From the NCBI RefSeq assembly GCF_033193315.1, contig NZ_CP136187.1, positions 3,665,501-3,729,500 of the forward strand: DNA of 64,000 nt. Reading direction: 5' to 3'. The DNA comes from Agathobaculum sp. NTUH-O15-33. Its GTDB lineage: Bacteria > Bacillota > Clostridia > Oscillospirales > Butyricicoccaceae. Positions 1 through 64,000 of this stretch are shown piece by piece. The position numbers were made by a program, and so were the translations under genes. Positions within the stretch are counted from its first letter, which is position 1, and each line of letters opens with the position of its first letter. The notes under the pieces are model-generated. The model did not search any database. It was not told where the DNA came from and worked only from the letters and a program-made list of their open reading frames with translations.

Positions 1-159
1 GGCCTGCAAATGGGCTACCTGACCGGCCCCGCGCCGGAAGCGCTCTACGCGCTTGAGCAAGCGATCCGTCCCGCCGTGCTCGGCGGCGCGGCGCAGGAGC
101 GCGACCAAAAGCGCGCCGCGCTGATGCGTGAAACGGCGCAGAGCATTACCATTGTTTAA
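1..159 (+). CDS. mcsB: McsB protein arginine kinase, C-terminal end (partial)
   Basis: Only the last 52 codons lie in the window. The reading frame open from base 1 ends at TAA 157-159. The tail reads AIRPAVLGG, then ERDQKRAALMRE. This resembles the end of McsB, where a QPA-x-LQ segment is followed by an ERD-x-x-RA-x-x-IR helix. McsB phosphorylates arginines of proteins destined for ClpCP degradation and works with McsA and CtsR. The identification leans on the position directly upstream of clpC, 36 bases away, which is the usual ctsR-mcsA-mcsB-clpC order of Firmicutes. The fragment is too short to show the kinase active site. Confidence 0.7.
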   Translation, partial: GLQMGYLTGPAPEALYALEQAIRPAVLGGAAQERDQKRAALMRETAQSITIV

Positions 160-195
160 AATAAATTTTACCCCCATGAAAAGGAGTTGATTTTC

Positions 196-2662
<2,467 letters not shown>

Positions 2663-2671
2663 AACCGATAC

Positions 2672-2708
2672 AAAAAGACGCACCGCCAGCAAGGCGGTGC
2701 GTCTTTTT
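2672..2708. terminator. Bidirectional intrinsic terminator between clpC and the minor pilin operon
   Basis: A perfect 16-bp inverted repeat (AAAAAGACGCACCGCC and its complement) has a 5-base loop AGCAA. It ends in T5 on the plus strand and, because the stem starts with A5, in T5 on the minus strand too. It separates convergent genes: clpC on plus and the pilin operon on minus. Confidence 0.92.
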
Positions 2709-2724
2709 CTGCGTGTATTTGTGC

Positions 2725-3213
2725 TTATGCATTGATCGGCGCAATGGAGAACTTGGCTTCTTTCTGTTTCACTGCCGAAGCGTCATTGATCGTGAGCGTC
2801 ACGTCAAAAGCCTTACCCTTCCATTCGATATCGACCACTGCTGTCAGTCCGCTCGTATAGGTACGGGAGCCGACGAGAGCGTGTGAACCGATCATCAGAT
2901 GGCCCTCATCATCATCTATGCCGTTTGTAATCGAAACGCCTTTGCCATAGGTCTGGCTGGTAAACGGCGGATTGGACGCATCCGTTTCCGGCAGATCGGT
3001 CGCATAGCGCAGCTCGTCCGCGATCGCCTCCGTCAAGGTGGATGCAAGCACGGCGGCTTCGGAAAAGGTGGTTGATTGGCGGTACACACGGGTAGCCGCG
3101 CTGGTGCCCGCGCCAATGGCCGTGCCGAGCAAGGCCAACACCGCCATCGCGGCAAGCAGCTCGGTAAGCGTCATACCCGCCCGCGAGCGGAGCTTGCGTT
3201 TGAGGGTTTTCAT
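2725..3213 (-). CDS. Type IV minor prepilin (pseudopilin-like)
   Basis: A 163-residue protein with a class III signal: a short basic leader (MKTLKRKLRSRAG) followed by MTLTELLAAMAVLALLG. Cleavage by prepilin peptidase after the glycine would give a mature N-methylated end with Glu at position 5, the hallmark of type IV pilins. The hydrophobic helix is followed by a small, mostly beta C-terminal domain without recognised motifs. The start at 3213 was chosen over an upstream in-frame start (3270) because it gives the normal short leader and forms an ATGA overlap with the preceding pilin gene, implying translational coupling. It is the last gene of the minus-strand pilin operon. The exact role (PilE/PilV/GspH/GspJ-like) cannot be assigned. 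Confidence 0.85.
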   Translation of the reverse strand: MKTLKRKLRSRAGMTLTELLAAMAVLALLGTAIGAGTSAATRVYRQSTTFSEAAVLASTLTEAIADELRYATDLPETDASNPPFTSQTYGKGVSITNGIDDDEGHLMIGSHALVGSRTYTSGLTAVVDIEWKGKAFDVTLTINDASAVKQKEAKFSIAPINA

Positions 3214-3509
3214 GGTGTGACGCCCCCTCCCGCGCTGCGGTAGGCGCGCAGCTTTTCCTGCTCCGTCCAATAGATTTTTACGCCGGTATCCGTACCAACC
3301 GTGACCGTTCCGTGCGTTGCGCCATCATTCTTTTCCACGGTTTCCAGCGCCGCATAATAGGTTTGATCGATCTCCGCGGCCTTGCTATTGAGCTTGGACG
3401 CGGACATGATCATCGCCGCGAACGCCGCAGAAGCCAGCGAAACAACAAGGATTGCTGCAATGGTCTCGACCAGCGTTTCGCCCTTTTGACTTTTTAATTT
3501 ACGAAACAA
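3210..3509 (-). CDS. Small type IV minor prepilin
   Basis: A 99-residue protein. The leader MFRKLKSQKG is followed by ETLVETIAAILVVSLASAAF, a prepilin-peptidase site with Glu at mature position 5 and a hydrophobic assembly helix. The soluble part is only about 60 residues, small for a pilin head, and resembles GspI/PilV-type minor pilins in size. It overlaps the next gene by 4 bases and the previous gene by 11 bases, so the cluster is tightly coupled. It most likely belongs to the initiating tip complex with its neighbours. Confidence 0.8.
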   Translation of the reverse strand: MFRKLKSQKGETLVETIAAILVVSLASAAFAAMIMSASKLNSKAAEIDQTYYAALETVEKNDGATHGTVTVGTDTGVKIYWTEQEKLRAYRSAGGGVTP

Positions 3510-4257
3510 TCGGCGCGCCCCCCTTCGTGACGGTGCCGGTTTGCCAAGTTACATCTGTTTTCCAATACTCTATTTGCGTCGAGTGGTGATGGGTTATCGT
3601 TTGCGTCTGCCCGTCCACAGTTTTTGTAGATTGCGTAGTCCATCGTACGGTACGCTCACCGCTATCGGGATTTACCTTTGCTGGAACCGTTAGCGTCATA
3701 GGGCTATGATATTTCTCATCTTTTTCGGTATCAAGTTGTATTGTCAGCACATAATTCTTATCTATTTCCCAAGATACTGTTACTTTTTTCAGGTCTTCTC
3801 CGGCATCCACGGTAAGCGTATGTGTTTCGATCGTATCAGATGTGGGCCAGCCCGCTTGTTTATCAAACCAACATGCCGCGTCTGTGTGGATATTCTCCAT
3901 CAACGTAGTTAAGGGTTCGGTCTTTTCCGTAAAATCGTTTTTTTGCTTTGGCCCCTCGTTTCTGTCATAGCTAGCGGGTTTCACACCTTCTGGATTGCTG
4001 CTATAATCAGACCCCTTCCACCGCTCATGCTGTGCTGAAAAATGCTTTCCTTGTATTTCATCCCTTAGCAACTCCGCCGCCGAACGCACGGCAAAATACG
4101 CCTGCTGCTGGTTTTGGATACGGGTCACACGCCCCACGTTAGCGGTGGCGGCGGTCAAAACGACCGCCCCCACCGTTAAGCACAGCAGGAAAAAAATCAG
4201 CGCAATGACGATCGAAGCGCCGGACTGGCTATTCAGTTTTCGGCGAATGATCGACAT
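3499..4257 (-). CDS. PilX/GspK-like minor pilin lacking Glu5
   Basis: A 252-residue protein. The leader MSIIRRKLNSQSG precedes ASIVIALIFFLLCLTVGAVVL, a type III signal whose mature position 5 is Ile, not Glu. In type II and type IV systems the tip subunit GspK/PilX typically lacks Glu5, because no subunit lies above it. The head of about 200 residues is rich in Thr, Lys and Trp and predicted mostly beta. It lies directly downstream of the giant GLUG prepilin (16-base gap). The role as tip-initiation subunit is inferred from the missing Glu5 and the operon. Confidence 0.75.
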   Translation of the reverse strand: MSIIRRKLNSQSGASIVIALIFFLLCLTVGAVVLTAATANVGRVTRIQNQQQAYFAVRSAAELLRDEIQGKHFSAQHERWKGSDYSSNPEGVKPASYDRNEGPKQKNDFTEKTEPLTTLMENIHTDAACWFDKQAGWPTSDTIETHTLTVDAGEDLKKVTVSWEIDKNYVLTIQLDTEKDEKYHSPMTLTVPAKVNPDSGERTVRWTTQSTKTVDGQTQTITHHHSTQIEYWKTDVTWQTGTVTKGGAPIVS

Positions 4258-4272
4258 GATACGACTCCTTAA

Positions 4273-7200
4273 TTAATTATTCGCTTCATATTTTGGCGGA
4301 TCACTATTTGTAAGTGCAAAGTCCCAACCCGCTGGCGGGTTTCCTTTACCGTCTGGTTTTTTGTCGTAAAAATAAGTCTTCTGACCCGCAACATGCAAAT
4401 TATTTGCCGTATAGAACTTATAGCCAGAAAGTGTAATATCATTTGCTGCTGTTACTTCAGGCAAGTGTTTCGCTTCCGTATCGCCTCCAAGCTGACTGTT
4501 CCAAAAATACCAACGTCCATTTCCACTCATGCCCGGGCCTGTACAGGTAAAATACGCAACATATACGGCTTTATTAACTGTAAAAGTAGTAACCGCCTTG
4601 TCAGACCATTCACCGTCTTTATTAATACCCCAAATTTCAAAAGAAGTTTCCTGACGGCTTTCATTCACACCTTTACGCACGCAAACACCAATCACAACAT
4701 CCCCAAACGTTTTTTCGGGCTCCTCCCCCTTCTCCGGCCAATCGCCGTAGTGCACATATTCTCCATTTGCGTTTTCCACAAACGCGGGGAATGGATAGGG
4801 AGGGGTACTCGAATACGGGAATGTGTGGGCTTCATCAGCCCTACCTCCAAAGTCGTTAAAGTCGGCTAACTCGTCATAGGATAGTCCTTCAGCCACTTCA
4901 CCATATGGCTGCGTCGGCTGGATGGTATTTTTTAAATAGTAGCAATCGTCAACGCCTTCACCTTGTGCTACACCGATGACCGACTGTGCCTTATCCACTG
5001 TACATGCGGAATAGCAATTTATTATCTTCGCACTAGCCGAATTAGCACTGGCTATACCAAACACCGCACCATTTGCCGACAGTGTCCCCGTGGCATAACT
5101 GGACTCGATCTTTCCTGACTGCGCTAGTGCTCCAACTATGCCGCTTGCTTGATTTCCGCGCACTTGTTTACAAGCGGCTGAACTATTAATAATAGTACCG
5201 ACATTATAGCCGACCAAGCCGCCTGCCGTGCCATTTGCTGTAACTGTCAGGCCTGCAACAGCGCAGTTACGTATGGTACCGCCATTATATCCAGCCAATG
5301 CGCCGACATTTGCGCCGCCCGTAATACTCTTATCCGCATCTCGGAACACGATATTTACCAAAGTGCTGCCTTTGGCATAGCCGAACAGACCCACATACTG
5401 CATTTCACCACCATCTATTCCGGTGCCGGTAATCTGATGAAATTGACCATCGTAACTTCCTGTAAAAGCAGCATCTTCTTTAGTGCCAATGGGATACAGC
5501 GCCAGTGCAGCAGCATATTCCATATCGTACTTGGTGAAATCAATATCCAGTTCCTGCGTAAGCGATAGCCCAAGCAGATTTTCCTTTTTCCCAAGCTCGC
5601 CGAGCGCTGCAAGCTGCCGTGCCGACCGAATGCTTGCCGCGCCATCTAGCGTAGGCGCTTCGTCTTCCGTTTGGTATACGACCGCTTTCGCAACATAAGG
5701 ATTGAAATACAGCTTTGTCTTGACGTCGTTTACGGAAAGCTGGCGGTAAAAACTGCTGCTATGAAGCGCAGGTCCGATCAAGTCTTCATACTTGATCGGA
5801 CAGACTGTTATATCAGTCATGTCCAGCATTTTCGTCAGCGCTTCGTCCTTAACGACCGTTATCGAGTTGGTTCCGCCAAATCTAAGATTTGCCGCTTGCG
5901 CATAGCCCACATAGGCATAGCCGTCCCGCACGACAACTCCAGCGTTATTCTTCAACGGATGTCCGCTTACAAAAGCCGTCCCGTCAGCCCCAAAGCCGTG
6001 CATGCCGATTGTTTCGCCGTTTTCGTAAACTTCATAATAAACAAGCGCGCCGCGCTTTGCCGGCAGCGGCCAATCGCCGTAATGGTCGAACGCGGCAAGA
6101 TGCGGGAATGGATATTCCTCATGGTTGCCATAAAGCTCTTTGTCTACCTTGCTTTGCAGCGCTCCCAGATCTTCAAACGGCTTCATATTATACTCGTTCG
6201 TATTGTCTTTATCGCTCCCGCTCCAAAGGTCTTTGGTGCCGAAACCTGCCCAGTTTTTCAGGCGTTCATAGCTCACCGGCTGCGGTTGTCCTACCTCTAC
6301 CTTTTCAGGGTAAAGCGGCCCATTTACTACGTCCGCGACATAATAACAACCATCAAACGTTGTATTTGTCATCGTTTTGCTCGTTGCCGCAAAACCATAA
6401 AGTCTTTTTAAATAATCAGGATTCTCTGAATTCAAAGTAACCGCCGCATAACAGTTTCTTGCAATACTACCTGTGAAACCCCAACAAAATCCTGCCGGAG
6501 ATACATTGCTCGAAAATTCAATTTGACTAACTGCATAGCAATTCTGTACTACTGAATTCTGCATCTCACCAACAAAACCGCCCACATTAGTTCCTGCTAG
6601 CTTCAATGTATCTGCATAGGATTCATTAATTGTTGAACCGCCAACTTCCCCAGACACCTGTCCAATCAAACCGCCTACTACACCCCAGCTATCAGTGTCG
6701 CATGTTACCGCAGGTAATGCAGCAAAACACCGATTTAACACCACCTTATCTGCGTGACCAATTAACCCCCCAACATAAGGTGCTGTTAATTTAATAGGCG
6801 CATTCGCTCCGTATGTGCGCTTTTTACTTATCCATTTTTCCAAACCGCTTTCATCTATATAAGCACGGCAGTTTTCAAAACTTACGTTTTCCGCATATCC
6901 GACCAATACCCCAACGCTATAATAAAATTTTTGTACATTATTTGCTTCCGCAAAGGGATTGACCAATGAAATATTTTTTAACTGTATAGGAGCCTTTTTC
7001 CCGATAAGCCCTGCAAACAATCCAGTAGACTTTCCAATCTTTCCTCCAGATCCATAATCTTCATCGTCGTTCTCATTAATCCACAAGTTGTGTATACCCG
7101 CTTCGCTGCCGGTAAAACTCTGGATCGTCGGGTTTGTGATTGAAATAAACGCATTTTCAGCAAACGTTATCTGTGGAGTAGTTCCCCCGGCGCTGATATC

Positions 7201-8388
7201 GCCCAATTTATATTCCGTTACCTGCGCATGTTTATCAATATAAGGCTGCCAGTCTATCTTCGCTGTTTGCTCCACCTTCTCGACACGATACTTTGAATCT
7301 GCCGCAGTGGAAACGCCGGATATGCGCTCCTCTAAATTTTGCAGATGACGGCCGCAGGCGACCTGCACGGTTCCCGGGTCATCATCTTTTTCTGTTACTC
7401 TTGCCTTAAACAGGCTGTTTTCCACCTGACTTTCCCACTTCACCGGTACAGACTGATGGTTTGCGCTATCCGTAAAATCGATCGTCACCTTAACGGTAAT
7501 ATCGGAACCCGGATCGATCGCAAATCCGGTACTATCCTGCATCAGCGTGGCAAAATGCTTGCTGTCCAGGCTATCCAGAATAAGCGTGCCCTCTGTGTAA
7601 TCTCCATTCAAAAACTCAATTGGCGCGCTGTCAGTGCCCGGCTTCGTAATTTTCTTGTAGTTTTCTTTTTTATCCGCCTGCTGCACTTCAACCGTGTACT
7701 TAAGGTTCTCTAGAACCTCGGTCCGATAGTTGGGATTCTTCTTTTCCGCTTCCGCAATGACATCTTTAAAGCTGATCGTCAGCTTAAGCTCTTCCCCATT
7801 TTGGAGGGCGATTTTAGGCTCCGCGATCACGTCAATGCTCGGAATCCCCGCCGCGTCGCCGCCGTAATATCCGATTAAGTTCTCCCGACGCTCCGTCTTG
7901 CCCGCGTCGTCATTACGGGGCATATCTGCCGGATCGTAGGTGAATGGCGCTTCCGCATAAAACACCGCGTACACACTGGCGCTATCCGGGTTATATTCAA
8001 TCACGACCATTTGCTGGCCGTCCAAAATCGTGGAATCGATCGCGCCGGTAGGCATCATCGCTGCAAACTGCTTATCTTCCGCGCCCGCCTTGCTCTGGGT
8101 ATAGTAAATATTATCCATCCCATCGGGCGTATCTACCTTTTCCGCGCCGCCGTCCGGACTCACCGCATTTAACCCATCCGCCCCCCTCAGCGCGGTCAGC
8201 TGGTTCTGGGCGGCGATAAAAATTTGGCGGGCGGTGTCGTTTAGCTCCAGCAGCTTTAGATCGCGCTGAATCTTTACGGCCGAGGGGATCGCAATAGCCG
8301 CCAAAATTCCTAGAATTGCCACCACGGCCAGCAGCTCGGCTAAGCTAAACCCCCCTGTTTTACTCTTTTTCGACCAAAAGCGCAGCAT
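4273..8388 (-). CDS. Giant type IV prepilin with GLUG-repeat ectodomain
   Basis: A 1371-residue protein with a true prepilin N-terminus: basic leader ending in GG at residues 12-13, then FSLAELLAVVAILGILAAIAIP with Glu at mature position 5. The remainder is an unusually large ectodomain. About eight GLUG-type motifs are visible in two clusters, e.g. VGGLIGHADKVVLNRC, VGGFVGEMQNSVVQNC, VGALAGYNGGTIRNC and AGGLVGYNVGTIINSS. These are beta-helix-like repeats known from IgA peptidases and bacterial adhesins. Ordinary pilins have 120-250 residues, so this is probably a tip-displayed adhesin built into the fibre. It is first in the minor pilin operon, divergent from pilB. Base composition is lower in GC than the pilB-pilT side, consistent with a rapidly evolving or acquired surface gene. 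Confidence 0.85.
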   Translation of the reverse strand: MLRFWSKKSKTGGFSLAELLAVVAILGILAAIAIPSAVKIQRDLKLLELNDTARQIFIAAQNQLTALRGADGLNAVSPDGGAEKVDTPDGMDNIYYTQSKAGAEDKQFAAMMPTGAIDSTILDGQQMVVIEYNPDSASVYAVFYAEAPFTYDPADMPRNDDAGKTERRENLIGYYGGDAAGIPSIDVIAEPKIALQNGEELKLTISFKDVIAEAEKKNPNYRTEVLENLKYTVEVQQADKKENYKKITKPGTDSAPIEFLNGDYTEGTLILDSLDSKHFATLMQDSTGFAIDPGSDITVKVTIDFTDSANHQSVPVKWESQVENSLFKARVTEKDDDPGTVQVACGRHLQNLEERISGVSTAADSKYRVEKVEQTAKIDWQPYIDKHAQVTEYKLGDISAGGTTPQITFAENAFISITNPTIQSFTGSEAGIHNLWINENDDEDYGSGGKIGKSTGLFAGLIGKKAPIQLKNISLVNPFAEANNVQKFYYSVGVLVGYAENVSFENCRAYIDESGLEKWISKKRTYGANAPIKLTAPYVGGLIGHADKVVLNRCFAALPAVTCDTDSWGVVGGLIGQVSGEVGGSTINESYADTLKLAGTNVGGFVGEMQNSVVQNCYAVSQIEFSSNVSPAGFCWGFTGSIARNCYAAVTLNSENPDYLKRLYGFAATSKTMTNTTFDGCYYVADVVNGPLYPEKVEVGQPQPVSYERLKNWAGFGTKDLWSGSDKDNTNEYNMKPFEDLGALQSKVDKELYGNHEEYPFPHLAAFDHYGDWPLPAKRGALVYYEVYENGETIGMHGFGADGTAFVSGHPLKNNAGVVVRDGYAYVGYAQAANLRFGGTNSITVVKDEALTKMLDMTDITVCPIKYEDLIGPALHSSSFYRQLSVNDVKTKLYFNPYVAKAVVYQTEDEAPTLDGAASIRSARQLAALGELGKKENLLGLSLTQELDIDFTKYDMEYAAALALYPIGTKEDAAFTGSYDGQFHQITGTGIDGGEMQYVGLFGYAKGSTLVNIVFRDADKSITGGANVGALAGYNGGTIRNCAVAGLTVTANGTAGGLVGYNVGTIINSSAACKQVRGNQASGIVGALAQSGKIESSYATGTLSANGAVFGIASANSASAKIINCYSACTVDKAQSVIGVAQGEGVDDCYYLKNTIQPTQPYGEVAEGLSYDELADFNDFGGRADEAHTFPYSSTPPYPFPAFVENANGEYVHYGDWPEKGEEPEKTFGDVVIGVCVRKGVNESRQETSFEIWGINKDGEWSDKAVTTFTVNKAVYVAYFTCTGPGMSGNGRWYFWNSQLGGDTEAKHLPEVTAANDITLSGYKFYTANNLHVAGQKTYFYDKKPDGKGNPPAGWDFALTNSDPPKYEANN

Positions 8389-8434
8389 GCCGCAACCTCA
8401 CTCCAACTCAGCTTTTAGCGGATATCACTTTAAC

Positions 8435-8448
8435 GCGCATATATGCGC
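8435..8448. repeat. 14-bp palindrome in the giant pilin leader
   Basis: GCGCATATATGCGC is a perfect palindrome lying 47 bases upstream of the giant pilin start. It could be an operator or a small hairpin in the leader. No regulator in the window can be linked to it. Confidence 0.3.
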
Positions 8449-8474
8449 CTACCCCTTGGATCTCCACCCGCAAC

Positions 8475-8502
8475 ATTTTAGCATATTTTCTCCTCTATCA
8501 TA
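8475..8502 (-). promoter_or_regulatory. Candidate promoters of the minor pilin operon
   Basis: Reading the minus strand, two possible -10 boxes lie about 90-110 bases upstream of the giant pilin start: TATGAT (plus 8497-8502) and an extended TGCTAAAAT (plus 8475-8483). Neither has a convincing -35 box, so the site may need an activator. This AT-rich stretch is the only plausible promoter region for the operon. Confidence 0.35.
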
Positions 8503-8567
8503 CCATATATTTTGCCAAAACAACAGCGTTTGGGGTAAAAAGCATACACAATTATGGTCTCATTTAC

Positions 8568-8596
8568 TTGCAACCGCATGGGGGTTATGGTAAAAT
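8568..8596 (+). promoter_or_regulatory. Sigma-A-type promoter of the pilB operon
   Basis: TTGCAA (8568-8573), a 17-base spacer, and TAAAAT (8591-8596). Spacing is ideal and both boxes are close to consensus. Transcription would start near 8603 and leave an untranslated leader of about 146 bases before pilB. Confidence 0.6.
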
Positions 8597-8602
8597 GGAT
8601 AT

Positions 8603-8748
8603 TACAAATAAGTAGAGAAAAGACAGACCTAAGCAGACCGGTAACCTGTAAGGGTGCGGTTGCATCGCGCACGCACCTGCTTTTTACGCGTCTTTTAGTT
8701 CAATTTTACCGGTAAAAGCGGCGGCCGTAATGAGGGGGGATACGGTTT
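8603..8748 (+). promoter_or_regulatory. Structured 5' leader of pilB, possible cis-regulatory RNA
   Basis: The leader has several complementary segments: AAAAGAC (8618-8624) with GTCTTTT (8690-8696); GGTGCG (8653-8658) with CGCACC (8672-8677), followed by T5 (8681-8685) like a weak terminator; and ACCGGTAA (8637-8644) with TTACCGGT (8706-8713). The last pair conflicts with or crosses the first, suggesting alternative folds. TTTTACCGGTAAAA (8704-8717) is itself a palindrome. A ribosome binding site GAGGGGGG lies at 8732-8739. I could not match this to a known riboswitch class. Confidence 0.35.
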
Positions 8749-10443
8749 ATGGCCTACATGCGCCTTGGCGACCTTTTGGTCTCTAACGGCCTGATCACGA
8801 ACGAACAGCTTACCGAAGCGCTTGGCCTGCAAAAGCAAACCGGTGAACGCCTTGGCACCGTCCTTACCAAATACGGATTTATCGGCGAACGCCAACTGAT
8901 TGAAGCGCTTGAGATGCAGCTTGGCGTTGAGTTTATCGACCTGTCGGCCCACCCGCCCGGCCCCGAAATGGCCACGGTGCTGCCCAAGAATATCGCAAAG
9001 AAATATCAGGTCGTCCCCGTGCGGATGAACAAGGATGAGCTTTATCTCGCCATGGCCGACCCGCTGAACTTTGTGGCGCTGAAAGAAGTGCGCACCGCCA
9101 CGCGCCGCCGCGTGATCCCCATGATCGCAACGGGCGACGGCGTTGACCGCGCCATCATGACCCTGTACGGAAACGAAGGCGCGGCCCGCGCCATCGAGGA
9201 AATGAAGCGCGAAAGCCACCGCCAGACCGAGGACGACGCCTCCTTTACCGCCTCCGCCATTGGCGGCGAGGAAGCGCCCGCCGCGCCGACCGTCCGTCTG
9301 GTCAACTCCATCATCGAACGCGCCGCGACCGAGCGCGCGAGCGATATCCATTTAGAGCCGCGCGAATCGGAAATGCAGGTGCGCATGCGTATCGACGGCC
9401 TTCTGCGCAACATCCTCACCGTGCCGAAGAATTTGCAAAGCTCGGTCATTTCGCGCCTTAAGGTCATGGGCGGCATGGATATTGCCGAACGCAAGATACC
9501 GCAGGACGGCCGCGCCGCCGTGCGTATTAAATCCGCCGATATCGACCTGCGTATTTCCACCCTGCCCACGATCTACGGCGAAAAAATCGTAATCCGTCTG
9601 CTGGATAAGGCGCACGGCCTGCTGGATAAGGCCGGAATCGGTCTGGAAGGTGAAAACCTTGTCAAATACGACCGCCTGCTTGCCAACCCGAGCGGCGTTG
9701 TGCTGATCGTCGGCCCAACCGGTTCGGGCAAATCCTCCACCATGTACACCATGATACGCCAGCTCAATACCGAGCAGGTCAACCTTGTCACGCTGGAAGA
9801 CCCGGTAGAGTATAATCTGGACGGCGTCAATCAGGTGCAGATCAACGAAAAAACCGGCATGACCTTTGCTAACGGCCTGCGCGCCATACTCCGGCAGGAC
9901 CCGGATATTATCGCCGTGGGCGAAATCCGCGACGGCGAGACCGCCGAAATCGCCATGCGTTCGGCCATCACCGGCCATTTGGTGCTATCCACCATCCACA
10001 CGAACGACGCGGTTTCCACCATCGACCGTTTGCTCGATATCGGCGTGGAGCCGTACCTGATCGCGGACGCGGTGCGCGGCGTTATTTCGCAGCGTCTGGT
10101 GCGCCGCGTGTGCCCGAACTGCCGCAAAACCTATACCCCGCCTATTGAGGAATTGGAATTTCTCGGCCTGCAAAACCGGAGGGACGTAACCTTTTATAAG
10201 GGCGAAGGCTGCCCCATGTGCTTCCATACCGGTTACCGGGGCCGTATTGCCGTGTTCGAGATACTGACCGTCAACCGGGCGCTGCGCGATAAGATCATCT
10301 CCGGCGCGCCGCGCGATGAACTGCTCGATACCATCCGTCAGGGCGATTTCACCTCGCTGCGGGAGGGCTGCCGCGATTTGATCTTAAGCGGCGTGACCAC
10401 CGTGGAAGAGGCCTACCGTACCCTGCACGCAAGTGAGGATTAA
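8749..10443 (+). CDS. pilB: PilB, type IV pilus extension ATPase
   Basis: A 564-residue GspE/PilB family motor that powers pilin polymerisation at the cytoplasmic face of the inner platform. Visible parts: an N-terminal GspE-N (MshEN-like) domain over roughly residues 1-160, Walker A GPTGSGKSS near residue 321, an Asp box, Walker B DPDIIAVGEIRD near 383, a His box (SAITGHLVLSTIHTNDA), and a tetracysteine zinc knuckle (CPNC near 454, CPMC near 488) found in PilB but not PilT. Length is normal. It is the first gene of the plus-strand pilus operon, 4 bases before pilT. The ribosome site GAGGGGGG supports the ATG at 8749. Confidence 0.96.
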   Translation: MAYMRLGDLLVSNGLITNEQLTEALGLQKQTGERLGTVLTKYGFIGERQLIEALEMQLGVEFIDLSAHPPGPEMATVLPKNIAKKYQVVPVRMNKDELYLAMADPLNFVALKEVRTATRRRVIPMIATGDGVDRAIMTLYGNEGAARAIEEMKRESHRQTEDDASFTASAIGGEEAPAAPTVRLVNSIIERAATERASDIHLEPRESEMQVRMRIDGLLRNILTVPKNLQSSVISRLKVMGGMDIAERKIPQDGRAAVRIKSADIDLRISTLPTIYGEKIVIRLLDKAHGLLDKAGIGLEGENLVKYDRLLANPSGVVLIVGPTGSGKSSTMYTMIRQLNTEQVNLVTLEDPVEYNLDGVNQVQINEKTGMTFANGLRAILRQDPDIIAVGEIRDGETAEIAMRSAITGHLVLSTIHTNDAVSTIDRLLDIGVEPYLIADAVRGVISQRLVRRVCPNCRKTYTPPIEELEFLGLQNRRDVTFYKGEGCPMCFHTGYRGRIAVFEILTVNRALRDKIISGAPRDELLDTIRQGDFTSLREGCRDLILSGVTTVEEAYRTLHASED

Positions 10444-10447
10444 CGCC

Positions 10448-11494
10448 ATGCCTGAACTAAACGCGATTATTTCAGCCGCCCTTGCGGCGCGCGCGTCCGA
10501 TATCCATTTTGTGTACGGCCTGCCCATTCGCTTCCGCGTGGACGGCAGCTTGACCGATATGGACGACCACCGACTGACGCACGAGGAGTGCGAAATGCTG
10601 GCGCGCGAGCTTACATCCCAGACCCTCGGCCCCATGGGCGAAATTGACGACGCGCTCTCCTTTCCGGACGGCACGCGCGTTCGTATCAATTTATTCCGCC
10701 AGCAGGGCCACGCTTCCGCCGCCGTGCGTATTTTGAGCGACCATATCCCCGAACTGCAAAGCCTTGGCCTGCCCCCGGCGGTGAACGAATTTCCAAAGCT
10801 GGGGCGCGGCATCGTGCTTGTCACCGGTGAGACCGGCTCCGGTAAATCCACCACGCTGGCCGCCATTTTGAATGAGATCAACCATACCCGGAACGATCAT
10901 ATCATCACGCTGGAGGACCCGATCGAGTATCTTTACACGCCGGACCGCTGCATCGTCAACCAGCGCGAAATCGGGCAGGACACCGCGTCCTACGCGGACG
11001 GCCTGCGCGCTATCTTGCGCGAAGACCCGGATGTAATCCTGATCGGCGAGATGCGCGACCTATCCACCATCGAGATCGCCCTGACAGCGGCGGAGACCGG
11101 ACATCTGGTATTCTCCACCCTGCACACCGGCTCCGCGCCGGACGCGATCGACCGCATGGTAGAGGTCTTTCCCGAGGGCCGCCAGAGACAGGTGCGTATG
11201 CAGCTTTCCATGACCCTGCAAGCGGTCATGAGCCAGCAGTTGCTTGTCCGTAAGGGCGGCAAGGGCCGCGTGGCCGCGTGCGAACTGATGATGGTCACCC
11301 CCGCGATTCGCAATTTGATCCGCGAGGGCAAGACCCCGCAGATCATGAACGCCCTTGCCACCTCCGCGAGCGAGGGCAGTATCACCATGGACAACCGATT
11401 AATCAAAATGTTTAAAGATAAGCAAATCGACGCGCAAACCGCCCGCGAAGCCGCGCACGATCCGGATTATGTGAAGAAAAACACGATGTTTTAA
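10448..11494 (+). CDS. pilT: PilT, type IV pilus retraction ATPase
   Basis: A 348-residue PilT family ATPase driving pilus depolymerisation and thus twitching motility. It has Walker A GETGSGKST near residue 126, Walker B DPDVILIGEMRD near 193, and the AETGHLVFSTLHT His box. It lacks the N-terminal domain and zinc knuckle of PilB, as expected. The start at ATG 10448 follows the pilB stop by 4 bases; an in-frame GTG at 10433 lies inside pilB. Its presence implies that the pili are retractable. Confidence 0.95.
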   Translation: MPELNAIISAALAARASDIHFVYGLPIRFRVDGSLTDMDDHRLTHEECEMLARELTSQTLGPMGEIDDALSFPDGTRVRINLFRQQGHASAAVRILSDHIPELQSLGLPPAVNEFPKLGRGIVLVTGETGSGKSTTLAAILNEINHTRNDHIITLEDPIEYLYTPDRCIVNQREIGQDTASYADGLRAILREDPDVILIGEMRDLSTIEIALTAAETGHLVFSTLHTGSAPDAIDRMVEVFPEGRQRQVRMQLSMTLQAVMSQQLLVRKGGKGRVAACELMMVTPAIRNLIREGKTPQIMNALATSASEGSITMDNRLIKMFKDKQIDAQTAREAAHDPDYVKKNTMF

Positions 11495-11526
11495 CCATAG
11501 ATGGCTCGCTCCGCTTCCCCGTTCTA

Positions 11527-11722
11527 GCCTTCCCCCACCGAGGGCAGTCCCGTTCTGGCCTTCCCCCGACGAGGGGAAGGTGGCGCGCGCCGATAGGCGC
11601 GTGACGAATGGGGGGCCGAACGATCAGCGCTCTCGAACCCCCTTGCACACAAAAACCCCAATTCCCTGCGCCCCCATCAGTCACGGCTTCGCCGTGCCAG
11701 CTTCCCCTCGTCGGGGGAAGCC
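11527..11722. repeat. Dispersed inverted-repeat element, copy 1 (plus a partial left end)
   Basis: The full unit spans 11558-11722. It starts GCCTTCCCCCGACGAGGGG and ends with the near-inverse CCCCTCGTCGGGGGAAGCC. Inside are the subterminal sequence AAGGTGGCGCGCGCC, GCGCGTGACGAATGGGG, and on the other side CAGTCACGGCTTCGCCGTGCC. A partial left end lies at 11527-11546. Other copies are at 14835-15003 and 15046-15256. It sits between pilT and pilC and ends 6 bases before the pilC ribosome site. No ORF is inside; it looks like a MITE- or REP-type repeat. Confidence 0.8.
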
Positions 11723-11744
11723 CAAACAAAGGAGGTGACCACTT

Positions 11745-12968
11745 ATCAACACATTCAAATACAAAGCGCAATCCGCATCCGGTAAGACGGTCACCGGCGT
11801 GATGGAGGCCTACGACGAATTTGACGCGGTATCCCGCATCAAAGCCACGGAATGCCCCATCGTCCTCTCGATTGCCGAGGTGCAGGAGGGCAAAGGCAAT
11901 ATCCTCACCCGCGACATCGGCGGCCCCAAAAAGATAAAAGAAAAGCAGCTTGCCCTTGTTTGCAGTCAGTTTTCTATTATTATCTCGGCGGGCTTGCCCA
12001 TGGTTCGTTCGGTGGAGCTTGTTGCCGATCAAACCACGGACAAAACGCTGCACAAGCTTTTAAAGCAAGTGGCCGGGGACGTTGCCGCCGGTAATTCCTT
12101 GGCGGACAGCTTTGAAAACAAGGGCGGCAAGCAACTGCCCATTACGTTTATCGAAACCATCCGCGCGGGCGAGGAATCCGGTACGTTGGAAGAATCCTTT
12201 CGCAAGCTTTTCGTTTACTTTGAAAAATCCGCGAAAACACGCGCAAAGGTTACCAGCGCGTTGATTTATCCCGCGTTTCTATGCGTGCTTTCCGTGGTCG
12301 TTGTAGCGATTATGATGGTAAAGGTTATTCCGATGTTTACCGAAATGTTTGCCAGCATGAACGCTGATTTGCCGCCCATGACCGCGATTATCATTGCCGC
12401 GTCTAACTTTATGGTGCACTATTGGCTAATCCTGTTGCTGATCGTCGTCGTACTTATTTTTGCATTAAAGTTTTGGAGCAAGTCACCAAACGGCATGAAA
12501 TTCTTTGCTGTTTTAAAGCTTAAACTGCCTCTTGTCGGGCGTGTGCAACGCATGAACGCGGCTTCCCAATTTGCCAACACCATGTCGACTATTCTAGCCG
12601 CCGGTATGCCGATGACACGCACAATTCAAATAACCGCTAAAGTGCTTGACAATTATGTGATCGGCATGCAAGTCGGTGATATGGTAGGCGGCGTGGAGGA
12701 AGGCATCCGGTTAGGTCAATGCGTCAAGCAATGCCCGTGGTTTCCTCCTCTGCTTACTGAAATGACCGGCGTAGGCGAAGAAACCGGCTCGCTGGAAAAC
12801 ACGCTTACCATTATCGGCGACTATTATGATAACGAAGTGAATCTTGCCGTTGAACGCGCACTGTCCATGCTGGAGCCGATCATTATTTGCGGCATAGCCG
12901 TTATCGTTGTGATTGTTGTTCTCGGCTTCTATCTGCCTATGTTCTCTATGTATAATAACATGGCTTAA
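11745..12968 (+). CDS. pilC: PilC, type IV pilus inner-membrane platform protein
   Basis: GspF/PilC family membrane protein that couples PilB and PilT to the growing pilus. Two GspF domains are present, with membrane helices near residues 172-195, 225-245 and 378-400. Homology begins well before the first ATG (11802): the upstream codons read NTFKYKAQSASGKTVTGV, the standard family start (F-x-Y-x-A then GK-x-x-x-G). The only initiation position behind the strong AAAGGAGGTGA site (11727-11737) is ATC at 11745-11747, because TGA at 11736-11738 closes the frame. So either translation starts at a rare AUC codon or a base is miscalled in an original ATG. An internal GTG at 11799 would delete the conserved start. 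Confidence 0.9.
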   Translation: MNTFKYKAQSASGKTVTGVMEAYDEFDAVSRIKATECPIVLSIAEVQEGKGNILTRDIGGPKKIKEKQLALVCSQFSIIISAGLPMVRSVELVADQTTDKTLHKLLKQVAGDVAAGNSLADSFENKGGKQLPITFIETIRAGEESGTLEESFRKLFVYFEKSAKTRAKVTSALIYPAFLCVLSVVVVAIMMVKVIPMFTEMFASMNADLPPMTAIIIAASNFMVHYWLILLLIVVVLIFALKFWSKSPNGMKFFAVLKLKLPLVGRVQRMNAASQFANTMSTILAAGMPMTRTIQITAKVLDNYVIGMQVGDMVGGVEEGIRLGQCVKQCPWFPPLLTEMTGVGEETGSLENTLTIIGDYYDNEVNLAVERALSMLEPIIICGIAVIVVIVVLGFYLPMFSMYNNMA

Positions 12969-12992
12969 TTCACGGTTTCTAACGGGCCGCTT

Positions 12993-13022
12993 TTGCAACC
13001 CAGCGCCCGGTCGAAATATAAC
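12993..13022 (+). promoter_or_regulatory. pilA: Candidate own promoter of pilA
   Basis: TTGCAA (12993-12998), an 18-base spacer and TATAAC (13017-13022), placed between pilC and pilA. Major pilin is needed in far greater amounts than the machinery, so an extra promoter here is plausible. Sequence match only. Confidence 0.4.
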
Positions 13023-13058
13023 TACATTTCCCGAACAGATAAAAGGAGGAGAAAGATT

Positions 13059-13427
13059 ATGTTTGCAAAACTTTGCGCAAAGCGCAATAAGAAGGGCTTT
13101 ACCCTCGCGGAACTGCTGATCGTCGTTGCAATCATCGCCGTATTGGTCGCGATTGCGATTCCGGCATTTACGTCTTCACTTAACAAAGCGAAGCATGCTG
13201 TAGACCTTTCTAATATGCGTGCTGCCTATTCAGAAGCTGTTGTGGCTTATTTGGAAAGCGCAGACAAAGATACTCCAGATACTGTAACTGCAAATGAACT
13301 AAAAAGTACCGCTGGTGTGACAAACTCGACTGTAACATGGAGTAATACTAAAATCACAGTTAAATTGGGCGATATCACTGGTGAATTCCCTATCGACTCA
13401 AAGGTTTGCACTAGTCAGGGAACTTAA
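13059..13427 (+). CDS. pilA: PilA, probable major type IV pilin
   Basis: A 122-residue prepilin. The leader MFAKLCAKRNKKG is followed by FTLAELLIVVAIIAVLVAIAIPAF, with Glu at mature position 5, then a short alpha/beta head rich in Thr, Ser and Asn. The start is ATG 13059 with AAAAGGAGG at 13041-13049; an in-frame ATG at 12996 would give an abnormally long leader. Its position between the platform gene and the prepilin peptidase gene, its small size and strong ribosome site suggest the major subunit. The head is lower in GC than the flanking genes. Confidence 0.88.
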   Translation: MFAKLCAKRNKKGFTLAELLIVVAIIAVLVAIAIPAFTSSLNKAKHAVDLSNMRAAYSEAVVAYLESADKDTPDTVTANELKSTAGVTNSTVTWSNTKITVKLGDITGEFPIDSKVCTSQGT

Positions 13428-13439
13428 CTAGTTGCTTTC

Positions 13440-13516
13440 AGCGCCCCTCGGGTTGCGGGCGCTAACTCCCGGCTTGAACGCCGGGCGGGAGCTATTCTAT
13501 TTGAGAATAGCTCCCG
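13440..13516 (+). other. Three consecutive hairpins downstream of pilA
   Basis: Stems: AGCGCCC 13440-13446 with 13457-13463; CCCGGC 13468-13473 with 13480-13485; and a perfect 13-bp stem CGGGAGCTATTCT 13486-13498 with 13504-13516. None is followed by a T run, so they are not classical terminators. They may protect the 3' end of a processed pilA message and lower expression of pilD behind it. Confidence 0.55.
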
Positions 13517-13569
13517 CATGGCGTTCAATTACCAAAGCATACTATTTCTTTAGGAGGGAACGGCAGCTT

Positions 13570-14371
13570 ATGACTTTTTTAACGCCTGCCGTATTCGCCT
13601 ACCTCCTTTTCCTCACCCTGCTGCTCGGCCTTGTCTTTGGCTCGTTCGGCAACGCTTGGGCGTGGCGAATCGTGCACGGTGAGAAAAATCTCACGCGGGC
13701 GGTCGCACTGCGCGGAATGCGGGCATGTGCTCTCCGCGCTTGACCTGTTTCCGCTGTTCAGCTACCTATTCCTTCGCGGCCGCTGCCGCTACTGCGGTAA
13801 AAAAATATCGCCCCGCTATCCCATTGCGGAGGCAATCTGCGCGGCCATTTTCCTATCGTTCGTCCTGCGCTATGGGCTGACGCTGGAGGCGCTGGAATAC
13901 TGCGTTCTGGGCTTTCTGCTGTTCGTCCTGTCGCTTGTGGATTTTGATACCTGCATCATCCCGGACCGGTTTCTCGTGCTGGGCGCGGCGAGCTTTGCCG
14001 CCTTCACCGTTCTCCGTTCCGGCGCTATCGGCCATGACCTGCTGGCAGGCCTGACCGGCGGCCTTGCGCTTGCCGTGCCCATGCTGCTGCTCGTCCTTCT
14101 GGCCGATCATATCATGAAACGCGAAACCATGGGCGGCGGCGACATTAAGCTGCTGTTCGTCCTTGGCCTTTACACCGGCCCGGCGGCCGGCCTTTTCATG
14201 ATTATCATCGCCTGCGCCGTCGGCCTTGTTTTCGCCCTGCTCCCCGCCGCGCGCGGCAAGGACGCTGAAAACCCCCGCGCCATCCCCTTCGGCCCCTCGC
14301 TCGCCATTGCCGCTTGGATCACCCTGCTGTTTTCCGAACCATTTCTGGCATGGTACTTCGGGCTGTTTTGA
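13570..14371 (+). CDS. pilD: PilD prepilin peptidase, interrupted by a +1 frameshift
   Basis: A24 family membrane aspartyl protease that cuts the leader of all prepilins here and methylates the new N-terminus. The first part (ATG 13570, AGGAGGGAA upstream) reads through LLLGLVFGSFGNAWAWRI, the usual first helix and GSF-x-N motif. The second part, in the +1 frame, holds the zinc motif CAECGH...CRYCGK and the two catalytic aspartates in VDFDTCIIPDR and MGGGDIKLL. Removing one G of GGG 13697-13699 joins them as LTRRSHCAECGH into one protein of about 266 residues, the normal length. As written, the first frame would end at 13743. It is the only prepilin peptidase seen in the window. Confidence 0.9.
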
Positions 14372-14380
14372 GAGAATGTG

Positions 14381-14734
14381 ATGATTATGTCCCAAATACA
14401 GCGGGCCCGAGCGCTTCGCGCCAACGCAACGCCTTGGGAGAATAAACTATGGTACGAATATCTTCGTGGCTGTCCCGCCCGGTTTCGCCGCCAGCAGCCA
14501 ATCGGCCCTTATATCGCGGATTTCTATTGTTCCAAGGCCAAACTGATTATAGAACTGGATGGCGGCGGTCATTTTAACCAAGACCAACAGCAATATGATC
14601 AAAACCGCGATGCTTATTTTAGACAAAATGGTATTATAACGATTCGGTTCCTTAATACCGATATTGATAAACGGTTTTATGAAGTATGCGACACCATACA
14701 TAAAACTGTTCAGCAGCGTATCAACGCCCTTTAG
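14381..14734 (+). CDS. DUF559 (Vsr-like) endonuclease-domain protein
   Basis: A protein of about 117 residues with the DUF559 pattern: a helix ATPWENKLWYEYL, then RFRRQQPIGPYIADFYC, LIIELDGGGHF and a terminal IRFLNTDI strand. The family shares the restriction-endonuclease-like fold of Vsr, with likely catalytic Asp/Glu in IADF and ELDG. Biochemical roles are poorly known. It begins 9 bases after pilD but has no evident pilus function. Its stop codon (14732-14734) touches the first of several copies of the dispersed repeat, which suggests that gene and repeats travel together. The start is uncertain (14381 or 14387). Confidence 0.8.
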   Translation: MIMSQIQRARALRANATPWENKLWYEYLRGCPARFRRQQPIGPYIADFYCSKAKLIIELDGGGHFNQDQQQYDQNRDAYFRQNGIITIRFLNTDIDKRFYEVCDTIHKTVQQRINAL

Positions 14735-14834
14735 CCTTCCCCCCACGAGGGCATATGCGTAAACTTAAGCAGCGCGCGATCTTGCCTTCCCCCCACGAGG
14801 CATATGCGTAAACTTAAGCTGCGCGCGCGATCTA
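14735..14834. repeat. Tandem partial left ends of the dispersed repeat
   Basis: Two truncated copies of the left end (GCCTTCCCCCCACGAGG), beginning at about 14733 and 14784, are each followed by the same spacer CATATGCGTAAACTTAAGC and a GCGCGC tract. They precede the full copy at 14835. The pattern looks like slippage or repeated recombination at the element end. No gene is seen. Confidence 0.65.
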
Positions 14835-15003
14835 GCCTTCCCCCCACGAGGGGAAGGTGGCGCGCGCCGCAGGCGCGTGACGAATGGGGGGCGTAACGAA
14901 TAGCGCATTGAAAGGTTACTGCGCACATCAATGCCAATGGTTCTTACGCCCCCCATCAGACCCGCGCTTCGCGCGGCCCAGCTTCCCCTCGTGGGGGGAA
15001 GCC
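14835..15003. repeat. Dispersed inverted-repeat element, copy 2
   Basis: Same architecture as copy 1: left end GCCTTCCCCCCACGAGGGG, inner GGCGCGTGACGAATGGGG, right end CCCCTCGTGGGGGGAAGCC. The outer ends are near-perfect inverted repeats. The middle differs from copy 1, so ends and subterminal parts are what is conserved. It lies just behind the DUF559 gene. Confidence 0.8.
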
Positions 15004-15045
15004 CAAAGGGCGCTCTGTGCGCGCGCTGCTTAAATTGACGCTTAT

Positions 15046-15256
15046 GCCCCACGAGGGGAGGCCGTAGCCCTCGCTCCTTTATTTGCCACGGTGTGGCATT
15101 TATATGCGAGCGGTGGCGCGCGCCGCAGGCGCGTGACGAATGGGGGGCGTAACGAATAGCGCACATTAAGACAGCCTCGCACATCAATGCTGCCAATTCA
15201 TGCGCCCCCTTCAGTCACGGCTTCGCCGTGCCAGCTTCCCCTCGTTGGGGGAAGCC
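15046..15256. repeat. Dispersed inverted-repeat element, copy 3 (left end altered)
   Basis: The right part (GGCGCGTGACGAATGGGG, then CAGTCACGGCTTCGCCGTGCC and GGGGGAAGCC) matches the other copies. The left end is degraded to GCCCCACGAGGGGAGGCC and followed by about 50 unrelated bases. It ends 24 bases before the pilM ribosome site. With the partial copies, it fills the whole 14735-15290 gap. Confidence 0.75.
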
Positions 15257-15290
15257 CAAAGTACGCCCCATAAGGAAAGGACTTTTCACC

Positions 15291-16364
15291 ATGCCAAAAC
15301 AAATTATCGGCATTGATATCGGCGACTGCAACGTCAAAATGGCGATGTGCTCGGCGGGCGCCGTGCAGCGCATGGCTGTGCACGAGCTGCCGGAGAACAT
15401 GGTCACCGGCGGGCGCATCCTTTCGCCCGATTCGATGAGCGAGTTCCTGAAGGATATGAAGCGCACGCACCATATCCCCGGGCGCGACGTCGCCGTGATC
15501 TTGCCCGAGCAATCGGTCTTTTTCCGCCAGCTTTCCATGCCCGCCATGACCGCCGATCAACTGAAAATAAACCTGCCCTATGAATTCCGCGATTACATAA
15601 ACCGTGAAAAGGACAAGTATTTCTACGATTACGCGGTCGTAGACCGAACGGATGATAAGGACGGCGTGCCCGTTGAGTTTGAGCTGACAGCCGCCGCGGT
15701 TTTGAAGGAAACCATCTCGGAATACCGGGATATGTTCCGCCGCGCGGGACTGAAACTGCGCGTGGCTCTGCCGCAGGAAATGGCATGGTCCAACTTGTTG
15801 CGTAACTATGAGGAAAAGCACCCCTTGACCGGCGAGGGGACGGTTCTTCCGTCAGGAAAAGAACCGTCCCCCGCCGGCGACGGTGCCGACGCCGACGAAC
15901 CGCAAGAGCGCGAATATTGCCTGCTCGACATTGGCCACACGGCCACGCGCCTATACCTGTTCCATGGCCGCCGCCTTGAAATGAGCAAGCTGATCGACAA
16001 CGGCTGCTCGCTGCTGGACGCGGCCATTGCGGAGACCATGGATGTGGACCAGCACGTGGCCCGCGTATATAAGCAGACCAATTACGAAAACGCGCTGGAC
16101 GCGGAAGCCTGCCAAAACGTTTACGGCGCGATCGCGTTGGAAGTGATGAAAGCGCTCAACTTCCACTCCTACGAGCACCGCGACAACCATTTGGAGACCG
16201 TGCATTACTGCGGCGGCGGCTCGCGCATCGCCCCGTTGATTGAAGCGATCGGCGGCGCGATCGACCTGCGCCTAGTCAGCATCGAATCGCTGCTCCCCTC
16301 CCTGCCCGATGAAGCGGAGGACGCGCTCAGCTGCGCCGCCGCCATCGGCGCGACACAGCAGTAA
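15291..16364 (+). CDS. pilM: PilM, actin-like pilus assembly protein
   Basis: A 357-residue PilM/FtsA-like ATPase-fold protein of the cytoplasmic alignment complex. The nucleotide-binding motifs GIDIGDCNVKMA (start) and LLDIGHTATRLYLF (middle) are visible, with a C-terminal CGGGSRIAPLIEAI segment. It recruits PilN-PilO and contacts PilB. The start is ATG 15291 with AAGGAAAGG just upstream. Between residues about 183 and 196 the chain contains an extra GEGTVLPSGKEPSPAGDG stretch encoded by a GGGGACGG palindrome (15836-15871), in frame, at a loop before the second phosphate motif. The next gene starts 17 bases after its stop. Confidence 0.88.
   Translation: MPKQIIGIDIGDCNVKMAMCSAGAVQRMAVHELPENMVTGGRILSPDSMSEFLKDMKRTHHIPGRDVAVILPEQSVFFRQLSMPAMTADQLKINLPYEFRDYINREKDKYFYDYAVVDRTDDKDGVPVEFELTAAAVLKETISEYRDMFRRAGLKLRVALPQEMAWSNLLRNYEEKHPLTGEGTVLPSGKEPSPAGDGADADEPQEREYCLLDIGHTATRLYLFHGRRLEMSKLIDNGCSLLDAAIAETMDVDQHVARVYKQTNYENALDAEACQNVYGAIALEVMKALNFHSYEHRDNHLETVHYCGGGSRIAPLIEAIGGAIDLRLVSIESLLPSLPDEAEDALSCAAAIGATQQ
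15836..15871. repeat. GGGGACGG palindrome inside pilM
   Basis: GGGGACGGTTCTT (15836-15848) pairs with AAGAACCGTCCCC (15859-15871). The same stem recurs at 50824-50863 and 53223-53262. Here it lies inside a coding region and keeps the reading frame, adding 12 codons. Confidence 0.85.
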
Positions 16365-16380
16365 GGGGGGGCGTAAAGCG

Positions 16381-16995
16381 ATGAAGATGACGAAAAAGAA
16401 GCTGATCTATCCCTCTAAGACCTCGCTCAACCTCGCCATACGCGAGCGCACGATCAACAGCCCCAGCCGCATCATTCCGCTCACGCTGCTTGTGGCGCTG
16501 CTGATCTTTGCTTTTGCGAAATTCGCGGTCATTGACCGGCTGTTGCAGGTCAGCGCCGCCCAAAGCGAGGTGGACGGCTTGCGCAGCCAGCTTGATACGC
16601 TGAATGAGGCGAACGCGGGCTATGAAGACTTGCTCACAGAATACGCGCGCAACTCCTCCGGCTGGATGAGCGCCGAGGAGGTCGCGCTGGTGGACCGCAA
16701 CACGGTGTTCGACCTGCTGCAAACCGCCGTGCTGCCCTCGGCCAATTTGCGCGATATGTCGGTCAATTTGAACGTGCTTTCGCTCAACCTGACGGGTCTG
16801 TCGCTGCGCGACGCTTCGACCATCGTGAACCGTCTGAAAGCGCGCGACGATGTGATAGACGTGATGGTGTTCACCGCCGGTTCCAAGGCGGAGGGCGCGC
16901 TGGACCAGACCCGCAAGGGCTCGGTTTCCATGACGATCGCGCTCACCAACGGCTATCCCATGCCGAGCGAGTCCGAGGAAGGGGGCGGGAACTGA
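16381..16995 (+). CDS. pilN: PilN-like inner-membrane alignment protein
   Basis: A 204-residue bitopic membrane protein. A short cytoplasmic N-terminus is followed by a membrane helix around residues 38-56 (IIPLTLLVALLIFAFAKFAV), a coiled coil (residues about 57-85) and a ferredoxin-like C-terminal domain (LNVLSLNLTGLSLRDASTIVNRLK). This is the PilN layout. It normally binds PilM by its N-terminus and pairs with PilO through the coiled coil. The start ATG 16381 follows AGGGGGGGCG. It overlaps pilO by one base. Confidence 0.78.
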   Translation: MKMTKKKLIYPSKTSLNLAIRERTINSPSRIIPLTLLVALLIFAFAKFAVIDRLLQVSAAQSEVDGLRSQLDTLNEANAGYEDLLTEYARNSSGWMSAEEVALVDRNTVFDLLQTAVLPSANLRDMSVNLNVLSLNLTGLSLRDASTIVNRLKARDDVIDVMVFTAGSKAEGALDQTRKGSVSMTIALTNGYPMPSESEEGGGN

Positions 16996-17585
16996 TGATG
17001 TATCGCAGCTTTACCACACGCGAAAAGGTGCTGATGCTGATCCTCGCCGTCCTGATGTGCGGCTTGGCGTATTATTATGTGATCCATTTGCCGGTCACCA
17101 CGCAGCTTACCCAGCTTACCACGGAGAAAAGCGAGATCGAAACCGAAATGCTGATCGCGCAGGCCAAGCAAATACAGATGCAAAACATGCAGAGCGAACT
17201 GGAGGAGCTTGCCGCCGCGCCGGGCGGGCCGATGGCCGCCGTGCCCGAATACGACAATGTGCAAAACGTAATGAATTTGTTGAACCAAACGCTCGCTGGC
17301 ACGCTCGATTACAGCGTGCGCTTTCAGCAGTTTGATCTAAGCGAGCAGTTCGTCCGCCGCGTGGTCACGCTGACGTTCACCACGCCGGATTACAATCAGG
17401 CCAAGGCCACGGTGCAGACCCTTGCGGCTGCCCCCTACCGCTGTCAGGTAGGTAATTTGAGCATTGGCGTAAGCGAGCAGGGTGTGACCACCGATATGAC
17501 GATCACCTTCTTTGAAGCGCAATCGAATTACGTTGCCCCGCCCGCCGCGGATGAGACCAAGGGCGAGGAAGAACCGGCGGCGTAA
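16995..17585 (+). CDS. pilO: PilO-like inner-membrane alignment protein
   Basis: A 196-residue bitopic protein: membrane helix at residues 12-32 (VLMLILAVLMCGLAYYYVI), coiled coil about 35-70, a Pro/Ala hinge, then a ferredoxin-like domain (FVRRVVTLTFTTPDYNQAKATVQTL). It matches PilO in size and order and forms the PilM-PilN-PilO subcomplex. No PilP or PilQ follows, as expected for a Gram-positive organism without an outer membrane. It is the last gene of the pilus operon. Confidence 0.76.
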   Translation: MMYRSFTTREKVLMLILAVLMCGLAYYYVIHLPVTTQLTQLTTEKSEIETEMLIAQAKQIQMQNMQSELEELAAAPGGPMAAVPEYDNVQNVMNLLNQTLAGTLDYSVRFQQFDLSEQFVRRVVTLTFTTPDYNQAKATVQTLAAAPYRCQVGNLSIGVSEQGVTTDMTITFFEAQSNYVAPPAADETKGEEEPAA

Positions 17586-17604
17586 ACAGCGCGCCTCAGG
17601 TCAA

Positions 17605-17681
17605 CGGCCGGGTGCGTCACCCGGCCCTACATTTGGGGGACGCACCGTTTCGGTGTAGGGCCGAGTGACCTCACGCGGCCG
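17605..17681. repeat. GTAGGGC inverted-repeat element, copy 1
   Basis: Left arm CGGCCGGGTGCGTCACC plus CGGCCCTACA (17605-17631); right arm TGTAGGGCCGAGTGACC plus TCACGCGGCCG (17654-17681), the imperfect inverse of the left. The centre is 22 bases. Related copies are at 26230-26331, with half copies at 22669 and 53197. Non-coding. Confidence 0.7.
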
Positions 17682-17713
17682 AAAACGAAGCGTCGGGCGG
17701 CTCACCATCAAAT

Positions 17714-17752
17714 AAAAAAAATCCCCATCGCCGCGGCGATGGGGATTTTTTT
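17714..17752. terminator. Bidirectional terminator between pilO and etfA
   Basis: ATCCCCATCGCC and its complement, extended by A7/T7, make a stem with a GC-rich tip and T runs on both strands. It serves convergent operons: pilus genes on plus, bcd-etfBA on minus. Confidence 0.92.
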
Positions 17753-17765
17753 ATTATGTTTGCTC

Positions 17766-18881
17766 TTACTTAGCAGCCTTGACAGCCTTAACAGCGTCGA
17801 TCATCATGGGAACAACCTTGAACAGGTCGCCGCAGATGCCGTAGTCGGCCACGTCGAAGATCGGAGCGCCGTCGTTCTTGTTCACAGCAACGATGCACTC
17901 GGAATCCTGCATGCCGGCCTTGTGCTGGATCGCACCGGAAATGCCCAGCGCCACATACAGCTTCGGATGTACGGTCTTGCCCGTCTGACCAACCTGATGG
18001 TCGGCCGACAGCCAGCCCGAGTCGATCGCCGCACGGCTGCCGCCCACTACGCCGCCGAACTGGTCAGCCAGCTCGTGCGCCAGAGCGATGCCCTTATCGA
18101 TATCCTTGGAGATACCGCGACCTACGGATACGACTACCTCGGCGCCGGTCAGGTCGACCAGCTCCTTGGCTTCCTTGACAACTTCCAGTACCTTGGTCTG
18201 GATGTCCGCGTCGGATACCGCTACGTTCAGCTTCTCTACCTGTACGGCGGCAGCCTTCGCTTCGTCGTACTCGCCGCGCTTCAGCACGCCCGGGCGTACC
18301 GTTGCCATCTGCGGGCGGAAACGCGGGCAGATGATCGTCGCCATCAGGTGGCCGCCGAATGCCGGACGGGTCATCTTCAGGTTGCGGTCCGCGCGGTCAA
18401 GCGCGTCGATCTGCTCTACCGGAAGCGTGGAGGCTTCCTTCAGGAATGCCGCGTACTTCTCTACGTCCACATCGAGGTGGGTGCAGTCTGCCGTCAGGCC
18501 GGTGTGCAGGCGGGCTGCGCAGCGCGGGCCGAGGTCGCGGCCGATGTTGGTCGCCGCGATCAGCATGATCTCCGGCTTCTTGTCCATTACAACGTCGCAA
18601 ATGACCTTCGCAAAGCCGCCGGTCGTGTATACGCCTAGCTTCTCGTCGGTGCAGACATAGACCTTGTCGGCGCCGTACGCGCCAAGTTCCTTCTCCATGC
18701 CGGCTACTTCCTCTTCGGAGCCGATCAGCAGACCGCAGAGCTCTACGCCCATGTCGTCCGCCAGCTTACGGCCCTCGGAGATCAGCTCAAGCACCGTCGG
18801 CTGCAATTTGCCCTGACGCTGCTCACAGAATACCCATACGCCGTGGAAATCGGCGATGTTGGTGTTATTGAAATCAGCCAT
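17766..18881 (-). CDS. etfA: Electron transfer flavoprotein alpha subunit
   Basis: A 371-residue EtfA. The N-terminal half carries the ETF fold; the C-terminal FAD domain carries [41 protein letters not shown] and [18 protein letters not shown], typical of the family. It binds FAD and passes electrons between EtfB and the acyl-CoA dehydrogenase. The start ATG 18881 follows GAAAGGAGA; an upstream in-frame codon at 18899 is ignored. It is last in bcd-etfB-etfA, 18 bases after etfB. With butyryl-CoA dehydrogenase this forms the likely electron-bifurcating crotonyl-CoA reductase of butyrate producers. The bifurcating role is inferred from gene order. Confidence 0.95.
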
Positions 18882-18899
18882 TTTCGTTTCTCCTTTCAA

Positions 18900-19700
18900 T
18901 TAAAGAATGTGCTTCTTCAGCAGTTCAGCCGCAAGCGTTTCGCAGGTAGACTTTTCAGCGCCTTCCAGCATAACGCCCTTGCCCTTCTGGGGCGGCGTGA
19001 ACGACTTGAAGATGTTTGTCGGAGAACCCTTCAGGCCGATGGTGTCCAGCTCGATCAGCGGATCGTCCTTGAGCGTGTTGTAATCATAGATCGATACCGG
19101 CTTGGCATAGCAGTCCATGATACCGCCGAGGGACATGTAACGGGGAGCGTTCAGCTCCTTGATGCAGGTCAGCAGGCAGGGGGTCTCGGTCTGGATGGTC
19201 ATGTAGCCGTCTTCCAGCATACGCTTAACGGTAACGGCAGAGCCTTCCACCTTGATATCAGCCGCGTAGGAAACCTGCGGGATGCCAAGCTTTTCAGCGA
19301 TCTGCGAACCGACCTGAGCGGTGTCGCCGTCGATCGCCTGACGGCCGCAGAAAACGATATCATCGTCGTCCAGACCGACCTTCTTGATGGCGGCAGCCAA
19401 GATCTGGCTGGTCGCAAAGGTATCGGAACCGCCGAACTCGCGGGCGGAAACCAGAACGCCTTCGTCAGCGCCGCGCGCGATCAGCTCGCGCAGCATGCCT
19501 TCTGCCGGAGGGGGGCCCATGGTGACGACAACGACCTTGCAGCCGGTCTCGTCCTTGAGCTTCAGAGCGGCCTCAACGGCGTTGAGGTCATCGGGGTTGG
19601 TGATGGTTTGCATCGAGGCACGGTTCAGGGTGCCGTCCGGATTAACCGCAACCTTACCGGAGGTATCCGGAACCTGCTTTACACATACAATAGCTTTCAT
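18900..19700 (-). CDS. etfB: Electron transfer flavoprotein beta subunit
   Basis: A 266-residue EtfB beginning MKAIVCVKQVPDTSG, the family's usual start. NPDDLNAVEAALKLK and GRQAIDGDTAQVGSQIAEKLG are the conserved nucleotide-binding segments. In bifurcating ETFs this subunit holds the NADH-facing FAD. The ribosome site GGAGGAGGAAAG precedes the ATG. It lies between bcd (18-base gap) and etfA. Confidence 0.96.
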   Translation of the reverse strand: MKAIVCVKQVPDTSGKVAVNPDGTLNRASMQTITNPDDLNAVEAALKLKDETGCKVVVVTMGPPPAEGMLRELIARGADEGVLVSAREFGGSDTFATSQILAAAIKKVGLDDDDIVFCGRQAIDGDTAQVGSQIAEKLGIPQVSYAADIKVEGSAVTVKRMLEDGYMTIQTETPCLLTCIKELNAPRYMSLGGIMDCYAKPVSIYDYNTLKDDPLIELDTIGLKGSPTNIFKSFTPPQKGKGVMLEGAEKSTCETLAAELLKKHIL

Positions 19701-19718
19701 GTTCTTTCCTCCTCCTTC

Positions 19719-20870
19719 TTAGCGCAGAACCTGACCGGCGATGACCATTCTCTGAACCTGAGAAGTGCCTTCGTAGATCTCGGTGATCTTGGCGTCGCGC
19801 ATCATGCGCTCCATCGGGTACTCGCGAATGTAGCCGTAGCCGCCGTAAATCTGCACGCACTTGGTGGTAACGTCCATAGCGACTTCGGAAGCGTACAGCT
19901 TGGCCATAGCGGCTTCCTTGGTGAACGGCAGTTCATTGTCGTGGTTGAAAGCGGCGCGGCGCACCAGCAGGCGGGCGGCGTCGATCTGGGTGTACATATC
20001 GGCCACCATCCACTGCAGGCCCTGAAACTTATCCAGCGTCTTGCCGAACTGTACGCGCTCCTTCATGTACTGGATCGCCTTGTCCAGCGCGCCCTGCGCG
20101 ATGCCGAGAGCCTGAGACGCGATGCCGATACGGCCGCCGTCCAGCGTCATCATAGCGATCTTGAAGCCGCCGTTTTCCTTGCCGAGCAGACGGTCCGCCG
20201 GGAGGTGGATGTCTTCAAAGATCAGCTCGGAGGTCTGGCTGCCGCGGATGCCCATCTTGTGCTCGATCTTGCCGATGGAGAAGCCCGGATCGTCCTTGTC
20301 GACGATAAAGGCCGAAATGCCCTTGTTGCCCTTGGACTTGTCCGTCATAGCGAAAACAACGTATGTATCCGCGCGGCCGCCGCCGGTGATGAACACCTTG
20401 GAGCCATTGAGGATGTAGGAGCCGTCTTCCTGCTTGATCGCAACGGTCTGCTGCGCGGCGGAGTCGGTGCCGGCGTTGGGCTCGGTAAGACCGAACGCGC
20501 CTACCTTAGCGCCTTCCTTGGGCTCGATCAGCGGACGGAGCCACTTTTCCTTCTGTTCCGGGGTGCCGAAGTGATAGATCGGCCATGCGCCCAGCGTGCC
20601 ATGCGCGGACATGATGCCGCCCGTGGTACCGCAAACGCGGCTCATCTCCTCGATCGCGATCGAGTAGCAGATGTAGTTGCCGCCGGAGCCGCCGACTTCC
20701 TTCGGGAACTGAATGCCCATCAGGCCGTACTTCATCAGCTTCTGAACGGTTTCTTCCGGGTAGCGTTCCTGTTCGTCGATCTCCGCGGCGATGGGCTCAA
20801 CTTCGTTGAGCGCGAACTCGCGGCACATCTTTTGGAACATTGCTTCCTCTTTCGTAAGCCTAAAATCCAT
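19719..20870 (-). CDS. bcd: Butyryl-CoA dehydrogenase
   Basis: A 383-residue short-chain acyl-CoA dehydrogenase. FAD and substrate motifs are intact: [46 protein letters not shown], and the catalytic Glu in IYEGTSQVQRMVIA near residue 366. Length is normal. It reduces crotonyl-CoA to butyryl-CoA, or the reverse, with electrons from EtfAB. The operon promoter lies at 20978-21005. The usual neighbours thl, crt and hbd are not in this window. Confidence 0.93.
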   Translation of the reverse strand: MDFRLTKEEAMFQKMCREFALNEVEPIAAEIDEQERYPEETVQKLMKYGLMGIQFPKEVGGSGGNYICYSIAIEEMSRVCGTTGGIMSAHGTLGAWPIYHFGTPEQKEKWLRPLIEPKEGAKVGAFGLTEPNAGTDSAAQQTVAIKQEDGSYILNGSKVFITGGGRADTYVVFAMTDKSKGNKGISAFIVDKDDPGFSIGKIEHKMGIRGSQTSELIFEDIHLPADRLLGKENGGFKIAMMTLDGGRIGIASQALGIAQGALDKAIQYMKERVQFGKTLDKFQGLQWMVADMYTQIDAARLLVRRAAFNHDNELPFTKEAAMAKLYASEVAMDVTTKCVQIYGGYGYIREYPMERMMRDAKITEIYEGTSQVQRMVIAGQVLR

Positions 20871-20977
20871 GCCATAAACCTCCCAAATAATATTCGCAGA
20901 GCGCCCGGCGTGACGCGGTTTTTCCGCCCCCGAGGGGTGTGTTCCAGAGCGCCCAGCTTTGGAGCATGTCTATTTCT

Positions 20978-21005
20978 ATTATATCGTGCGGGCGGAATAT
21001 GTCAA
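20978..21005 (-). promoter_or_regulatory. Strong promoter of bcd-etfB-etfA
   Basis: On the minus strand TTGACA (plus 21000-21005), a 16-base spacer and TATAAT (plus 20978-20983): both consensus boxes are perfect. The leader to bcd is about 100 bases and includes a GC-rich stretch. This fits a highly expressed central-metabolism operon. Confidence 0.85.
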
Positions 21006-21057
21006 GGATTTAACAGAGTTTTTTCCGGTGAAAATCGTCTCTCAAATTTAAGGAACT

Positions 21058-21066
21058 TGCTATAAT
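21058..21066 (+). promoter_or_regulatory. Extended -10 promoter upstream of asnB
   Basis: TGCTATAAT is an extended -10 box (TG-N-TATAAT) without a good -35 box. Transcription would start near 21073, giving a leader of about 130 bases before asnB. It is divergent from the bcd promoter. Confidence 0.55.
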
Positions 21067-22668
21067 TTTACCCTGCGACAAATCGGGCCCAAACATTGCA
21101 TTTCGTAATCACCCAGCAGCCGCGCCGCGCGCATAATCCCCGCGCCTTCGGCATACAAAGGATGGTAGACCAGAAATGGAGAATAAAGGAGGAACGATCC
21201 TATGTGTGGAATCGGCGGCTTTGTCGATTATGACCGGGACGCGCGTGAAAGCAGCGTGATCGCGGCCCGCATGAAACGCACCCTGACCCCCCGAGGACCC
21301 GACGCGGAGGGGGAATGGTGCGATCTCGACGCATGCCTCGTACACCGCCGCCTGATCGTCATAGATCCGGACGGCGGCAAACAGCCCATGTGCTCCCCGG
21401 ACGGGAACACGGTTTTGGTATATAACGGAGAGTTATATAACACAGAAGATATACGCAGAGAGTTGCTCGCGCAAGGCCACAGCTTTTTAGGCCATTCGGA
21501 TACCGAGGTGGTGCTGCACGCGTTCTTAGAATGGGATGTGCGGGCGTTTGAACGCTTCAACGGCATTTACGCCTTCGCCCTGTGGCAGCAAAGCGAACGG
21601 CGGCTCATCCTGTGCCGCGACCGGCTGGGCGTCAAGCCCCTGTTCGTGTCGCACACCAAGGGCGGAATCGTGTTCGGCTCGACGATCGGCACCGTGCTGT
21701 GCCACCCCGAGGTCGAGCCTGTGATCGACGCGGACGGCCTGCGCTCGCTGCTGCTGCTCGGCCCCGCCAGACCGCCCGCTTCCGGCGTGTTTCAGCAGAT
21801 CGATTCCGTGCTGCCCGGCCACTACGCCATTTTGACGCCCGAGCGGTATATCGACCGCGCGTATTGGAAGCTGGAAGCGCACGAACACCCGGACGATCTT
21901 GCCGCAACCATTGCGCGCACGCACGAACTGATCTGCGACGCGACCACGCGCCAGCTTGTTTCCGATGTGCCGCTCGCCACCTTTTTATCCGGCGGGCTGG
22001 ATTCTTCGATTCTTTCCATGCTGGCGGCCAAGGACTACGCGACGCGCGGGGAAACGCTGCACACTTGGTCGGTCGACTACCGGGACAACGCGCGCTACTT
22101 TGAAAAAAGCCGTTTTCAGCCGAATAGCGACAGTGAATTCATCGGCATGATGACCGATTTCCTCCATACCGAGCACCACAACGTCATTTTAGAGCCCGAA
22201 GCCCTGTGCGCCGCTTTGTTGCCCGCGACCGATGCGCGCGATCTGCCCGGCATGGCGGATGTGGATTCCTCGCTGCTGCTCTTCTGCGGGCAGGTGAAAA
22301 AGGATTTCACGGTTTGCCTTTCCGGCGAGTGCGCCGACGAGCTGTTCGGCGGCTACCCTTGGTACCATCGCGAGGAGATCTTGTTTGAGGATACCTTCCC
22401 CTGGTCGCGCTCGGTCGATCTGCGGCTCGGCCTGCTCGCGCCGGGCGTGGTCTCCGATGGCACGGACTTTGTGCGCCAGCACTATCTTGATACCTGCCGC
22501 GCCGCCGATAAGCTGCCCGGCGACGGCAAAAAGGACGCCCGCATGCGCGAGATGTTCAAGCTCAATCTCGATTGGTTCATGGCAACGCTGCTCGAACGCA
22601 GCGTTACAAAAGAATACTATGCCGCCGCCCCCTTTCCTATGCCGATTTTAATATGCAGTCCCTTCATC

Positions 22669-22698
22669 GTAGGGCGGTGTGACCTCACGCCGCCGCGC
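22669..22698. repeat. Half copy of the GTAGGGC element at the asnB break
   Basis: GTAGGGCGGTGTGACCTCACG matches the right arm of the 17605-17681 element. It lies close to where asnB homology ends, so it probably marks the junction of the deletion. Confidence 0.6.
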
Positions 22699-22755
22699 CT
22701 TTTCATACCCGAACAAATGCCGCTTTTTATTTTGAGAATATTTCTCAAAAAGGAA

Positions 22756-22784
22756 TTGACACGCCCCTCCTTTTGTGCTATTGT
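22756..22784 (+). promoter_or_regulatory. Promoter of the acyl-CoA dehydrogenase fusion operon
   Basis: TTGACA (22756-22761), a 17-base spacer and TATTGT (22779-22784). It lies in the AT-rich tail of the broken asnB and gives a leader of about 180 bases before the fusion gene at 22971. An imperfect repeat TTGAGAATATTTCTCAA (22732-22748) just upstream could be an operator. Confidence 0.65.
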
Positions 22785-22970
22785 GATAAACACAGAGGGA
22801 AATATCGCTTCTAAGTTAGGCATTTAGCTACATTGCACCAATAAAATATACCTTTTCTATCTACTTTAAACAAGTTTGATCCTTTTCCCTTTTCTCCGCA
22901 TGAATCGCGCGCCCCAAAAGTATACTATTTTAATCTGAGATAATAAGAGAACAGCAAAGGAGGCAATGTT

Positions 22971-24872
22971 ATGTACTACCAAACAACCGATCAGCATGAG
23001 GAGCTGCGCGCTCAAATACGCGCCTTTGCCGAAGCAGAGGTCAAGCCGATCGCTTTTCTGCTGGACAAAGAAAACCGTTTCCCGCGCGAGATCGTTCAGC
23101 AAATGGCGAAAAACGGCTGGATGGGCCTGCCCTACCCGGTCGAATACGGCGGCGCGGGGCTGGATGTAAACAGCTATGCGATCGCCGTGGAGGAGCTTTC
23201 CCGGGTAGACGGCGGCGTGGGCGTTATTTTATCCGCGCACGTGTCGCTCGGCAGCTATCCGATCTTCGCCTTCGGCACCGAGGAGCAAAAGCAGAAATAC
23301 CTAACCCCGCTCGCCAGCGGCGAAAAGCTGGCAGCGTTCGGCTTGACCGAGCCGAACGCCGGTTCGGACGCGGGCGGCACCGAAACCACCGCCGTGCTCG
23401 AAGGCGACCACTATGTTTTAAACGGCAACAAGATTTTCATCACCAACGGCGGCGAGGCCGACACCTACGTCGTTTTCGCGGTCACTACGCCGGATATCGG
23501 CACGCGCGGCATTTCGGCCTTTATCGTGGAAAAGGGCTGGGAGGGCTTCACCTTTGGCGACCACTACGATAAGCTGGGCATCCGCTCGTCCGCCACGGCG
23601 GAGCTGATCTTCAACGACGTGAAGGTGCCGAAGGAAAACCTTTTGGGCAAGGAAGGCGAAGGCTTCAAGATCGCCATGGCCACGCTGGACGGCGGACGCA
23701 TCGGCATTGCCTCGCAGGCGCTCGGCATCGCGCAGGGCGCGTTTGAATCCGCGCTGGAATACGCCAAGGAGCGCGAGCAGTTCGGCAAGCCCATCGCGTT
23801 CCAGCAGGTCATCTCCTTCAAATTGGCCGATATGTCGACCAAGCTGCGCGCGGCGCGGCTGCTGATCTACTCCGCGGCCGAGCTCAAGGAACACCACGAG
23901 CCCTACTCGGTGGAAGCCGCGATGGCCAAGCAGTACGCCTCCGACGTGTGTCTTGAGATCGTCAACGACGCCTTGCAGATCTACGGCGGCAACGGCTACC
24001 TCAAGGGCATGGACGTGGAACGCTTCTACCGCGATGCGAAGATCACCACCATTTACGAGGGCACTAACGAAATCCAGCGCGTCGTTATCGCCGCGCATTT
24101 GATCGGCAAGCCCCCGAAGGAGGGCGCGCCCGCCAAAAAGCGCGGCCCCATCACCGGGCACCGCAAAAAGATGGTGTTAAAGGAAGGCAGCGCGGAGGAG
24201 CGCGTGACCGCGCTGGTCGAAGCGCTGCAAAAGGATGGGTACGATTTCACCGTCGGCATCCCGCTCGACACCCCGATCACACAGGCCGAACGCGTCGTTT
24301 CGGCGGGCAAGGGCATCGGTGAAAAGGATAACATGAAACTGATCAAGGCGCTGGCCGAGCAGGCGGGCGCGGCGATCGGCTCCTCCCGCCCGGTGGCGGA
24401 AACGCTCGGATATGTGCCGCTGAACCGCTATGTCGGCATGTCGGGCCAGAAATTCAGCGGCAACCTGTACATCGCCTGCGGCATTTCGGGCGCGGGCCAG
24501 CATCTCAAGGGCATCCGCGAAGCGTCCACCATCGTTGCGATCAACAAGGACGCGAATGCGCCTATTTTCAAGAATTGCGATTACGGTATCGTCGGCGACC
24601 TGATGGAGATCCTGCCGCTGCTGACGGAGGCTCTTGACAACGGCGAACCCAAGAAGGAAGCGCCCCCGATGGTCAAGATGAAGCGCGCCAAGGCCCCGAA
24701 GCCCGCGCCGGTCGGCAAGTCCTACGTTTGCGGCGGCTGCGGCTACGAGTACGACCCCGCTCTTGGCGATCCCGAAGGCGATATCGCGCCCGGCACCAAG
24801 TTTGAAAAGCTGCCCGAGGAATGGATTTGCCCCGAGTGCGGCGAAGCGATCGATCAATTCATTGAAGCGTAA
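22971..24872 (+). CDS. Acyl-CoA dehydrogenase / ETF-alpha FAD domain / rubredoxin fusion
   Basis: A 633-residue three-part flavo-iron protein. Residues 1-380 are a full acyl-CoA dehydrogenase ([14 protein letters not shown]; catalytic Glu in [10 protein letters not shown] near 361). Residues about 405-557 are the C-terminal FAD domain of EtfA ([56 protein letters not shown]) without EtfA's N-terminal domain or any EtfB. Residues about 583-630 are a rubredoxin with both iron-binding CxxC pairs (CGGCGY and CPECGE). Electrons can thus run acyl-CoA, FAD, ETF FAD, Fe-Cys4 in one chain. The flavodiiron gene follows after 18 bases, suggesting an acyl-CoA-driven O2 or NO reductase. Substrate chain length is not evident. 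Related fusions exist in Clostridia. Confidence 0.9.
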
Positions 24873-24890
24873 CGCAAAGGAGGAATTACC

Positions 24891-26099
24891 ATGTATTGTG
24901 TCCGCAATGTGACGGAAGACCTGTATTGGGTGGGCGGCAACGACCGCCGGCTGCACCTGTTTGAAAATATCCACCCCATTCCGCGCGGGGTATCCTACAA
25001 CTCCTACCTGCTGCTCGACGAGCAGACCGTTTTGTTCGACACCGTGGATTGGTCGGCCTGCCGCCAATTCCTTGAGAACATCGAGCACGTGCTGGCCGGG
25101 CGAAAGCTCGATTACCTTGTCATTAACCACATGGAACCCGACCACGGCGCTTCGATCGAGGAAATCCTGCTCCGTTACCCGGAAACCCGCGTGATATCGA
25201 CCGAAAAGGCCTTTATGCTGATGCGCCAGTTCGGCTTCCATGTCGACGGCCGCATGGAAGAGGTCAAGGAGGGCGATACCCGCACCTTCGGCAGCCACAC
25301 GGTCACCTTTGTCGCCGCGCCCATGGTGCACTGGCCCGAGGCCATGGTCACCTTTGACACGACAAACGGCGTTTTGTTCGCGGCGGACGCGTTCGGTTCG
25401 TTCGGCGCGCTGGACGGCAAGCTGTTCGCGGACGAAGTGAACTTCGACCGCGACTGGATCGACGACGCGAGACGGTATTTCACCAATATCGTCGGCAAAT
25501 ACGGCCCGCACGTGCAGCTTTTGCTCGGCAAGGCCGCGGGCATCCTAGACCAGATCAAGTTCATCTGCCCGCTGCACGGGCCGGTCTGGCGGAAGGATTT
25601 AGGCTACTTTATCGATAAGTACGACCATTGGAGCCGCTACGAGCCCGAGGAGCAGGGCGTTATGATCGCCTACGCCTCGATGTACGGCAATACCGAAGCC
25701 GCCGCGAACGCCCTTGCCACCAAGCTGTGCGAAAAAGGCATGACGAACGTCGTGATGTACGACGTTTCCAAGACCCATGTCTCCTACCTGATCTCGGAGA
25801 CCTTCCGGCTGAGCCATGTCGTGCTCGCGTCGGTCACATATAATCTGGGCATTTACCCGGTGATGCACAATTATTTAATGGATATGAAGGCGCTGAACGT
25901 GCAAAAGCGCACCTTCGCCATCATCGAAAACGGCTCGTGGGCCTGCAAATCGGGCACCTTGATGCGCGAGTTCCTCGAAAACGAGCTGAAAAACTCGACC
26001 GTGCTCGACGAGCAGCTCTCGCTGCAAAGCTCGCTGCATGACGACGCGGCCCCCGATCTCGACACCCTTGCCGATGCGATCATCGCCTCCATGAAATAG
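24891..26099 (+). CDS. fprA: Flavodiiron protein (O2/NO reductase, FprA type)
   Basis: A 402-residue class A flavodiiron protein. The metallo-beta-lactamase half carries the di-iron ligands H80-x-E82-x-D84-H85 (NHMEPDHG), a His in APMVHWPEAM, an Asp in LFAADAFG and a His in CPLHGPVW. The C-terminal half is a flavodoxin domain from about residue 255 (MIAYASMYGNTEAAANAL). It reduces O2 to water, or NO to N2O, using electrons from rubredoxin. Here the rubredoxin is supplied by the upstream fusion protein, 18 bases away, with an AAAGGAGG site between. Length and all key ligands are normal. Confidence 0.95.
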   Translation: MYCVRNVTEDLYWVGGNDRRLHLFENIHPIPRGVSYNSYLLLDEQTVLFDTVDWSACRQFLENIEHVLAGRKLDYLVINHMEPDHGASIEEILLRYPETRVISTEKAFMLMRQFGFHVDGRMEEVKEGDTRTFGSHTVTFVAAPMVHWPEAMVTFDTTNGVLFAADAFGSFGALDGKLFADEVNFDRDWIDDARRYFTNIVGKYGPHVQLLLGKAAGILDQIKFICPLHGPVWRKDLGYFIDKYDHWSRYEPEEQGVMIAYASMYGNTEAAANALATKLCEKGMTNVVMYDVSKTHVSYLISETFRLSHVVLASVTYNLGIYPVMHNYLMDMKALNVQKRTFAIIENGSWACKSGTLMREFLENELKNSTVLDEQLSLQSSLHDDAAPDLDTLADAIIASMK

Positions 26100-26123
26100 G
26101 CCCTTTAAAAAACCTCCTTTGCC

Positions 26124-26166
26124 AAAAGCCAGCGCCGCCGGCACTCTGCCGGCGGCGCTGGCTTTT
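26124..26166 (+). terminator. Terminator after fprA
   Basis: A perfect 20-bp stem (AAAAGCCAGCGCCGCCGGCA and complement) with loop CTC, ending in TTTT. It has A4/T4 outer ends and therefore works in either direction. Confidence 0.88.
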
Positions 26167-26229
26167 GCGTTATTCTTCTCCATAGGAGGCTTGCTGCGCT
26201 CGCAATAAAAAACGCGGCGGTAGCCGCGC

Positions 26230-26331
26230 GGCGTGCCGAGGGCGGCACGCCCTACAACCCATGGCTATGCTTCGCTTAAAAAATGAGATATTGCCCACCT
26301 GCCGAGTAGGGCGCGACGCCCTCGGCGCGCC
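26230..26331. repeat. GTAGGGC inverted-repeat element, copy 2
   Basis: Left arm GGCGTGCCGAGGGCGGCACG then CCCTAC (26230-26255); right arm GTAGGGCGCGACGCCC then TCGGCGCGCC (26306-26331). The arms are 26-base imperfect inverses around a 50-base AT-richer centre. Same design as 17605-17681, with a different centre. Confidence 0.7.
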
Positions 26332-26504
26332 GAGAACGAAGCGCCAACGCATGTGGGCGCGCTAATCAGGCCGGTCCGGCCGGACGGAGTAACCCATCCA
26401 CTGAATCCCTAGGCACCTGATTTGGCACACGCCGACCCGTACAAAAAAACTAAAGGACGGCTCACGCCGCTCCCGGACAGGAGAAGGGAAAGAAATGGAG
26501 TCCT

Positions 26505-26542
26505 AAGGGGAAAGGAAAACCGTCAGGTGTTCCTTTCCCCTT
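26505..26542. repeat. Long palindrome AAGGGGAAAGGAA
   Basis: AAGGGGAAAGGAA (26505-26517) pairs perfectly with TTCCTTTCCCCTT (26530-26542) around a 12-base loop. It has no T run, so it is probably a dispersed repeat or RNA hairpin, not a terminator. Confidence 0.6.
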
Positions 26543-26701
26543 GGCCCCTGCGGCGGGAGCCGCACCGCCCCACTCACCCCCCGTTGGACTAAAAAACAGA
26601 AGTTCTTTGCAATATTTCGGATGTGCGCCAAATCCCGTTGACGGCGGGCGCGGCGTACTTTAATTTAAAGGGATAAGACAACAAGAACTGGGGGGCAAAA
26701 T

Positions 26702-27967
26702 ATGTTTTCCGACTTGATACAGGAAGTCACGAATTGGACGCCTTTTGTCGAAAGCGTCCGGCACTATGCGGCAAACCTATCGATCAACTCCGTCATTGTG
26801 ACAATCATGATGATCTTTATGCTGCTGGGCGCGATCGACAAGGCGCAGGGCAACAAACGCGGGTACGGCGCGGCGTTTGACGAAGGCTTTCACGCCATGG
26901 GCCCGCTCGCGATCGCCATGGTGGGCGTGATCGCCGCCGCGCCGGTCATCAGTATGCTGCTGCGGCCGATCATTGGGCCGATCTACGAAATGCTGGGGTC
27001 CTCCCCTTCCATATTCGCCACCACGCTGCTGCTGGCCGATTCCGGCGGCTATTCGCTGGCGGTCGAGCTGGCCGGGCAGGATATCGTCATGGGGCAGTTC
27101 GCGGGTATCATCGTGGGCTGTACGATGGGCTGCATCCTGCTGTTCGATATTCCGGTCGCGCTCAATCTGCTGCAAAAGAAGGACCGCCCCGTGCTGGCCT
27201 GCGGCATTCTGGTCGGTACGATCACCGCGCCCGTCGGCTGTCTGGTGGGCGGCTTTATTATGAACCTCACGACGGATTACCATATGCCCATGACCGTGAT
27301 GCTGCTGAGTCTGCTGCCGGTCATTCTGGTCGCGGCCGCTTTGGCCGCCGGGCTGTGGTTCAAACCCATCGCACTGATGAACGGCTTTGCCAAATTCGGC
27401 GCGTTCGTGACCGGGCTGATCGCTATTTTCGTCGCGCTCGCCGTTTTGCAGGAAAAGACCGGCATCCACCTGCCGCTCTTCCGCCTGATGGTGGAGGAGG
27501 GCGCAAACGGGATTTCCCCGCTTACGAACAGCATTACCATTTTGGGCGACATCGCCTTTATCCTGCTCGGCGCGTTCCCCATGGTGGAATGGATCAAGCG
27601 CCATTTTGGCGGCAAGCTGGCAAAGCTGGGCGGCAAGATCGGCATTAACAAGGAAGCCTCGGCGGGCATTGTGGCCACGCTGGCCAATAACATCCCCGCT
27701 TTTCAAATGGTAAAGGACATGGACCCCAAAGGCAAGCTGCTGAACATTGCGTTCGCTTCCTGCGCGGCGTTTATGTTCGGCGATCATCTGGGCTTTGTGG
27801 CGGGCGTGAACGAAACCATGATCGTGCCCATGATCTTCGCCAAGCTGGCCTGCGGCATCAGCGCGCTGGTCTTGGCAAACCTGCTGGCGCCGCAGCTGCT
27901 GGCCAAGGCGGAAAAAGCGGGCGAGCAGGCCGCGCGGGAAGAAACAGCGGAGGCAAGCAAGGGATAA
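26702..27967 (+). CDS. eutH: Ethanolamine permease EutH
   Basis: A 421-residue polytopic membrane protein with about 11 hydrophobic helices. Signature segments match EutH: IMMIFMLLGAIDKAQG, FHAMGPLAIAMVGVIAAAPV, IYEMLGSSPSIFATTLLLADSGG, GIVATLANNIPAFQMVKDMD and AAFMFGDHLGFVAG. EutH supplies ethanolamine when protonation limits diffusion. No other eut gene (ammonia lyase, microcompartment shell) is within the window, so it may serve a distant eut locus or another amine. The strong site ACTGGGGGGC lies upstream. Confidence 0.93.
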   Translation: MFSDLIQEVTNWTPFVESVRHYAANLSINSVIVTIMMIFMLLGAIDKAQGNKRGYGAAFDEGFHAMGPLAIAMVGVIAAAPVISMLLRPIIGPIYEMLGSSPSIFATTLLLADSGGYSLAVELAGQDIVMGQFAGIIVGCTMGCILLFDIPVALNLLQKKDRPVLACGILVGTITAPVGCLVGGFIMNLTTDYHMPMTVMLLSLLPVILVAAALAAGLWFKPIALMNGFAKFGAFVTGLIAIFVALAVLQEKTGIHLPLFRLMVEEGANGISPLTNSITILGDIAFILLGAFPMVEWIKRHFGGKLAKLGGKIGINKEASAGIVATLANNIPAFQMVKDMDPKGKLLNIAFASCAAFMFGDHLGFVAGVNETMIVPMIFAKLACGISALVLANLLAPQLLAKAEKAGEQAAREETAEASKG

Positions 27968-28021
27968 CGGCAAGACCCATTTTTCCACCGTCGTATGAGA
28001 GGCAAAGGAGCGAGCAACGAA

Positions 28022-29665
28022 ATGAAACCCATTCTCGTGATCGGGCATAAAAATCCGGATACGGACTCCATCTGTTCCGCCATCTGCTATGCCCATTTAA
28101 AGCGCATGCTCACCGGCAAGGACTATATCCCCTGCCGCGCCGGGCAGGTCAACGCGGAAACCAAATATGTGCTCGACTGCTTTGACATAGAGCCGCCGCG
28201 CTATTTAAGTTCACTCAATCCACGCCTGAGCGACGTGCAGTACCGCGACGTCGCCGGTATCGGCGCGCAGATGTCGCTGCGGCGCGCGTGGGAATACATG
28301 AGCGAAAAGGATATTCAAACCATATCCGTGGTGGATGAAAACAACTATATCCAAGGCATTCTCACCTTCAGCGATATCGCCCGCTTCTATATGGAGGACC
28401 AAGGCGCGGACGCGCTGGCGGAGGCCAAAACGAGCTACCGCAACCTAGTGGATGTTTTGAACGGCGAGCTGGTGATCGGCGACCCGGAGCAGCAGCTCGA
28501 GCGAGGCAAGGTCGTGGTCGCCGCCGCCAACCCGGATGTGATGGAGGAATATCTCCACGAGCACGATATCGTTATTCTGGGCAACCGCTATGAATCCCAG
28601 CTTTGCGCGATCGAAATGAAGGCCGGCTGTATCATCATCGGCCTTGGCTCCAAGGTGTCCCGTACGATAAAAAAGCTGGCGGCCGAGGCCCATTGCGCGA
28701 TCATCGCCACGCCGATGGACACCTATAGCTGCTCCAAGGTGATTAATCAGGCGGTCCCCGTGCAGCACGTCATGCGGCGGAGCGGCCTGATCACCTTCCG
28801 GCCCAGCGAGCTGGTCGAGGATGTGAAAAAGACCGTATCCAAAAAGCGCATCCGCTACTATCCCATTCTGGCCGACGATGGCAAGTACATCGGTATGGTC
28901 TCGCAGCGCAACCTGCTGGATATTGAAAAGCAGGAAGTTATTCTGGTAGACCATAACGAACGCGACCAGTCCGTGGACGGCATTGGGTCGGCGCGGATCA
29001 CCGAAATCATCGACCACCACCGCATCGACGCGATCGAGACCAGCAATCCGATCTATTTCCGCAATCAGCCGCTGGGCTGCACGGCGACGATCATCGCGCA
29101 GCTTTATCAGGAAAATCGCGTGGAGATCACTCCAGCCATCGCGGGCCTCCTTTGCTCCGCGATCCTGTCGGATACGCTGATGTTCCGCTCCCCCACCTGC
29201 ACGCCGGTGGATCGCCGGACCGCGGAAACGCTGTCCGAAATTGCGGGGATCGATATCAAGAGCCACGCGGTCGCCATGTTCCGCGCCGGTTCGCAGCTCA
29301 TTGATCGCTCCATGGACGAGATCTTCCATATGGACTACAAGTATTATCAGGTGCGCGGCAAGCGCGTGGCGATCTCGCAGGTGACGAGCGTCAATCAAGA
29401 GGAGCTGGAGGAGATTCAGCCCCAGCTGCTGGAATACATGCAGAACTGCCTGCCCACCTCCGGGCTTGCCATGCTGTTTGTCATGCTGACCAATATTATC
29501 GAAGAGACCACCGAGCTGCTTTTTGCCGGGCAGGACGCCGCCGAGATCGTCCGCGCGGCGTTCCAGCAGGACTGTGATACGAATTCCTGCCTGCTTACCG
29601 GCGTCGTGAGCCGAAAAAAGCAGCTGGTGCCGCCCCTTTTGACCGCGCTCGAAGACGAGGACTGA
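28022..29665 (+). CDS. ppaC: CBS/DRTGG-domain manganese-dependent inorganic pyrophosphatase
   Basis: A 547-residue family II (DHH) pyrophosphatase with a regulatory insert. The N-terminal GHKNPDTDSI supplies metal ligands H, D, D. Then come a CBS domain (about 70-130), a DRTGG domain (about 130-245) and a second CBS domain (about 250-300). The catalytic part resumes with VDHNERDQS and IIDHHR (DHH motif), followed by a DHHA2 domain. The CBS pair binds AMP/ADP (inhibitory) or ATP/Ap4A (activating) in studied members. The start ATG 28022 follows CAAAGGAGCG; an upstream in-frame start at 27995 is less likely. It lies 54 bases after eutH, so may be co-transcribed. Confidence 0.95.
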   Translation: MKPILVIGHKNPDTDSICSAICYAHLKRMLTGKDYIPCRAGQVNAETKYVLDCFDIEPPRYLSSLNPRLSDVQYRDVAGIGAQMSLRRAWEYMSEKDIQTISVVDENNYIQGILTFSDIARFYMEDQGADALAEAKTSYRNLVDVLNGELVIGDPEQQLERGKVVVAAANPDVMEEYLHEHDIVILGNRYESQLCAIEMKAGCIIIGLGSKVSRTIKKLAAEAHCAIIATPMDTYSCSKVINQAVPVQHVMRRSGLITFRPSELVEDVKKTVSKKRIRYYPILADDGKYIGMVSQRNLLDIEKQEVILVDHNERDQSVDGIGSARITEIIDHHRIDAIETSNPIYFRNQPLGCTATIIAQLYQENRVEITPAIAGLLCSAILSDTLMFRSPTCTPVDRRTAETLSEIAGIDIKSHAVAMFRAGSQLIDRSMDEIFHMDYKYYQVRGKRVAISQVTSVNQEELEEIQPQLLEYMQNCLPTSGLAMLFVMLTNIIEETTELLFAGQDAAEIVRAAFQQDCDTNSCLLTGVVSRKKQLVPPLLTALEDED

Positions 29666-29695
29666 GCCGAAACCTTTTTAACAAAAATATGCACC

Positions 29696-29757
29696 AAGGG
29701 CCTGCCGCAAAATAAGAATAACCATGTGTCATTCTTTCATTTTGCAGCGGGCCCTTT
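29696..29757 (+). terminator. Terminator after the pyrophosphatase gene
   Basis: An extended imperfect stem: AAGGGCC-GC-GCAAAAT pairs with ATTTTGC-GC-GGCCCTT around a 25-base loop that can itself pair (AAGAAT/ATTCTT). The tail TTTAAAATTTT is AT-rich, not a pure T run. Confidence 0.6.
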
Positions 29758-29763
29758 AAAATT

Positions 29764-29798
29764 TTCAGGCGCCCATGCGGACCGCATGGGCGCCTGAA
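29764..29798 (-). terminator. Terminator of the 29.8-33.0 kb minus-strand operon
   Basis: A perfect 17-bp palindromic stem (TTCAGGCGCCCATGCGG and complement) with a one-base centre. On the minus strand it is followed by AAAATTTT. It lies 43 bases beyond the end of the last isomerase gene. Confidence 0.7.
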
Positions 29799-29840
29799 GA
29801 TAAAGAAGAAAGAAAAATGAGAGGGTCTTAAAAAAAGTCG

Positions 29841-30773
29841 TCAGCGCGGCAGGATGATCTGGCCGAGCGGCATTTTGGGGCCTGCGTTCGCGCCGAGCAG
29901 CAGCTCTTCGAGCATTCGCTTGGTGTGCTTGCCGTCTTGGATCGCGCGCTCCGGGAAGCCGAGCGGGTTGAAGGTTGCGATAGTGTCCTCCGCCTCGCCG
30001 AAGCCCAGCTCGCGCAGGGTTTCAAAGCAGGCGTTAAAGTCCACGTCGCCGCTGCCGATTTCGCCGATGTGCGCATGGCAGCGCACGGTGCCGTCGGCGT
30101 ACAGCTCGGACGGGTTGATGTTATAGCGGAACAGCTTGGTGTAGTTCCATGTATCCGCCACGATGATGTGCTTTAAGTGACGCTGCGTATATTTCAGCAT
30201 GGACGCGATATCACCCTTGCCGCCGTCGTAATGGAAGGTGTGCGGAATAGAATACAGATAACCGAGCGCCGGGCTGTCATAAGAACGGATGATATCGTAA
30301 GCGTCGTTATTGCGCTCGTAAAAATCGTTGGGATGAGCCTGTACGTCAAGACGCATGCCCTTGCTCTCGAGCAGCGGCACCAACACGTCGAGCGAGCGCA
30401 TCAGCTTGGCTTCGCACAGCTCGGAACGGCTGCGGTCGCCGCCCAGCTCGGTGTTGAACACCTTCACTTCCATCATTTCGGCGATCTCGATCATGCGCTT
30501 CCAGCAGTCGATCGCGTACTCGCGCATGAATTCGTCCGGGTGCTCGATGCGGAAGCCGGTCGTCAGCGACGCGATTTCCAGTCCTTCCGCGTCGATCGCC
30601 TTTTTGTGCCACATGACCTCTTCGTTGGTCGCCTTGGGGCGCTTCCAGAAGCCCGGGAAATCCGCGTTATAGGGCGAAATGTAGTGGTAGCCCGCTTCCG
30701 CCACCAGATGATAGGTCTCTTCATAGGTCATGCCGGTCGCCCAGAACGCGCTGGTATCAAATGTAATCTTCAT
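29841..30773 (-). CDS. Sugar phosphate isomerase/epimerase-like TIM barrel (A)
   Basis: A 310-residue AP-endonuclease-2/xylose-isomerase-like TIM barrel. Probable metal ligands sit in strand ends such as VFNTELGGDRS (Glu), MRLDVQAHPNDF (Asp/His), KHIIVADTW (Asp) and CHAHIGEIGSGDVDF (His, Glu). The family includes IolE/IolH-type dehydratases and isomerases and ketose epimerases; the substrate is unknown. It is last of three genes: oxidoreductase, isomerase B, isomerase A, 14 bases after B. Such Gfo/Idh/MocA plus paired TIM-barrel sets occur in inositol, 3-keto-sugar and C-glycoside pathways. Confidence 0.85.
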   Translation of the reverse strand: MKITFDTSAFWATGMTYEETYHLVAEAGYHYISPYNADFPGFWKRPKATNEEVMWHKKAIDAEGLEIASLTTGFRIEHPDEFMREYAIDCWKRMIEIAEMMEVKVFNTELGGDRSRSELCEAKLMRSLDVLVPLLESKGMRLDVQAHPNDFYERNNDAYDIIRSYDSPALGYLYSIPHTFHYDGGKGDIASMLKYTQRHLKHIIVADTWNYTKLFRYNINPSELYADGTVRCHAHIGEIGSGDVDFNACFETLRELGFGEAEDTIATFNPLGFPERAIQDGKHTKRMLEELLLGANAGPKMPLGQIILPR

Positions 30774-30786
30774 AAGAAAGCTCCTT

Positions 30787-31786
30787 TCACTTCAGCATGG
30801 TTTCATGCAGGAACGCCGCCGATTTACGAATGGCGATCAGGTTGTTGGGCATGAGCGGGTCCTCGACCTCGATGCAGACCGGGCCGTGGTAATCGCCCGC
30901 CGCGAGGGTACCGAAGAACTCCTTCCACCAGAGTTGATCGTGGCCGTAGCCGACCGCCACGTAGTTCCACACGCGGTTCGCCGCGGGGCCGTTATACGCG
31001 CCCAGCTCGTATACCTCGGTGCCCTTGATGTGGGGATTCAGGCGGGTATCCTTGCCGTGCACGTGATAGATAGCCTTTTTCCTCGCACAGCTTGCGGGCG
31101 ATCATCATCGGGTCGCCGCCCATGAAAAACAGATGGCTCGGATCGAGGTTGAGGCCGATGATCGGACCGACCGCGTTTCTCAGATGCATCAGCGTGCCCA
31201 CGCTAAATACCATGTTCATCGGGTGGTTTTCCAGCGCGATGGTTTCCACGCCGCTGGCCTTGGCCAGATCAGCCGCCTTGCTCCAAAAATCGATGGTGAC
31301 GTCCCACTGGTACTTTAAAACGTCCTCCATCTCGGGCGGATAGGTATGGATGACCCAGTTCAGCGCCGTGTCCGTCGGGCTGCCCGCCGGCAGGCCGGAC
31401 TGCGAAACCACATGCTTTACGCCCAGAAGCTCGGCCAGACGCATGGTGTTCATCACGTCTGGGCCGTGGCTCGCCCAGCGCTCGCCGGGGCCGACCGCGT
31501 TGGCCGAGCAGTTCAGCGCCGCGATCTCAAGCCCGCGGCTTTCGATGGCGTGCAGAAACTCCCGGCGCGCTTCCGCGCTCTTTAACAGCTTGTCCATATC
31601 GAGATGGGGCGCGCAGGAATAGCCGCCCGTGCCAAGTTCCAATACCTCAATGCCCATGCTGACCGCTTCATCCAGCACCTGCTCGAACGACAGGTCGGGC
31701 AGGCCGTCCGTAAACAGGCCCAGCTTCATTGGGTTCGGGTTGAACGCGGCAACCGGCATATCAAAATCTTTGGGATCGATGCTCAT
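30787..31786 (-). CDS. Sugar phosphate isomerase/epimerase-like TIM barrel (B), +1 frameshift
   Basis: A TIM barrel of about 332 residues when one base is removed from the T5 run at 31076-31080 (A5 on the coding strand). The upstream frame reads MKLGLFTDGLPDLSFEQVL and GLNLDPSHLFFMGGDPMMIARKLCEE; the downstream frame continues IYHVHGKDTRLNPHIKG. Joined, CEEKAIYHVHGKDTR gives the conserved Asp-His and His-x-His-x-Lys-Asp metal region. As written, the first frame ends at 30992 after unrelated residues. The homopolymer position suggests a sequencing error. It is the middle gene of the operon and probably works on the same substrate as the oxidoreductase. Confidence 0.85.
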
Positions 31787-31828
31787 AGCGATTCTCCTTT
31801 TATATGTAGCGTCATGATTGATTCAGCA

Positions 31829-32989
31829 TTAATATTCGACCCAAGCGGAGTCGTGATCGGCGGATTCGACGCACTTTTCGACCCACTTGACGCCCAGCAC
31901 GCCCGCGTGGATATCGGGATACCAAAAATCGATTTCCTCGCCCTTGTCGCATTTGTCGATCGCCTGCGCAAAGCGGGCGTACAGATTGCTCCAGGATTCA
32001 AATAGGCCCTCCGGGTGGCCGCCGCCGATGCGATCGTCCGCGGTCGCCTCGGGATACAGGTAGCCCGCGCCGCGCTGCATCACGCTCTGCGGCTGGCCCT
32101 GCACCTCGTAAGCGAGCTGGTTCGGGTGCTCTACGTCCCACGCGATCGAAGCCTTTTCGCCCACGATACGGAACCGCGCGCCGAACTCGGAACCCGCGTT
32201 GACGCAGCTGGACCAGATGTAGCCGACCGCGCCGTTATCGTATTCCATGATGGTCATGGCGTTGTCCTCCAGCGGCTTGCGGCTTTCCACAAAGGCCTGC
32301 TTGGAGCACATCAAACGGCGAATCTTCATTTCCGGCATCATGGCTTCGGAAAGATAGATCAGGTGCGTGCCGACGTCGCCCAGCACATAGGCGGGGCCCG
32401 CCTTCTTCGGGTCGACGCGCCACGCGGTCGAAGCCGAATTTTTTTCCACCGCCACATTGTGCGCGCCATGCGCAAACTGCATGTTGACGATACGGATTTT
32501 TCCCAGATCGCCGCGCTCGATCATCCGGCGCGCCTGCTCGATCATCTGGTGGCCCGAGTAGCCGTAAGAAACGAACATGATCTTGCCCGTTTTTTTGACC
32601 AGCTCTTCCAGCTCCCGCGCTTCCTCGGTGGTGAAGCACAGCGGCTTTTCGCAGTATACGTGCAGGCCCGCGTTCAGCGCGGCCCGCGCAATTTCAAAGT
32701 GCGTAAAGTTTGGCGTCGCGATCGAAACGGCCTGTATGCCGTCCGGGCGCTTCGCCTCCTCCGCGAACAGGGTCTTGTAATCCGGATAGCAGCGCTCCGG
32801 GGCAACGTGCAGCTTTTCGCCAAATGCGCGGCCGCGCTCCGCGTCGATATCAAACGCACCGGCCACGAGCTGGAAATTAAAATCCCTGAGCGCCGAGGAA
32901 CGGTGGATGTAACCGATTTGGCTGCCCTTGCCGCCGCCCACCATGGCCCAGCGGATCGGCTCATTAACTTTCTTTTCTCCGTAAATCAT
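31829..32989 (-). CDS. Gfo/Idh/MocA family oxidoreductase
   Basis: A 386-residue NAD(P)-dependent sugar or inositol dehydrogenase. The Rossmann motif RWAMVGGGKGSQIGYIHR lies at the N-terminus, the conserved EKPLCFTTEEA catalytic-lysine region about one third in, and GDVGTHLIYLSEAMM supplies the His-containing C-terminal sheet motif. The start ATG 32989 has AAAGGTGAG upstream; an in-frame GTG at 32998 is possible. First in the operon with two TIM barrels. No transporter is attached. Confidence 0.92.
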   Translation of the reverse strand: MIYGEKKVNEPIRWAMVGGGKGSQIGYIHRSSALRDFNFQLVAGAFDIDAERGRAFGEKLHVAPERCYPDYKTLFAEEAKRPDGIQAVSIATPNFTHFEIARAALNAGLHVYCEKPLCFTTEEARELEELVKKTGKIMFVSYGYSGHQMIEQARRMIERGDLGKIRIVNMQFAHGAHNVAVEKNSASTAWRVDPKKAGPAYVLGDVGTHLIYLSEAMMPEMKIRRLMCSKQAFVESRKPLEDNAMTIMEYDNGAVGYIWSSCVNAGSEFGARFRIVGEKASIAWDVEHPNQLAYEVQGQPQSVMQRGAGYLYPEATADDRIGGGHPEGLFESWSNLYARFAQAIDKCDKGEEIDFWYPDIHAGVLGVKWVEKCVESADHDSAWVEY

Positions 32990-33200
32990 ATAACTCACCT
33001 TTCTAAGCAGTTATCATCGCGTAAACGCTTGTTTCCCTTGCTTTCGAGTAAATTATATCTGTTTATCCGCATTTTGTATTACCAATTCCTGCTCTATTGC
33101 CCGCCGTCTCGCCCGCCATTTCGCGCTTTTTTCAGGGCCGATTGCAATTTTTTGCTCTTGCCCTTTTATCCCCTCCGCAAAGGACCAACAGGCCGCAAAA
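32990..33200. other. AT-rich upstream region of the oxidoreductase operon
   Basis: No gene is seen. On the minus strand this should contain the operon promoter; the AT-rich stretch about 33040-33090 is the likely place, but no clean -35/-10 pair was found. Confidence 0.4.
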
Positions 33201-33231
33201 AGGACCGCTTCCAATCGGAAGCGGTCCTCAG
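33201..33231 (-). terminator. Terminator of the 39-33.6 kb operon, distal hairpin copy
   Basis: AGGACCGCTTCC (33201-33212) pairs with GGAAGCGGTCCT (33217-33228). On the minus strand it is followed by TTTTT, a classical intrinsic terminator. The identical 31 bases recur at 33444-33474; the sequence between is the element described next. Confidence 0.75.
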
Positions 33232-33443
33232 CTTGTCAAAGAACCCCTTCGCGCCGCAGCGCGCATAAAATAGGATTTTGCCGCTTGCGGCAAAATCCAT
33301 AAAAAGCCGCGACATGTGCGTGGTTTTTTATACAAACCGGCTTCAAGTGTGCCTGTAAGGCGCGCGCAGAAGTCGGAATTCTCGATCGAAATGGGGCTTT
33401 GTTTCGATCGACAGACTGTCAAAAATAGTTTTTTGACAGTCTC
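33232..33443. mobile_element. Terminator-inserted repeat element, copy A (212 bp)
   Basis: The element lies between two identical 31-base copies of a terminator hairpin (33201-33231 and 33444-33474). Its ends carry TGTCAAA in inverted orientation: TTGTCAAAG at the left and TTTTGACAG at the right. Internal stems: GATTTTGCCG with CGGCAAAATC, CGATCGAAA with TTTCGATCG, and CTGTCAAAAA with TTTTTGACAG at the right end. The second copy at 59146-59418 shares both ends and the right 90 bases. No protein is encoded. Confidence 0.7.
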
Positions 33444-33474
33444 AGGACCGCTTCCAATCGGAAGCGGTCCTCAG
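33444..33474. repeat. Duplicate of the terminator hairpin flanking element A
   Basis: The same 31 bases as 33201-33231, in direct orientation. This copy is not followed by a T run on either strand, so it is the copy created by duplication and not the working terminator. Confidence 0.8.
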
Positions 33475-33478
33475 TTTG

Positions 33479-33571
33479 CCGGAAACCATATGGTTTCCGG
33501 TTTTTTGGCGGCGAAGCGGAGCGTTTTTCAGTCAAGGCAGACAGTTCGCTTCCGCTCCCCGCCAAAAAAAA
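33479..33571. terminator. Further terminator-like hairpins downstream of the ABC binding protein
   Basis: CCGGAAACC-ATAT-GGTTTCCGG followed by T6 (33479-33506) is a perfect terminator for plus-strand transcripts, although no plus gene precedes it. A second imperfect long stem, GGCGGCGAAGCGGAGCG with CGCTTCCGCTCCCCGCC (33507-33562), has A/T runs outside and would act on the minus strand after the binding-protein gene. Confidence 0.6.
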
Positions 33572-33626
33572 TAGGAGGAAAAAGAGAGAAGAAAGAGCGA
33601 TCAAAATTTGCGGTGAAAGCGAAGCC

Positions 33627-34730
33627 TTAACCGTTGACCAGCGAAGCGTCGCCAACCTCAGCCGGTGAAACATATTGGGTCACTTCATCTGTGTTCAGGT
33701 TTTCTGGGGTAATGAGCATAAAATCCATGGGGATGTATTCGGGTTCCTTGCGTACGGTATTGCCCATCGCTAGGTCATAGGCCATCTGGATCGCCTTCTG
33801 GTGCATGCCATAAGGGTTTTGCTGAATAATGCCCGAAATCCACTTTTGATCGCAGAGCTTGCGGGCGTCTGGGTCCAGATCAAAGGTCACGTTCAGCACT
33901 TCGCCGGGTGCTTTGCCCATTTCCTGCAACGCAACGCTCGTGCTGTTTGCAATTTCATTGAACGTTGAAAAAATAATCTTAATATCCGGGTTTGCGGTCA
34001 GTAGGTCATACGCGATGCTGTAGGACTTGGTCTGGTCATAGTTGGTATACTGCGTGCCGCCGCCGACCTGAACCATGCCCGGGTACTCCGCCAATGCGTC
34101 ATAGAATCCCTTTTCCCGCTGCATTTCGGTAGAAGCGCCCGTTGTACCTGAAATCATCGCGTATTTGCCCTCTCCGCCCAACTGCTCTAAAAAGACCTTA
34201 GCGGCGGAGTAGCTTGCCTGATAATTGTCTGTTGAGTAGAAGTAATCATAGGTGTCGCTGTTGATATTGGAATCGCAGGTGATAACGGGAATTCCCTTTT
34301 CATATAGCTTTTCCGCAACTGGGGCGAGGATGTCAATATCGATGGGGTCCATGACTACCGCTAAAGGGTTTGCGATTTCGATCGTTTCAGCGAGTTGGAT
34401 CTGCTTTTCAAGTTCCGCGGACGAGCTGGCCGCATACACGACAACTTCGGTCCCGCCAATAGAATCCGCCTTATTCATATTAAGGGTACCGGTCATCGCC
34501 ATTTCCCAAAAGCCGCCGGTGGTGTTTTTCAGCAGCACGTGTATTTTGCCGTCTGATTCCTTTGGATCTCGTATCGATGGCAGCGCGCCATCCGGCTTGT
34601 CGGGCGTTTGGGTACTGTTCTCGGCCGGAGCCGGATCAGCCGCCTCCTCGGGGGGCGTTTCCGCGGAGCACGCGCAAAGCGTCAGGGCGAGTACGGGAAC
34701 CAGCAAACGGGCGAATAATCTCTTTGTCAT
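33627..34730 (-). CDS. RbsB-like sugar ABC transporter substrate-binding lipoprotein
   Basis: A 367-residue lipoprotein. The signal peptide ends in the lipobox LTLCAC, followed by a Pro/Glu/Ala linker. The rest is a periplasmic-binding-protein type 1 fold (KIHVLLKNTTGGFWEMAMTGT, VVMDPIDIDILAPVAEKLYEKGIPVITCDSN, ISGTTGASTEMQREKGF). The ligand is probably a sugar or sugar acid imported by the divergently encoded ATPase and permease (41536-44094). It is last in the minus-strand operon, preceded by a hairpin that may tune its expression. Confidence 0.92.
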   Translation of the reverse strand: MTKRLFARLLVPVLALTLCACSAETPPEEAADPAPAENSTQTPDKPDGALPSIRDPKESDGKIHVLLKNTTGGFWEMAMTGTLNMNKADSIGGTEVVVYAASSSAELEKQIQLAETIEIANPLAVVMDPIDIDILAPVAEKLYEKGIPVITCDSNINSDTYDYFYSTDNYQASYSAAKVFLEQLGGEGKYAMISGTTGASTEMQREKGFYDALAEYPGMVQVGGGTQYTNYDQTKSYSIAYDLLTANPDIKIIFSTFNEIANSTSVALQEMGKAPGEVLNVTFDLDPDARKLCDQKWISGIIQQNPYGMHQKAIQMAYDLAMGNTVRKEPEYIPMDFMLITPENLNTDEVTQYVSPAEVGDASLVNG

Positions 34731-34769
34731 GGTTTTACCTCCTCTATCTGTTTCATGTTATCCAGTAAA

Positions 34770-34798
34770 GAAGCCCGGCGGTCATCCGCGCCGGCTTC
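34770..34798 (-). terminator. Intercistronic hairpin before the binding-protein gene
   Basis: GAAGCCCGGCG (34770-34780) pairs with CGCCGGCTTC (34789-34798). On the minus strand the tail is TTTAC, a weak terminator or 5'-stabilising hairpin. It sits in the 84-base gap between the isomerase and the binding protein. Confidence 0.45.
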
Positions 34799-34814
34799 CA
34801 AACCGCATGGGTTG

Positions 34815-35597
34815 CTATGCGTGATACGACATAATGGCCTTTGCCGCTTGCGCGGAGCCGGTTTGCGGCTCGAGCGCAAAGCCGACCATGCCTCGATAGC
34901 CGATGTCCTGAAGCGTTTGGCACAGGGCCTGAAAATCGATCTCCCCCGTACCCGGCTCATGCCTGCCGGGCACATCGGCAAAGTGGATATGTCCGATCAG
35001 GTTCCGGTACTTTTTCAGCGAGTCGATCAGACTGCCGCCGTATACCTGCATGTGATAAATGTCGCACAGCAACCGAACGCTCTCACAGTCGACCCGCTCG
35101 ACAATCGCGGCGGCGGTATCCACATGCGTCATGAATACGCCGGGGTGCGCGATCGGGTTGACCGCCTCGACAAGCAGTGTGACGCCAGCCTCCTGCATGA
35201 TAGGCGCCAGCTTTTGATACGTATCAAACATCGTCAGCAGTTTGGCGGCGTCGGAAAGCTCCCGGTATTCGTTCCGTACCGGTCCTTCTGGGGAAAGCGC
35301 GTTGGAATGGGTAACCAGAAATCTTGCTCCGAGCTCCTTAGCCGTTTTCGCGGAGCGCGTGACCAGATCGATGTACGCTTGCTGCCGCAACGGATCAAGC
35401 GGCGAATACAGCTCATCCCCGGTGAAGGCGACAATTTCGATTTCTGCCTTGCGGGCAGCTTGCTTGATCGCACCGATATCCTTGTCCAGCCATCCGGCGA
35501 ACTCCACCGCATCAAAACCGGCCGCCTTGGCCAGCTCAAAACGCGCTTCAAAAGGCGCCTCGGCGAACAGCATTTCAATATTCGCGCTTCGTTTCAT
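34815..35597 (-). CDS. Hydroxypyruvate isomerase family TIM barrel (Hyi/OtnI-like)
   Basis: A 260-residue TIM barrel. The start MKRSANIEMLFAEAPFEARFELAKAAGFDAVEF has the Hyi family pattern (ANI-x-MLF, then AGF-x-AVE-x). Metal ligands lie in LLVEAVNPIAHPGVF (Glu), LLCDIYHMQVYGG (Asp, His), IGHIHFADVPGRHEPGTGEIDF (His, Glu). Related OtnI enzymes isomerise 2-oxo-tetronates. The start ATG 35597 is preceded by GGAGAGGG. It overlaps the preceding dehydrogenase gene by 23 bases, so the two are co-translated. Confidence 0.85.
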   Translation of the reverse strand: MKRSANIEMLFAEAPFEARFELAKAAGFDAVEFAGWLDKDIGAIKQAARKAEIEIVAFTGDELYSPLDPLRQQAYIDLVTRSAKTAKELGARFLVTHSNALSPEGPVRNEYRELSDAAKLLTMFDTYQKLAPIMQEAGVTLLVEAVNPIAHPGVFMTHVDTAAAIVERVDCESVRLLCDIYHMQVYGGSLIDSLKKYRNLIGHIHFADVPGRHEPGTGEIDFQALCQTLQDIGYRGMVGFALEPQTGSAQAAKAIMSYHA

Positions 35598-36435
35598 TTC
35601 CCTCTCCATATTCCGCGATACCGCGCGTGAAGGACTGAATAAAATTTAGATTGAGCACGTCGTCCATCCAGCCCGGCTTCATGATCATTTCCATCCCCTT
35701 TTTCAGCGCTGCCTTCGCGCCGTCCGACATCGCGTTCGGATCCGCATCGCCGAATGAAGTGGCGAGCTGTGGCCGCAGGTGTCCGCGCACGAACGAATAA
35801 GTAACCTCTCTGGGAACGCCCATTGCAACGACACGTTCAGCCGCTTCCCGCATCGCCTCCAACAGGGGGGCGGTAATCAGCTCCACAATGCCCGGTTCCA
35901 GAATGCACATTTGTTCAGTGGTGATCCAGAAAACGGATTCCACGGGGGAGAACAGCTTCCGGGCCAGCGCTTCCAGTTCGGGCTGGTCCGCTGCTTCGCC
36001 CTGAGCCAACGCGCACACAATATCCTGCGGGGCGGTCCCGCCCCAGTAGTCCCGTTGTATGGCCGGGTCAGAGCTGGCGGTGAATACCGAAGGATGATTG
36101 GGATGCACCACGAAATACTTTAGATACGGCACCTGACATATCGCCCCGGCGTAGGTAGCGGCCGGATCGAGCGTAATCATGACGGCGCCCGGTTTCATCA
36201 GCGGCGCAGCTTGCCGGGAAATGAACTGTAGCAGCCTGTCCGGTACCGCGAGCACAACATAGTCAGCCTGCGGAAGGGAATCTTCCATGGTACTGGGTGT
36301 AACGCCCAGCGCTTCGACCGCGTCCGCTTGTGTATCAATAAAAAACACCTTTTCATAAGCGGGATCGCAGCGCAGCTTGCCTGTCAGGCGGCTTCCCACC
36401 TTGCCGGCCGCGCCAACCAATGCAACCTTTTTCAT
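35575..36435 (-). CDS. PGDH-like NAD(P)-dependent dehydrogenase (possible D-apionate oxidoisomerase type)
   Basis: A 286-residue protein with an N-terminal Rossmann fold (MKKVALVGAAGKVGSRLTGKL, then DYVVLAVPDRLLQFI) and an all-helical C-terminal domain (ELITAPLLEAMREAAERVVAMGVPREVTYSFVRGHL). It resembles the small phosphogluconate-dehydrogenase C-terminal family that includes apionate oxidoisomerase in D-apiose breakdown. That exact function is an inference supported by nearby OtnI-like and OiaC-like TIM barrels and an RbsABC-type transporter. The start ATG 36435 follows AAAGGATTGAG. Confidence 0.75.
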   Translation of the reverse strand: MKKVALVGAAGKVGSRLTGKLRCDPAYEKVFFIDTQADAVEALGVTPSTMEDSLPQADYVVLAVPDRLLQFISRQAAPLMKPGAVMITLDPAATYAGAICQVPYLKYFVVHPNHPSVFTASSDPAIQRDYWGGTAPQDIVCALAQGEAADQPELEALARKLFSPVESVFWITTEQMCILEPGIVELITAPLLEAMREAAERVVAMGVPREVTYSFVRGHLRPQLATSFGDADPNAMSDGAKAALKKGMEMIMKPGWMDDVLNLNFIQSFTRGIAEYGEGNETKREY

Positions 36436-36494
36436 TCTTCTCAATCCTTTCAAAGCAAAAATTGGTGAAACAGCAGATCATCTGGGCGGAGGGA

Positions 36495-37412
36495 TTACGC
36501 TTGATACATCCCGCGCCAGTCCGCGTCTTTTAAGACCGCGTCATACATTTGCTCGTACAGCGCGGGCCGCCAATCGGGCGCGCCAACTCTGGGGTTGCGC
36601 TCGAAATATGGATAGTGCGGCATCGTGCCTGTAAGATCGATCACGGCGGTGGCTATAGCGGGAATCGTGGCGGTTTCCTCTGTAAATGCGCATCCCGCAA
36701 CGACTTTGCACATTTCAATAGGCTCTGCGGGGGACAGTATGTGGCTTCCGCCGAAGTAGTGTTCGGCAAGCTCTGGCCCGGTCAGGTTGGCTGTTGCAAT
36801 GTGGATGGAATTTAACCCCGCGTGCCGCCCCAGCATTTGTTGGTAGGCGGCGCGCATCTCGGGGGCGGCGCATGCCGCGGCATTCAGCACAAGACTTGCC
36901 CCTTTGGCGCATGCATAGCGGTACATTTCAGGAAAACAGAAGCTGTCATACGAGAGAGAACACATGATTTTGCCGTAAGGCGTTTCAAACAGCAGCGGCA
37001 GCTTTTCGCCTTGGGAAGCCCAATGCGGCTCGGCGCCCGCCAGATGCAGCTTGTCGTACTGCCCCACCAGTCCCTGCGGGCCGCAAACCACCAAACTATT
37101 GTAAACCGCTCCGCCGCGTCGCACCGGCATCCCGAACGCAATGTAAAGCCGGTTTGCAATGGCGGCCTTTTCCACGGCGTCAGAGGATGGACCGGGCACG
37201 GGCTCCGCCAACAACTGTTGCATTGTTTTCTCTGCCGGGGCGTTGGGATCGTCCGCATGGCCGGTCAGCGACATCTCCGGAAAAAGCACGATTTTGCTTC
37301 CGGCCCGGCAGGCTTGTTCGCTATATTCTAAAATGCGCTGCAAATTATGGTCCTTATCGCCCCATACCGCCTGAAAATTAATGACGGACAGCGTTACACA
37401 AGCAGTTGCCAT
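36495..37412 (-). CDS. Nitrilase-superfamily paralogue with Cys-to-Ser at the nucleophile
   Basis: A 305-residue carbon-nitrogen hydrolase fold. Glu46 (LFPEMSLTG) and Lys121 (GQYDKLHL) of the triad are kept, but the nucleophile position reads CSLSYDSFCFPE, giving Ser154 where the paralogue at 38137 has Cys (GICYD). Cys151 and Cys159 flank it. It shares LLAEPVPGPSS and the C-terminal NPRVGAPDWRPALYEQM segment with that paralogue, so they arose by duplication. The start ATG 37412 follows AGTAAAGG; the longer frame upstream lacks family homology. Amidase activity is doubtful. Confidence 0.85.
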   Translation of the reverse strand: MATACVTLSVINFQAVWGDKDHNLQRILEYSEQACRAGSKIVLFPEMSLTGHADDPNAPAEKTMQQLLAEPVPGPSSDAVEKAAIANRLYIAFGMPVRRGGAVYNSLVVCGPQGLVGQYDKLHLAGAEPHWASQGEKLPLLFETPYGKIMCSLSYDSFCFPEMYRYACAKGASLVLNAAACAAPEMRAAYQQMLGRHAGLNSIHIATANLTGPELAEHYFGGSHILSPAEPIEMCKVVAGCAFTEETATIPAIATAVIDLTGTMPHYPYFERNPRVGAPDWRPALYEQMYDAVLKDADWRGMYQA

Positions 37413-37441
37413 ATCCTTTACTCCTGACTCTATTGATGACC

Positions 37442-38140
37442 TTATTCGCTGGGAACGCACAGAGTCCGCGCGTCTGCCGCAGACAAATCTATGGTATGGA
37501 TGTGCAGTTCGGGCGCGCAGCCCGCAGCCTTTGTGGGTAGACCGTTTAGATAAACGGCCGTTCCGTTTGCTCCCTCCCCGGGGCCGAGAATGCAGGCGCC
37601 GCCAGCCGCCCAATTTGCCGATGCGAAAAAGATTTGGTATTGCGCTGCACAGGCCGTCAGTTCCTCGTGAAAATGGGCTGACTCCGCCGCGCCGCAGGCG
37701 GCGGGATTGAGTACCAGCCTGGCGCCATTTGCATAGGCATGTTCGACGCCCCCGAAATCATCTAAGAAAACAATGCCTATCGTGCCCCAGTGGGTATCGA
37801 TCAGCTGCGCCCGCTCCGGTGATCTGGTTAGACAGATCGCCTGTCCGCCTGGTGTGCAGACAACAGCCTCGTGCCGCGGCGTGCTTTCTGCCGTCACGGC
37901 GCCGAATACCACATAGGCCGACAGCTCTCTGGTAAGCGCCGCAAGCTCCTGCGCCGCCCGGCAGCGCTCCTCCGGCGCGCTGCCTGTCAATCCGGATAGC
38001 GCCGCATGCGGGAACAACACAAGGTCCGCGCCTCTTTTGACGGCCGCCCGGATATAACCGGCTATCCTGCTCAGATTTTGCTCTGGCGCGCCGGAATAGG
38101 GCAAGAAGCTCACAAGTGCGACTGTGATGATCTGCCTCAC
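37442..38140 (-). CDS. Degenerate nitrilase-superfamily paralogue
   Basis: A 232-residue protein, shorter than its neighbours. The fold is recognisable (VALVSFLPYSGAPEQNLSRIAGYIRAA; GARLVLNPAACGAAE), but all three catalytic positions are changed: LFPH at the Glu position (His45), no Lys in the ICLTRSPERAQ segment, and IVFLDDF where GICYD is expected. It cannot work as a classical nitrilase. Its reading frame is intact and coupled (ATGA overlap) to the intact paralogue, so it may be a structural partner or binding protein. Confidence 0.8.
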   Translation of the reverse strand: MRQIITVALVSFLPYSGAPEQNLSRIAGYIRAAVKRGADLVLFPHAALSGLTGSAPEERCRAAQELAALTRELSAYVVFGAVTAESTPRHEAVVCTPGGQAICLTRSPERAQLIDTHWGTIGIVFLDDFGGVEHAYANGARLVLNPAACGAAESAHFHEELTACAAQYQIFFASANWAAGGACILGPGEGANGTAVYLNGLPTKAAGCAPELHIHTIDLSAADARTLCVPSE

Positions 38141-39072
38141 TTTTCACACACCTTCCTTTGCCATTCGCCGTCCATCAGCACATCCCTGCACATGGCCCGA
38201 TAGATCTCCGGTCTCCAATCCGGTGCGTTCGTTAGCGGATTGGTCCGGTATAGTGTGCAAGACTCGTTGTGTGCGGCAATGCTCAAGTCAATGGTTGCGC
38301 TGCATATGCCGGGGTGCTGTCCCGCCGCTGCGCCAAAAGGATAGCCCGCGTAATAGTGCATTCGGCCCGGTATGCCGGTGGGCCCCATAATGCAACTGCC
38401 ACCCATAAAATGCTTCACCAGATCCAGTCCGACCAAATTCGCATTCGCAATGTAAACGCTGTTTTCCAACACCAACGTTTCCAGATCGTCCCGATTGACG
38501 CATGGCAGGATATCCTCAAACGGCAGCGCCGTTACGTTGATAAACAGTTGACCTCCCATGGCCTTCGTATAGCGCACCATCTCTGGAAATTTGTAGGTGT
38601 CGTAGCAAATGCCAATGCCGATGCGTCCGAAGCAAGTTTCCAGCAGCAGCGCCCGCTCTCCGGCGGATGCCCAGCTGACCTCGCCAAACGGGATATGGGC
38701 TTTTCGGTAAGACAAAAGTCTGCCGTCGGGGCAACAGATCACCGCCGTGTTGTAGATCGTCAACGGATCCGCAGCGTCCCGCTCAGGCATGCCGAAGAGG
38801 ATGTAGGCTCCAGTTTGCGCCGACAGCGCCGCGACCGCCCTTGAGGACGGCCCGGGCACGGGCTCCGCAAGCAGGGTTTGCATTTTTTGCTCCTTTTCTT
38901 TGTGCGGCTCGTCGTCGTATCCGGTAAGCGCAAGCTCCGGAAAAACGATCATATCGGCGCCGGCGTCCGCCGCCTCTTTGGAATAGCTTAAAATCCGCGA
39001 CAGGTTGGCCTGCTTATTCCCCCAAACCGTTTTAAAATTTACAGTGGAAAGGTTCACAATGCTCTCGGTCAC
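38137..39072 (-). CDS. Nitrilase-superfamily amidohydrolase with intact triad
   Basis: A 311-residue carbon-nitrogen hydrolase with the full Glu-Lys-Cys triad: Glu46 (VFPELALTG), Lys124 (SYRKAHIPF) and Cys156 (GICYDTYKFPE). Such enzymes cleave amides, carbamoyl groups or nitriles; the substrate is unknown. It begins with GTG 39072 behind AGGAGGGG. First gene of the minus-strand operon, under a strong promoter and GCATCA sites. It is likely the only active enzyme of the three. Confidence 0.9.
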   Translation of the reverse strand: MTESIVNLSTVNFKTVWGNKQANLSRILSYSKEAADAGADMIVFPELALTGYDDEPHKEKEQKMQTLLAEPVPGPSSRAVAALSAQTGAYILFGMPERDAADPLTIYNTAVICCPDGRLLSYRKAHIPFGEVSWASAGERALLLETCFGRIGIGICYDTYKFPEMVRYTKAMGGQLFINVTALPFEDILPCVNRDDLETLVLENSVYIANANLVGLDLVKHFMGGSCIMGPTGIPGRMHYYAGYPFGAAAGQHPGICSATIDLSIAAHNESCTLYRTNPLTNAPDWRPEIYRAMCRDVLMDGEWQRKVCEK

Positions 39073-39194
39073 AATACTCCCCTCCTGCGCACAGCATTGT
39101 CACGAATCGTGTAACGCATCATGCAATGCATCACGTTGTCGCAATCTCTTGCAAAAATGCTCGAATCATGTCGTTTTCTCTTTATCATAGTTTG

Positions 39195-39223
39195 AATATA
39201 GTCGATAGACTTGCGAATGTCAA
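39195..39223 (-). promoter_or_regulatory. Promoter of the nitrilase operon
   Basis: On the minus strand TTGACA (plus 39218-39223), a 17-base spacer and TATATT (plus 39195-39200). It is flanked on both sides by GCATCA pairs (39235-39251 and 39116-39133). A strong promoter that needs repression fits this layout. Confidence 0.8.
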
Positions 39224-39435
39224 CAATAATTTACGCATCATTTGCGCATCATTGGAAAATATATGTTATTTATTAAGCACATAAACCGTTTTTATTTTTA
39301 TACAATTTTATATATTATGACGAATAAAGCAAAAAATATTTAAAAATATGGTGTATGCTCGCAGAAATAGTTGTATTTATGCACCCATCTCATTTTGCAT
39401 CAAATTGCGATAATGATTTTTTGATGCATTTCATA

Positions 39436-39465
39436 TTGACATTAATATTTGAATTGGTGTATGAT
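39436..39465 (+). promoter_or_regulatory. Promoter of the lacI-type gene and transporter operon
   Basis: TTGACA (39436-39441), an 18-base spacer and TATGAT (39460-39465). A GCATCA pair (39506-39521) lies between the start site and the ribosome site AAGGAG, allowing autorepression. Confidence 0.7.
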
Positions 39466-39532
39466 GTAGGCAATTTAAGCGGCTATTTTATAACAATATG
39501 GCGGTGCATCATTACGCATCAAGGAGACTGTT

Positions 39533-40579
39533 ATGATTTCTACCAGAGAACTTGCCCGTATTGCCAACGTCAGCCAATCAACGGTTTCCCGCAGTTTGCG
39601 GGACAGTCCCGAGATCTCCGTTGAAACAAAAACCCGCATCTGGAACATTGCGAAACAACACGGCTATATCACGCGGGAAAACCCTTCCAAGACCGTGATG
39701 AGCGGTCAGCGTAAGGCCATAGGCGTCTTGATAACCTTTCTCCCTTTCCTGAATGACATTTGCATGAATCAGCTGCTTAGCACGCTTTACAGTTCGATCG
39801 AGGAGGAAAACTATTATGCGATCCCTCTGATTAATTACAGCGGCGAGGAAGGGGTACAAAAACTGCGCAATTTCATCAGGCTCGGTTTGGTGGAAGGTTT
39901 TATCATTATCAACAGGACCTACGACCCGGCGATTGATGCGTACCTCAACGGGGTGGGCATGCCGGTTGTTTATTTAATCTACTATTCCAGAGATGCGGCC
40001 GAGCATACGGTAATTGTGGATGCAGACAACTACATGGGCGGTCATATTGCCGCGCAGCATCTCATTTCGTTGGGGCATCGCGATTTTATCGTAATCACCT
40101 CGCAATGGGATGAGTTTAAGGACCGCACACGCGGCTTCTTAAGCGGTCTGAGCGACAATGGGTTATCCATCCCGCCGGAAAACATATTTTGCGAGGATTG
40201 CTTTTACGATGTAGGCTACCGTCTGATTTCTGAAAACTTGCATCTGTTTCAAAAAGCCACTGCAATTTATGTGCAGGCGGATATTGTGGCCTTTGGCGTG
40301 GTCAACGCGCTTAAGGACCACGGCATTTCCGTTCCGGACGAAGTTTCCGTCATCGGTACAGATGGTTTAGAGCTCGGGGCGCTATGCCGTCCGCAACTCA
40401 CCAGTATTGCTTCCCCCTTCCGAGATATGGCCAACATCACGATCGGCAAGCTGATGGAGGTGAGCAATAATCCCGGAAAGGAAACCATCACAACGAGAAC
40501 AATTTTGCCGCCTTCGCTGCTGGTTCGGGAATCCACCGCACCGCCACCGAGGCGCACCGGAGGCGGGGAAATAGGATGA
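39533..40579 (+). CDS. LacI family transcriptional regulator
   Basis: A 348-residue regulator: an N-terminal helix-turn-helix with hinge (STRELARIANVSQSTVSRSLRDSPEISVETKTRIWNIAK) and a sugar-binding core (AIGVLITFLPFLND, IVDADNYMGGHIAAQHLISLGHRDFIVI, DEVSVIGTDGLELG). It most likely controls both divergent operons through the GCATCA sites around it. Its last codons overlap the next gene by ATGA. The inducer would be the sugar or sugar acid imported by the adjacent ABC system. Confidence 0.92.
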   Translation: MISTRELARIANVSQSTVSRSLRDSPEISVETKTRIWNIAKQHGYITRENPSKTVMSGQRKAIGVLITFLPFLNDICMNQLLSTLYSSIEEENYYAIPLINYSGEEGVQKLRNFIRLGLVEGFIIINRTYDPAIDAYLNGVGMPVVYLIYYSRDAAEHTVIVDADNYMGGHIAAQHLISLGHRDFIVITSQWDEFKDRTRGFLSGLSDNGLSIPPENIFCEDCFYDVGYRLISENLHLFQKATAIYVQADIVAFGVVNALKDHGISVPDEVSVIGTDGLELGALCRPQLTSIASPFRDMANITIGKLMEVSNNPGKETITTRTILPPSLLVRESTAPPPRRTGGGEIG

Positions 40580-41445
40580 AAGCCGGAATTCTAACATCGG
40601 GTGTGGATCAGGATCTGGAGCTTGCATTAAAACGCATATCGGCCGACGGCTTTCGGTATGCGGAGATTCAATACGCTTGGGAACGCGAGGATGGAGACCG
40701 AACGACCGGTCAAGAGACACGGGTCCAAGCGCTGCTGAAGCAATACGGCGTGCGACTAACCGCGGTTATGCGCAATTTGTTCAGCGGCATGGAACTGATG
40801 GAACTGACCCCAGAGACGCCCGCCTTTAAAACCGAACTGGAAAATTTTCGGCAGACCATTGCGCTGGCCCGCTTTCATGGCTGTAACCTGACAAGGATTA
40901 ATTCTTTTAAACGGCATACTGTGGTTTTCGGTTACGGCGGCGCATCACAGGCGCTGACCGGTGGAAACGCCGCCTGGAGCCGCTTTTTAAAGCTGATGGA
41001 GCCGGTGCTCGCAATCGCCGAGGATACCGGAATCGATGTAATGATGGAAACGGGCACCGGCGGCTTTATACACAGCGCCGCGCTGCTGAAAAGAACAATA
41101 GAGGCGCTAGGCAGCAGCCGCTTGAAGGCGCTATGGGATCCGGCCAACTGCCTTTACAGCGGCGAAAATCCTTTACAGGGTTATGAACTGCTGCGGGGGA
41201 CCCTTGCGGAGATCCATATCAAAGATCTCCGCTTTGATCAACCACTTGCGCAAATAACCTATTGTCCGCTCGGATGCGGCAGCATGACCCCGTATCTGGA
41301 ACCGCTTGCCGCGCTTCTGCGCAAAGACCGGTTTGACGGCGCCGTGGTACTGGAAAATCAGGTCGTATTCGAGGGCCGCCCGCTCGAAGCCGGATATGCC
41401 CAAAGCATGCCCTTATTTCGGAATACCTTCGAACCCGCTTCGTGA
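40576..41445 (+). CDS. Sugar isomerase/decarboxylase-like TIM barrel (AP-endonuclease-2 fold)
   Basis: A 289-residue TIM barrel with probable metal ligands in DVMMETGTGGF (Glu), KALWDPANCLYSG (Asp), AEIHIKDLR (His, Asp) and GAVVLENQV (Glu). The family includes isomerases, epimerases and the 3-oxo-isoapionate decarboxylase OiaC. Coupling to the LacI gene (4-base overlap) and linkage to the transporter suggest a catabolic step on the imported compound. OiaC-like function is one inference among several. Confidence 0.8.
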   Translation: MKAGILTSGVDQDLELALKRISADGFRYAEIQYAWEREDGDRTTGQETRVQALLKQYGVRLTAVMRNLFSGMELMELTPETPAFKTELENFRQTIALARFHGCNLTRINSFKRHTVVFGYGGASQALTGGNAAWSRFLKLMEPVLAIAEDTGIDVMMETGTGGFIHSAALLKRTIEALGSSRLKALWDPANCLYSGENPLQGYELLRGTLAEIHIKDLRFDQPLAQITYCPLGCGSMTPYLEPLAALLRKDRFDGAVVLENQVVFEGRPLEAGYAQSMPLFRNTFEPAS

Positions 41446-41535
41446 CACACTTTGCGGTGATGGTGAAAGCCCGCCGGTCTTTGCGTACGTTTCAGCAGTA
41501 ATTTGGAAAATGGTCAAGAACAGGAGGTAGTGGAA

Positions 41536-43026
41536 ATGGATGAAATATTACGAATGAATCATATATCCAAACGCTTCCCGGGGGTATTGGCGCTTGCAGG
41601 CGTTAATCTAACGGTTCATGCCGGCGAGGTTCATGCGCTGATGGGAGAAAACGGCGCCGGAAAATCGACTTTAATGAAAATACTCAGCGGCGTTTATCAA
41701 CCGGACACCGGGTCGATCATGCTCAACGGACAGCCGATACACCCTCAGGATACCAGACATTCGCAAGAACTGGGCATCAGCGTCGTCTTTCAGGAGTTGA
41801 ATATTTGCCCGCATCTTTCGGTTGCCGACAACATTTTCATCGGCCGCCACAAGACAAAACGCGGTCTAGTGGACGATAAATGGACAATACAGGAATCCAA
41901 AAGGCTCTTGTCCATACTGGACGCGGACATCGACCCCAAGGTGATCGCCTCCAGACTGAGTGTTTCCGCGCTCCAGATGATCGAGATCGCCAAAGCGTTG
42001 TCCTTTGATTCCAAGATTCTGGTTCTGGACGAGCCCACCAGTTCACTCACGGCAAAGGAAACGGATAACCTGTTCCGGTGCATTGAAGCGCTAAAGGCCA
42101 ACGGCATGGGTATCATTTATATTTCTCACCGTCTGGAGGAACTGCACAGGATCTGCGACCGGGTCACAGTCCTGCGGGACGGACGGCAGATCGGAGAGAC
42201 CCGGATGGTCCGGGATGTGACAATTGACGAGGTCGTTTCCATGATGGTGGGCCGGACCATGGAGGACAAATACCCCACAGAAAAACGAACGATCGGCGAG
42301 GTCGTGTTTGAAGCGAAAAACGTACGTACCAAGGCCCTGTTGGATGTCAAACATATGCAGGTGCGCGCTGGGGAGATTGTCGGTCTGTCCGGGCTGGTCG
42401 GTGCGGGAAGGACCGAGTTATGCCGGGCGATTTTCGGCGCCGATCCGGTGCTCAGCAAAGAAGTCTTGATCGATGGCAGGCCGGCGACCATCCACAGTCC
42501 CAAGGACGCCATTGCCTGTGGAATCGGATATCTTTCCGAGGACCGCAAGGGCGATGGTCTGGCGATCACGATGGATGTGGAAAAGAATATCAACATGGCA
42601 AGCCTCAGGCATCACATGAAATACGGCCTTATGAACGATAAGATGCTTACAAGCAACGCACACCAATTTGTAAAACGTCTGCGCATCAAAACGCCCAGCA
42701 TCAGGCAGTTGGTCAAAAACCTGTCAGGCGGCAATCAGCAAAAGATTGTCATTGCAAAAACATTATCGAATGAGGCGCGGCTCGTGATTTTTGACGAGCC
42801 GACACGAGGAATTGACGTTGGCGCAAAATATGAGATCTATGAAATTATGAACGAATTAAGCCGTCAAGGGATCGGTATTATCATGATCTCTTCGGAAATG
42901 CCGGAAATTCTCGGCATGAGCGACAGGATTATCGTAATGCACGGCGGCAGAATCAGCGGAGAACTAACCGCACAACAAGCGACGCAGGAAGAAATCATGC
43001 GGCTCGCCGCCGGATTAAAATCGTGA
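41536..43026 (+). CDS. RbsA/MglA-type sugar ABC transporter ATPase
   Basis: A 496-residue protein with two ABC domains. NBD1: Walker A GENGAGKST, LVLDEPTSSLT, degenerate signature LSVSALQM. NBD2: degenerate Walker A GLVGAGRTE, canonical signature LSGGNQQK, IFDEPTRGIDVGAK. This asymmetry is typical of the family. The start ATG 41536 follows AGGAGG at 41522-41527; an upstream frame start at 41503 lacks a site. It pairs with the permease 15 bases downstream and with the binding protein on the opposite operon. Confidence 0.94.
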   Translation: MDEILRMNHISKRFPGVLALAGVNLTVHAGEVHALMGENGAGKSTLMKILSGVYQPDTGSIMLNGQPIHPQDTRHSQELGISVVFQELNICPHLSVADNIFIGRHKTKRGLVDDKWTIQESKRLLSILDADIDPKVIASRLSVSALQMIEIAKALSFDSKILVLDEPTSSLTAKETDNLFRCIEALKANGMGIIYISHRLEELHRICDRVTVLRDGRQIGETRMVRDVTIDEVVSMMVGRTMEDKYPTEKRTIGEVVFEAKNVRTKALLDVKHMQVRAGEIVGLSGLVGAGRTELCRAIFGADPVLSKEVLIDGRPATIHSPKDAIACGIGYLSEDRKGDGLAITMDVEKNINMASLRHHMKYGLMNDKMLTSNAHQFVKRLRIKTPSIRQLVKNLSGGNQQKIVIAKTLSNEARLVIFDEPTRGIDVGAKYEIYEIMNELSRQGIGIIMISSEMPEILGMSDRIIVMHGGRISGELTAQQATQEEIMRLAAGLKS

Positions 43027-43041
43027 TGGGAGGATTCTGAA

Positions 43042-44094
43042 ATGTTTGAGGCAAACAACAATACTGCTGCAAAAGCCGCACCCAAATCCAGCTTTAAGGA
43101 TGTATTTTTTCTGTTTTTTGATAAAATGGGCATGCTTGCGGTTCTGCTGCTTATGGTTCTGGTATTCGCCATGACATCCAAGGTTTTCTTTACGATCGAT
43201 AACGCAATCGTCATCCTGCTGCAAGTCGCTATATATGGCTTGATGACCTTTGCTATGTCCTTTGTGCTGATTTCGGGCGGCGCCAATCTGTCGGCCGGCG
43301 CGGTCTGCGGGCTCGCCGGCATGGTTACCGGACTGGTTATTGAAAGCGCGGTGCAAACCGGCGGGGCGCTTGTCAATTTCGCGATACCTTTGGGCATTCT
43401 GGCGGGAATCTGCACCGGTCTGGTCTGCGGCCTGATCGATGGGTTCTGTGTTACCAAACTATACATCGTTCCTTTTATCGCGACCTTGGGCACCCAGTAT
43501 ATCTTTCGGGGCCTGTGCAATATCATCAGCGGCGGCACGCCGATCAGCATTCGCTCTTTGGGCGATTTTCCGGGCTCCGTATTTTTTAACAGACTCGGCA
43601 CCGGCAAAATTTTTGGTTTCTTTCCCTACATCGTCATTGTCATGATCGTGTTCGGACTAATCTGTGCCTTTGTCCTAAAAAAGACCCGCTATGCCCGCGG
43701 TCTGTATGCAACGGGCAGCAACGAGGAGGCAGCCCGTCTTTCGGGCATCAATACGACAAAAACAAAGTTTTTAGCGTACATTATCTGTGACGGCATTGCG
43801 GCCTGCGCCGGCGTCGTCATGACGGCGCGTATGGCGTCAGCGCAGGTCACGGGCGGTACGGGCTATGAACTGGAAGGCATTGCAGCCGCGGTTATCGGCG
43901 GCGTGAGTATTGCAGGCGGTACAGGAACCATTGGCGGCGCGGTCATTGGTGCCTTTATCATTGGCGTCCTCCGAAACGGACTTAACCTCAATGGTATGAA
44001 TACCTTCTGGCAGCAGGTGGTAATCGGTATCGTGATCATCGTTGCGGTTTGGATCGATATTATGCGTACCAGAAGAATCCTAACAAAGGTTTGA
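43042..44094 (+). CDS. RbsC-type sugar ABC transporter permease
   Basis: A 350-residue membrane protein with 8-10 hydrophobic helices and the family motifs SGGANLSAGAVCGLAG, VPFIATLGTQYIFRG, GSNEEAARLSGIN and GYELEGIAAAVIGGVSIAGGTGTIGG. It forms the channel for the ATPase just upstream. End of the plus-strand operon. Confidence 0.94.
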   Translation: MFEANNNTAAKAAPKSSFKDVFFLFFDKMGMLAVLLLMVLVFAMTSKVFFTIDNAIVILLQVAIYGLMTFAMSFVLISGGANLSAGAVCGLAGMVTGLVIESAVQTGGALVNFAIPLGILAGICTGLVCGLIDGFCVTKLYIVPFIATLGTQYIFRGLCNIISGGTPISIRSLGDFPGSVFFNRLGTGKIFGFFPYIVIVMIVFGLICAFVLKKTRYARGLYATGSNEEAARLSGINTTKTKFLAYIICDGIAACAGVVMTARMASAQVTGGTGYELEGIAAAVIGGVSIAGGTGTIGGAVIGAFIIGVLRNGLNLNGMNTFWQQVVIGIVIIVAVWIDIMRTRRILTKV

Positions 44095-44137
44095 CCCAAA
44101 TCATAGCCGCTTATGGGCTAATTATTCTAATAAAAAA

Positions 44138-44170
44138 GCGCCGCGCACGGAAGCAATCCGTGCGCGGCGC
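44138..44170. terminator. Bidirectional terminator between permease and symporter genes
   Basis: GCGCCGCGCACGGA pairs perfectly with its complement around the loop AGCAA. The minus strand has a T6 tail (A6 at 44132-44137); the plus tail is GTTATTATTT. Confidence 0.88.
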
Positions 44171-44174
44171 GTTA

Positions 44175-45830
44175 TTATTTAGCCAGCCCCAAGGGCGAGA
44201 AGAGAATGTAGATTGCGATTGTCAGCACGATCGCGATGCCGGAGGCCACGTGCCGGTATTTCCACGGCGTCAGATCGACCGCGCCCGAATCCTTTAGCGC
44301 AAACGCCTTATCCGTTGGGCGGAATCGCTGGAACAGCCACATGATCAGCATGTCGACCGGGAACAGCACCGCGATCGCGTACAGGTAGTGGATCGGCGCG
44401 TCCGAGCCCGGATAGGTCGGCGCGATCAGCATGAACGCCGCGTACACGACGACATGGAACACCGCCATCACCTTGGGCGCGATGGCCGGCAGCCGGTCCC
44501 AGATAAAGCCGGCCAAGACCGCGACCAGCACCGGCATGGCCAGATACTGCAGCAGCGAATTTAGGAAGGTCGTGATGCCCGAGCTTGCGAAATACACAAA
44601 GGGCGATACCGCGATGGACACCACCGCCAGCACCGTGCCCACCCATTTGCCTAGCCTCACGCAATACAGGTCGGTCGCCTTTGGTCGCAAAATGCCGCGG
44701 TAGATATCCAGCGTAAACATCGTGACCGAGGAATTGAGCACCGAGTTGAACGAGGAAAGAATCGCTCCGAACATCACGGCGGCAAAAAATCCCATGACCG
44801 GCTTCGGGATGATGGCGGCGATCAGCATCGGATACGCTTCGTCCATCATGCCGACCTGATCGCCCAGCAGATAGACCGCGATAATGCCGGGCAGCACCAG
44901 ATAAAGCGGCCCCATCAGCTTGAGGAAGCCCGCGTAGATCGCGCCCTTCTGCGCTTCCTTCAGGTTGCGCGCGGCCAGCGTGCGCTGCACGAACGACTGG
45001 TGCGTGCACCATGCATAGAGGTTATTGAAGAACATGCCCGTAAACAAAAGCGGCCACGGCACCTCGGGCTCGGGCGCGTTCCATGCGTTAATGGCGTTCA
45101 TGCGCGCCGGGTCGGCGGTGACCATGTATTTTAGGCCGTCAATGAGCGCCACGCCCGAATCGCCGCCGTACATGTGGCCCAGCGCCATCAGGCCGATGAA
45201 CGGCACCATCAGACCGCCAAGGATCAGGCCTACGCCGTTGATGGTATCCGATACCGCAACGGCTTTTAAACCGCCGAAGATCGCGTAGCAGCCGCCGACG
45301 ATGCCGGTCAGCACGCAGATGATGGCAATGGCCCCGAACTTGGAAAGGCCGAACATGGTGGAGATACCGAAGATGTTTTCAAACACCAGCGCGCCGGAAT
45401 ACAAAATGACCGGCAGACTGACGCAAATGTAAACGATCAGAAAGCCGATGGAAAAGATAGCCTTGGTAGGTCGGTCGTACCGCGTTTCCAGCATTTGCGG
45501 AATGGTGGCCATGCCGCATTTGAGGTAGCGGGGCAGGAAGTAGTACGCCATAACCAGCAGCGTGATCGCCGAACCGGCTTCCCACGCCATACAGCCCATG
45601 TTGGACTTCCATGCCTGTCCGTTCGTACCGACCAGCTGCTCCGCCGAAAGGTTGGTCAGCAGCAGCGAGCCAGCGATCACAACGCCGGGCAGGCTGCGGC
45701 TGGCGAGAAAGTACCCCTCCGCCGTGTCCAGATTATCGCCCCGCGTTTTCCACCACGAAATGACCGCGACCAACGCGGTGAACAGGACGAATGTAATCAA
45801 AATCCATCCCATTGATTGAAAGAACCCCAT
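44175..45830 (-). CDS. Sodium:solute symporter (SSS family)
   Basis: A 551-residue polytopic protein with about 13-14 helices. SSS features: YFLASRSLPGVVIAGSLLLTNLSAEQLVG, GLKAVAVSDTINGVGLILGG, TIPQMLETRYDRP, and FGAILSSFNSVLNSSVTMFTLDIYRG (the sodium-site helix). It resembles SglT/YidK-type sugar symporters; the substrate is not identifiable. Its promoter region (45911-46012) shares a two-part site with the binding-protein operon at 50.6 kb, so both are probably controlled together. Confidence 0.92.
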   Translation of the reverse strand: MGFFQSMGWILITFVLFTALVAVISWWKTRGDNLDTAEGYFLASRSLPGVVIAGSLLLTNLSAEQLVGTNGQAWKSNMGCMAWEAGSAITLLVMAYYFLPRYLKCGMATIPQMLETRYDRPTKAIFSIGFLIVYICVSLPVILYSGALVFENIFGISTMFGLSKFGAIAIICVLTGIVGGCYAIFGGLKAVAVSDTINGVGLILGGLMVPFIGLMALGHMYGGDSGVALIDGLKYMVTADPARMNAINAWNAPEPEVPWPLLFTGMFFNNLYAWCTHQSFVQRTLAARNLKEAQKGAIYAGFLKLMGPLYLVLPGIIAVYLLGDQVGMMDEAYPMLIAAIIPKPVMGFFAAVMFGAILSSFNSVLNSSVTMFTLDIYRGILRPKATDLYCVRLGKWVGTVLAVVSIAVSPFVYFASSGITTFLNSLLQYLAMPVLVAVLAGFIWDRLPAIAPKVMAVFHVVVYAAFMLIAPTYPGSDAPIHYLYAIAVLFPVDMLIMWLFQRFRPTDKAFALKDSGAVDLTPWKYRHVASGIAIVLTIAIYILFSPLGLAK

Positions 45831-45910
45831 GTTTTTTGCTCCCCCTGTATATTTTTGTCCCTATTTTGCGCCGTGCGGACTGTTTTCCCGCATTTTCGCG
45901 CCTGTTAAAA

Positions 45911-46012
45911 ATTATAGCTTTCACGCCGAAATTTGTATTTGTAATTCGTGCTCAAATGCCAAGGGAATGCGGGGGACTTGGGGAATGGGTTTGCAAATTC
46001 TTGCTTTTGCAA
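45911..46012 (-). promoter_or_regulatory. Symporter promoter with a two-part activator site
   Basis: On the minus strand: -10 TATAAT (plus 45911-45916), 16-base spacer, poor -35 ATACAA (plus 45933-45938). Three bases further out lies GAGCACGAATTA (plus 45942-45953), and exactly 50 bases from its start a second block TGCAAATTCTTGCTTTTG (plus 45992-46009). The same two blocks with the same spacing precede the binding-protein gene at 50.6 kb. A weak -35 beside a binding site is typical of AraC-type activation. Confidence 0.65.
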
Positions 46013-46031
46013 GAAAACCGAAAATTTTTGT

Positions 46032-46874
46032 CTATTTTTTTCGCCCGCGCCAGTGCTCGCGGTAACGCTGCGGCGAAATACCGATCATTTTTTGAAAGGC
46101 GTTATTAAAGTTGCTCGCGCTGTTGTAGCCCACCAGATAGGCGATATCGGTCACGCTTTTATCGCTCATCAGCAGCCACGACTGCGCCTCGCCGATGCGG
46201 CGGCGAATGACATACTGCATGGGCGAATAACCGAACGCCCGCTTGAAAACGTGCGATAAATAGTAGCGGCTGATGTGCAGGGCTTCCGAGATATCGGCCA
46301 CCGTGATATCCTCCAGATAGTGCGCATCGATATAATTTTGAATTTCCTTCGCCCAGTCCTCGCTCTCCTTGTGGGAGGGGGTGGCGTGCTGCTCAGCCGC
46401 CTTACGCACCAATAGAAGAATCAAATACAGCAGGTGCTCGGTCATTTCCTTGTCTCGCGGTTCCTTGGAAAGCCGGGCCATGTACAGCACACTCAGCAGA
46501 GCTTCCAGCTCCGCCGCATATACGCCGTCCTGTATGACCGGGCAAATCTGGGGCGCAAAAAGAGTGTGGGCGGGCAGATCGTGAAACTTGACCCCGCCGA
46601 TTGAGCAACTGAATATGTCCATGCCGTCCTTGGGATCGGCGCATTCATCGTGCGCAACGCCCGCGTTATATACCAAAATATCGCCCGGACCGGTCATATA
46701 GGTGGTGCCGCCCACCGTATGCACGCCGGTGCCCTGCCGAATGAGCAGTATCTCGATCCGGTCGTCGTGCACATGCATCGCCCGGACCATACAGGTACGC
46801 AGATGGTCCTCCATATCGATCGCAATCAAATACGGTGATCCTTCAAAGCTGCTTTCCACATTGCTTGGCCGCAT
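46032..46874 (-). CDS. AraC family transcriptional regulator
   Basis: A 280-residue regulator: N-terminal cupin-like sensor (HDDRIEILLIRQGTGVHTVGGTTYMTGPGDILVYNAG) and C-terminal double helix-turn-helix (IQNYIDAHYLEDITVADISEALHISRYYLSHVFKRAFGYSPMQYVIRRRIGEAQSWLL, then VTDIAYLVGYNSASNFNNAFQKMIGISPQRYR). It lies between the two target operons that share a bipartite site and is the first candidate to bind it. The start ATG 46874 has GAAGGAGGGAG upstream. Confidence 0.93.
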   Translation of the reverse strand: MRPSNVESSFEGSPYLIAIDMEDHLRTCMVRAMHVHDDRIEILLIRQGTGVHTVGGTTYMTGPGDILVYNAGVAHDECADPKDGMDIFSCSIGGVKFHDLPAHTLFAPQICPVIQDGVYAAELEALLSVLYMARLSKEPRDKEMTEHLLYLILLLVRKAAEQHATPSHKESEDWAKEIQNYIDAHYLEDITVADISEALHISRYYLSHVFKRAFGYSPMQYVIRRRIGEAQSWLLMSDKSVTDIAYLVGYNSASNFNNAFQKMIGISPQRYREHWRGRKK

Positions 46875-46968
46875 CGCAACTCCCTCCTTCTACGGTTTTC
46901 CACTGAGTATAGCTCATTATATCACAGCAAACCGTTAAATAGGAAGCGCCTTGGTCAAGGAACCGAAA

Positions 46969-46997
46969 ACCGGGTGGCCGCAATGCGGCCGCCCGGT
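46969..46997 (-). terminator. Terminator of the 50.6-47.0 kb transporter operon
   Basis: ACCGGGTGGCCGC (46969-46981) pairs with GCGGCCGCCCGGT (46985-46997), one mismatch, loop AAT. On the minus strand it is followed by TTTTC, 5 bases beyond the permease stop. Confidence 0.8.
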
Positions 46998-47001
46998 CGG
47001 A

Positions 47002-47991
47002 TCAAACCTTTTTCACATTTTTTCTCATATCGAACACGACCGCAAGCACGATGATGGCGCCCTTGAAGATCTGCTGCAGGTAGGAGGAAATGCCGAGCAG
47101 CAGCATGCCGTTTTTCAGCACGCCAAGAATCAGGATACCGGCGATAACGCCCGAAATACGGCAGATACCGCCCGAGTGCGAAGTGCCGCCGACCGTAACG
47201 GCCGCAATCGCGTCCAGCTCGTAGTTCAAACCGTTTTGCGAGTTGCCCGAGCCGGAACGCGCGCTGAGCAGCACGCCGCCGACCGAAGCGCAGAACGCGC
47301 ACCACGCATAGACCTTGATCAGGTTGCGCTCAACGTTGATACCGGCCACGCGCGCCGCCTGATCGTTGCCGCCGATGGCGTAGACCGAAGCGCCAAAGCG
47401 CGTCTGCGTGAGCAAAAAGCCGGAAATAACGACAAATACCACAAAGATGAATACGACCGTGGGCAGGATATTCGGAATGATATAGCCCTGTCCCAGCGTT
47501 TTAAACTCGCTTTTGAGTTCAGGAATCGGATATGTATTGGTATAGAGCTGCGCGCAGGCGCGCGCGATCAGCTGCGTGCCCAGCGTAGCGATGAAGGGCG
47601 GGATCTTGGTGTAGGCGATCAGCAGACCGTTGAGCACACCGAACAGCGTGCCCACCGCCAGCGCGATGAGGATGGGTATAAAAACCGGCATATCCGGAAT
47701 GTTCGGAAACATCTTGCTCGCATAATCGGCGCGCTGCACCATAGAGGCCGATACCACCGAGGTAAGGCCGACGATCGCGCCGGGCGACAGATCGATACCC
47801 TTGGACAAAATCGTCCACATAACGCCTACCGCCAGGATACCGATGATGGATTCGCTCATCAGCACCGACATGATATTCGCTTTGGTCACAAACGTGGGGC
47901 TGGCGAAAGCCATGGCCACACACATGACGACCAAAACCAGCCAAATGGAATTTGTGCTTACAAATTTCTTTACTCTTTCAGCGTTCATCAT
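47002..47991 (-). CDS. RbsC-type sugar ABC transporter permease (second system)
   Basis: A 329-residue permease with 8-10 helices and the motifs SKGIDLSPGAIVGLTSV, IPPFIATLGTQLIARA, GGNDQAARVAGINVE and NYELDAIAAVTVGGTSHSGG. The start ATG 47991 overlaps the ATPase stop (ATGATG/TGA), implying coupling; a longer upstream reading lies inside that gene. Last gene of the operon binding protein, ATPase, permease. Confidence 0.94.
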   Translation of the reverse strand: MMNAERVKKFVSTNSIWLVLVVMCVAMAFASPTFVTKANIMSVLMSESIIGILAVGVMWTILSKGIDLSPGAIVGLTSVVSASMVQRADYASKMFPNIPDMPVFIPILIALAVGTLFGVLNGLLIAYTKIPPFIATLGTQLIARACAQLYTNTYPIPELKSEFKTLGQGYIIPNILPTVVFIFVVFVVISGFLLTQTRFGASVYAIGGNDQAARVAGINVERNLIKVYAWCAFCASVGGVLLSARSGSGNSQNGLNYELDAIAAVTVGGTSHSGGICRISGVIAGILILGVLKNGMLLLGISSYLQQIFKGAIIVLAVVFDMRKNVKKV

Positions 47992-49496
47992 TCCGCATCC
48001 TTTCTTGTGCTGCCTTCGCCATGGCAAAGCGCCATGATATGTTCCGAATTCCACTGATCCGTGTTGCGCTCGACAATACCGGTCACCGCGCCCTCATACA
48101 TCACGACCATGCGGTCCGACATACCCATGACCTCGGGCAGCTCGGAGGAGATCATAATGATCGACTTGCCCGTTCCGGCAAGCTGGGTCAGCAGCGAATG
48201 TATTTCGGCTTTCGCGCCCACGTCGATGCCGCGCGTCGGCTCGTCCACGATCAGGATGTCCGGATCGGTCAGCAGCCAGCGGCCGACGAGTACCTTTTGC
48301 TGGTTGCCGCCCGAAAGGTACATGATGAGTTGATCGTTGTTCGGGGTCTTGACATTCAGCTTTTTCACGAATTCATCCGTGTCCTCGCGGATCTTCTTAT
48401 GGTTCATCGGCAGCCCGTACGCTTTTAGGTGCGCCAGCACGGTGTTTGCCGTGATATCCCGCACGCCGACGATGCCGTTTTTGCGGCGGTCCTCGGTCAA
48501 AAGGCCGATCTTGGCGGCGATCGCGTCCTCGGGCCGTTTGATATGCAGCTCCTTGCCATCCTTCCAAATGGCGCCGGATTGCCGCGTGCGCATGCCGAAA
48601 ATGGTTTCCACGGTCTCGGTGCGGCCCGCGCCGACCAGACCGGCAAAGCCCAGTATCTCGCCGCGCCGCAGATCGAACGAAACGTTTTGTACCTGCCGGC
48701 CGGAGCAAAGGTTTTCCACCTTCAGCACGACTTCGCCGATCGGGCAATCCACCTTGGGGAACATTTCCTTGACCTCGCGGCCGACCATGCTCGCGATCAG
48801 CGCGTCCACCGTCGTATCCTTGGTAAACGCGTGGGAAACGTACTCTCCGTCGCGCAGCACGGTCACTTCGTCGCAGATTTGGAATATCTCGTCCATCTTG
48901 TGTGAAATATAGATCAGCGCGCAGCCCTGCGCCTTGAGGCCGCGAATGATCTCAAACAGATGCGCGACCTCGCCCTCGGTCAGCGAAGAGGTCGGCTCGT
49001 CGAGGATCATCACCTTGGGACGGTAGGAAAACGCCTTGCAGATCTCTACCATCTGCATCTGCGCGACGGTCAGGTTGCCCATTTTTTCTTCCGGGTCCAG
49101 TTCAAAGTTGATCTCCCGGAACAGCGCGGCGGTATCCTCACGCATTTTTTTATGGTCGATGACAGGTCCGCGCTTAGGTTCGCGGCCGACCCACACGTTT
49201 TGCGCCACCGTGCGCTCGGGAACGGGCATCAGCTCCTGATGGATCATGGAAATGCCGCTGTTCAGCGCCTCAAGCGGGCTGCGGAACGACACCTCCTTGC
49301 CGTCGAACAGGATGGTTCCCGAGGTCCTCTGGTAAATGCCGATCAGGCATTTCATCAGCGTACTTTTGCCCGCGCCGTTTTCGCCCATCAGCGCGTGTAC
49401 CGTGCCCGGCGACATTTTCAGCTGCACGCCCTTAAGCGCGCGCACGCCGGGGAACTCTTTGACTATATCGCGCATTTCAAGCACATATTCGCTCAT
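47988..49496 (-). CDS. RbsA/MglA-type sugar ABC transporter ATPase (second system)
   Basis: A 502-residue twin ABC ATPase. NBD1: GENGAGKST, MILDEPTSSLT, signature LTVAQMQM; NBD2: GLVGAGRTE, signature LSGGNQQK, IVDEPTRGIDVGAK. The start ATG 49496 follows GGAGGTGG; an ATG at 49511 overlaps that site. Compared with the 41.5 kb homologue it has the same length and motif order but much sequence divergence, so the two transporters are different systems, not a recent duplication. Confidence 0.94.
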   Translation of the reverse strand: MSEYVLEMRDIVKEFPGVRALKGVQLKMSPGTVHALMGENGAGKSTLMKCLIGIYQRTSGTILFDGKEVSFRSPLEALNSGISMIHQELMPVPERTVAQNVWVGREPKRGPVIDHKKMREDTAALFREINFELDPEEKMGNLTVAQMQMVEICKAFSYRPKVMILDEPTSSLTEGEVAHLFEIIRGLKAQGCALIYISHKMDEIFQICDEVTVLRDGEYVSHAFTKDTTVDALIASMVGREVKEMFPKVDCPIGEVVLKVENLCSGRQVQNVSFDLRRGEILGFAGLVGAGRTETVETIFGMRTRQSGAIWKDGKELHIKRPEDAIAAKIGLLTEDRRKNGIVGVRDITANTVLAHLKAYGLPMNHKKIREDTDEFVKKLNVKTPNNDQLIMYLSGGNQQKVLVGRWLLTDPDILIVDEPTRGIDVGAKAEIHSLLTQLAGTGKSIIMISSELPEVMGMSDRMVVMYEGAVTGIVERNTDQWNSEHIMALCHGEGSTRKDAE

Positions 49497-49553
49497 TTGT
49501 TCCACCTCCATTTAAGCTAAACTTCCCGGGCAAAGCCCCCAAAGGAAGTGCGG

Positions 49554-49581
49554 CGCCCGGCCCCCATGGGTAAGCCGGGCG
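49554..49581 (-). other. Intercistronic hairpin between binding protein and ATPase
   Basis: CGCCCGGC (49554-49561) pairs with GCCGGGCG (49574-49581) and has no T run. In ABC operons such a hairpin after the binding-protein gene commonly protects that part of the message and raises its level over the membrane parts. Confidence 0.55.
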
Positions 49582-49606
49582 TCACTGTGGGACGGTTTCC
49601 CATCCG

Positions 49607-50602
49607 TTACTTCATGTAATTTGCCACGTTGGACGCGTCGACAGGCTCAAAGGGCACCCAGTTATAGACCTCGCAGCTTTCGCCCTTGGCCAGCTTGATC
49701 GCGGCTTCCACAGCGCCCTCGCCCTGACCTACCGCGTTCTGGAACGCGCTGAATGCCTGATCGCCGTTCTTGATGGATTCCAGCGCGGAATCAGTGGCGT
49801 CCACACCGGCGACGGGAGCGGTGACCTTGCCCTCGCCCGTGGTCTTCATCGCTTCGACCACGCCCAGCGCCATCTCATCGTTGTTGCAGATGACCGCGTC
49901 GTACGGCTTGCCGGTGCCCATGAACTGCACGAATTTCTCCATTGCCTTGGCGCGGTCCCACTCGGCGGTGTCTTCAAACACATAGGTGACGTTCAGGCCG
50001 CTCGCTTCGAGCGCTTCCTTCGCGGAGTTGGTGCGCAGCGTGGTCGCCTGCATGCCGAGCGTGCCGGTCATGATGACGATGTTAACGTCCTTCTTGTTGG
50101 CTTCCTTCAACAGGTTTGCAATGTACTCGCCTTCCAGACCGCCGGCTTCGCTTTCATCGGAACCGACGTAAACGATCTCGTCGGCCTTGAGCAGCGCGTC
50201 CGGGTTGCCCGGGGTACGGTTGACAAATACGATGGGCATGTCGCCCGCCGCGTCGATCATTTCCTGCGCGTTGTCCGTGTTGACAAGGTTTACGATCATC
50301 GCGTCGTAATTATCGTTGGCGCACGCAGTCACATGGGAAAGCTGGGTCACAACGTCGACGTTGGAGTCAAAGCTTTTCAGCTCCACGCCGTTCGCCTTTG
50401 CGTAATCCATGGCGGCCTGCTCCATGGTGGAAAGCCACTGGTCGCGGTTGGACATCGTCAGACCGATCTTGAGCGAGCCCTCCGCGCTGGTCCCGGCATC
50501 CCCTCCGTCTCCCGCGGGAGCAGAAGTGTCGTTGCCGCCGCATCCGGCCAGCAGGCTTAGGGTCATAACGGACGCGGTCAAAATAGACAGGAATCTTTTC
50601 AT
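49607..50602 (-). CDS. RbsB-like sugar ABC transporter substrate-binding lipoprotein (second system)
   Basis: A 331-residue lipoprotein: signal peptide MKRFLSILTASVMTLSLLAGC with lipobox LLAGC, an Asp/Gly/Ser linker, then a type 1 binding fold (LKIGLTMSNRDQWLSTMEQAAMDYA, AMIVNLVNTDNAQEMIDAA, IVIMTGTLGMQATTLR, DAVICNNDEMALGVVEAMK). The start ATG 50602 follows AAAAGGAGAAG. First gene of its operon, behind a promoter with the two-part site. Confidence 0.94.
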   Translation of the reverse strand: MKRFLSILTASVMTLSLLAGCGGNDTSAPAGDGGDAGTSAEGSLKIGLTMSNRDQWLSTMEQAAMDYAKANGVELKSFDSNVDVVTQLSHVTACANDNYDAMIVNLVNTDNAQEMIDAAGDMPIVFVNRTPGNPDALLKADEIVYVGSDESEAGGLEGEYIANLLKEANKKDVNIVIMTGTLGMQATTLRTNSAKEALEASGLNVTYVFEDTAEWDRAKAMEKFVQFMGTGKPYDAVICNNDEMALGVVEAMKTTGEGKVTAPVAGVDATDSALESIKNGDQAFSAFQNAVGQGEGAVEAAIKLAKGESCEVYNWVPFEPVDASNVANYMK

Positions 50603-50671
50603 TTGTAATCTTCTCCTTTTCATCTTCTGTTGTCTTCTGTCGGAACGTTTTCGCTCCTTTTCCATAACAAA

Positions 50672-50773
50672 ATGATATCATTCGGCCAAAATAATGTATT
50701 TCTAATTCGTGCTCGGATTTCCGGGCGCCGCCCGAAAACCGCGCGGTATTCTTGCAAATTTATGCTTTCGTAA
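50672..50773 (-). promoter_or_regulatory. Binding-protein operon promoter with the same two-part activator site
   Basis: On the minus strand: -10 TATCAT (plus 50672-50677), 16-base spacer, poor -35 ATACAT (plus 50694-50699), then GAGCACGAATTA (plus 50703-50714) and, 50 bases from its start, TGCAAATTTATGCTTTCG (plus 50753-50770). Every spacing equals that at the symporter promoter (45911-46012), while the sequence between the blocks is unrelated. Confidence 0.65.
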
Positions 50774-50823
50774 TATTTTTACAGGAAAAAAGCGTGCCGA
50801 AAAACGTAAATATATAAACACGC

Positions 50824-50863
50824 GGGGACGGTTCTTCTGTGTTAACACAGAAGAACCGTCCCC
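50824..50863. repeat. 40-bp perfect palindrome of the GGGGACGG family, left border of the regulator island
   Basis: GGGGACGGTTCTTCTGTGTT is followed at once by its exact complement: 20-bp arms and no loop. Near-identical sequence lies at 53223-53262, and a shorter version is within pilM. It lies 13 bases beyond the AbrB gene and has no T run. Confidence 0.85.
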
Positions 50864-50876
50864 ATATGGTTGTGGT

Positions 50877-51227
50877 TTATTTATACTCATATAAATAAAT
50901 GATCTTTTCTTTATGTTCCAAAATAAGTACCGTATCTTTCGTCCATCCCAATTCTCTACGAAATGCAATCGGCACAACAATACGATTATTCTCATCCACT
51001 GCTCGGATATAGGTTCGTTGATTAACTGGAATTTGCTGTTCATTATCCACTCTTTCTCTTATTTCATTTCCATTCTGGAGCGGAAGCTTTTGCTCATTTG
51101 TTGGGGTTAAGACTAGTTGCATGCTTTCTAATCGAATCTGCAAATTTTGTTTTGATACAATGTTAAAAGTTTTAGCGATATCGGATGTAAGCTGAATCCT
51201 TCCTAGTTCATCAAATTTGGTTTTCAA
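50877..51227 (-). CDS. AbrB-like DNA-binding protein with two swapped-hairpin domains
   Basis: A 116-residue protein with two AbrB/SpoVT-type segments: KTKFDELGRIQLTSDIAKTF near the start and YIRAVDENNRIVVPIAFRREL in the second half. The pattern D-x-x-GRI-x-(L/V)P is the AbrB strand-turn; such proteins bind DNA as dimers. The start is proposed as TTG 51227, because AGGAG lies 8 bases upstream and the domain begins there. Longer readings to 51293 have no site. The gene is AT-rich compared with its surroundings. Confidence 0.75.
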   Translation of the reverse strand: MKTKFDELGRIQLTSDIAKTFNIVSKQNLQIRLESMQLVLTPTNEQKLPLQNGNEIRERVDNEQQIPVNQRTYIRAVDENNRIVVPIAFRRELGWTKDTVLILEHKEKIIYLYEYK

Positions 51228-51330
51228 TGTTTTCACTCCTATATTCATATTTGTCCTGTTATAGGACATAATGAGCTCGTTTCCATTATACACTATTTAT
51301 GTCCTATTGCAAGACATTTGAGGTGTGATT

Positions 51331-51588
51331 ATGGCGAGAATCATTGATAGTGAACAGTTAAATCTTATTGGTAAAAAAGTGAAACAAGCTAGAAAAAGGC
51401 TTAAAATCAGCCAAAAGCAGCTTGCAGACCGGCTGGAAACCGAAGCCGTTTATATTTGCCGCGGCTCGATCTCGCGAATTGAAAGCGGAGACAGAACTGT
51501 AACAGATATTGAGGTCGCGGGGCTATCAAAGGTTTTGATGGTTCCCATCAACGAATTATTTCCTGCCGATGCAGGTTTTCAAAAGTGA
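51331..51588 (+). CDS. XRE-type helix-turn-helix regulator, paralogue 1
   Basis: An 85-residue protein, essentially one XRE/Cro domain: KVKQARKRLKISQKQLADRLETEAVYICRGSISRIESGDRTVTDIEVAGLSKVL. The start ATG 51331 follows GAGGTG at 51320-51325. It is divergent from the AbrB gene and nearly identical to the gene at 52906, including the upstream bases TATTGCAAGA and GAGGTGTGATTATG and the downstream TGACAGAGCA. Followed by a terminator at 51682. The targets are unknown. Confidence 0.85.
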   Translation: MARIIDSEQLNLIGKKVKQARKRLKISQKQLADRLETEAVYICRGSISRIESGDRTVTDIEVAGLSKVLMVPINELFPADAGFQK

Positions 51589-51681
51589 CAGAGCACGACA
51601 AAGAGACACGTTTTATATCTCACACATGGCAACTGTTCTTTCCTATATCTTCAGTCTGCGAATAGTGCTTTCAAAATCAAT

Positions 51682-51716
51682 AAAGATCGTCGCCTTGGCC
51701 GGCAACGATCTTTTTT
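51682..51716 (+). terminator. Terminator after XRE paralogue 1
   Basis: AAAGATCGT-C-GCC pairs with GGC-A-ACGATCTTT around a short loop and is followed by T6. Confidence 0.75.
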
Positions 51717-51740
51717 ATTGGTAGTATTTTTTCTTTTGCA

Positions 51741-51878
51741 TTAGAAATCCAGTTGTACAATTTCCTTCATACAGGCCCGGCAAACGTTTTTAAAATAAAA
51801 ATGCACGACATATTTAGCAATAGGGAAAACGATTCGTCCCAGTTCATCGATTTTCCGTAAAATACCAGTAGCTTTCAT
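51741..51878 (-). pseudogene. Remnant of an AbrB/SpoVT-type regulator (internal deletion)
   Basis: A 45-codon frame on the minus strand reads MKATGILRKIDELGRIVFPI, the exact start pattern of a common Firmicute AbrB family, then jumps to FKNVCRACMKEIVQLDF, which resembles the C-terminal Cys-x-x-Cys tail of the same family. The middle of about 40 residues is missing. There is no good ribosome site. It is best read as a decayed gene, though a functional miniprotein cannot be excluded. Confidence 0.55.
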
Positions 51879-52116
51879 AAAGGATTACAATTTCATATTC
51901 AGCTTGCTTATCCAGCGAAATTCCCGCGCGGCATTCCTCTTTTAGGATATTCCAGCACATCCAACCAGATCAATTATATCTTATAGAGATTCATAGGTTA
52001 TGAAAAATTATTCTTTTAGGATTATTTACTTCTTTTAGAATATTTCGCATTCTTTCAACGAATAGTAAAGTTTACACATCAAAATGCATTAAATGATTCA
52101 AATAGGGGTTTGAAAT
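51879..52116. other. AT-rich non-coding stretch
   Basis: Repeated TTCTTTTAGGAT/TTCTTTTAGAAT motifs lie around 52010-52045. I see no gene. The likely promoter of the two following XRE genes is somewhere in this AT-rich sequence, but no unique box pair stands out. Confidence 0.4.
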
Positions 52117-52461
52117 ATGGATGTATTGATAGAATTTTCAAAACGGCTACGCACGTTGCGAGGGCAACGAGGCTATACCGCTGAACAACTTGCCGAAAAA
52201 AGTGATTTATCTGTAGGACATATCCGACAATTAGAAAAGGGCAGTAGAGCACCAACGCTTAGTTCTTTAATTACACTATCTAACGCCTTAGATGTTACGC
52301 CTATTTCAATGATGTTAAGTGATTTTACTGAGCAAAGCGAAACCAATATTGTACAGAACGAGGACATCTCTTTTTTAAATGATAAGCAGATATGTTTTAT
52401 TTTAGATACGATTGACGGAATGATACTGCGTGTTAAAGGAATTTATGATGAATGCAAGTGA
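52117..52461 (+). CDS. XRE-type helix-turn-helix regulator (114 residues)
   Basis: N-terminal XRE domain (LRTLRGQRGYTAEQLAEKSDLSVGHIRQLEKGSRAPTLSSLITLSNALDVTPISMML) and a 50-residue helical tail (NDKQICFILDTIDGMILRVKGIYDE) probably for dimerisation. AT-rich. It overlaps the next XRE gene by 17 bases, so the two are expressed together. Confidence 0.85.
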   Translation: MDVLIEFSKRLRTLRGQRGYTAEQLAEKSDLSVGHIRQLEKGSRAPTLSSLITLSNALDVTPISMMLSDFTEQSETNIVQNEDISFLNDKQICFILDTIDGMILRVKGIYDECK

Positions 52462-52789
52462 ATTAAAAGCAGTCGGGAATCGAATTAGAATTGTCAGAGA
52501 GCGACAAGACCTTACCATTGCGCAGCTTGAAAACAAAACCGGACTTGCAGCAACACACATCCGAAATATTGAAAATGGCGCTAAGCCAATTAGCATAACC
52601 AGTCTTGTTAAAATTTGTAATGCACTGCATGCCGATATGAACTATTTGTTGTGCGATGTATCTAGAATATCCAGCATTTACGCGCTTAATAAACTTTTAA
52701 AGGATTGTACGCAATCTCTCAGCCATGACGAATATGCTTTAATCAGCTGCACGTTTAATATATTAATGCATAATTTAAAATCAGTTTGA
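52445..52789 (+). CDS. XRE-type helix-turn-helix regulator (114 residues, second)
   Basis: XRE domain NRIRIVRERQDLTIAQLENKTGLAATHIRNIENGAKPISITSLVKICNALHADMNYLL followed by a helical tail ending in ISCTFNILMHNL. Same layout as the preceding gene but with low identity, so a different regulator. The start ATG 52445 follows AAAGGA; the adjacent ATG 52448 is also possible. Confidence 0.82.
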   Translation: MMNASELKAVGNRIRIVRERQDLTIAQLENKTGLAATHIRNIENGAKPISITSLVKICNALHADMNYLLCDVSRISSIYALNKLLKDCTQSLSHDEYALISCTFNILMHNLKSV

Positions 52790-52905
52790 CCGTATGGCAT
52801 AGAGTTGTTCAGAACAGGGAACCGGTCCGTTTTTTCTCGTTTATTGTGGCGTTTTGCTGGTTGGTGGAGACGTTTGCGTGTCCCATTGCAAGATGAGGTG
52901 TGATT

Positions 52906-53163
52906 ATGTCTAGAATTATCGATGGTGAGCAGTTAAATCTCATTGGTGAAAAAGTAAAACAAGCAAGAAAGAAGCTTAAATTCAGTCAAAAACAGCTTGC
53001 CGACCGGCTGGAAACCGAAGCTGTTTATATTTGCCGCGGCTCGATCTCGCGAATTGAAAGCGGAGAAAGGACCGTAACAGATATCGAGATTGCCGGACTT
53101 TCTAAGGTTTTGCTGGTTCCAATCAATGAGTTATTTCCTGCCGACGCAGGCTTTCAAAAATGA
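52906..53163 (+). CDS. XRE-type helix-turn-helix regulator, paralogue 2
   Basis: An 85-residue near-copy of the 51331 gene: only about a dozen residues differ (e.g. EKVKQARKKLKFSQKQLADRL). The ribosome site and about 20 upstream bases are shared too, so the unit was duplicated, with the two larger XRE genes now between the copies. It lies 59 bases from the right-hand palindrome. Confidence 0.85.
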   Translation: MSRIIDGEQLNLIGEKVKQARKKLKFSQKQLADRLETEAVYICRGSISRIESGERTVTDIEIAGLSKVLLVPINELFPADAGFQK

Positions 53164-53196
53164 CAGAGCAGGACAAACAAGGGATTGACCGAGATT

Positions 53197-53215
53197 GTAG
53201 GGCGCGACGCCCTCG
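53197..53215. repeat. Half copy of the GTAGGGC element
   Basis: GTAGGGCGCGACGCCCTCG matches the right arm of the copy at 26306-26331. It lies 7 bases before the palindrome that closes the regulator island. Confidence 0.5.
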
Positions 53216-53222
53216 AACACAT

Positions 53223-53262
53223 GGGGACGGTTCTTCTGTGCTGACACAGCAGAACCGTCCCC
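53223..53262. repeat. 40-bp palindrome of the GGGGACGG family, right border of the regulator island
   Basis: GGGGACGGTTCTTCTGTG and its inverse surround CTGA, with one mismatch in the stem. Together with the copy at 50824 it brackets the AT-rich AbrB/XRE island of about 2.4 kb. GC content rises sharply right after it. Confidence 0.85.
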
Positions 53263-53336
53263 GTGTGTTTTGTGTTTTCCCCTCCCTCATATTCGCCGGG
53301 CGCGGCGAATAAAATGGGGCGAAGGGAGGGGCGCAT

Positions 53337-53474
53337 ATGCAGGAGGCACTGCGGGTCTCTATCCGCATTTCTGAAAAGGACAGCGAAAAGGCGCGCGCCG
53401 ATGTCAAGACCGCGATCGCCGAGGCGCGGCGCGGCTTCGGCTTACCGCTTGCCGCACCGCGCTGCGGGCCGTGA
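53337..53474 (+). CDS. Small ORF coupled to the serine recombinase
   Basis: A 45-codon frame starting MQEALRVSIRISEKDSEKARADVKTAIAEARRG, with a charged helical character. The strong site GGGAGGGG lies 5 bases before the ATG, and its stop overlaps the recombinase start codon (GTGA), a coupling signature. I do not recognise it; a leader peptide for translational coupling or a recombination accessory factor are both possible. Confidence 0.5.
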   Translation: MQEALRVSIRISEKDSEKARADVKTAIAEARRGFGLPLAAPRCGP

Positions 53475-55043
53475 CCGCGGTTTACGCCCGCCAATCGGTC
53501 GAGCGGGCGGACAGTATTTCGATCGAGACCCAGATCGACCGCTGCAAAAGTCGGCTGACCGCCGGGGAGCTTGCCGATTGCCGCGTATATACGGACCGCG
53601 GCTTTTCAGGCAAAAACACCGCGCGCCCCGCGTTCCAATCGCTGCTTTCCGATATCGAAGCCGGGCAGATCGGCAAGATCGTGGTCTACAAGCTTGACCG
53701 TGTCAGCCGTTCGGTGCACGACTTTACCGGGCTGTGCGAGCTGCTGGGGGCAAAAAACGTGGCCTTTCTATCCTGCGAGGACGGGCTGACGCTGGATGAA
53801 ACGCCCGCCGGTGCGGCCATGGCGCAAATTATGATGGTATTTGCGCAGTTCGAGCGCGAGACCATCGTGCGCCGCGTGACGGACAACTACTACGAACGCG
53901 CCAAAAGCGGCATGTATCTGGGCGGGCGGCCGCCCTTTGGCTTTGTCAAGGGACAAACCGCTGTTTTGGGCAAAAAGACCGCCTGCTTTGCCCCTGATCC
54001 GGACACCGCCCCGCTCGTGCGGGCGCTGTTTGAACGCTATTTGGAGCCGGACGCTTCGCTCGGCACGCTGATGCGCTGGCTGAACGACGAATTGCGCCTG
54101 CCCACTGGGCGCGGCGGCGCGTGGAGCACGGTGCAGCTGGGTCGCTTGCTGCGAAATCCCGCCTATGCGCGCGCGGACGCGCTGGTATACCGTTACCTGC
54201 GGCAAAAGGGGGCGCAAATGAACGATCCCGTGCTGGCTTACGCGGGCGAGCGCGGCTGCTACCTTTATGCCCCGCGCGAGGGGCGCACCAAAAGCAAATT
54301 TGCCGATTTGAACGGCGCGTTCGTTTCACTCGCGCCGCACCACGGCCTTGTGGAAGCCGATATCTGGCTGCGCGCCCAGCAGAAGCTTGACCAAAACCGC
54401 GCGCTGAAAAACACCGGGCGCGGCGCGCACAGCTTTTTATCCGGCATTATGAAATGCGCGCACTGCGGCTACGCCGTCACGGTGGTAAACAAGCCCGCGC
54501 CGCACCGGGAGCACTACATAAACTGCGGCGGGCGCAAAAAAGGGCGCGGCAATCTGCCCCGGACGGTCGCGCCCCATGACGCTGGAGCAGATCGAAGGCG
54601 CGGTGGAAAGCGTGCTTTTGCGTTTTTTGAAAAGCTACGCCGCCGTGCCCCTGCGGCCCGCGCCCATAGACCGTGCCGCCGGGGCAAAGCTGGACACTGA
54701 GATCGTCACGCTGGAACAGGAGGCCGCGCGGCTCAGCCGCAATCTAGCGCTGATCGACCTGCCCGACGTGGTGCGACAGACCGCGCGGGACCTGCACGAG
54801 AAAAACGAACGGCTGGCCGCCCTGCACCGGGAGCGGGACGCGTTGGCCGCGCCGCAAAGCGATACCGCGCTCGAACGGTTCTTCGCCGCCGTGCCGGAGG
54901 AATGGCCGCGCTATACCATTGAGCAGAAAAAGCGCATCGCGCGCATCGCGCTTGAACGAGTGGATGTTGGGGACGGTGAAGTGACCGTGACCTTTGCCGC
55001 CGGGTTTGGCGATTGCCCGCTCGCTATAGACAATTCTCTTTGA
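53471..55043 (+). CDS. Large serine recombinase, interrupted by a +1 frameshift
   Basis: Resolvase/invertase catalytic domain at the N-terminus: VYARQSVERADSISIETQ with nucleophile Ser9, VVYKLDRVSRSVHDFTGL and MMVFAQFERETIVRRVTDNY. Then a recombinase domain (GGRPPFGFVKG... LGRLLRNPAYARADALVYRY), a zinc ribbon (MKCAHCGY ... YINCGGRKKGRGNC) and a coiled-coil C-terminus (LEQEAARLSRNLALI, HEKNERLAALHRERDAL). The frame is broken near 54551-54554; skipping one base restores the fourth zinc Cys and joins the two parts into about 523 residues, the normal size. GTG start overlapping a small ORF. Such enzymes integrate phages and ICEs; no att sites were recognised. Confidence 0.88.
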
Positions 55044-55100
55044 CAACCGGGCCCAACCCGTATAAACTGGTGGTAAGCCAAAGGGACGGGAGGGGCCAAC

Positions 55101-56300
55101 ATGCAGCGGAGAGAACAGATCCTGCAAAACCTGCGCGCGCGGATACGGACGAACGGCCACTCAATCGGCGTGGCCGCGGGCAGCGGCATGACCGCGCGCT
55201 ACGCCGTTATGGGCGGAGCGGATTTTATCCTCGCGCTCAGCGCGGGCAAGTTCCGTCAAGTGGGGCAAGGCTCCATCGCGAGCCTTTTGTGTTATGCCAA
55301 TTCCAACGAGCTGGTGATGAATTTCGGCACCAAGGAGCTGCTGCCCGCGGTGCCCGATACGCCCGTTATTTTTGGGCTGAACGCCTCCGATCCCACCATT
55401 CATCTGTATGAATACCTGCAAACCATTGCCGCGTGCGGCTTTTCCGGGGTGAATAACTTCCCGACGATCGGCCTGATCGACGGAACCTTTCGCCGCGCTT
55501 TGGAACAGGAAGAGGGCATGAGCTATGCGCAGGAGGTAGAAGCCATCCGTCTGGCGCACTTTATCGGCCTGTTCACGATCGCCTTTGTCTTTAATGAGGC
55601 GCAGACCGCGCAAATGCTGGGCGCGGGGGCCGATGTGATCTGCGTGCATCTGGGCCTGACGGTAGGCGGCAAAAAAGGCGCGAAAAAAGCGGACACGCTG
55701 GAGCAAGCCCGCATCAAGACCGACCGCATTTTCGACCTATGCGATAAGACGCGGCCCGGCATTATCAAGATGATCTACGGCGGCCCGATCAGCAACCCGG
55801 CCGACGTCGCGTTTTTTTACCACAGCAGCGGCTGCATGGGGTATATCGGCGGTTCGGCGTTCGAGCGCATCCCGATCGAACGCGCCATCCTTGAAACCAC
55901 GCAGGCCTTCCAGAGCTACGGCAACCCGGAGGAGGACGGCGCGGCGGCCCGCCCGCTCGCGCAGCGCGCGGCCGAGGAGGACGCGATTGCCGCCGTGCGC
56001 GGCTATATCGAAGCGAACTACCAGAGCGAGATCACGCTGCGCGACATGGCGGCCATGACGCACCTCTCCCCCTCTTATTTGAGCACCAAGTTTAAAAAAG
56101 AGACGGGCTACAGCTTTTCCGAATACCTGCTGCGCCACCGACTGGACCGGGCGGCCGCATTGATCCGAGGGAGCGAGCTGCCGCTCGTGCAAGTCGCCGA
56201 CCGGGTTGGGTACCGCGATTACGCGCAGTTTAGCAAAATGTTTAAAAAATACCGCGGCCTTTCGCCCGCCGCGTTCCGCAATGCCAAGGCCGCGCCTTAA
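55101..56300 (+). CDS. TIM-barrel (PEP-hydrolase/Tm-1 C-terminal family) fused to an AraC DNA-binding domain
   Basis: A 399-residue fusion. Residues 1-275 match the stand-alone TIM barrel at 57787 segment by segment: GVAAGSGMTARYAVMGGADFI, NFPTIGLIDGTFR, VICVHLGLTVGG, MIYGGPISNPADVAFF, GYIGGSAFERIPIE. Residues about 290-395 are an AraC double helix-turn-helix (ITLRDMAAMTHLSPSYLSTKFKKETGYSF, LPLVQVADRVGYRDYAQFSKMFKKYRGLSP). The barrel therefore probably senses the ligand that the downstream enzyme handles, and the protein activates the following operon. Some barrel residues differ from the paralogue (e.g. ALSAGKF for YNSGRF), so catalysis may be lost. It starts 57 bases after the recombinase stop. 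Confidence 0.88.
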   Translation: MQRREQILQNLRARIRTNGHSIGVAAGSGMTARYAVMGGADFILALSAGKFRQVGQGSIASLLCYANSNELVMNFGTKELLPAVPDTPVIFGLNASDPTIHLYEYLQTIAACGFSGVNNFPTIGLIDGTFRRALEQEEGMSYAQEVEAIRLAHFIGLFTIAFVFNEAQTAQMLGAGADVICVHLGLTVGGKKGAKKADTLEQARIKTDRIFDLCDKTRPGIIKMIYGGPISNPADVAFFYHSSGCMGYIGGSAFERIPIERAILETTQAFQSYGNPEEDGAAARPLAQRAAEEDAIAAVRGYIEANYQSEITLRDMAAMTHLSPSYLSTKFKKETGYSFSEYLLRHRLDRAAALIRGSELPLVQVADRVGYRDYAQFSKMFKKYRGLSPAAFRNAKAAP

Positions 56301-56515
56301 ATTTGTGTTTTTATTTTTTAAGCTAATCTATATCCATCATTTTTTTGTTTTTCATGCCGGATAATTATAGGAAAAAGCAACAAAACCCAATATAAACACA
56401 TGTGAAATTTTATGCTTTTGCGGTAGAATGGTCTTATCAAGAAAAGGCCGTTTTACCGCAATTTTCTTTGTACGAAAGCGGCTTACGCCAATGTGAAAGC
56501 GAGGGAGGAATACCG
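56301..56515 (+). promoter_or_regulatory. Promoter region of the Tm-1-like operon with an inverted repeat
   Basis: An AT-rich region. TTGCGGTA (56418-56425) and TACCGCAA (56454-56461) form an inverted repeat with a 28-base gap, a possible operator. TAGAAT (56424-56429) may be a -10 box without a good -35. A block AAATTTTATGCTTTTG (56406-56421) resembles the second activator block at 50753 and 45992, in the opposite orientation to its gene. The site GGGAGGAA precedes the next start. Confidence 0.4.
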
Positions 56516-57733
56516 ATGAAAACGATTTGCATTGCCGGCACGCTGGATACCAAGGGCCGCGAGTTCCAATATGTGAAGGAGCTGATCGAAAGCCTTGGAC
56601 TTGGGGCCTTCACGGTGCATACCGGCGTTTACGAGCCGGCGTTTCCGCCGGACGTCGGCAACGACGAGGTGGCCGCCGCCGCGGGCTACGATATCGGCGA
56701 GATCGCCGGGCGGCACGACCGCGCCTATGCGACCGAGGCCATGAGCGAAGGCATGGAAAAGCTCATTCCCCGGCTTTATGAGCAGGGCAAGTTCGACGGT
56801 ATCCTCTCCTTCGGCGGTTCGGGCGGCACCTCGCTCGTCACGCCCGCGATGCGCGCGCTGCCGATCGGCGTGCCCAAGCTGATGGTTTCCACCATGGCTT
56901 CGGGCAACGTATCGCAGTACGTGGGCACCAGCGATATCCTGATGATGCCTTCCATTGTCGACGTTTCCGGCCTGAACAGCTTTTCCACCAAGATCTTCTC
57001 CAACGCGGTATTCGCCATGGCGGGCATGGTCAGCTTTGAAAGCAAGCAGCAGATAGAACACAAGCCGCTTGTCGCCGCGACGATGTTCGGCGTGACGACG
57101 CCGTGCATCACCCGCGCGCAGGAATATTTGGAGCAGCGCGGCTACGAGGTGCTGGTCTTCCACGCCACGGGCGCGGGCGGCCAATCGATGGAGGCGCTGA
57201 TAAACGGCGGCTTTATCAAGGGCGTGCTCGATCTGACCACCACCGAATGGTGCGATGAGATCGTCGGCGGCGTACTGAACGCGGGCCCCGACCGGTGCTC
57301 CGCCGCGCCGAAAAACGGCGTGCCCCAAGTTGTTTCTGTGGGCGCGCTCGATATGGTGAACTTTGGCCCATGGGACACGGTGCCGCAGCAGTTTGCGGGC
57401 CGCAACCTGTACCGCCACAACCCAACCGTTACCCTGATGCGCACAACGGCCGAGGAATGCAAGCAGATCGGCGGGGCGATCGCGGAAAAGCTGAACCTGA
57501 GCCAGCCCGGCAAGACCGTGCTGATGCTGCCGCTCGGCGGCGTTTCCGGTATTGACGCGCCCGGCCAGCCGTTCTATGGCGAAGCGGAGGACAAGGCGCT
57601 GTACGACACCCTGCGCGGCCGGGTAGACCAAAGCAAGGTCGATATCATCGAACGGCCCGAAAACATCAACGACCCCGCGTTCGCGGACGCCGCCGCGCAA
57701 AAGCTGATCGACCTGATGGAAGCCGGTTCATAA
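56516..57733 (+). CDS. Tm-1-like ATP-binding domain protein (UPF0261)
   Basis: A 405-residue UPF0261 protein: start TICIAGTLDTKGREFQYVKELIESLG, GILSFGGSGGTSLVTPAMRALPIGVPKLMVSTMASGN, TMFGVTTPCITRAQEYLEQRGYEVLVFHATGAGGQSMEALI, LDLTTTEWCDEIVGG. These are the conserved nucleotide-binding segments of the N-terminal half of tomato Tm-1, the ToMV resistance protein. The bacterial function is unknown. The start ATG 56516 follows GGGAGGAA. The next gene encodes the other half of Tm-1, 53 bases away. Confidence 0.93.
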   Translation: MKTICIAGTLDTKGREFQYVKELIESLGLGAFTVHTGVYEPAFPPDVGNDEVAAAAGYDIGEIAGRHDRAYATEAMSEGMEKLIPRLYEQGKFDGILSFGGSGGTSLVTPAMRALPIGVPKLMVSTMASGNVSQYVGTSDILMMPSIVDVSGLNSFSTKIFSNAVFAMAGMVSFESKQQIEHKPLVAATMFGVTTPCITRAQEYLEQRGYEVLVFHATGAGGQSMEALINGGFIKGVLDLTTTEWCDEIVGGVLNAGPDRCSAAPKNGVPQVVSVGALDMVNFGPWDTVPQQFAGRNLYRHNPTVTLMRTTAEECKQIGGAIAEKLNLSQPGKTVLMLPLGGVSGIDAPGQPFYGEAEDKALYDTLRGRVDQSKVDIIERPENINDPAFADAAAQKLIDLMEAGS

Positions 57734-57786
57734 CCTCACACACCTTACAATCATTTAACGGAACCACACATAAGGAGGATTTTATT

Positions 57787-58617
57787 ATGCTGTACAAATC
57801 GAGAGCCGAGATCATTGCGGACTTTAAGGCGCAGGTAGCGCAGGGCAAAATACTCGTCGGCGTGGGCGCGGGCACCGGCATTACCGCCAAGTGCTCGGAA
57901 GCGGCGGGCGTCGATATGCTGATCATCTACAACTCCGGCCGGTTCCGTATGGCGGGCCGCGGCTCGCTCTCCGGCCTGCTGGCCTATGGCGACGCCAACC
58001 AGATCGTCGTCGAGATGGGGCAGGAAGTGCTGCCGATCGTTAAAAAGACCCCGGTGCTCGCCGGTGTTTGCGGCACCGATCCGTTCCGCGTGATGGATAT
58101 TTACCTGAAACAGCTGCAAGCGCAGGGCTTCAACGGCGTGCAAAACTTCCCGACGGTCGGCCTGATCGACGGCAACTTCCGCGCCAATCTGGAAGAGACC
58201 GGCATGGGCTACGGGCTTGAGGTAGATATGATCCGCAAGGCGCACGAGCTTGACATGGTCACCTGCCCGTATGTATTCGATGTGGAACAGGCCAAGGCGA
58301 TGGCCGCCGCCGGCGCGGACTGCCTCGTCGCGCACATGGGCCTGACGACCAAGGGTTCGATCGGCGCGGAGACCGCGAAAACGCTGGATAGCTGCATTCC
58401 GCTCATCCGCGACATCATTGCCGCGGGCCGCTCGGTCAATCCGGATATTATGGTCATCTGCCACGGCGGCCCGATCGCCGACCCGGAGGACGCCGCCTAC
58501 ATCATCAAAAACGTGCCCGAGATCGACGGCTTCTTCGGCGCTTCGTCCATTGAGCGTTTGGCTTCCGAACGCGGCATGACCGCGCAGGCCGCCGCTTTCA
58601 AGGCGATCAGCAAATAA
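57787..58617 (+). CDS. TIM-barrel protein of the PEP-hydrolase / Tm-1 C-terminal family
   Basis: A 276-residue TIM barrel: KILVGVGAGTGITAKCSEAAGVDMLIIYNSGRFRMAGRGSLSGLLAYGDAN, GVCGTDPF, NFPTVGLIDGNFR, CLVAHMGLTTKG, MVICHGGPIADPEDAAYII, GFFGASSIERL. This is the domain that forms the C-terminal half of tomato Tm-1; some relatives hydrolyse phosphoenolpyruvate-like compounds. Together with the upstream UPF0261 gene it is the split bacterial form of Tm-1. Strong site AAGGAGG. Confidence 0.92.
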   Translation: MLYKSRAEIIADFKAQVAQGKILVGVGAGTGITAKCSEAAGVDMLIIYNSGRFRMAGRGSLSGLLAYGDANQIVVEMGQEVLPIVKKTPVLAGVCGTDPFRVMDIYLKQLQAQGFNGVQNFPTVGLIDGNFRANLEETGMGYGLEVDMIRKAHELDMVTCPYVFDVEQAKAMAAAGADCLVAHMGLTTKGSIGAETAKTLDSCIPLIRDIIAAGRSVNPDIMVICHGGPIADPEDAAYIIKNVPEIDGFFGASSIERLASERGMTAQAAAFKAISK

Positions 58618-58669
58618 CCGTGCTCTTTCAGGAACGCCACCCACCGTGTTTACGAAAGGAAGGTTCTTT

Positions 58670-59092
58670 ATGAGTAAATATTTGAGCATGGTATCACCGG
58701 ACGACGTGGAAACACAGGTGCTTGACTGGGGCTCCTTCCAGTGGCTGAACGAACCGCGCGTGACCGGCGCGGATAAAATGATCGTCGGCATCGGCCGCAT
58801 CAAGCCCGGCAAGGGCCACGCGCGCCACAACCATCCGGACAGCGAGGAATTCATTTACTTCATGGAAGGCAAGGCCCGCCAGATGATCGAGCGGCCGGAC
58901 GGCACGCAGGAGCGCGACATGGGCCCCGGCGAGCTGATCTCCATCCCGCAGGGCGCGTTTCATTCCACTTTCAACGTAGGCGACAGCGATCTGGTCTTTA
59001 TGTGCTGTTACCTGAACGCGGGCTCTGAGCTCGCCATCCGTAAAGACGCTATCGAAGTTCTTCCCCCGAAAAACAACTGGGCGGAAGAATGA
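58670..59092 (+). CDS. Cupin-domain protein
   Basis: A 140-residue single cupin. Motif 1 GKGHARHNHPDSEEFIYFMEGKA contains the metal-binding His-x-His and Glu; motif 2 GPGELISIPQGAFHSTFNVG contains the last His. It could be a sugar isomerase, dioxygenase or binding protein. Start ATG 58670 with AAAGGAAGG upstream; an in-frame ATG-less start at 58646 is unlikely. Last gene of the Tm-1-like operon, before a terminator. Confidence 0.87.
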   Translation: MSKYLSMVSPDDVETQVLDWGSFQWLNEPRVTGADKMIVGIGRIKPGKGHARHNHPDSEEFIYFMEGKARQMIERPDGTQERDMGPGELISIPQGAFHSTFNVGDSDLVFMCCYLNAGSELAIRKDAIEVLPPKNNWAEE

Positions 59093-59108
59093 GCTCCTCC
59101 CTTATACA

Positions 59109-59145
59109 GGCAGGGCCCGCGCTCAAAATGAGCGCGGGCCCTGCC
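59109..59145 (+). repeat. Proximal terminator-hairpin copy flanking element B
   Basis: A perfect 17-bp stem, GGCAGGGCCCGCGCTCA with its complement, loop AAA. It has no T run; that is attached to the distal copy. Its last 32 bases (59114-59145) are identical to 59419-59450. Confidence 0.8.
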
Positions 59146-59418
59146 GTAGCGTGTCAAATAACCCTTCGCGCCGCAGCGCGTAATAAAATTGAAAATTGAA
59201 GCTTTGCTTCAATTTGACCAAAAACCGGGAGCATGTATCTCGGTTTGCTCTCATTTAATCGCCGCACGGCGGCGGAAAATGGATAGAGGCCTATGGGCTG
59301 AACAAACCGGCGGCGAAGTGTGCCCAAAGGGCGCGCGCCAGAGCCGGAATTCTCGATCGAAATGGGGCTTTGTTTCGATCGACAGGCTGTCAAAATAGTT
59401 TTTTGACAGCCTGAGACA
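59146..59418. mobile_element. Terminator-inserted repeat element, copy B (273 bp)
   Basis: Same element as 33232-33443. The left ends share GTCAAA then CCCTTCGCGCCGCAGCGCG; the right ends share CGGAATTCTCGATCGAAATG, GGGCTTTGTTTCGATCGACAG, CTGTCAAAA and TAGTTTTTTGACAG. The middle carries a different hairpin (AAATTGAAGC with GCTTCAATTT) in the place of copy A's GATTTTGCCG hairpin, plus about 60 extra bases. It lies between two 32-base copies of a terminator hairpin. No coding capacity. Confidence 0.72.
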
Positions 59419-59460
59419 GGCCCGCGCTCAAAATGAGCGCGGGCCCTGCCTGTGTTTTTT
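59419..59460 (+). terminator. Terminator of the Tm-1-like operon, distal hairpin copy
   Basis: GGCCCGCGCTCA pairs with TGAGCGCGGGCC, loop AAA, then CTGCCTGTG and T6. Removing element B with one hairpin copy rebuilds a perfect terminator (ACAGGCAGGGCCCGCGCTCA stem followed by T6), which indicates the ancestral state. Confidence 0.75.
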
Positions 59461-59461
59461 G

Positions 59462-62400
59462 TTATGCGCCGAAGGGGGCGGCTGCAGCGGACCACTGCTT
59501 TTCTAGCTGGGTCCAGTCGCGCGCCTGCGCGAGCTCGGTCCATGTCTCGTATTGCGTCGGGTTTTCCCGGTCGTAATTATGCGAGTTGGTCGCTTCCTGC
59601 ACGGCTTCATAATGCCATGCATCCTTCGGGTTATCCGGCCAAGATATGGCCGCATCCAGCACATTTTCCGCGTGCACGCGGCGGTCGAGCACCGCGTTGA
59701 CCAGCGTCATCGCTTCCGCGCGGGTGATATACTGGTCGGGCTTGAAGGTGCCGTCCTCATAGCCCTTGATCCAGCCCTTTTGCGCGGCGCGGTTGATATA
59801 GGGCGCCGCCCAGTGGCCCGCGATATCGGTAAACATATCATTCCCGACATAGAGCGCGGAATCAAACCGGGCCGCGACGGCCGCGAACTCGCCGCGCGTA
59901 ATCGGCGCGGACGGGCGGAACGCGCCGTCCTCATAGCCGGTCAGGATACCGGCCGCCGCCATGGTGGAGATTGCGTTGTTGGACCACTGTGTGGCCGATA
60001 CATCCGAAAAGGCGTTGGTCTGGCTCCAATTTTCGGTGCGGCTGTCATCCTGCATCAGGCGAAAGAAGATGGTCGCGACCTCCTGCCGGTCGATATTCGC
60101 GTTCGGGCGAACGGTGCCGTCCGGGTAACCGATCACGTACGCAAAGTGATCTTCCGCGTTCAGGCCGGGAGCAAGCGGGATCTCCTCATCCTCGATGGTC
60201 TGATAACCGTCGTTGCCGTTGCCGCCTCCATTATCGCCGCTGGAGGTGCTTCTGCGGTAGTACTGGAAGGTCACCGCGTAGCTGCCGCCGCCAAGCGGCA
60301 CCGCGACGGCTTCGGTATAGGTGTGCGCGGTATCTGGCGCGCCGTTGACGGCGACCGCCGTAGCCTGATAGCGCACCCGGCTCAGGCCGAAGAAGTCCGC
60401 GTTCGCATGCGCCGTGGCGGGCGCGGCGAGCGTCGCGACGGATTGCGCTTCATCAAAGAGGGGCTGCGCGTCCGATAGCTGGTGCCAAACCGTTAGGTCG
60501 TACGGCACATAATATACGTTGATAACCGCGCCGTCCGTAATGGTAAAGGTATGCGTTTGACTCAAGATCTCGCCCGCTTCACCGGTCGCGGTGTAGCGGC
60601 CGAACTTATAGCCCTGCGACGCCTTGCCCCTTACCTGTTCCTCCGCGAGCAGCGCGGCGGCGTCCAGCGTCAGCGTGGCGTTGGCAGCGTCGCTGCCCGG
60701 CACATAGGTTAGGGCAAAATCACTACGGCGATCGATCTCCACCTCGTTCTGGTAGATGACGACCGTATAATCCCGGTCCGCCGAGGTACGGGCGCGCCAC
60801 TGAGCGGTGCTTACAAGGTCTCTTTTGACCGCCGCCGTCAGATCGATCGACGCATCCCAGCCGTTGAAAACATAGCCTTCCTCCGCTGTTTTGTCGAGGC
60901 TAAGCGTGCCGTTTCTGCCGGTGAACCACTGAGCCGGGACCGCGCCGTACGGCACGGTGAATACCGCGCTGCCGCTCACCAGTTCGCCCTTTGCGCCCTC
61001 GGCGAGAGCCAGCGCGCCGTGATCGCCCGGGCGGTAGGTGATGGTATGCCGCAGAAGCGGGTATTTGATGGCAAAATCATTCATGCCGGTTTGGTCGCTG
61101 ATGACATAGGAAGCCGCGATCTCATTCGCGACCGCCTCACCGCGCCGGTTGAACATACTGCCGGTTTCGGTAACGCCTTCCGGCAGGGTGATATGCGCCG
61201 CGATCGCCTGTTCAAACTCCGCCTTTGTCACGGTATCGCCCGGATACTTGCGCGTGACGGAAATGGGCGTTGTTTCAAACGGGAAGGTCGTGGTCGAACC
61301 GCCCTCGATCTGCTCAAAGGCGTAGTAGAGCTTGACGTCGGTCTTTCCCTCGACCAGATCGGTCTCGGTCTGAGCTTCGGCCCTAGGGCCCTCCTGCGAG
61401 GTGGCGGTCGCCGTGTTTTTCACGCTTTTGCCCTCGTCCGCCTCGGTAACGGTGTAAGCGTAGGTCACCACGGCCTGACCGCCCACTTCGATCTCCCCGA
61501 CCGCAACCGCGCCGCCGGAGACCTGCGCGGTCTTTCCGTTCACCTGTAGATCGGTCACCGTTTTCGGGAACATGGTGTCCTCCAGCTTGACGCCCGTCAG
61601 CTTTTGGTCGCCCGTGTTTTTAATGGTCACGGTGTACTTGACCGTGTCGCCGACGCGCAGCGTCGTATGGTCGCCGTTTCTAACGATTTCGTGCGTTTTC
61701 TCGATCGTCATGCCCGGCTTATACACAGGGATGATGGGATCGGCCTCGTCCTTTGGATCTTGGTCCTTTTCGTCCGGCGTTTTTACCGTCACGGCGTTGA
61801 CAATCTCTTTGCCAAGATCATCGCCGGTGACGATATACTCGGCGTTGAAAATAACGGACTGCCCCGCTTTTACCAAAAAGTTTGCGGGATTGAGCGCAGG
61901 CGTTTGTGCCGAAATAAGCTTTACCTTGTCTGCGTTTACCGCTATGCCTGCCACGGTCAGGGTATCCATCAGGTTCAGTCCGCTATAATCCAACTGGCCC
62001 CCGTTCGTGACCGTGATCGTATAAACCAGCTTATCTCCCTCGGTTGCCTGCGTGCCCTTGCTCACCCACGCCGAATCGGAGGAGGGCTCCGCGATATCCG
62101 TCAGTTCTTTTGACACGGTCAGCGAGCGCGTCTGGGTGGTCCAGATCGCATACAGCTTAGTCGGATCAGAAAGTACCTCTACACCCGTTACCGCGGCTGT
62201 ACTTTCCTTGAACGTTGCCCAGCCGACAAAGGTATAGCGGGTATTGCCGCTCTCAAAGGCGTTATCCGTCAAGCCTGAAGGCTTCTGTTTCTTGTCAGGG
62301 ATCGTATAATAGCTGCCCTTTTGCACGGTTTCAAAGGCTGGCGCGGTTAAATCGCTTGGCTTCGATACGCCTGCGGGAAGGTTCAAATCATACTGTACCC

Positions 62401-63811
62401 TCGCTTTTTCCGAGGTATATACAATATTGATCACATTTTCGGCGCCTTCTTTTACTATAAATGGGCTGGTTTCTTGCTGCACACCCTTTCCATAATATTG
62501 CGCGGGTCTAAATTTATCCAGCTGTTCCGCGGTTAACGTAATACGATCACCGTTTTTTAAATTCTTGACAGAAGAGCTGTTTATGAAATGGGGGTCATCC
62601 TCTCCGCTTCCGACCGCATCCTTCCAATATCGAATATCGACCACCAAATCAGTCGTATCCGTTGGTTCTATGGTCAGCATATCCATGCCGCCGCCGCTTT
62701 TGGGGGAATTATCAAAACAAAACATATCGACAATAAAGGTGGTGCCTTCTCCGGCATCCGGGTAATGTGCGTACATCACATCGCCGATATTATCAATCTT
62801 TGCTTCGCAATACCAATTATCTGTTAACGGGATAGAATTCCCCTTTTGATATGCAATCGTGCCCGGCCTTTCATTCGAATACACTGCCCCATATTTATCA
62901 ATAAATTGCTTGCGGGTCGATGTGCCGCTCCAAAAGGCCAGATAGCTCATAAAGTTATCGTTGGTCAGCTGTTCGCCCTCTTGGTAAACGAAAATGAATA
63001 TATCATCGTTAATCGCAAGAATATTCTCCACTCGGTTCGGATTAGCCGATTTCAGACGATACTGGTCACGCGTACTAAAGCCCTCCGGCAGTGTGTATTC
63101 ACCCCTAAACCGGCGAAGGGAAGGCGTTTTACCGCACAGCCAGGTTGCCGAAGGATATGAGCTGGTTCTCCCTTGTTTCAAAAAATGTTCGCAGTAATGA
63201 TTTTGCTGCATACCGTCCCAAACCTTTGCCGGATCGGTAACACTGGTGCCAATATCCGCAACGTCGTCCCAGTTCCAGTTCAGCATCGCTTTTGTATCCG
63301 TTCCATGCACCGATTCCACAGGCGCTTTTGCCAAGACCTCTCCGGTATCCCCATTCACGATTTCTTCGCTGCGGCTCCAATTCTTAATGGTGGAGTGTTG
63401 TTCATAAAAATCGCGGCTAGACGACACAGCTATCGTAAGGATGCGGGGCTTGTTCTGTGTGATTGCAAGTTCATCCCCGCTGGTAAACACGGTGGAATCG
63501 CCGTTGCCATCCTGTGCTGTAACGGTCATGCTGTCTATCGTATAGCGTTCATTCGGGGTCACTGTGACCGTTCCCGGGCCGTTTTGCCCATATTGATACC
63601 CCTGTTCCGCCAGCTTGGCGCCATCCTGCACGACCTGTACCGTCAGTTTATACCCGGCGGCCGCTCCCGTCGTATTCGACGCTTCAAAGGTCACATACTT
63701 GCTAATTGCATCACCCTGCGCCGTTGTCGGCGCTGCCAGCGCCTGCGACGGCAGCATGCCGGCCAACATGGCGACCGACAGAACCCATCCTATTAATCTA
63801 TTTTTTCTCAT
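59462..63811 (-). CDS. Large SLH-domain surface protein
   Basis: A 1449-residue exported protein. Signal peptide residues 1-27 (cleavage near SQALA-AP). A large unassigned region follows to about 500, then an InlB-type beta repeat (YTFVGWATFKES...LYAIW) about 520-560, two DUF11-type beta-sandwich repeats (VYTITVTNGG... about 590-690; VKYTVTIKNTG... about 715-805), further beta repeats with GWDASIDL, and a Ser/Gly linker. Three SLH domains occupy about residues 1245-1420 (e.g. FSDVSATQWSNNAISTMAAAGILTGYEDGAFRPSAPITRGEFAAVAARF). The SLH domains anchor it to pyruvylated cell-wall polymer. A stalk-like adhesin role is inferred. Single-gene unit; the start is preceded by GGAGGGTTT. Confidence 0.93.
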   Translation of the reverse strand: MRKNRLIGWVLSVAMLAGMLPSQALAAPTTAQGDAISKYVTFEASNTTGAAAGYKLTVQVVQDGAKLAEQGYQYGQNGPGTVTVTPNERYTIDSMTVTAQDGNGDSTVFTSGDELAITQNKPRILTIAVSSSRDFYEQHSTIKNWSRSEEIVNGDTGEVLAKAPVESVHGTDTKAMLNWNWDDVADIGTSVTDPAKVWDGMQQNHYCEHFLKQGRTSSYPSATWLCGKTPSLRRFRGEYTLPEGFSTRDQYRLKSANPNRVENILAINDDIFIFVYQEGEQLTNDNFMSYLAFWSGTSTRKQFIDKYGAVYSNERPGTIAYQKGNSIPLTDNWYCEAKIDNIGDVMYAHYPDAGEGTTFIVDMFCFDNSPKSGGGMDMLTIEPTDTTDLVVDIRYWKDAVGSGEDDPHFINSSSVKNLKNGDRITLTAEQLDKFRPAQYYGKGVQQETSPFIVKEGAENVINIVYTSEKARVQYDLNLPAGVSKPSDLTAPAFETVQKGSYYTIPDKKQKPSGLTDNAFESGNTRYTFVGWATFKESTAAVTGVEVLSDPTKLYAIWTTQTRSLTVSKELTDIAEPSSDSAWVSKGTQATEGDKLVYTITVTNGGQLDYSGLNLMDTLTVAGIAVNADKVKLISAQTPALNPANFLVKAGQSVIFNAEYIVTGDDLGKEIVNAVTVKTPDEKDQDPKDEADPIIPVYKPGMTIEKTHEIVRNGDHTTLRVGDTVKYTVTIKNTGDQKLTGVKLEDTMFPKTVTDLQVNGKTAQVSGGAVAVGEIEVGGQAVVTYAYTVTEADEGKSVKNTATATSQEGPRAEAQTETDLVEGKTDVKLYYAFEQIEGGSTTTFPFETTPISVTRKYPGDTVTKAEFEQAIAAHITLPEGVTETGSMFNRRGEAVANEIAASYVISDQTGMNDFAIKYPLLRHTITYRPGDHGALALAEGAKGELVSGSAVFTVPYGAVPAQWFTGRNGTLSLDKTAEEGYVFNGWDASIDLTAAVKRDLVSTAQWRARTSADRDYTVVIYQNEVEIDRRSDFALTYVPGSDAANATLTLDAAALLAEEQVRGKASQGYKFGRYTATGEAGEILSQTHTFTITDGAVINVYYVPYDLTVWHQLSDAQPLFDEAQSVATLAAPATAHANADFFGLSRVRYQATAVAVNGAPDTAHTYTEAVAVPLGGGSYAVTFQYYRRSTSSGDNGGGNGNDGYQTIEDEEIPLAPGLNAEDHFAYVIGYPDGTVRPNANIDRQEVATIFFRLMQDDSRTENWSQTNAFSDVSATQWSNNAISTMAAAGILTGYEDGAFRPSAPITRGEFAAVAARFDSALYVGNDMFTDIAGHWAAPYINRAAQKGWIKGYEDGTFKPDQYITRAEAMTLVNAVLDRRVHAENVLDAAISWPDNPKDAWHYEAVQEATNSHNYDRENPTQYETWTELAQARDWTQLEKQWSAAAAPFGA

Positions 63812-63897
63812 TGTGAAACCCTCCGTTCATAATGTCGCGCGGAAATCGGTCAAGACGCGGATCGACCGGCTATTGATAGCGCGTTTTTTTACGCGCG
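63812..63897 (-). other. Upstream region of the SLH protein gene
   Basis: On the minus strand, TTGACC, a 16-base spacer and TATGAA lie too close to the start to leave a ribosome site, so the promoter is not clear. A GCGCGT-T-ACGCGC hairpin lies about 63878-63897. Confidence 0.3.
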
Positions 63898-63939
63898 AAA
63901 GACCTGAGGCATCCCCTTATTGGGGATGCTCAGGCCTTT
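63898..63939 (-). terminator. Terminator of the gene at the right edge
   Basis: AAAGACCTGAG-GCATCCCC pairs with GGGGATGC-TCAGGCCTTT around TTATT. On the minus strand the tail is TCTTTC. It lies 14 bases beyond the stop of the partial gene. Confidence 0.65.
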
Positions 63940-63952
63940 GTATCCTTTCAGA

Positions 63953-64000
63953 TCACAGGATGACCCAACCCTCCTGGAGTTCATAGGTCAGCACATATGC
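63953..64000 (-). CDS. C-terminal end of an unidentified protein (partial)
   Basis: The last 15 codons of a minus-strand frame, ending YELQEGWVIL and TGA (63955-63953). The frame is open to the window edge and is followed by a terminator, which supports a real gene. Too short to identify. Confidence 0.4.
   Translation of the reverse strand, partial: AYVLTYELQEGWVIL

Follow-up and report, generated by a model that had tools for sequence, protein, structure and literature searches.

The two short elements found in the window (the whole 64-kb stretch of the Agathobaculum sp. NTUH-O15-33 genome analysed here) belong to a repeat family whose members mostly sit between two copies of one site-specific hairpin. 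Indeed, this arrangement was observed for 34 of the 39 copies that possess both ends and measure at least 185 bp. We consider it very likely that these elements are a family of MITEs which a DDE transposase of the IS1182 family, having the same terminal repeats, mobilizes in trans, hairpins being chosen by structure, and that joining at the stem feet followed by gap filling copies the whole palindrome.

Copy 1 (33229–33443, plus strand, 215 bp, CAGCTTGTCAAAGAAC ... TTTTTTGACAGTCTC) lies between exact direct repeats of 31 nt (33201–33231 and 33444–33474), and copy 2 (59147–59413, plus strand, about 267 bp, of a longer subfamily, TAGCGTGTCAAATAAC ... TTTTTTGACAGCCTG) between exact direct repeats of 32 nt (59114–59145 and 59419–59450). 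The limits were set by comparison within the family, from CAG (or TAG) to CTG, with copy 1 ending in CTC; they replace those of an earlier note, made from the letters of the window, which had rightly recognized both elements but placed them at 33232–33443 and 59146–59418. As this note had stated, the repeats correspond to complete local hairpins, unrelated in sequence between the two sites, except that at copy 2, where the repeat is indeed exact, the right hairpin has partly lost its outer 5′ arm.

At copy 1, an A-run, i.e. a minus-strand T-run, is located left of the left target hairpin (33201–33228, minus strand, stem of 12 bp), which is thus taken to terminate the minus-strand gene at 33627–34730, encoding a periplasmic sugar-binding type protein (PF13407); the right hairpin (33444–33471, minus strand) is without such a T-run. 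At copy 2, the left target hairpin (59109–59145, plus strand, stem of 17 bp, the exact repeat covering 59114–59145) is followed by the element in place of the T-run, and the T-run stands right of the right hairpin (59419–59450, plus strand), behind the plus-strand gene of a cupin-domain protein (58646–59092; PF07883) whose terminator was hit. From the position of these runs relative to the genes, only the gene-distal hairpin retains its T-run at both copies, and the orientation of the element relative to the terminator differs (minus-strand terminator at copy 1, plus-strand terminator at copy 2), both points being in agreement with the first description. The same is true of the internal hairpin, described as occupying one position with different sequences: the 39 aligned copies display two types there, and copy 1 (33273–33298) carries one of them. 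The right end of copy 1 (33412–33443) is made of two terminal repeats placed back to back (CAGACTGTCAAAAATAGTTTTTTGACAGTCTC), a stem in which the variation between copies appears as paired changes.

At least dozens of copies of this family are present in the 4.0-Mb genome, a lower bound, as the genome searches scored the best 40 of 125 and the best 40 of 101 candidates. The census started from 57 places, of which 14 without both ends by pattern were removed; among the 43 remaining rows, five shorter than 185 bp, none with a duplicated hairpin, were excluded (L047, L048, L057, L065, L066), and copy 2 of the window (L071) was restored by eye. The rows dropped include L024 (alike hairpins, altered left end) and L026 (half of the right hairpin remains). 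Of 20 loci around lone end-like matches, many proved to be coding sequence with a chance match and were not counted, and L016 and L027 were kept despite damaged left ends, the boundary of L016 being placed by hand. Most of the 39 copies measure 211–307 bp, too small for a transposase gene, so that the family is short, multicopy and without such a gene. The duplicated hairpins vary in sequence from site to site, and most further copies are duplicated like those of the window, with the duplication absent in 5 of the 39; neither of the two refuting conditions named in the earlier note was thus borne out. In the controls, none of 9000 placements on the flanks of 30 loci gave a repeat reaching 20 bp with three or fewer mismatches, and a comparable hairpin abutted 0.15% of 76 800 positions per side, coding DNA included.

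For DDE elements, the target duplication is generally described as short, its length being fixed by the enzyme. A fixed but wide stagger of about 30 bp, combined with a mere preference for terminators, would match the hairpin only because terminators measure about 30 bp, and the average duplication in the 33 copies measured by script (33.1 bp, s.d. 4.7) is consistent with it. However, over its range of 23–43 bp the duplication tracks palindrome length (r = 0.93), and the feet of the stems lie at the joints: the stem directly abuts the element on the left in 19 and on the right in 20 of these 33 copies, with distances ranging from −1 to 4 bp. Since complete insertion sequences (ISs) with the same type of ends (see below) also display duplications of one palindrome each, from about 20 to 41 bp, a fixed stagger appears very unlikely. 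Among the same 33 duplicated hairpins, two were counted as lacking both an A-run and a T-run on their outer side. The target would thus appear to be the palindrome itself and not specifically a terminator, which refines the first description.

Four of the 18 sites tried (L010, L012, L018 and L019) were empty in a second strain of the same species, DFI.6.109, each with exactly one hairpin, revealing a presence/absence polymorphism between strains. These empty sites bear directly on the idea that the hairpins are part of the element, or travel with it, and are not duplications of the target. As this idea would require, hairpins stand at the two ends of each duplicated copy, but their sequences differ between sites, and the four empty sites refute it for the loci concerned; overall, we attribute a negligible probability to it. 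An origin without any transposase, through replication slippage, template switching between palindromes or homologous recombination, finds an argument in the loops of the paired hairpins, which are mutually inverted at L023, L025 and L029, and inverted between strains at L010, indicating that hairpins are remodelled in such genomes. Dozens of copies with the same ends at unrelated sites, their presence or absence between strains and the sharing of these ends with IS1182-type ISs nevertheless make such an origin exceedingly unlikely. Mobility, with targeting and duplication of hairpins, as initially proposed, is thus supported by the census, by the empty sites and by the autonomous relatives described below. 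The mutually inverted loops at L023, L025, L029 and the IS copy L163, which simple gap filling does not produce, nevertheless speak against the favoured mechanism.

The ends of the MITE (CAG..TGTCAAAGAA) are those of IS1182-family ISs. In relatives, the IS ends read CAGCTTGTCAAAGAAC and CAGNCTGTCAAAGAA, as in the MITE, whose left end is CAGCTTGTCAAAGAAC (left ends compared at L113, L115, L116 and L119; right ends at L112–L129); identity between MITE and IS is limited to about 16–20 terminal bases, and these terminal inverted repeats are common to the MITE and to autonomous IS1182-family elements. The transposase of L119 matches the IS1182 family model NF033551 (406.4 bits, for a cut-off of 270). 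In the genome of the second strain of the species (G060, locus L103), a fragment of an IS1182-type transposase was identified with the right end TTCTTTGACAGTCTG adjoining a hairpin; this same-species IS is known as a fragment alone, cut by the contig end, and its 123 residues scored 91.2 bits with NF033551, under the whole-protein cut-off. The PF13751 profile yielded 11 matches in 9 of 25 genomes of the genus, and the exact motif TGTCAAA was found beside these 11 matches only at L103. The same profile gave no match in the window's own genome, so that no partner of the MITE family is now visible there.

Group IIC introns, HUH elements of the IS200/IS605-REP type and integron attC sites are users of hairpins or terminators, and one of them could be suspected here. 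However, the Rfam covariance models gave no match at the gathering threshold in the 64-kb window, whether for a group II intron or for another structured RNA; inverted terminal repeats together with long target duplications fit, to our knowledge, none of the three; and the same ends are found on an element with a DDE transposase. It is hardly conceivable that the element belongs to one of these types.

Further evidence for the IS1182 reading comes from complete IS1182-family copies in other bacteria, a family in which target duplications may range from 0 to 60 bp. Both ends were recognized in 3 of 21 loci, 11 of 17 matches and 5 of 8 plasmid stretches; in the remaining loci, the element was truncated or interrupted by the end of a contig or record, or its ends were not located (e.g. 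L173, L174, L180, L185 and L187). Fifteen of the 19 complete copies lie between duplicated whole hairpins (L115, L116, L119, L163, L164, L166, L167, L170, L175, L177–L179, L181 (ISEfa7), L183 and L184), four of the fifteen being one IS in one genome (G227); some of these copies carry broken transposase genes. MITE and IS thus share the type of end (CAG..TGT..), the target and the type of duplication, and differ in that the transposase gene is carried by the IS and is missing from the window element. The four other IS copies, without duplication, are all located between two different complete hairpins, as are the MITE copies L013 and L040. These six cases would need later recombination or loss, and no reciprocal recombination product was found by eye for copies placed between two different hairpins.

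According to the mechanism that we favour, the transposase would pick DNA hairpins by their structure, possibly as cruciforms, and mostly at intrinsic terminators. Joining would take place at both stem feet (the 5′ feet), each flank being left with a single-stranded hairpin that would then be filled in; because of this filling, the whole palindrome would be present on both sides and the duplication would be as long as the palindrome. Each hairpin would retain, on its outer side, its own A-run or T-run; a complete terminator should hence still be present past the insert, and insertion should cost little.

The element is not of an unknown kind: the family providing these ends has already been published as targeting hairpins. 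Indeed, IS1272 / TnSha1, of the IS1182 family and with terminal inverted repeats like the present element, inserts into inverted repeats or stem-loops irrespective of their sequence, and several of these targets are transcription terminators (PMC5678879, PMC4923244). There, the stem-loop is replaced or lost in part and no duplication results, whereas here the whole stem-loop is duplicated around the element. A replacement of the IS1272 type was accordingly rejected, both hairpins being present in 34 of the 39 copies. Short non-autonomous IS1182 derivatives are also listed for ISMac2 in Methanosarcina (MITEs of 160 and 169 bp, in 14 and 7 copies), but the direct repeats given for them are, as the table columns read, 4 and 0 bp long, and not whole hairpins (PMC3852290). 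Likewise, ISCaa15 (1434 bp), of the IS1182 family as here, appears with a 4-bp direct repeat (PMC3196728).

Hence, the type of enzyme is known, and whole-hairpin duplication on insertion seems little described. Within the literature searched, duplication of a whole stem-loop was found only as a hypothetical pathway, drawn as a possibility for IS1272 (Fig 13, pathway b, of PMC5678879). The present copies bring sequence evidence of this pathway. A duplication length set by the structure of the target, from about 20 to 43 bp, is the mark left in the genome by a strand transfer guided by structure, for the study of which a single genome offers dozens of natural sites. The multiplication of such elements would have a simple reason, as insertion should rebuild the terminator that it hits. 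More broadly, in much of the IS1182 family, the duplication is probably measured by the secondary structure of the target and equal to exactly one palindrome, the foot of a cruciform being recognized; intrinsic terminators would then be self-restoring safe havens, the deletion of the IS1272 type would be the other outcome of the same recognition, and MITEs using such a route could accumulate at dozens of terminators per chromosome.

Reread against the sequence, both copies of the element in the window agree with their earlier description: copy 1 (approx. 33229–33443) lies in the apparent terminator of a gene on the minus strand that encodes a sugar-binding type protein and copy 2 (locus L071, approx. 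59147–59413) in that of a plus-strand cupin gene, with a T-run only beyond the gene-distal hairpin in both cases. The host sequence searched for this MITE, a single contig of 4,005,854 bases in which the window occupies 3,665,501–3,729,500, yielded at least 92 match segments with copy 1 as query (40 of 125 candidates scored) and at least 71 with copy 2 (40 of 101 candidates scored). From 57 places examined, 39 copies with both ends and a length of at least 185 bp were retained. Further copies proved to be hairpin-flanked as well, with the same hairpin on either side in 34 of the 39 (33 of 38 scripted copies, plus window copy 2), and the hairpins are not part of the element, as their sequence varies from site to site. 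The reading of a mobile element that targets and duplicates hairpins, proposed in the earlier note, thus stands.

Among these 33 scripted copies with the duplication, it measures 23–43 bp (mean 33.1, s.d. 4.7), its length follows that of the hairpin (r = 0.93), and the duplicated hairpins show 27 mismatches over 1092 bp. The stem touches the element without a gap on the left in 19/33 and on the right in 20/33 copies (range −1 to 4 bp). In control 1.4-kb flanks of 30 loci, comprising any DNA and not only intergenic DNA, hairpins of this kind directly adjoin 0.15% of the 76,800 positions tested on each side, and a comparable repeat occurs in 0 of 9000 placements. In 31 of the 33 copies, one or both outer sides are bordered by a run of A or T (6 or more of 12 bases); because the two others have neither, the target seems to be the palindrome rather than the T-run.

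Five of the 39 copies (L013, L030, L033, L040 and L045) lack the duplication, as do five short forms (32–160 bp), and L013 and L040 are flanked by two complete but differing hairpins, both abutting the element ends. L057 (position 2022) and L065 (position 1989), of 32 bp each, and L066 (position 1984; 54 bp) hold little beyond two terminal repeats, with an adjoining hairpin and no duplication. Related repeats with a differing left end (...GTCGAAAAAGTCCTCACGCCGCAGCGTG or similar) at L024, L038, L043 and L048 are perhaps a second MITE subfamily. Internally, the MITE carries a hairpin of two types, each marking one subfamily, and its right end consists of two terminal repeats back to back (window 33412–33443 and 59382–59413; 39 aligned copies). 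The two arms of this right-end stem change together from copy to copy (AGACTGTC, AGGCTGTC or AGGATGTC, each with its complement), so that the right end is kept as a palindrome. This palindrome may have arisen as a side product of the same insertion chemistry, or it may offer the transposase a second end. The loop of the right-end hairpin of L014 is inverted.

Eighteen joined sites were searched in another genome belonging to the same species, Butyricicoccus faecihominis DFI.6.109 (G060). Four of them are empty there, L010, L012, L018 and L019 being uninterrupted with one hairpin each. Reading of L014 showed a filled site; L005, L017, L023, L032 and L037 look filled, judged from two separated flank matches; L002 holds a shortened element and misses its right hairpin; for L001, L031 and L071, the flank matches are one-sided or fall on different contigs; and L006, L009 and L025 had no flank match among the G060 matches listed.

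Of a transposase gene with the element's ends, as sought by the earlier note, a fragment with the right end was found in this second strain; in the window's own genome, a search for the transposase domain PF13751 gave no match. G060 contains one PF13751 match, at a contig start (the contig with L103 is record NZ_JANGCE010000017.1, with the same sequence at L112), in which the C-terminal portion of an IS1182-type transposase is followed by ...TTCTTTGACAGTCTG and then by a hairpin. Loop orientation excepted, this hairpin and the bases beyond it match the site downstream of the tRNA-Met gene that holds MITE copy L029, the flanks of which match 7.4 kb apart in G060. On G060 contig C9 (399–447 and 7825–7872; L112, L155), approximately 7.4 kb lie between the tRNA-Met gene and its terminator, and the tRNA-Met 3' end is repeated, as after mobile-element integration at a tRNA.

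Of the 21 loci that a genome scan with the G060 fragment retrieved, 11 bear an Oscillospiraceae title. The IS left ends (CAGCTTGTCAAAGAAC, CAGCTTGTCAAAAAAC or CAGTCTGTCAAAGAAC) and right ends (CAGNCTGTCAAAGAA) are as in the MITE, and the transposase of L119 scores 406.4 bits with the NCBI IS1182 transposase model (cut-off 270). Counting only IS copies with both ends recognized (n = 19), hairpins are duplicated around 15: L115, L116 and L119 from the scan with the G060 fragment; L163 (with an inverted loop), L164, L166, L167, L170, L175, L177, L178 and L179; and, in plasmid records, L181 (annotated ISEfa7), L183 (a Rhizobium) and L184 (an Aminobacter). L175 and L177–L179 are four insertions in one genome of a single IS. 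Two different complete hairpins abut the ends of L168, L171 and, in plasmid records, L182 (Peribacillus) and L186 (Staphylococcus simulans). These four copies, like L013 and L040, perhaps arose by recombination between copies; no reciprocal products were found by eye. Matches to the MITE itself (E ≤ 1e-4) occur in 20 of the 23 further genomes searched within the genus, a count that may include related subfamilies as many matches are partial, and in 0 of 36 genomes outside it.

Inverted loops are not accounted for by gap filling across the hairpin. The loops of both flanking hairpins are inverted relative to each other at L023, L025 and L029, and palindromes in these genomes seem to flip their loops. 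As the single hairpin of L010 in G060 (L136) also has its loop inverted relative to the window's strain, that is, between filled and empty site, later template switching within palindromes may be responsible, although this is a guess.

We identify the element as belonging to MITEs of the IS1182 family with whole-hairpin target duplications. In PMC5678879, duplication of the whole stem-loop is drawn as pathway b for IS1272, and replacement of the stem-loop is what is reported, whereas most of the MITE and IS copies described here duplicate the whole hairpin; PMC4923244 describes hairpins, including mapped terminators, that were partly deleted. The literature searched yielded no report of a whole hairpin being duplicated. 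The kind of element is already known; the mode is a variant that was found only as a hypothetical pathway. Given the hosts of the IS copies with duplicated hairpins, this mode reaches across Clostridia, Bacilli and Alphaproteobacteria.
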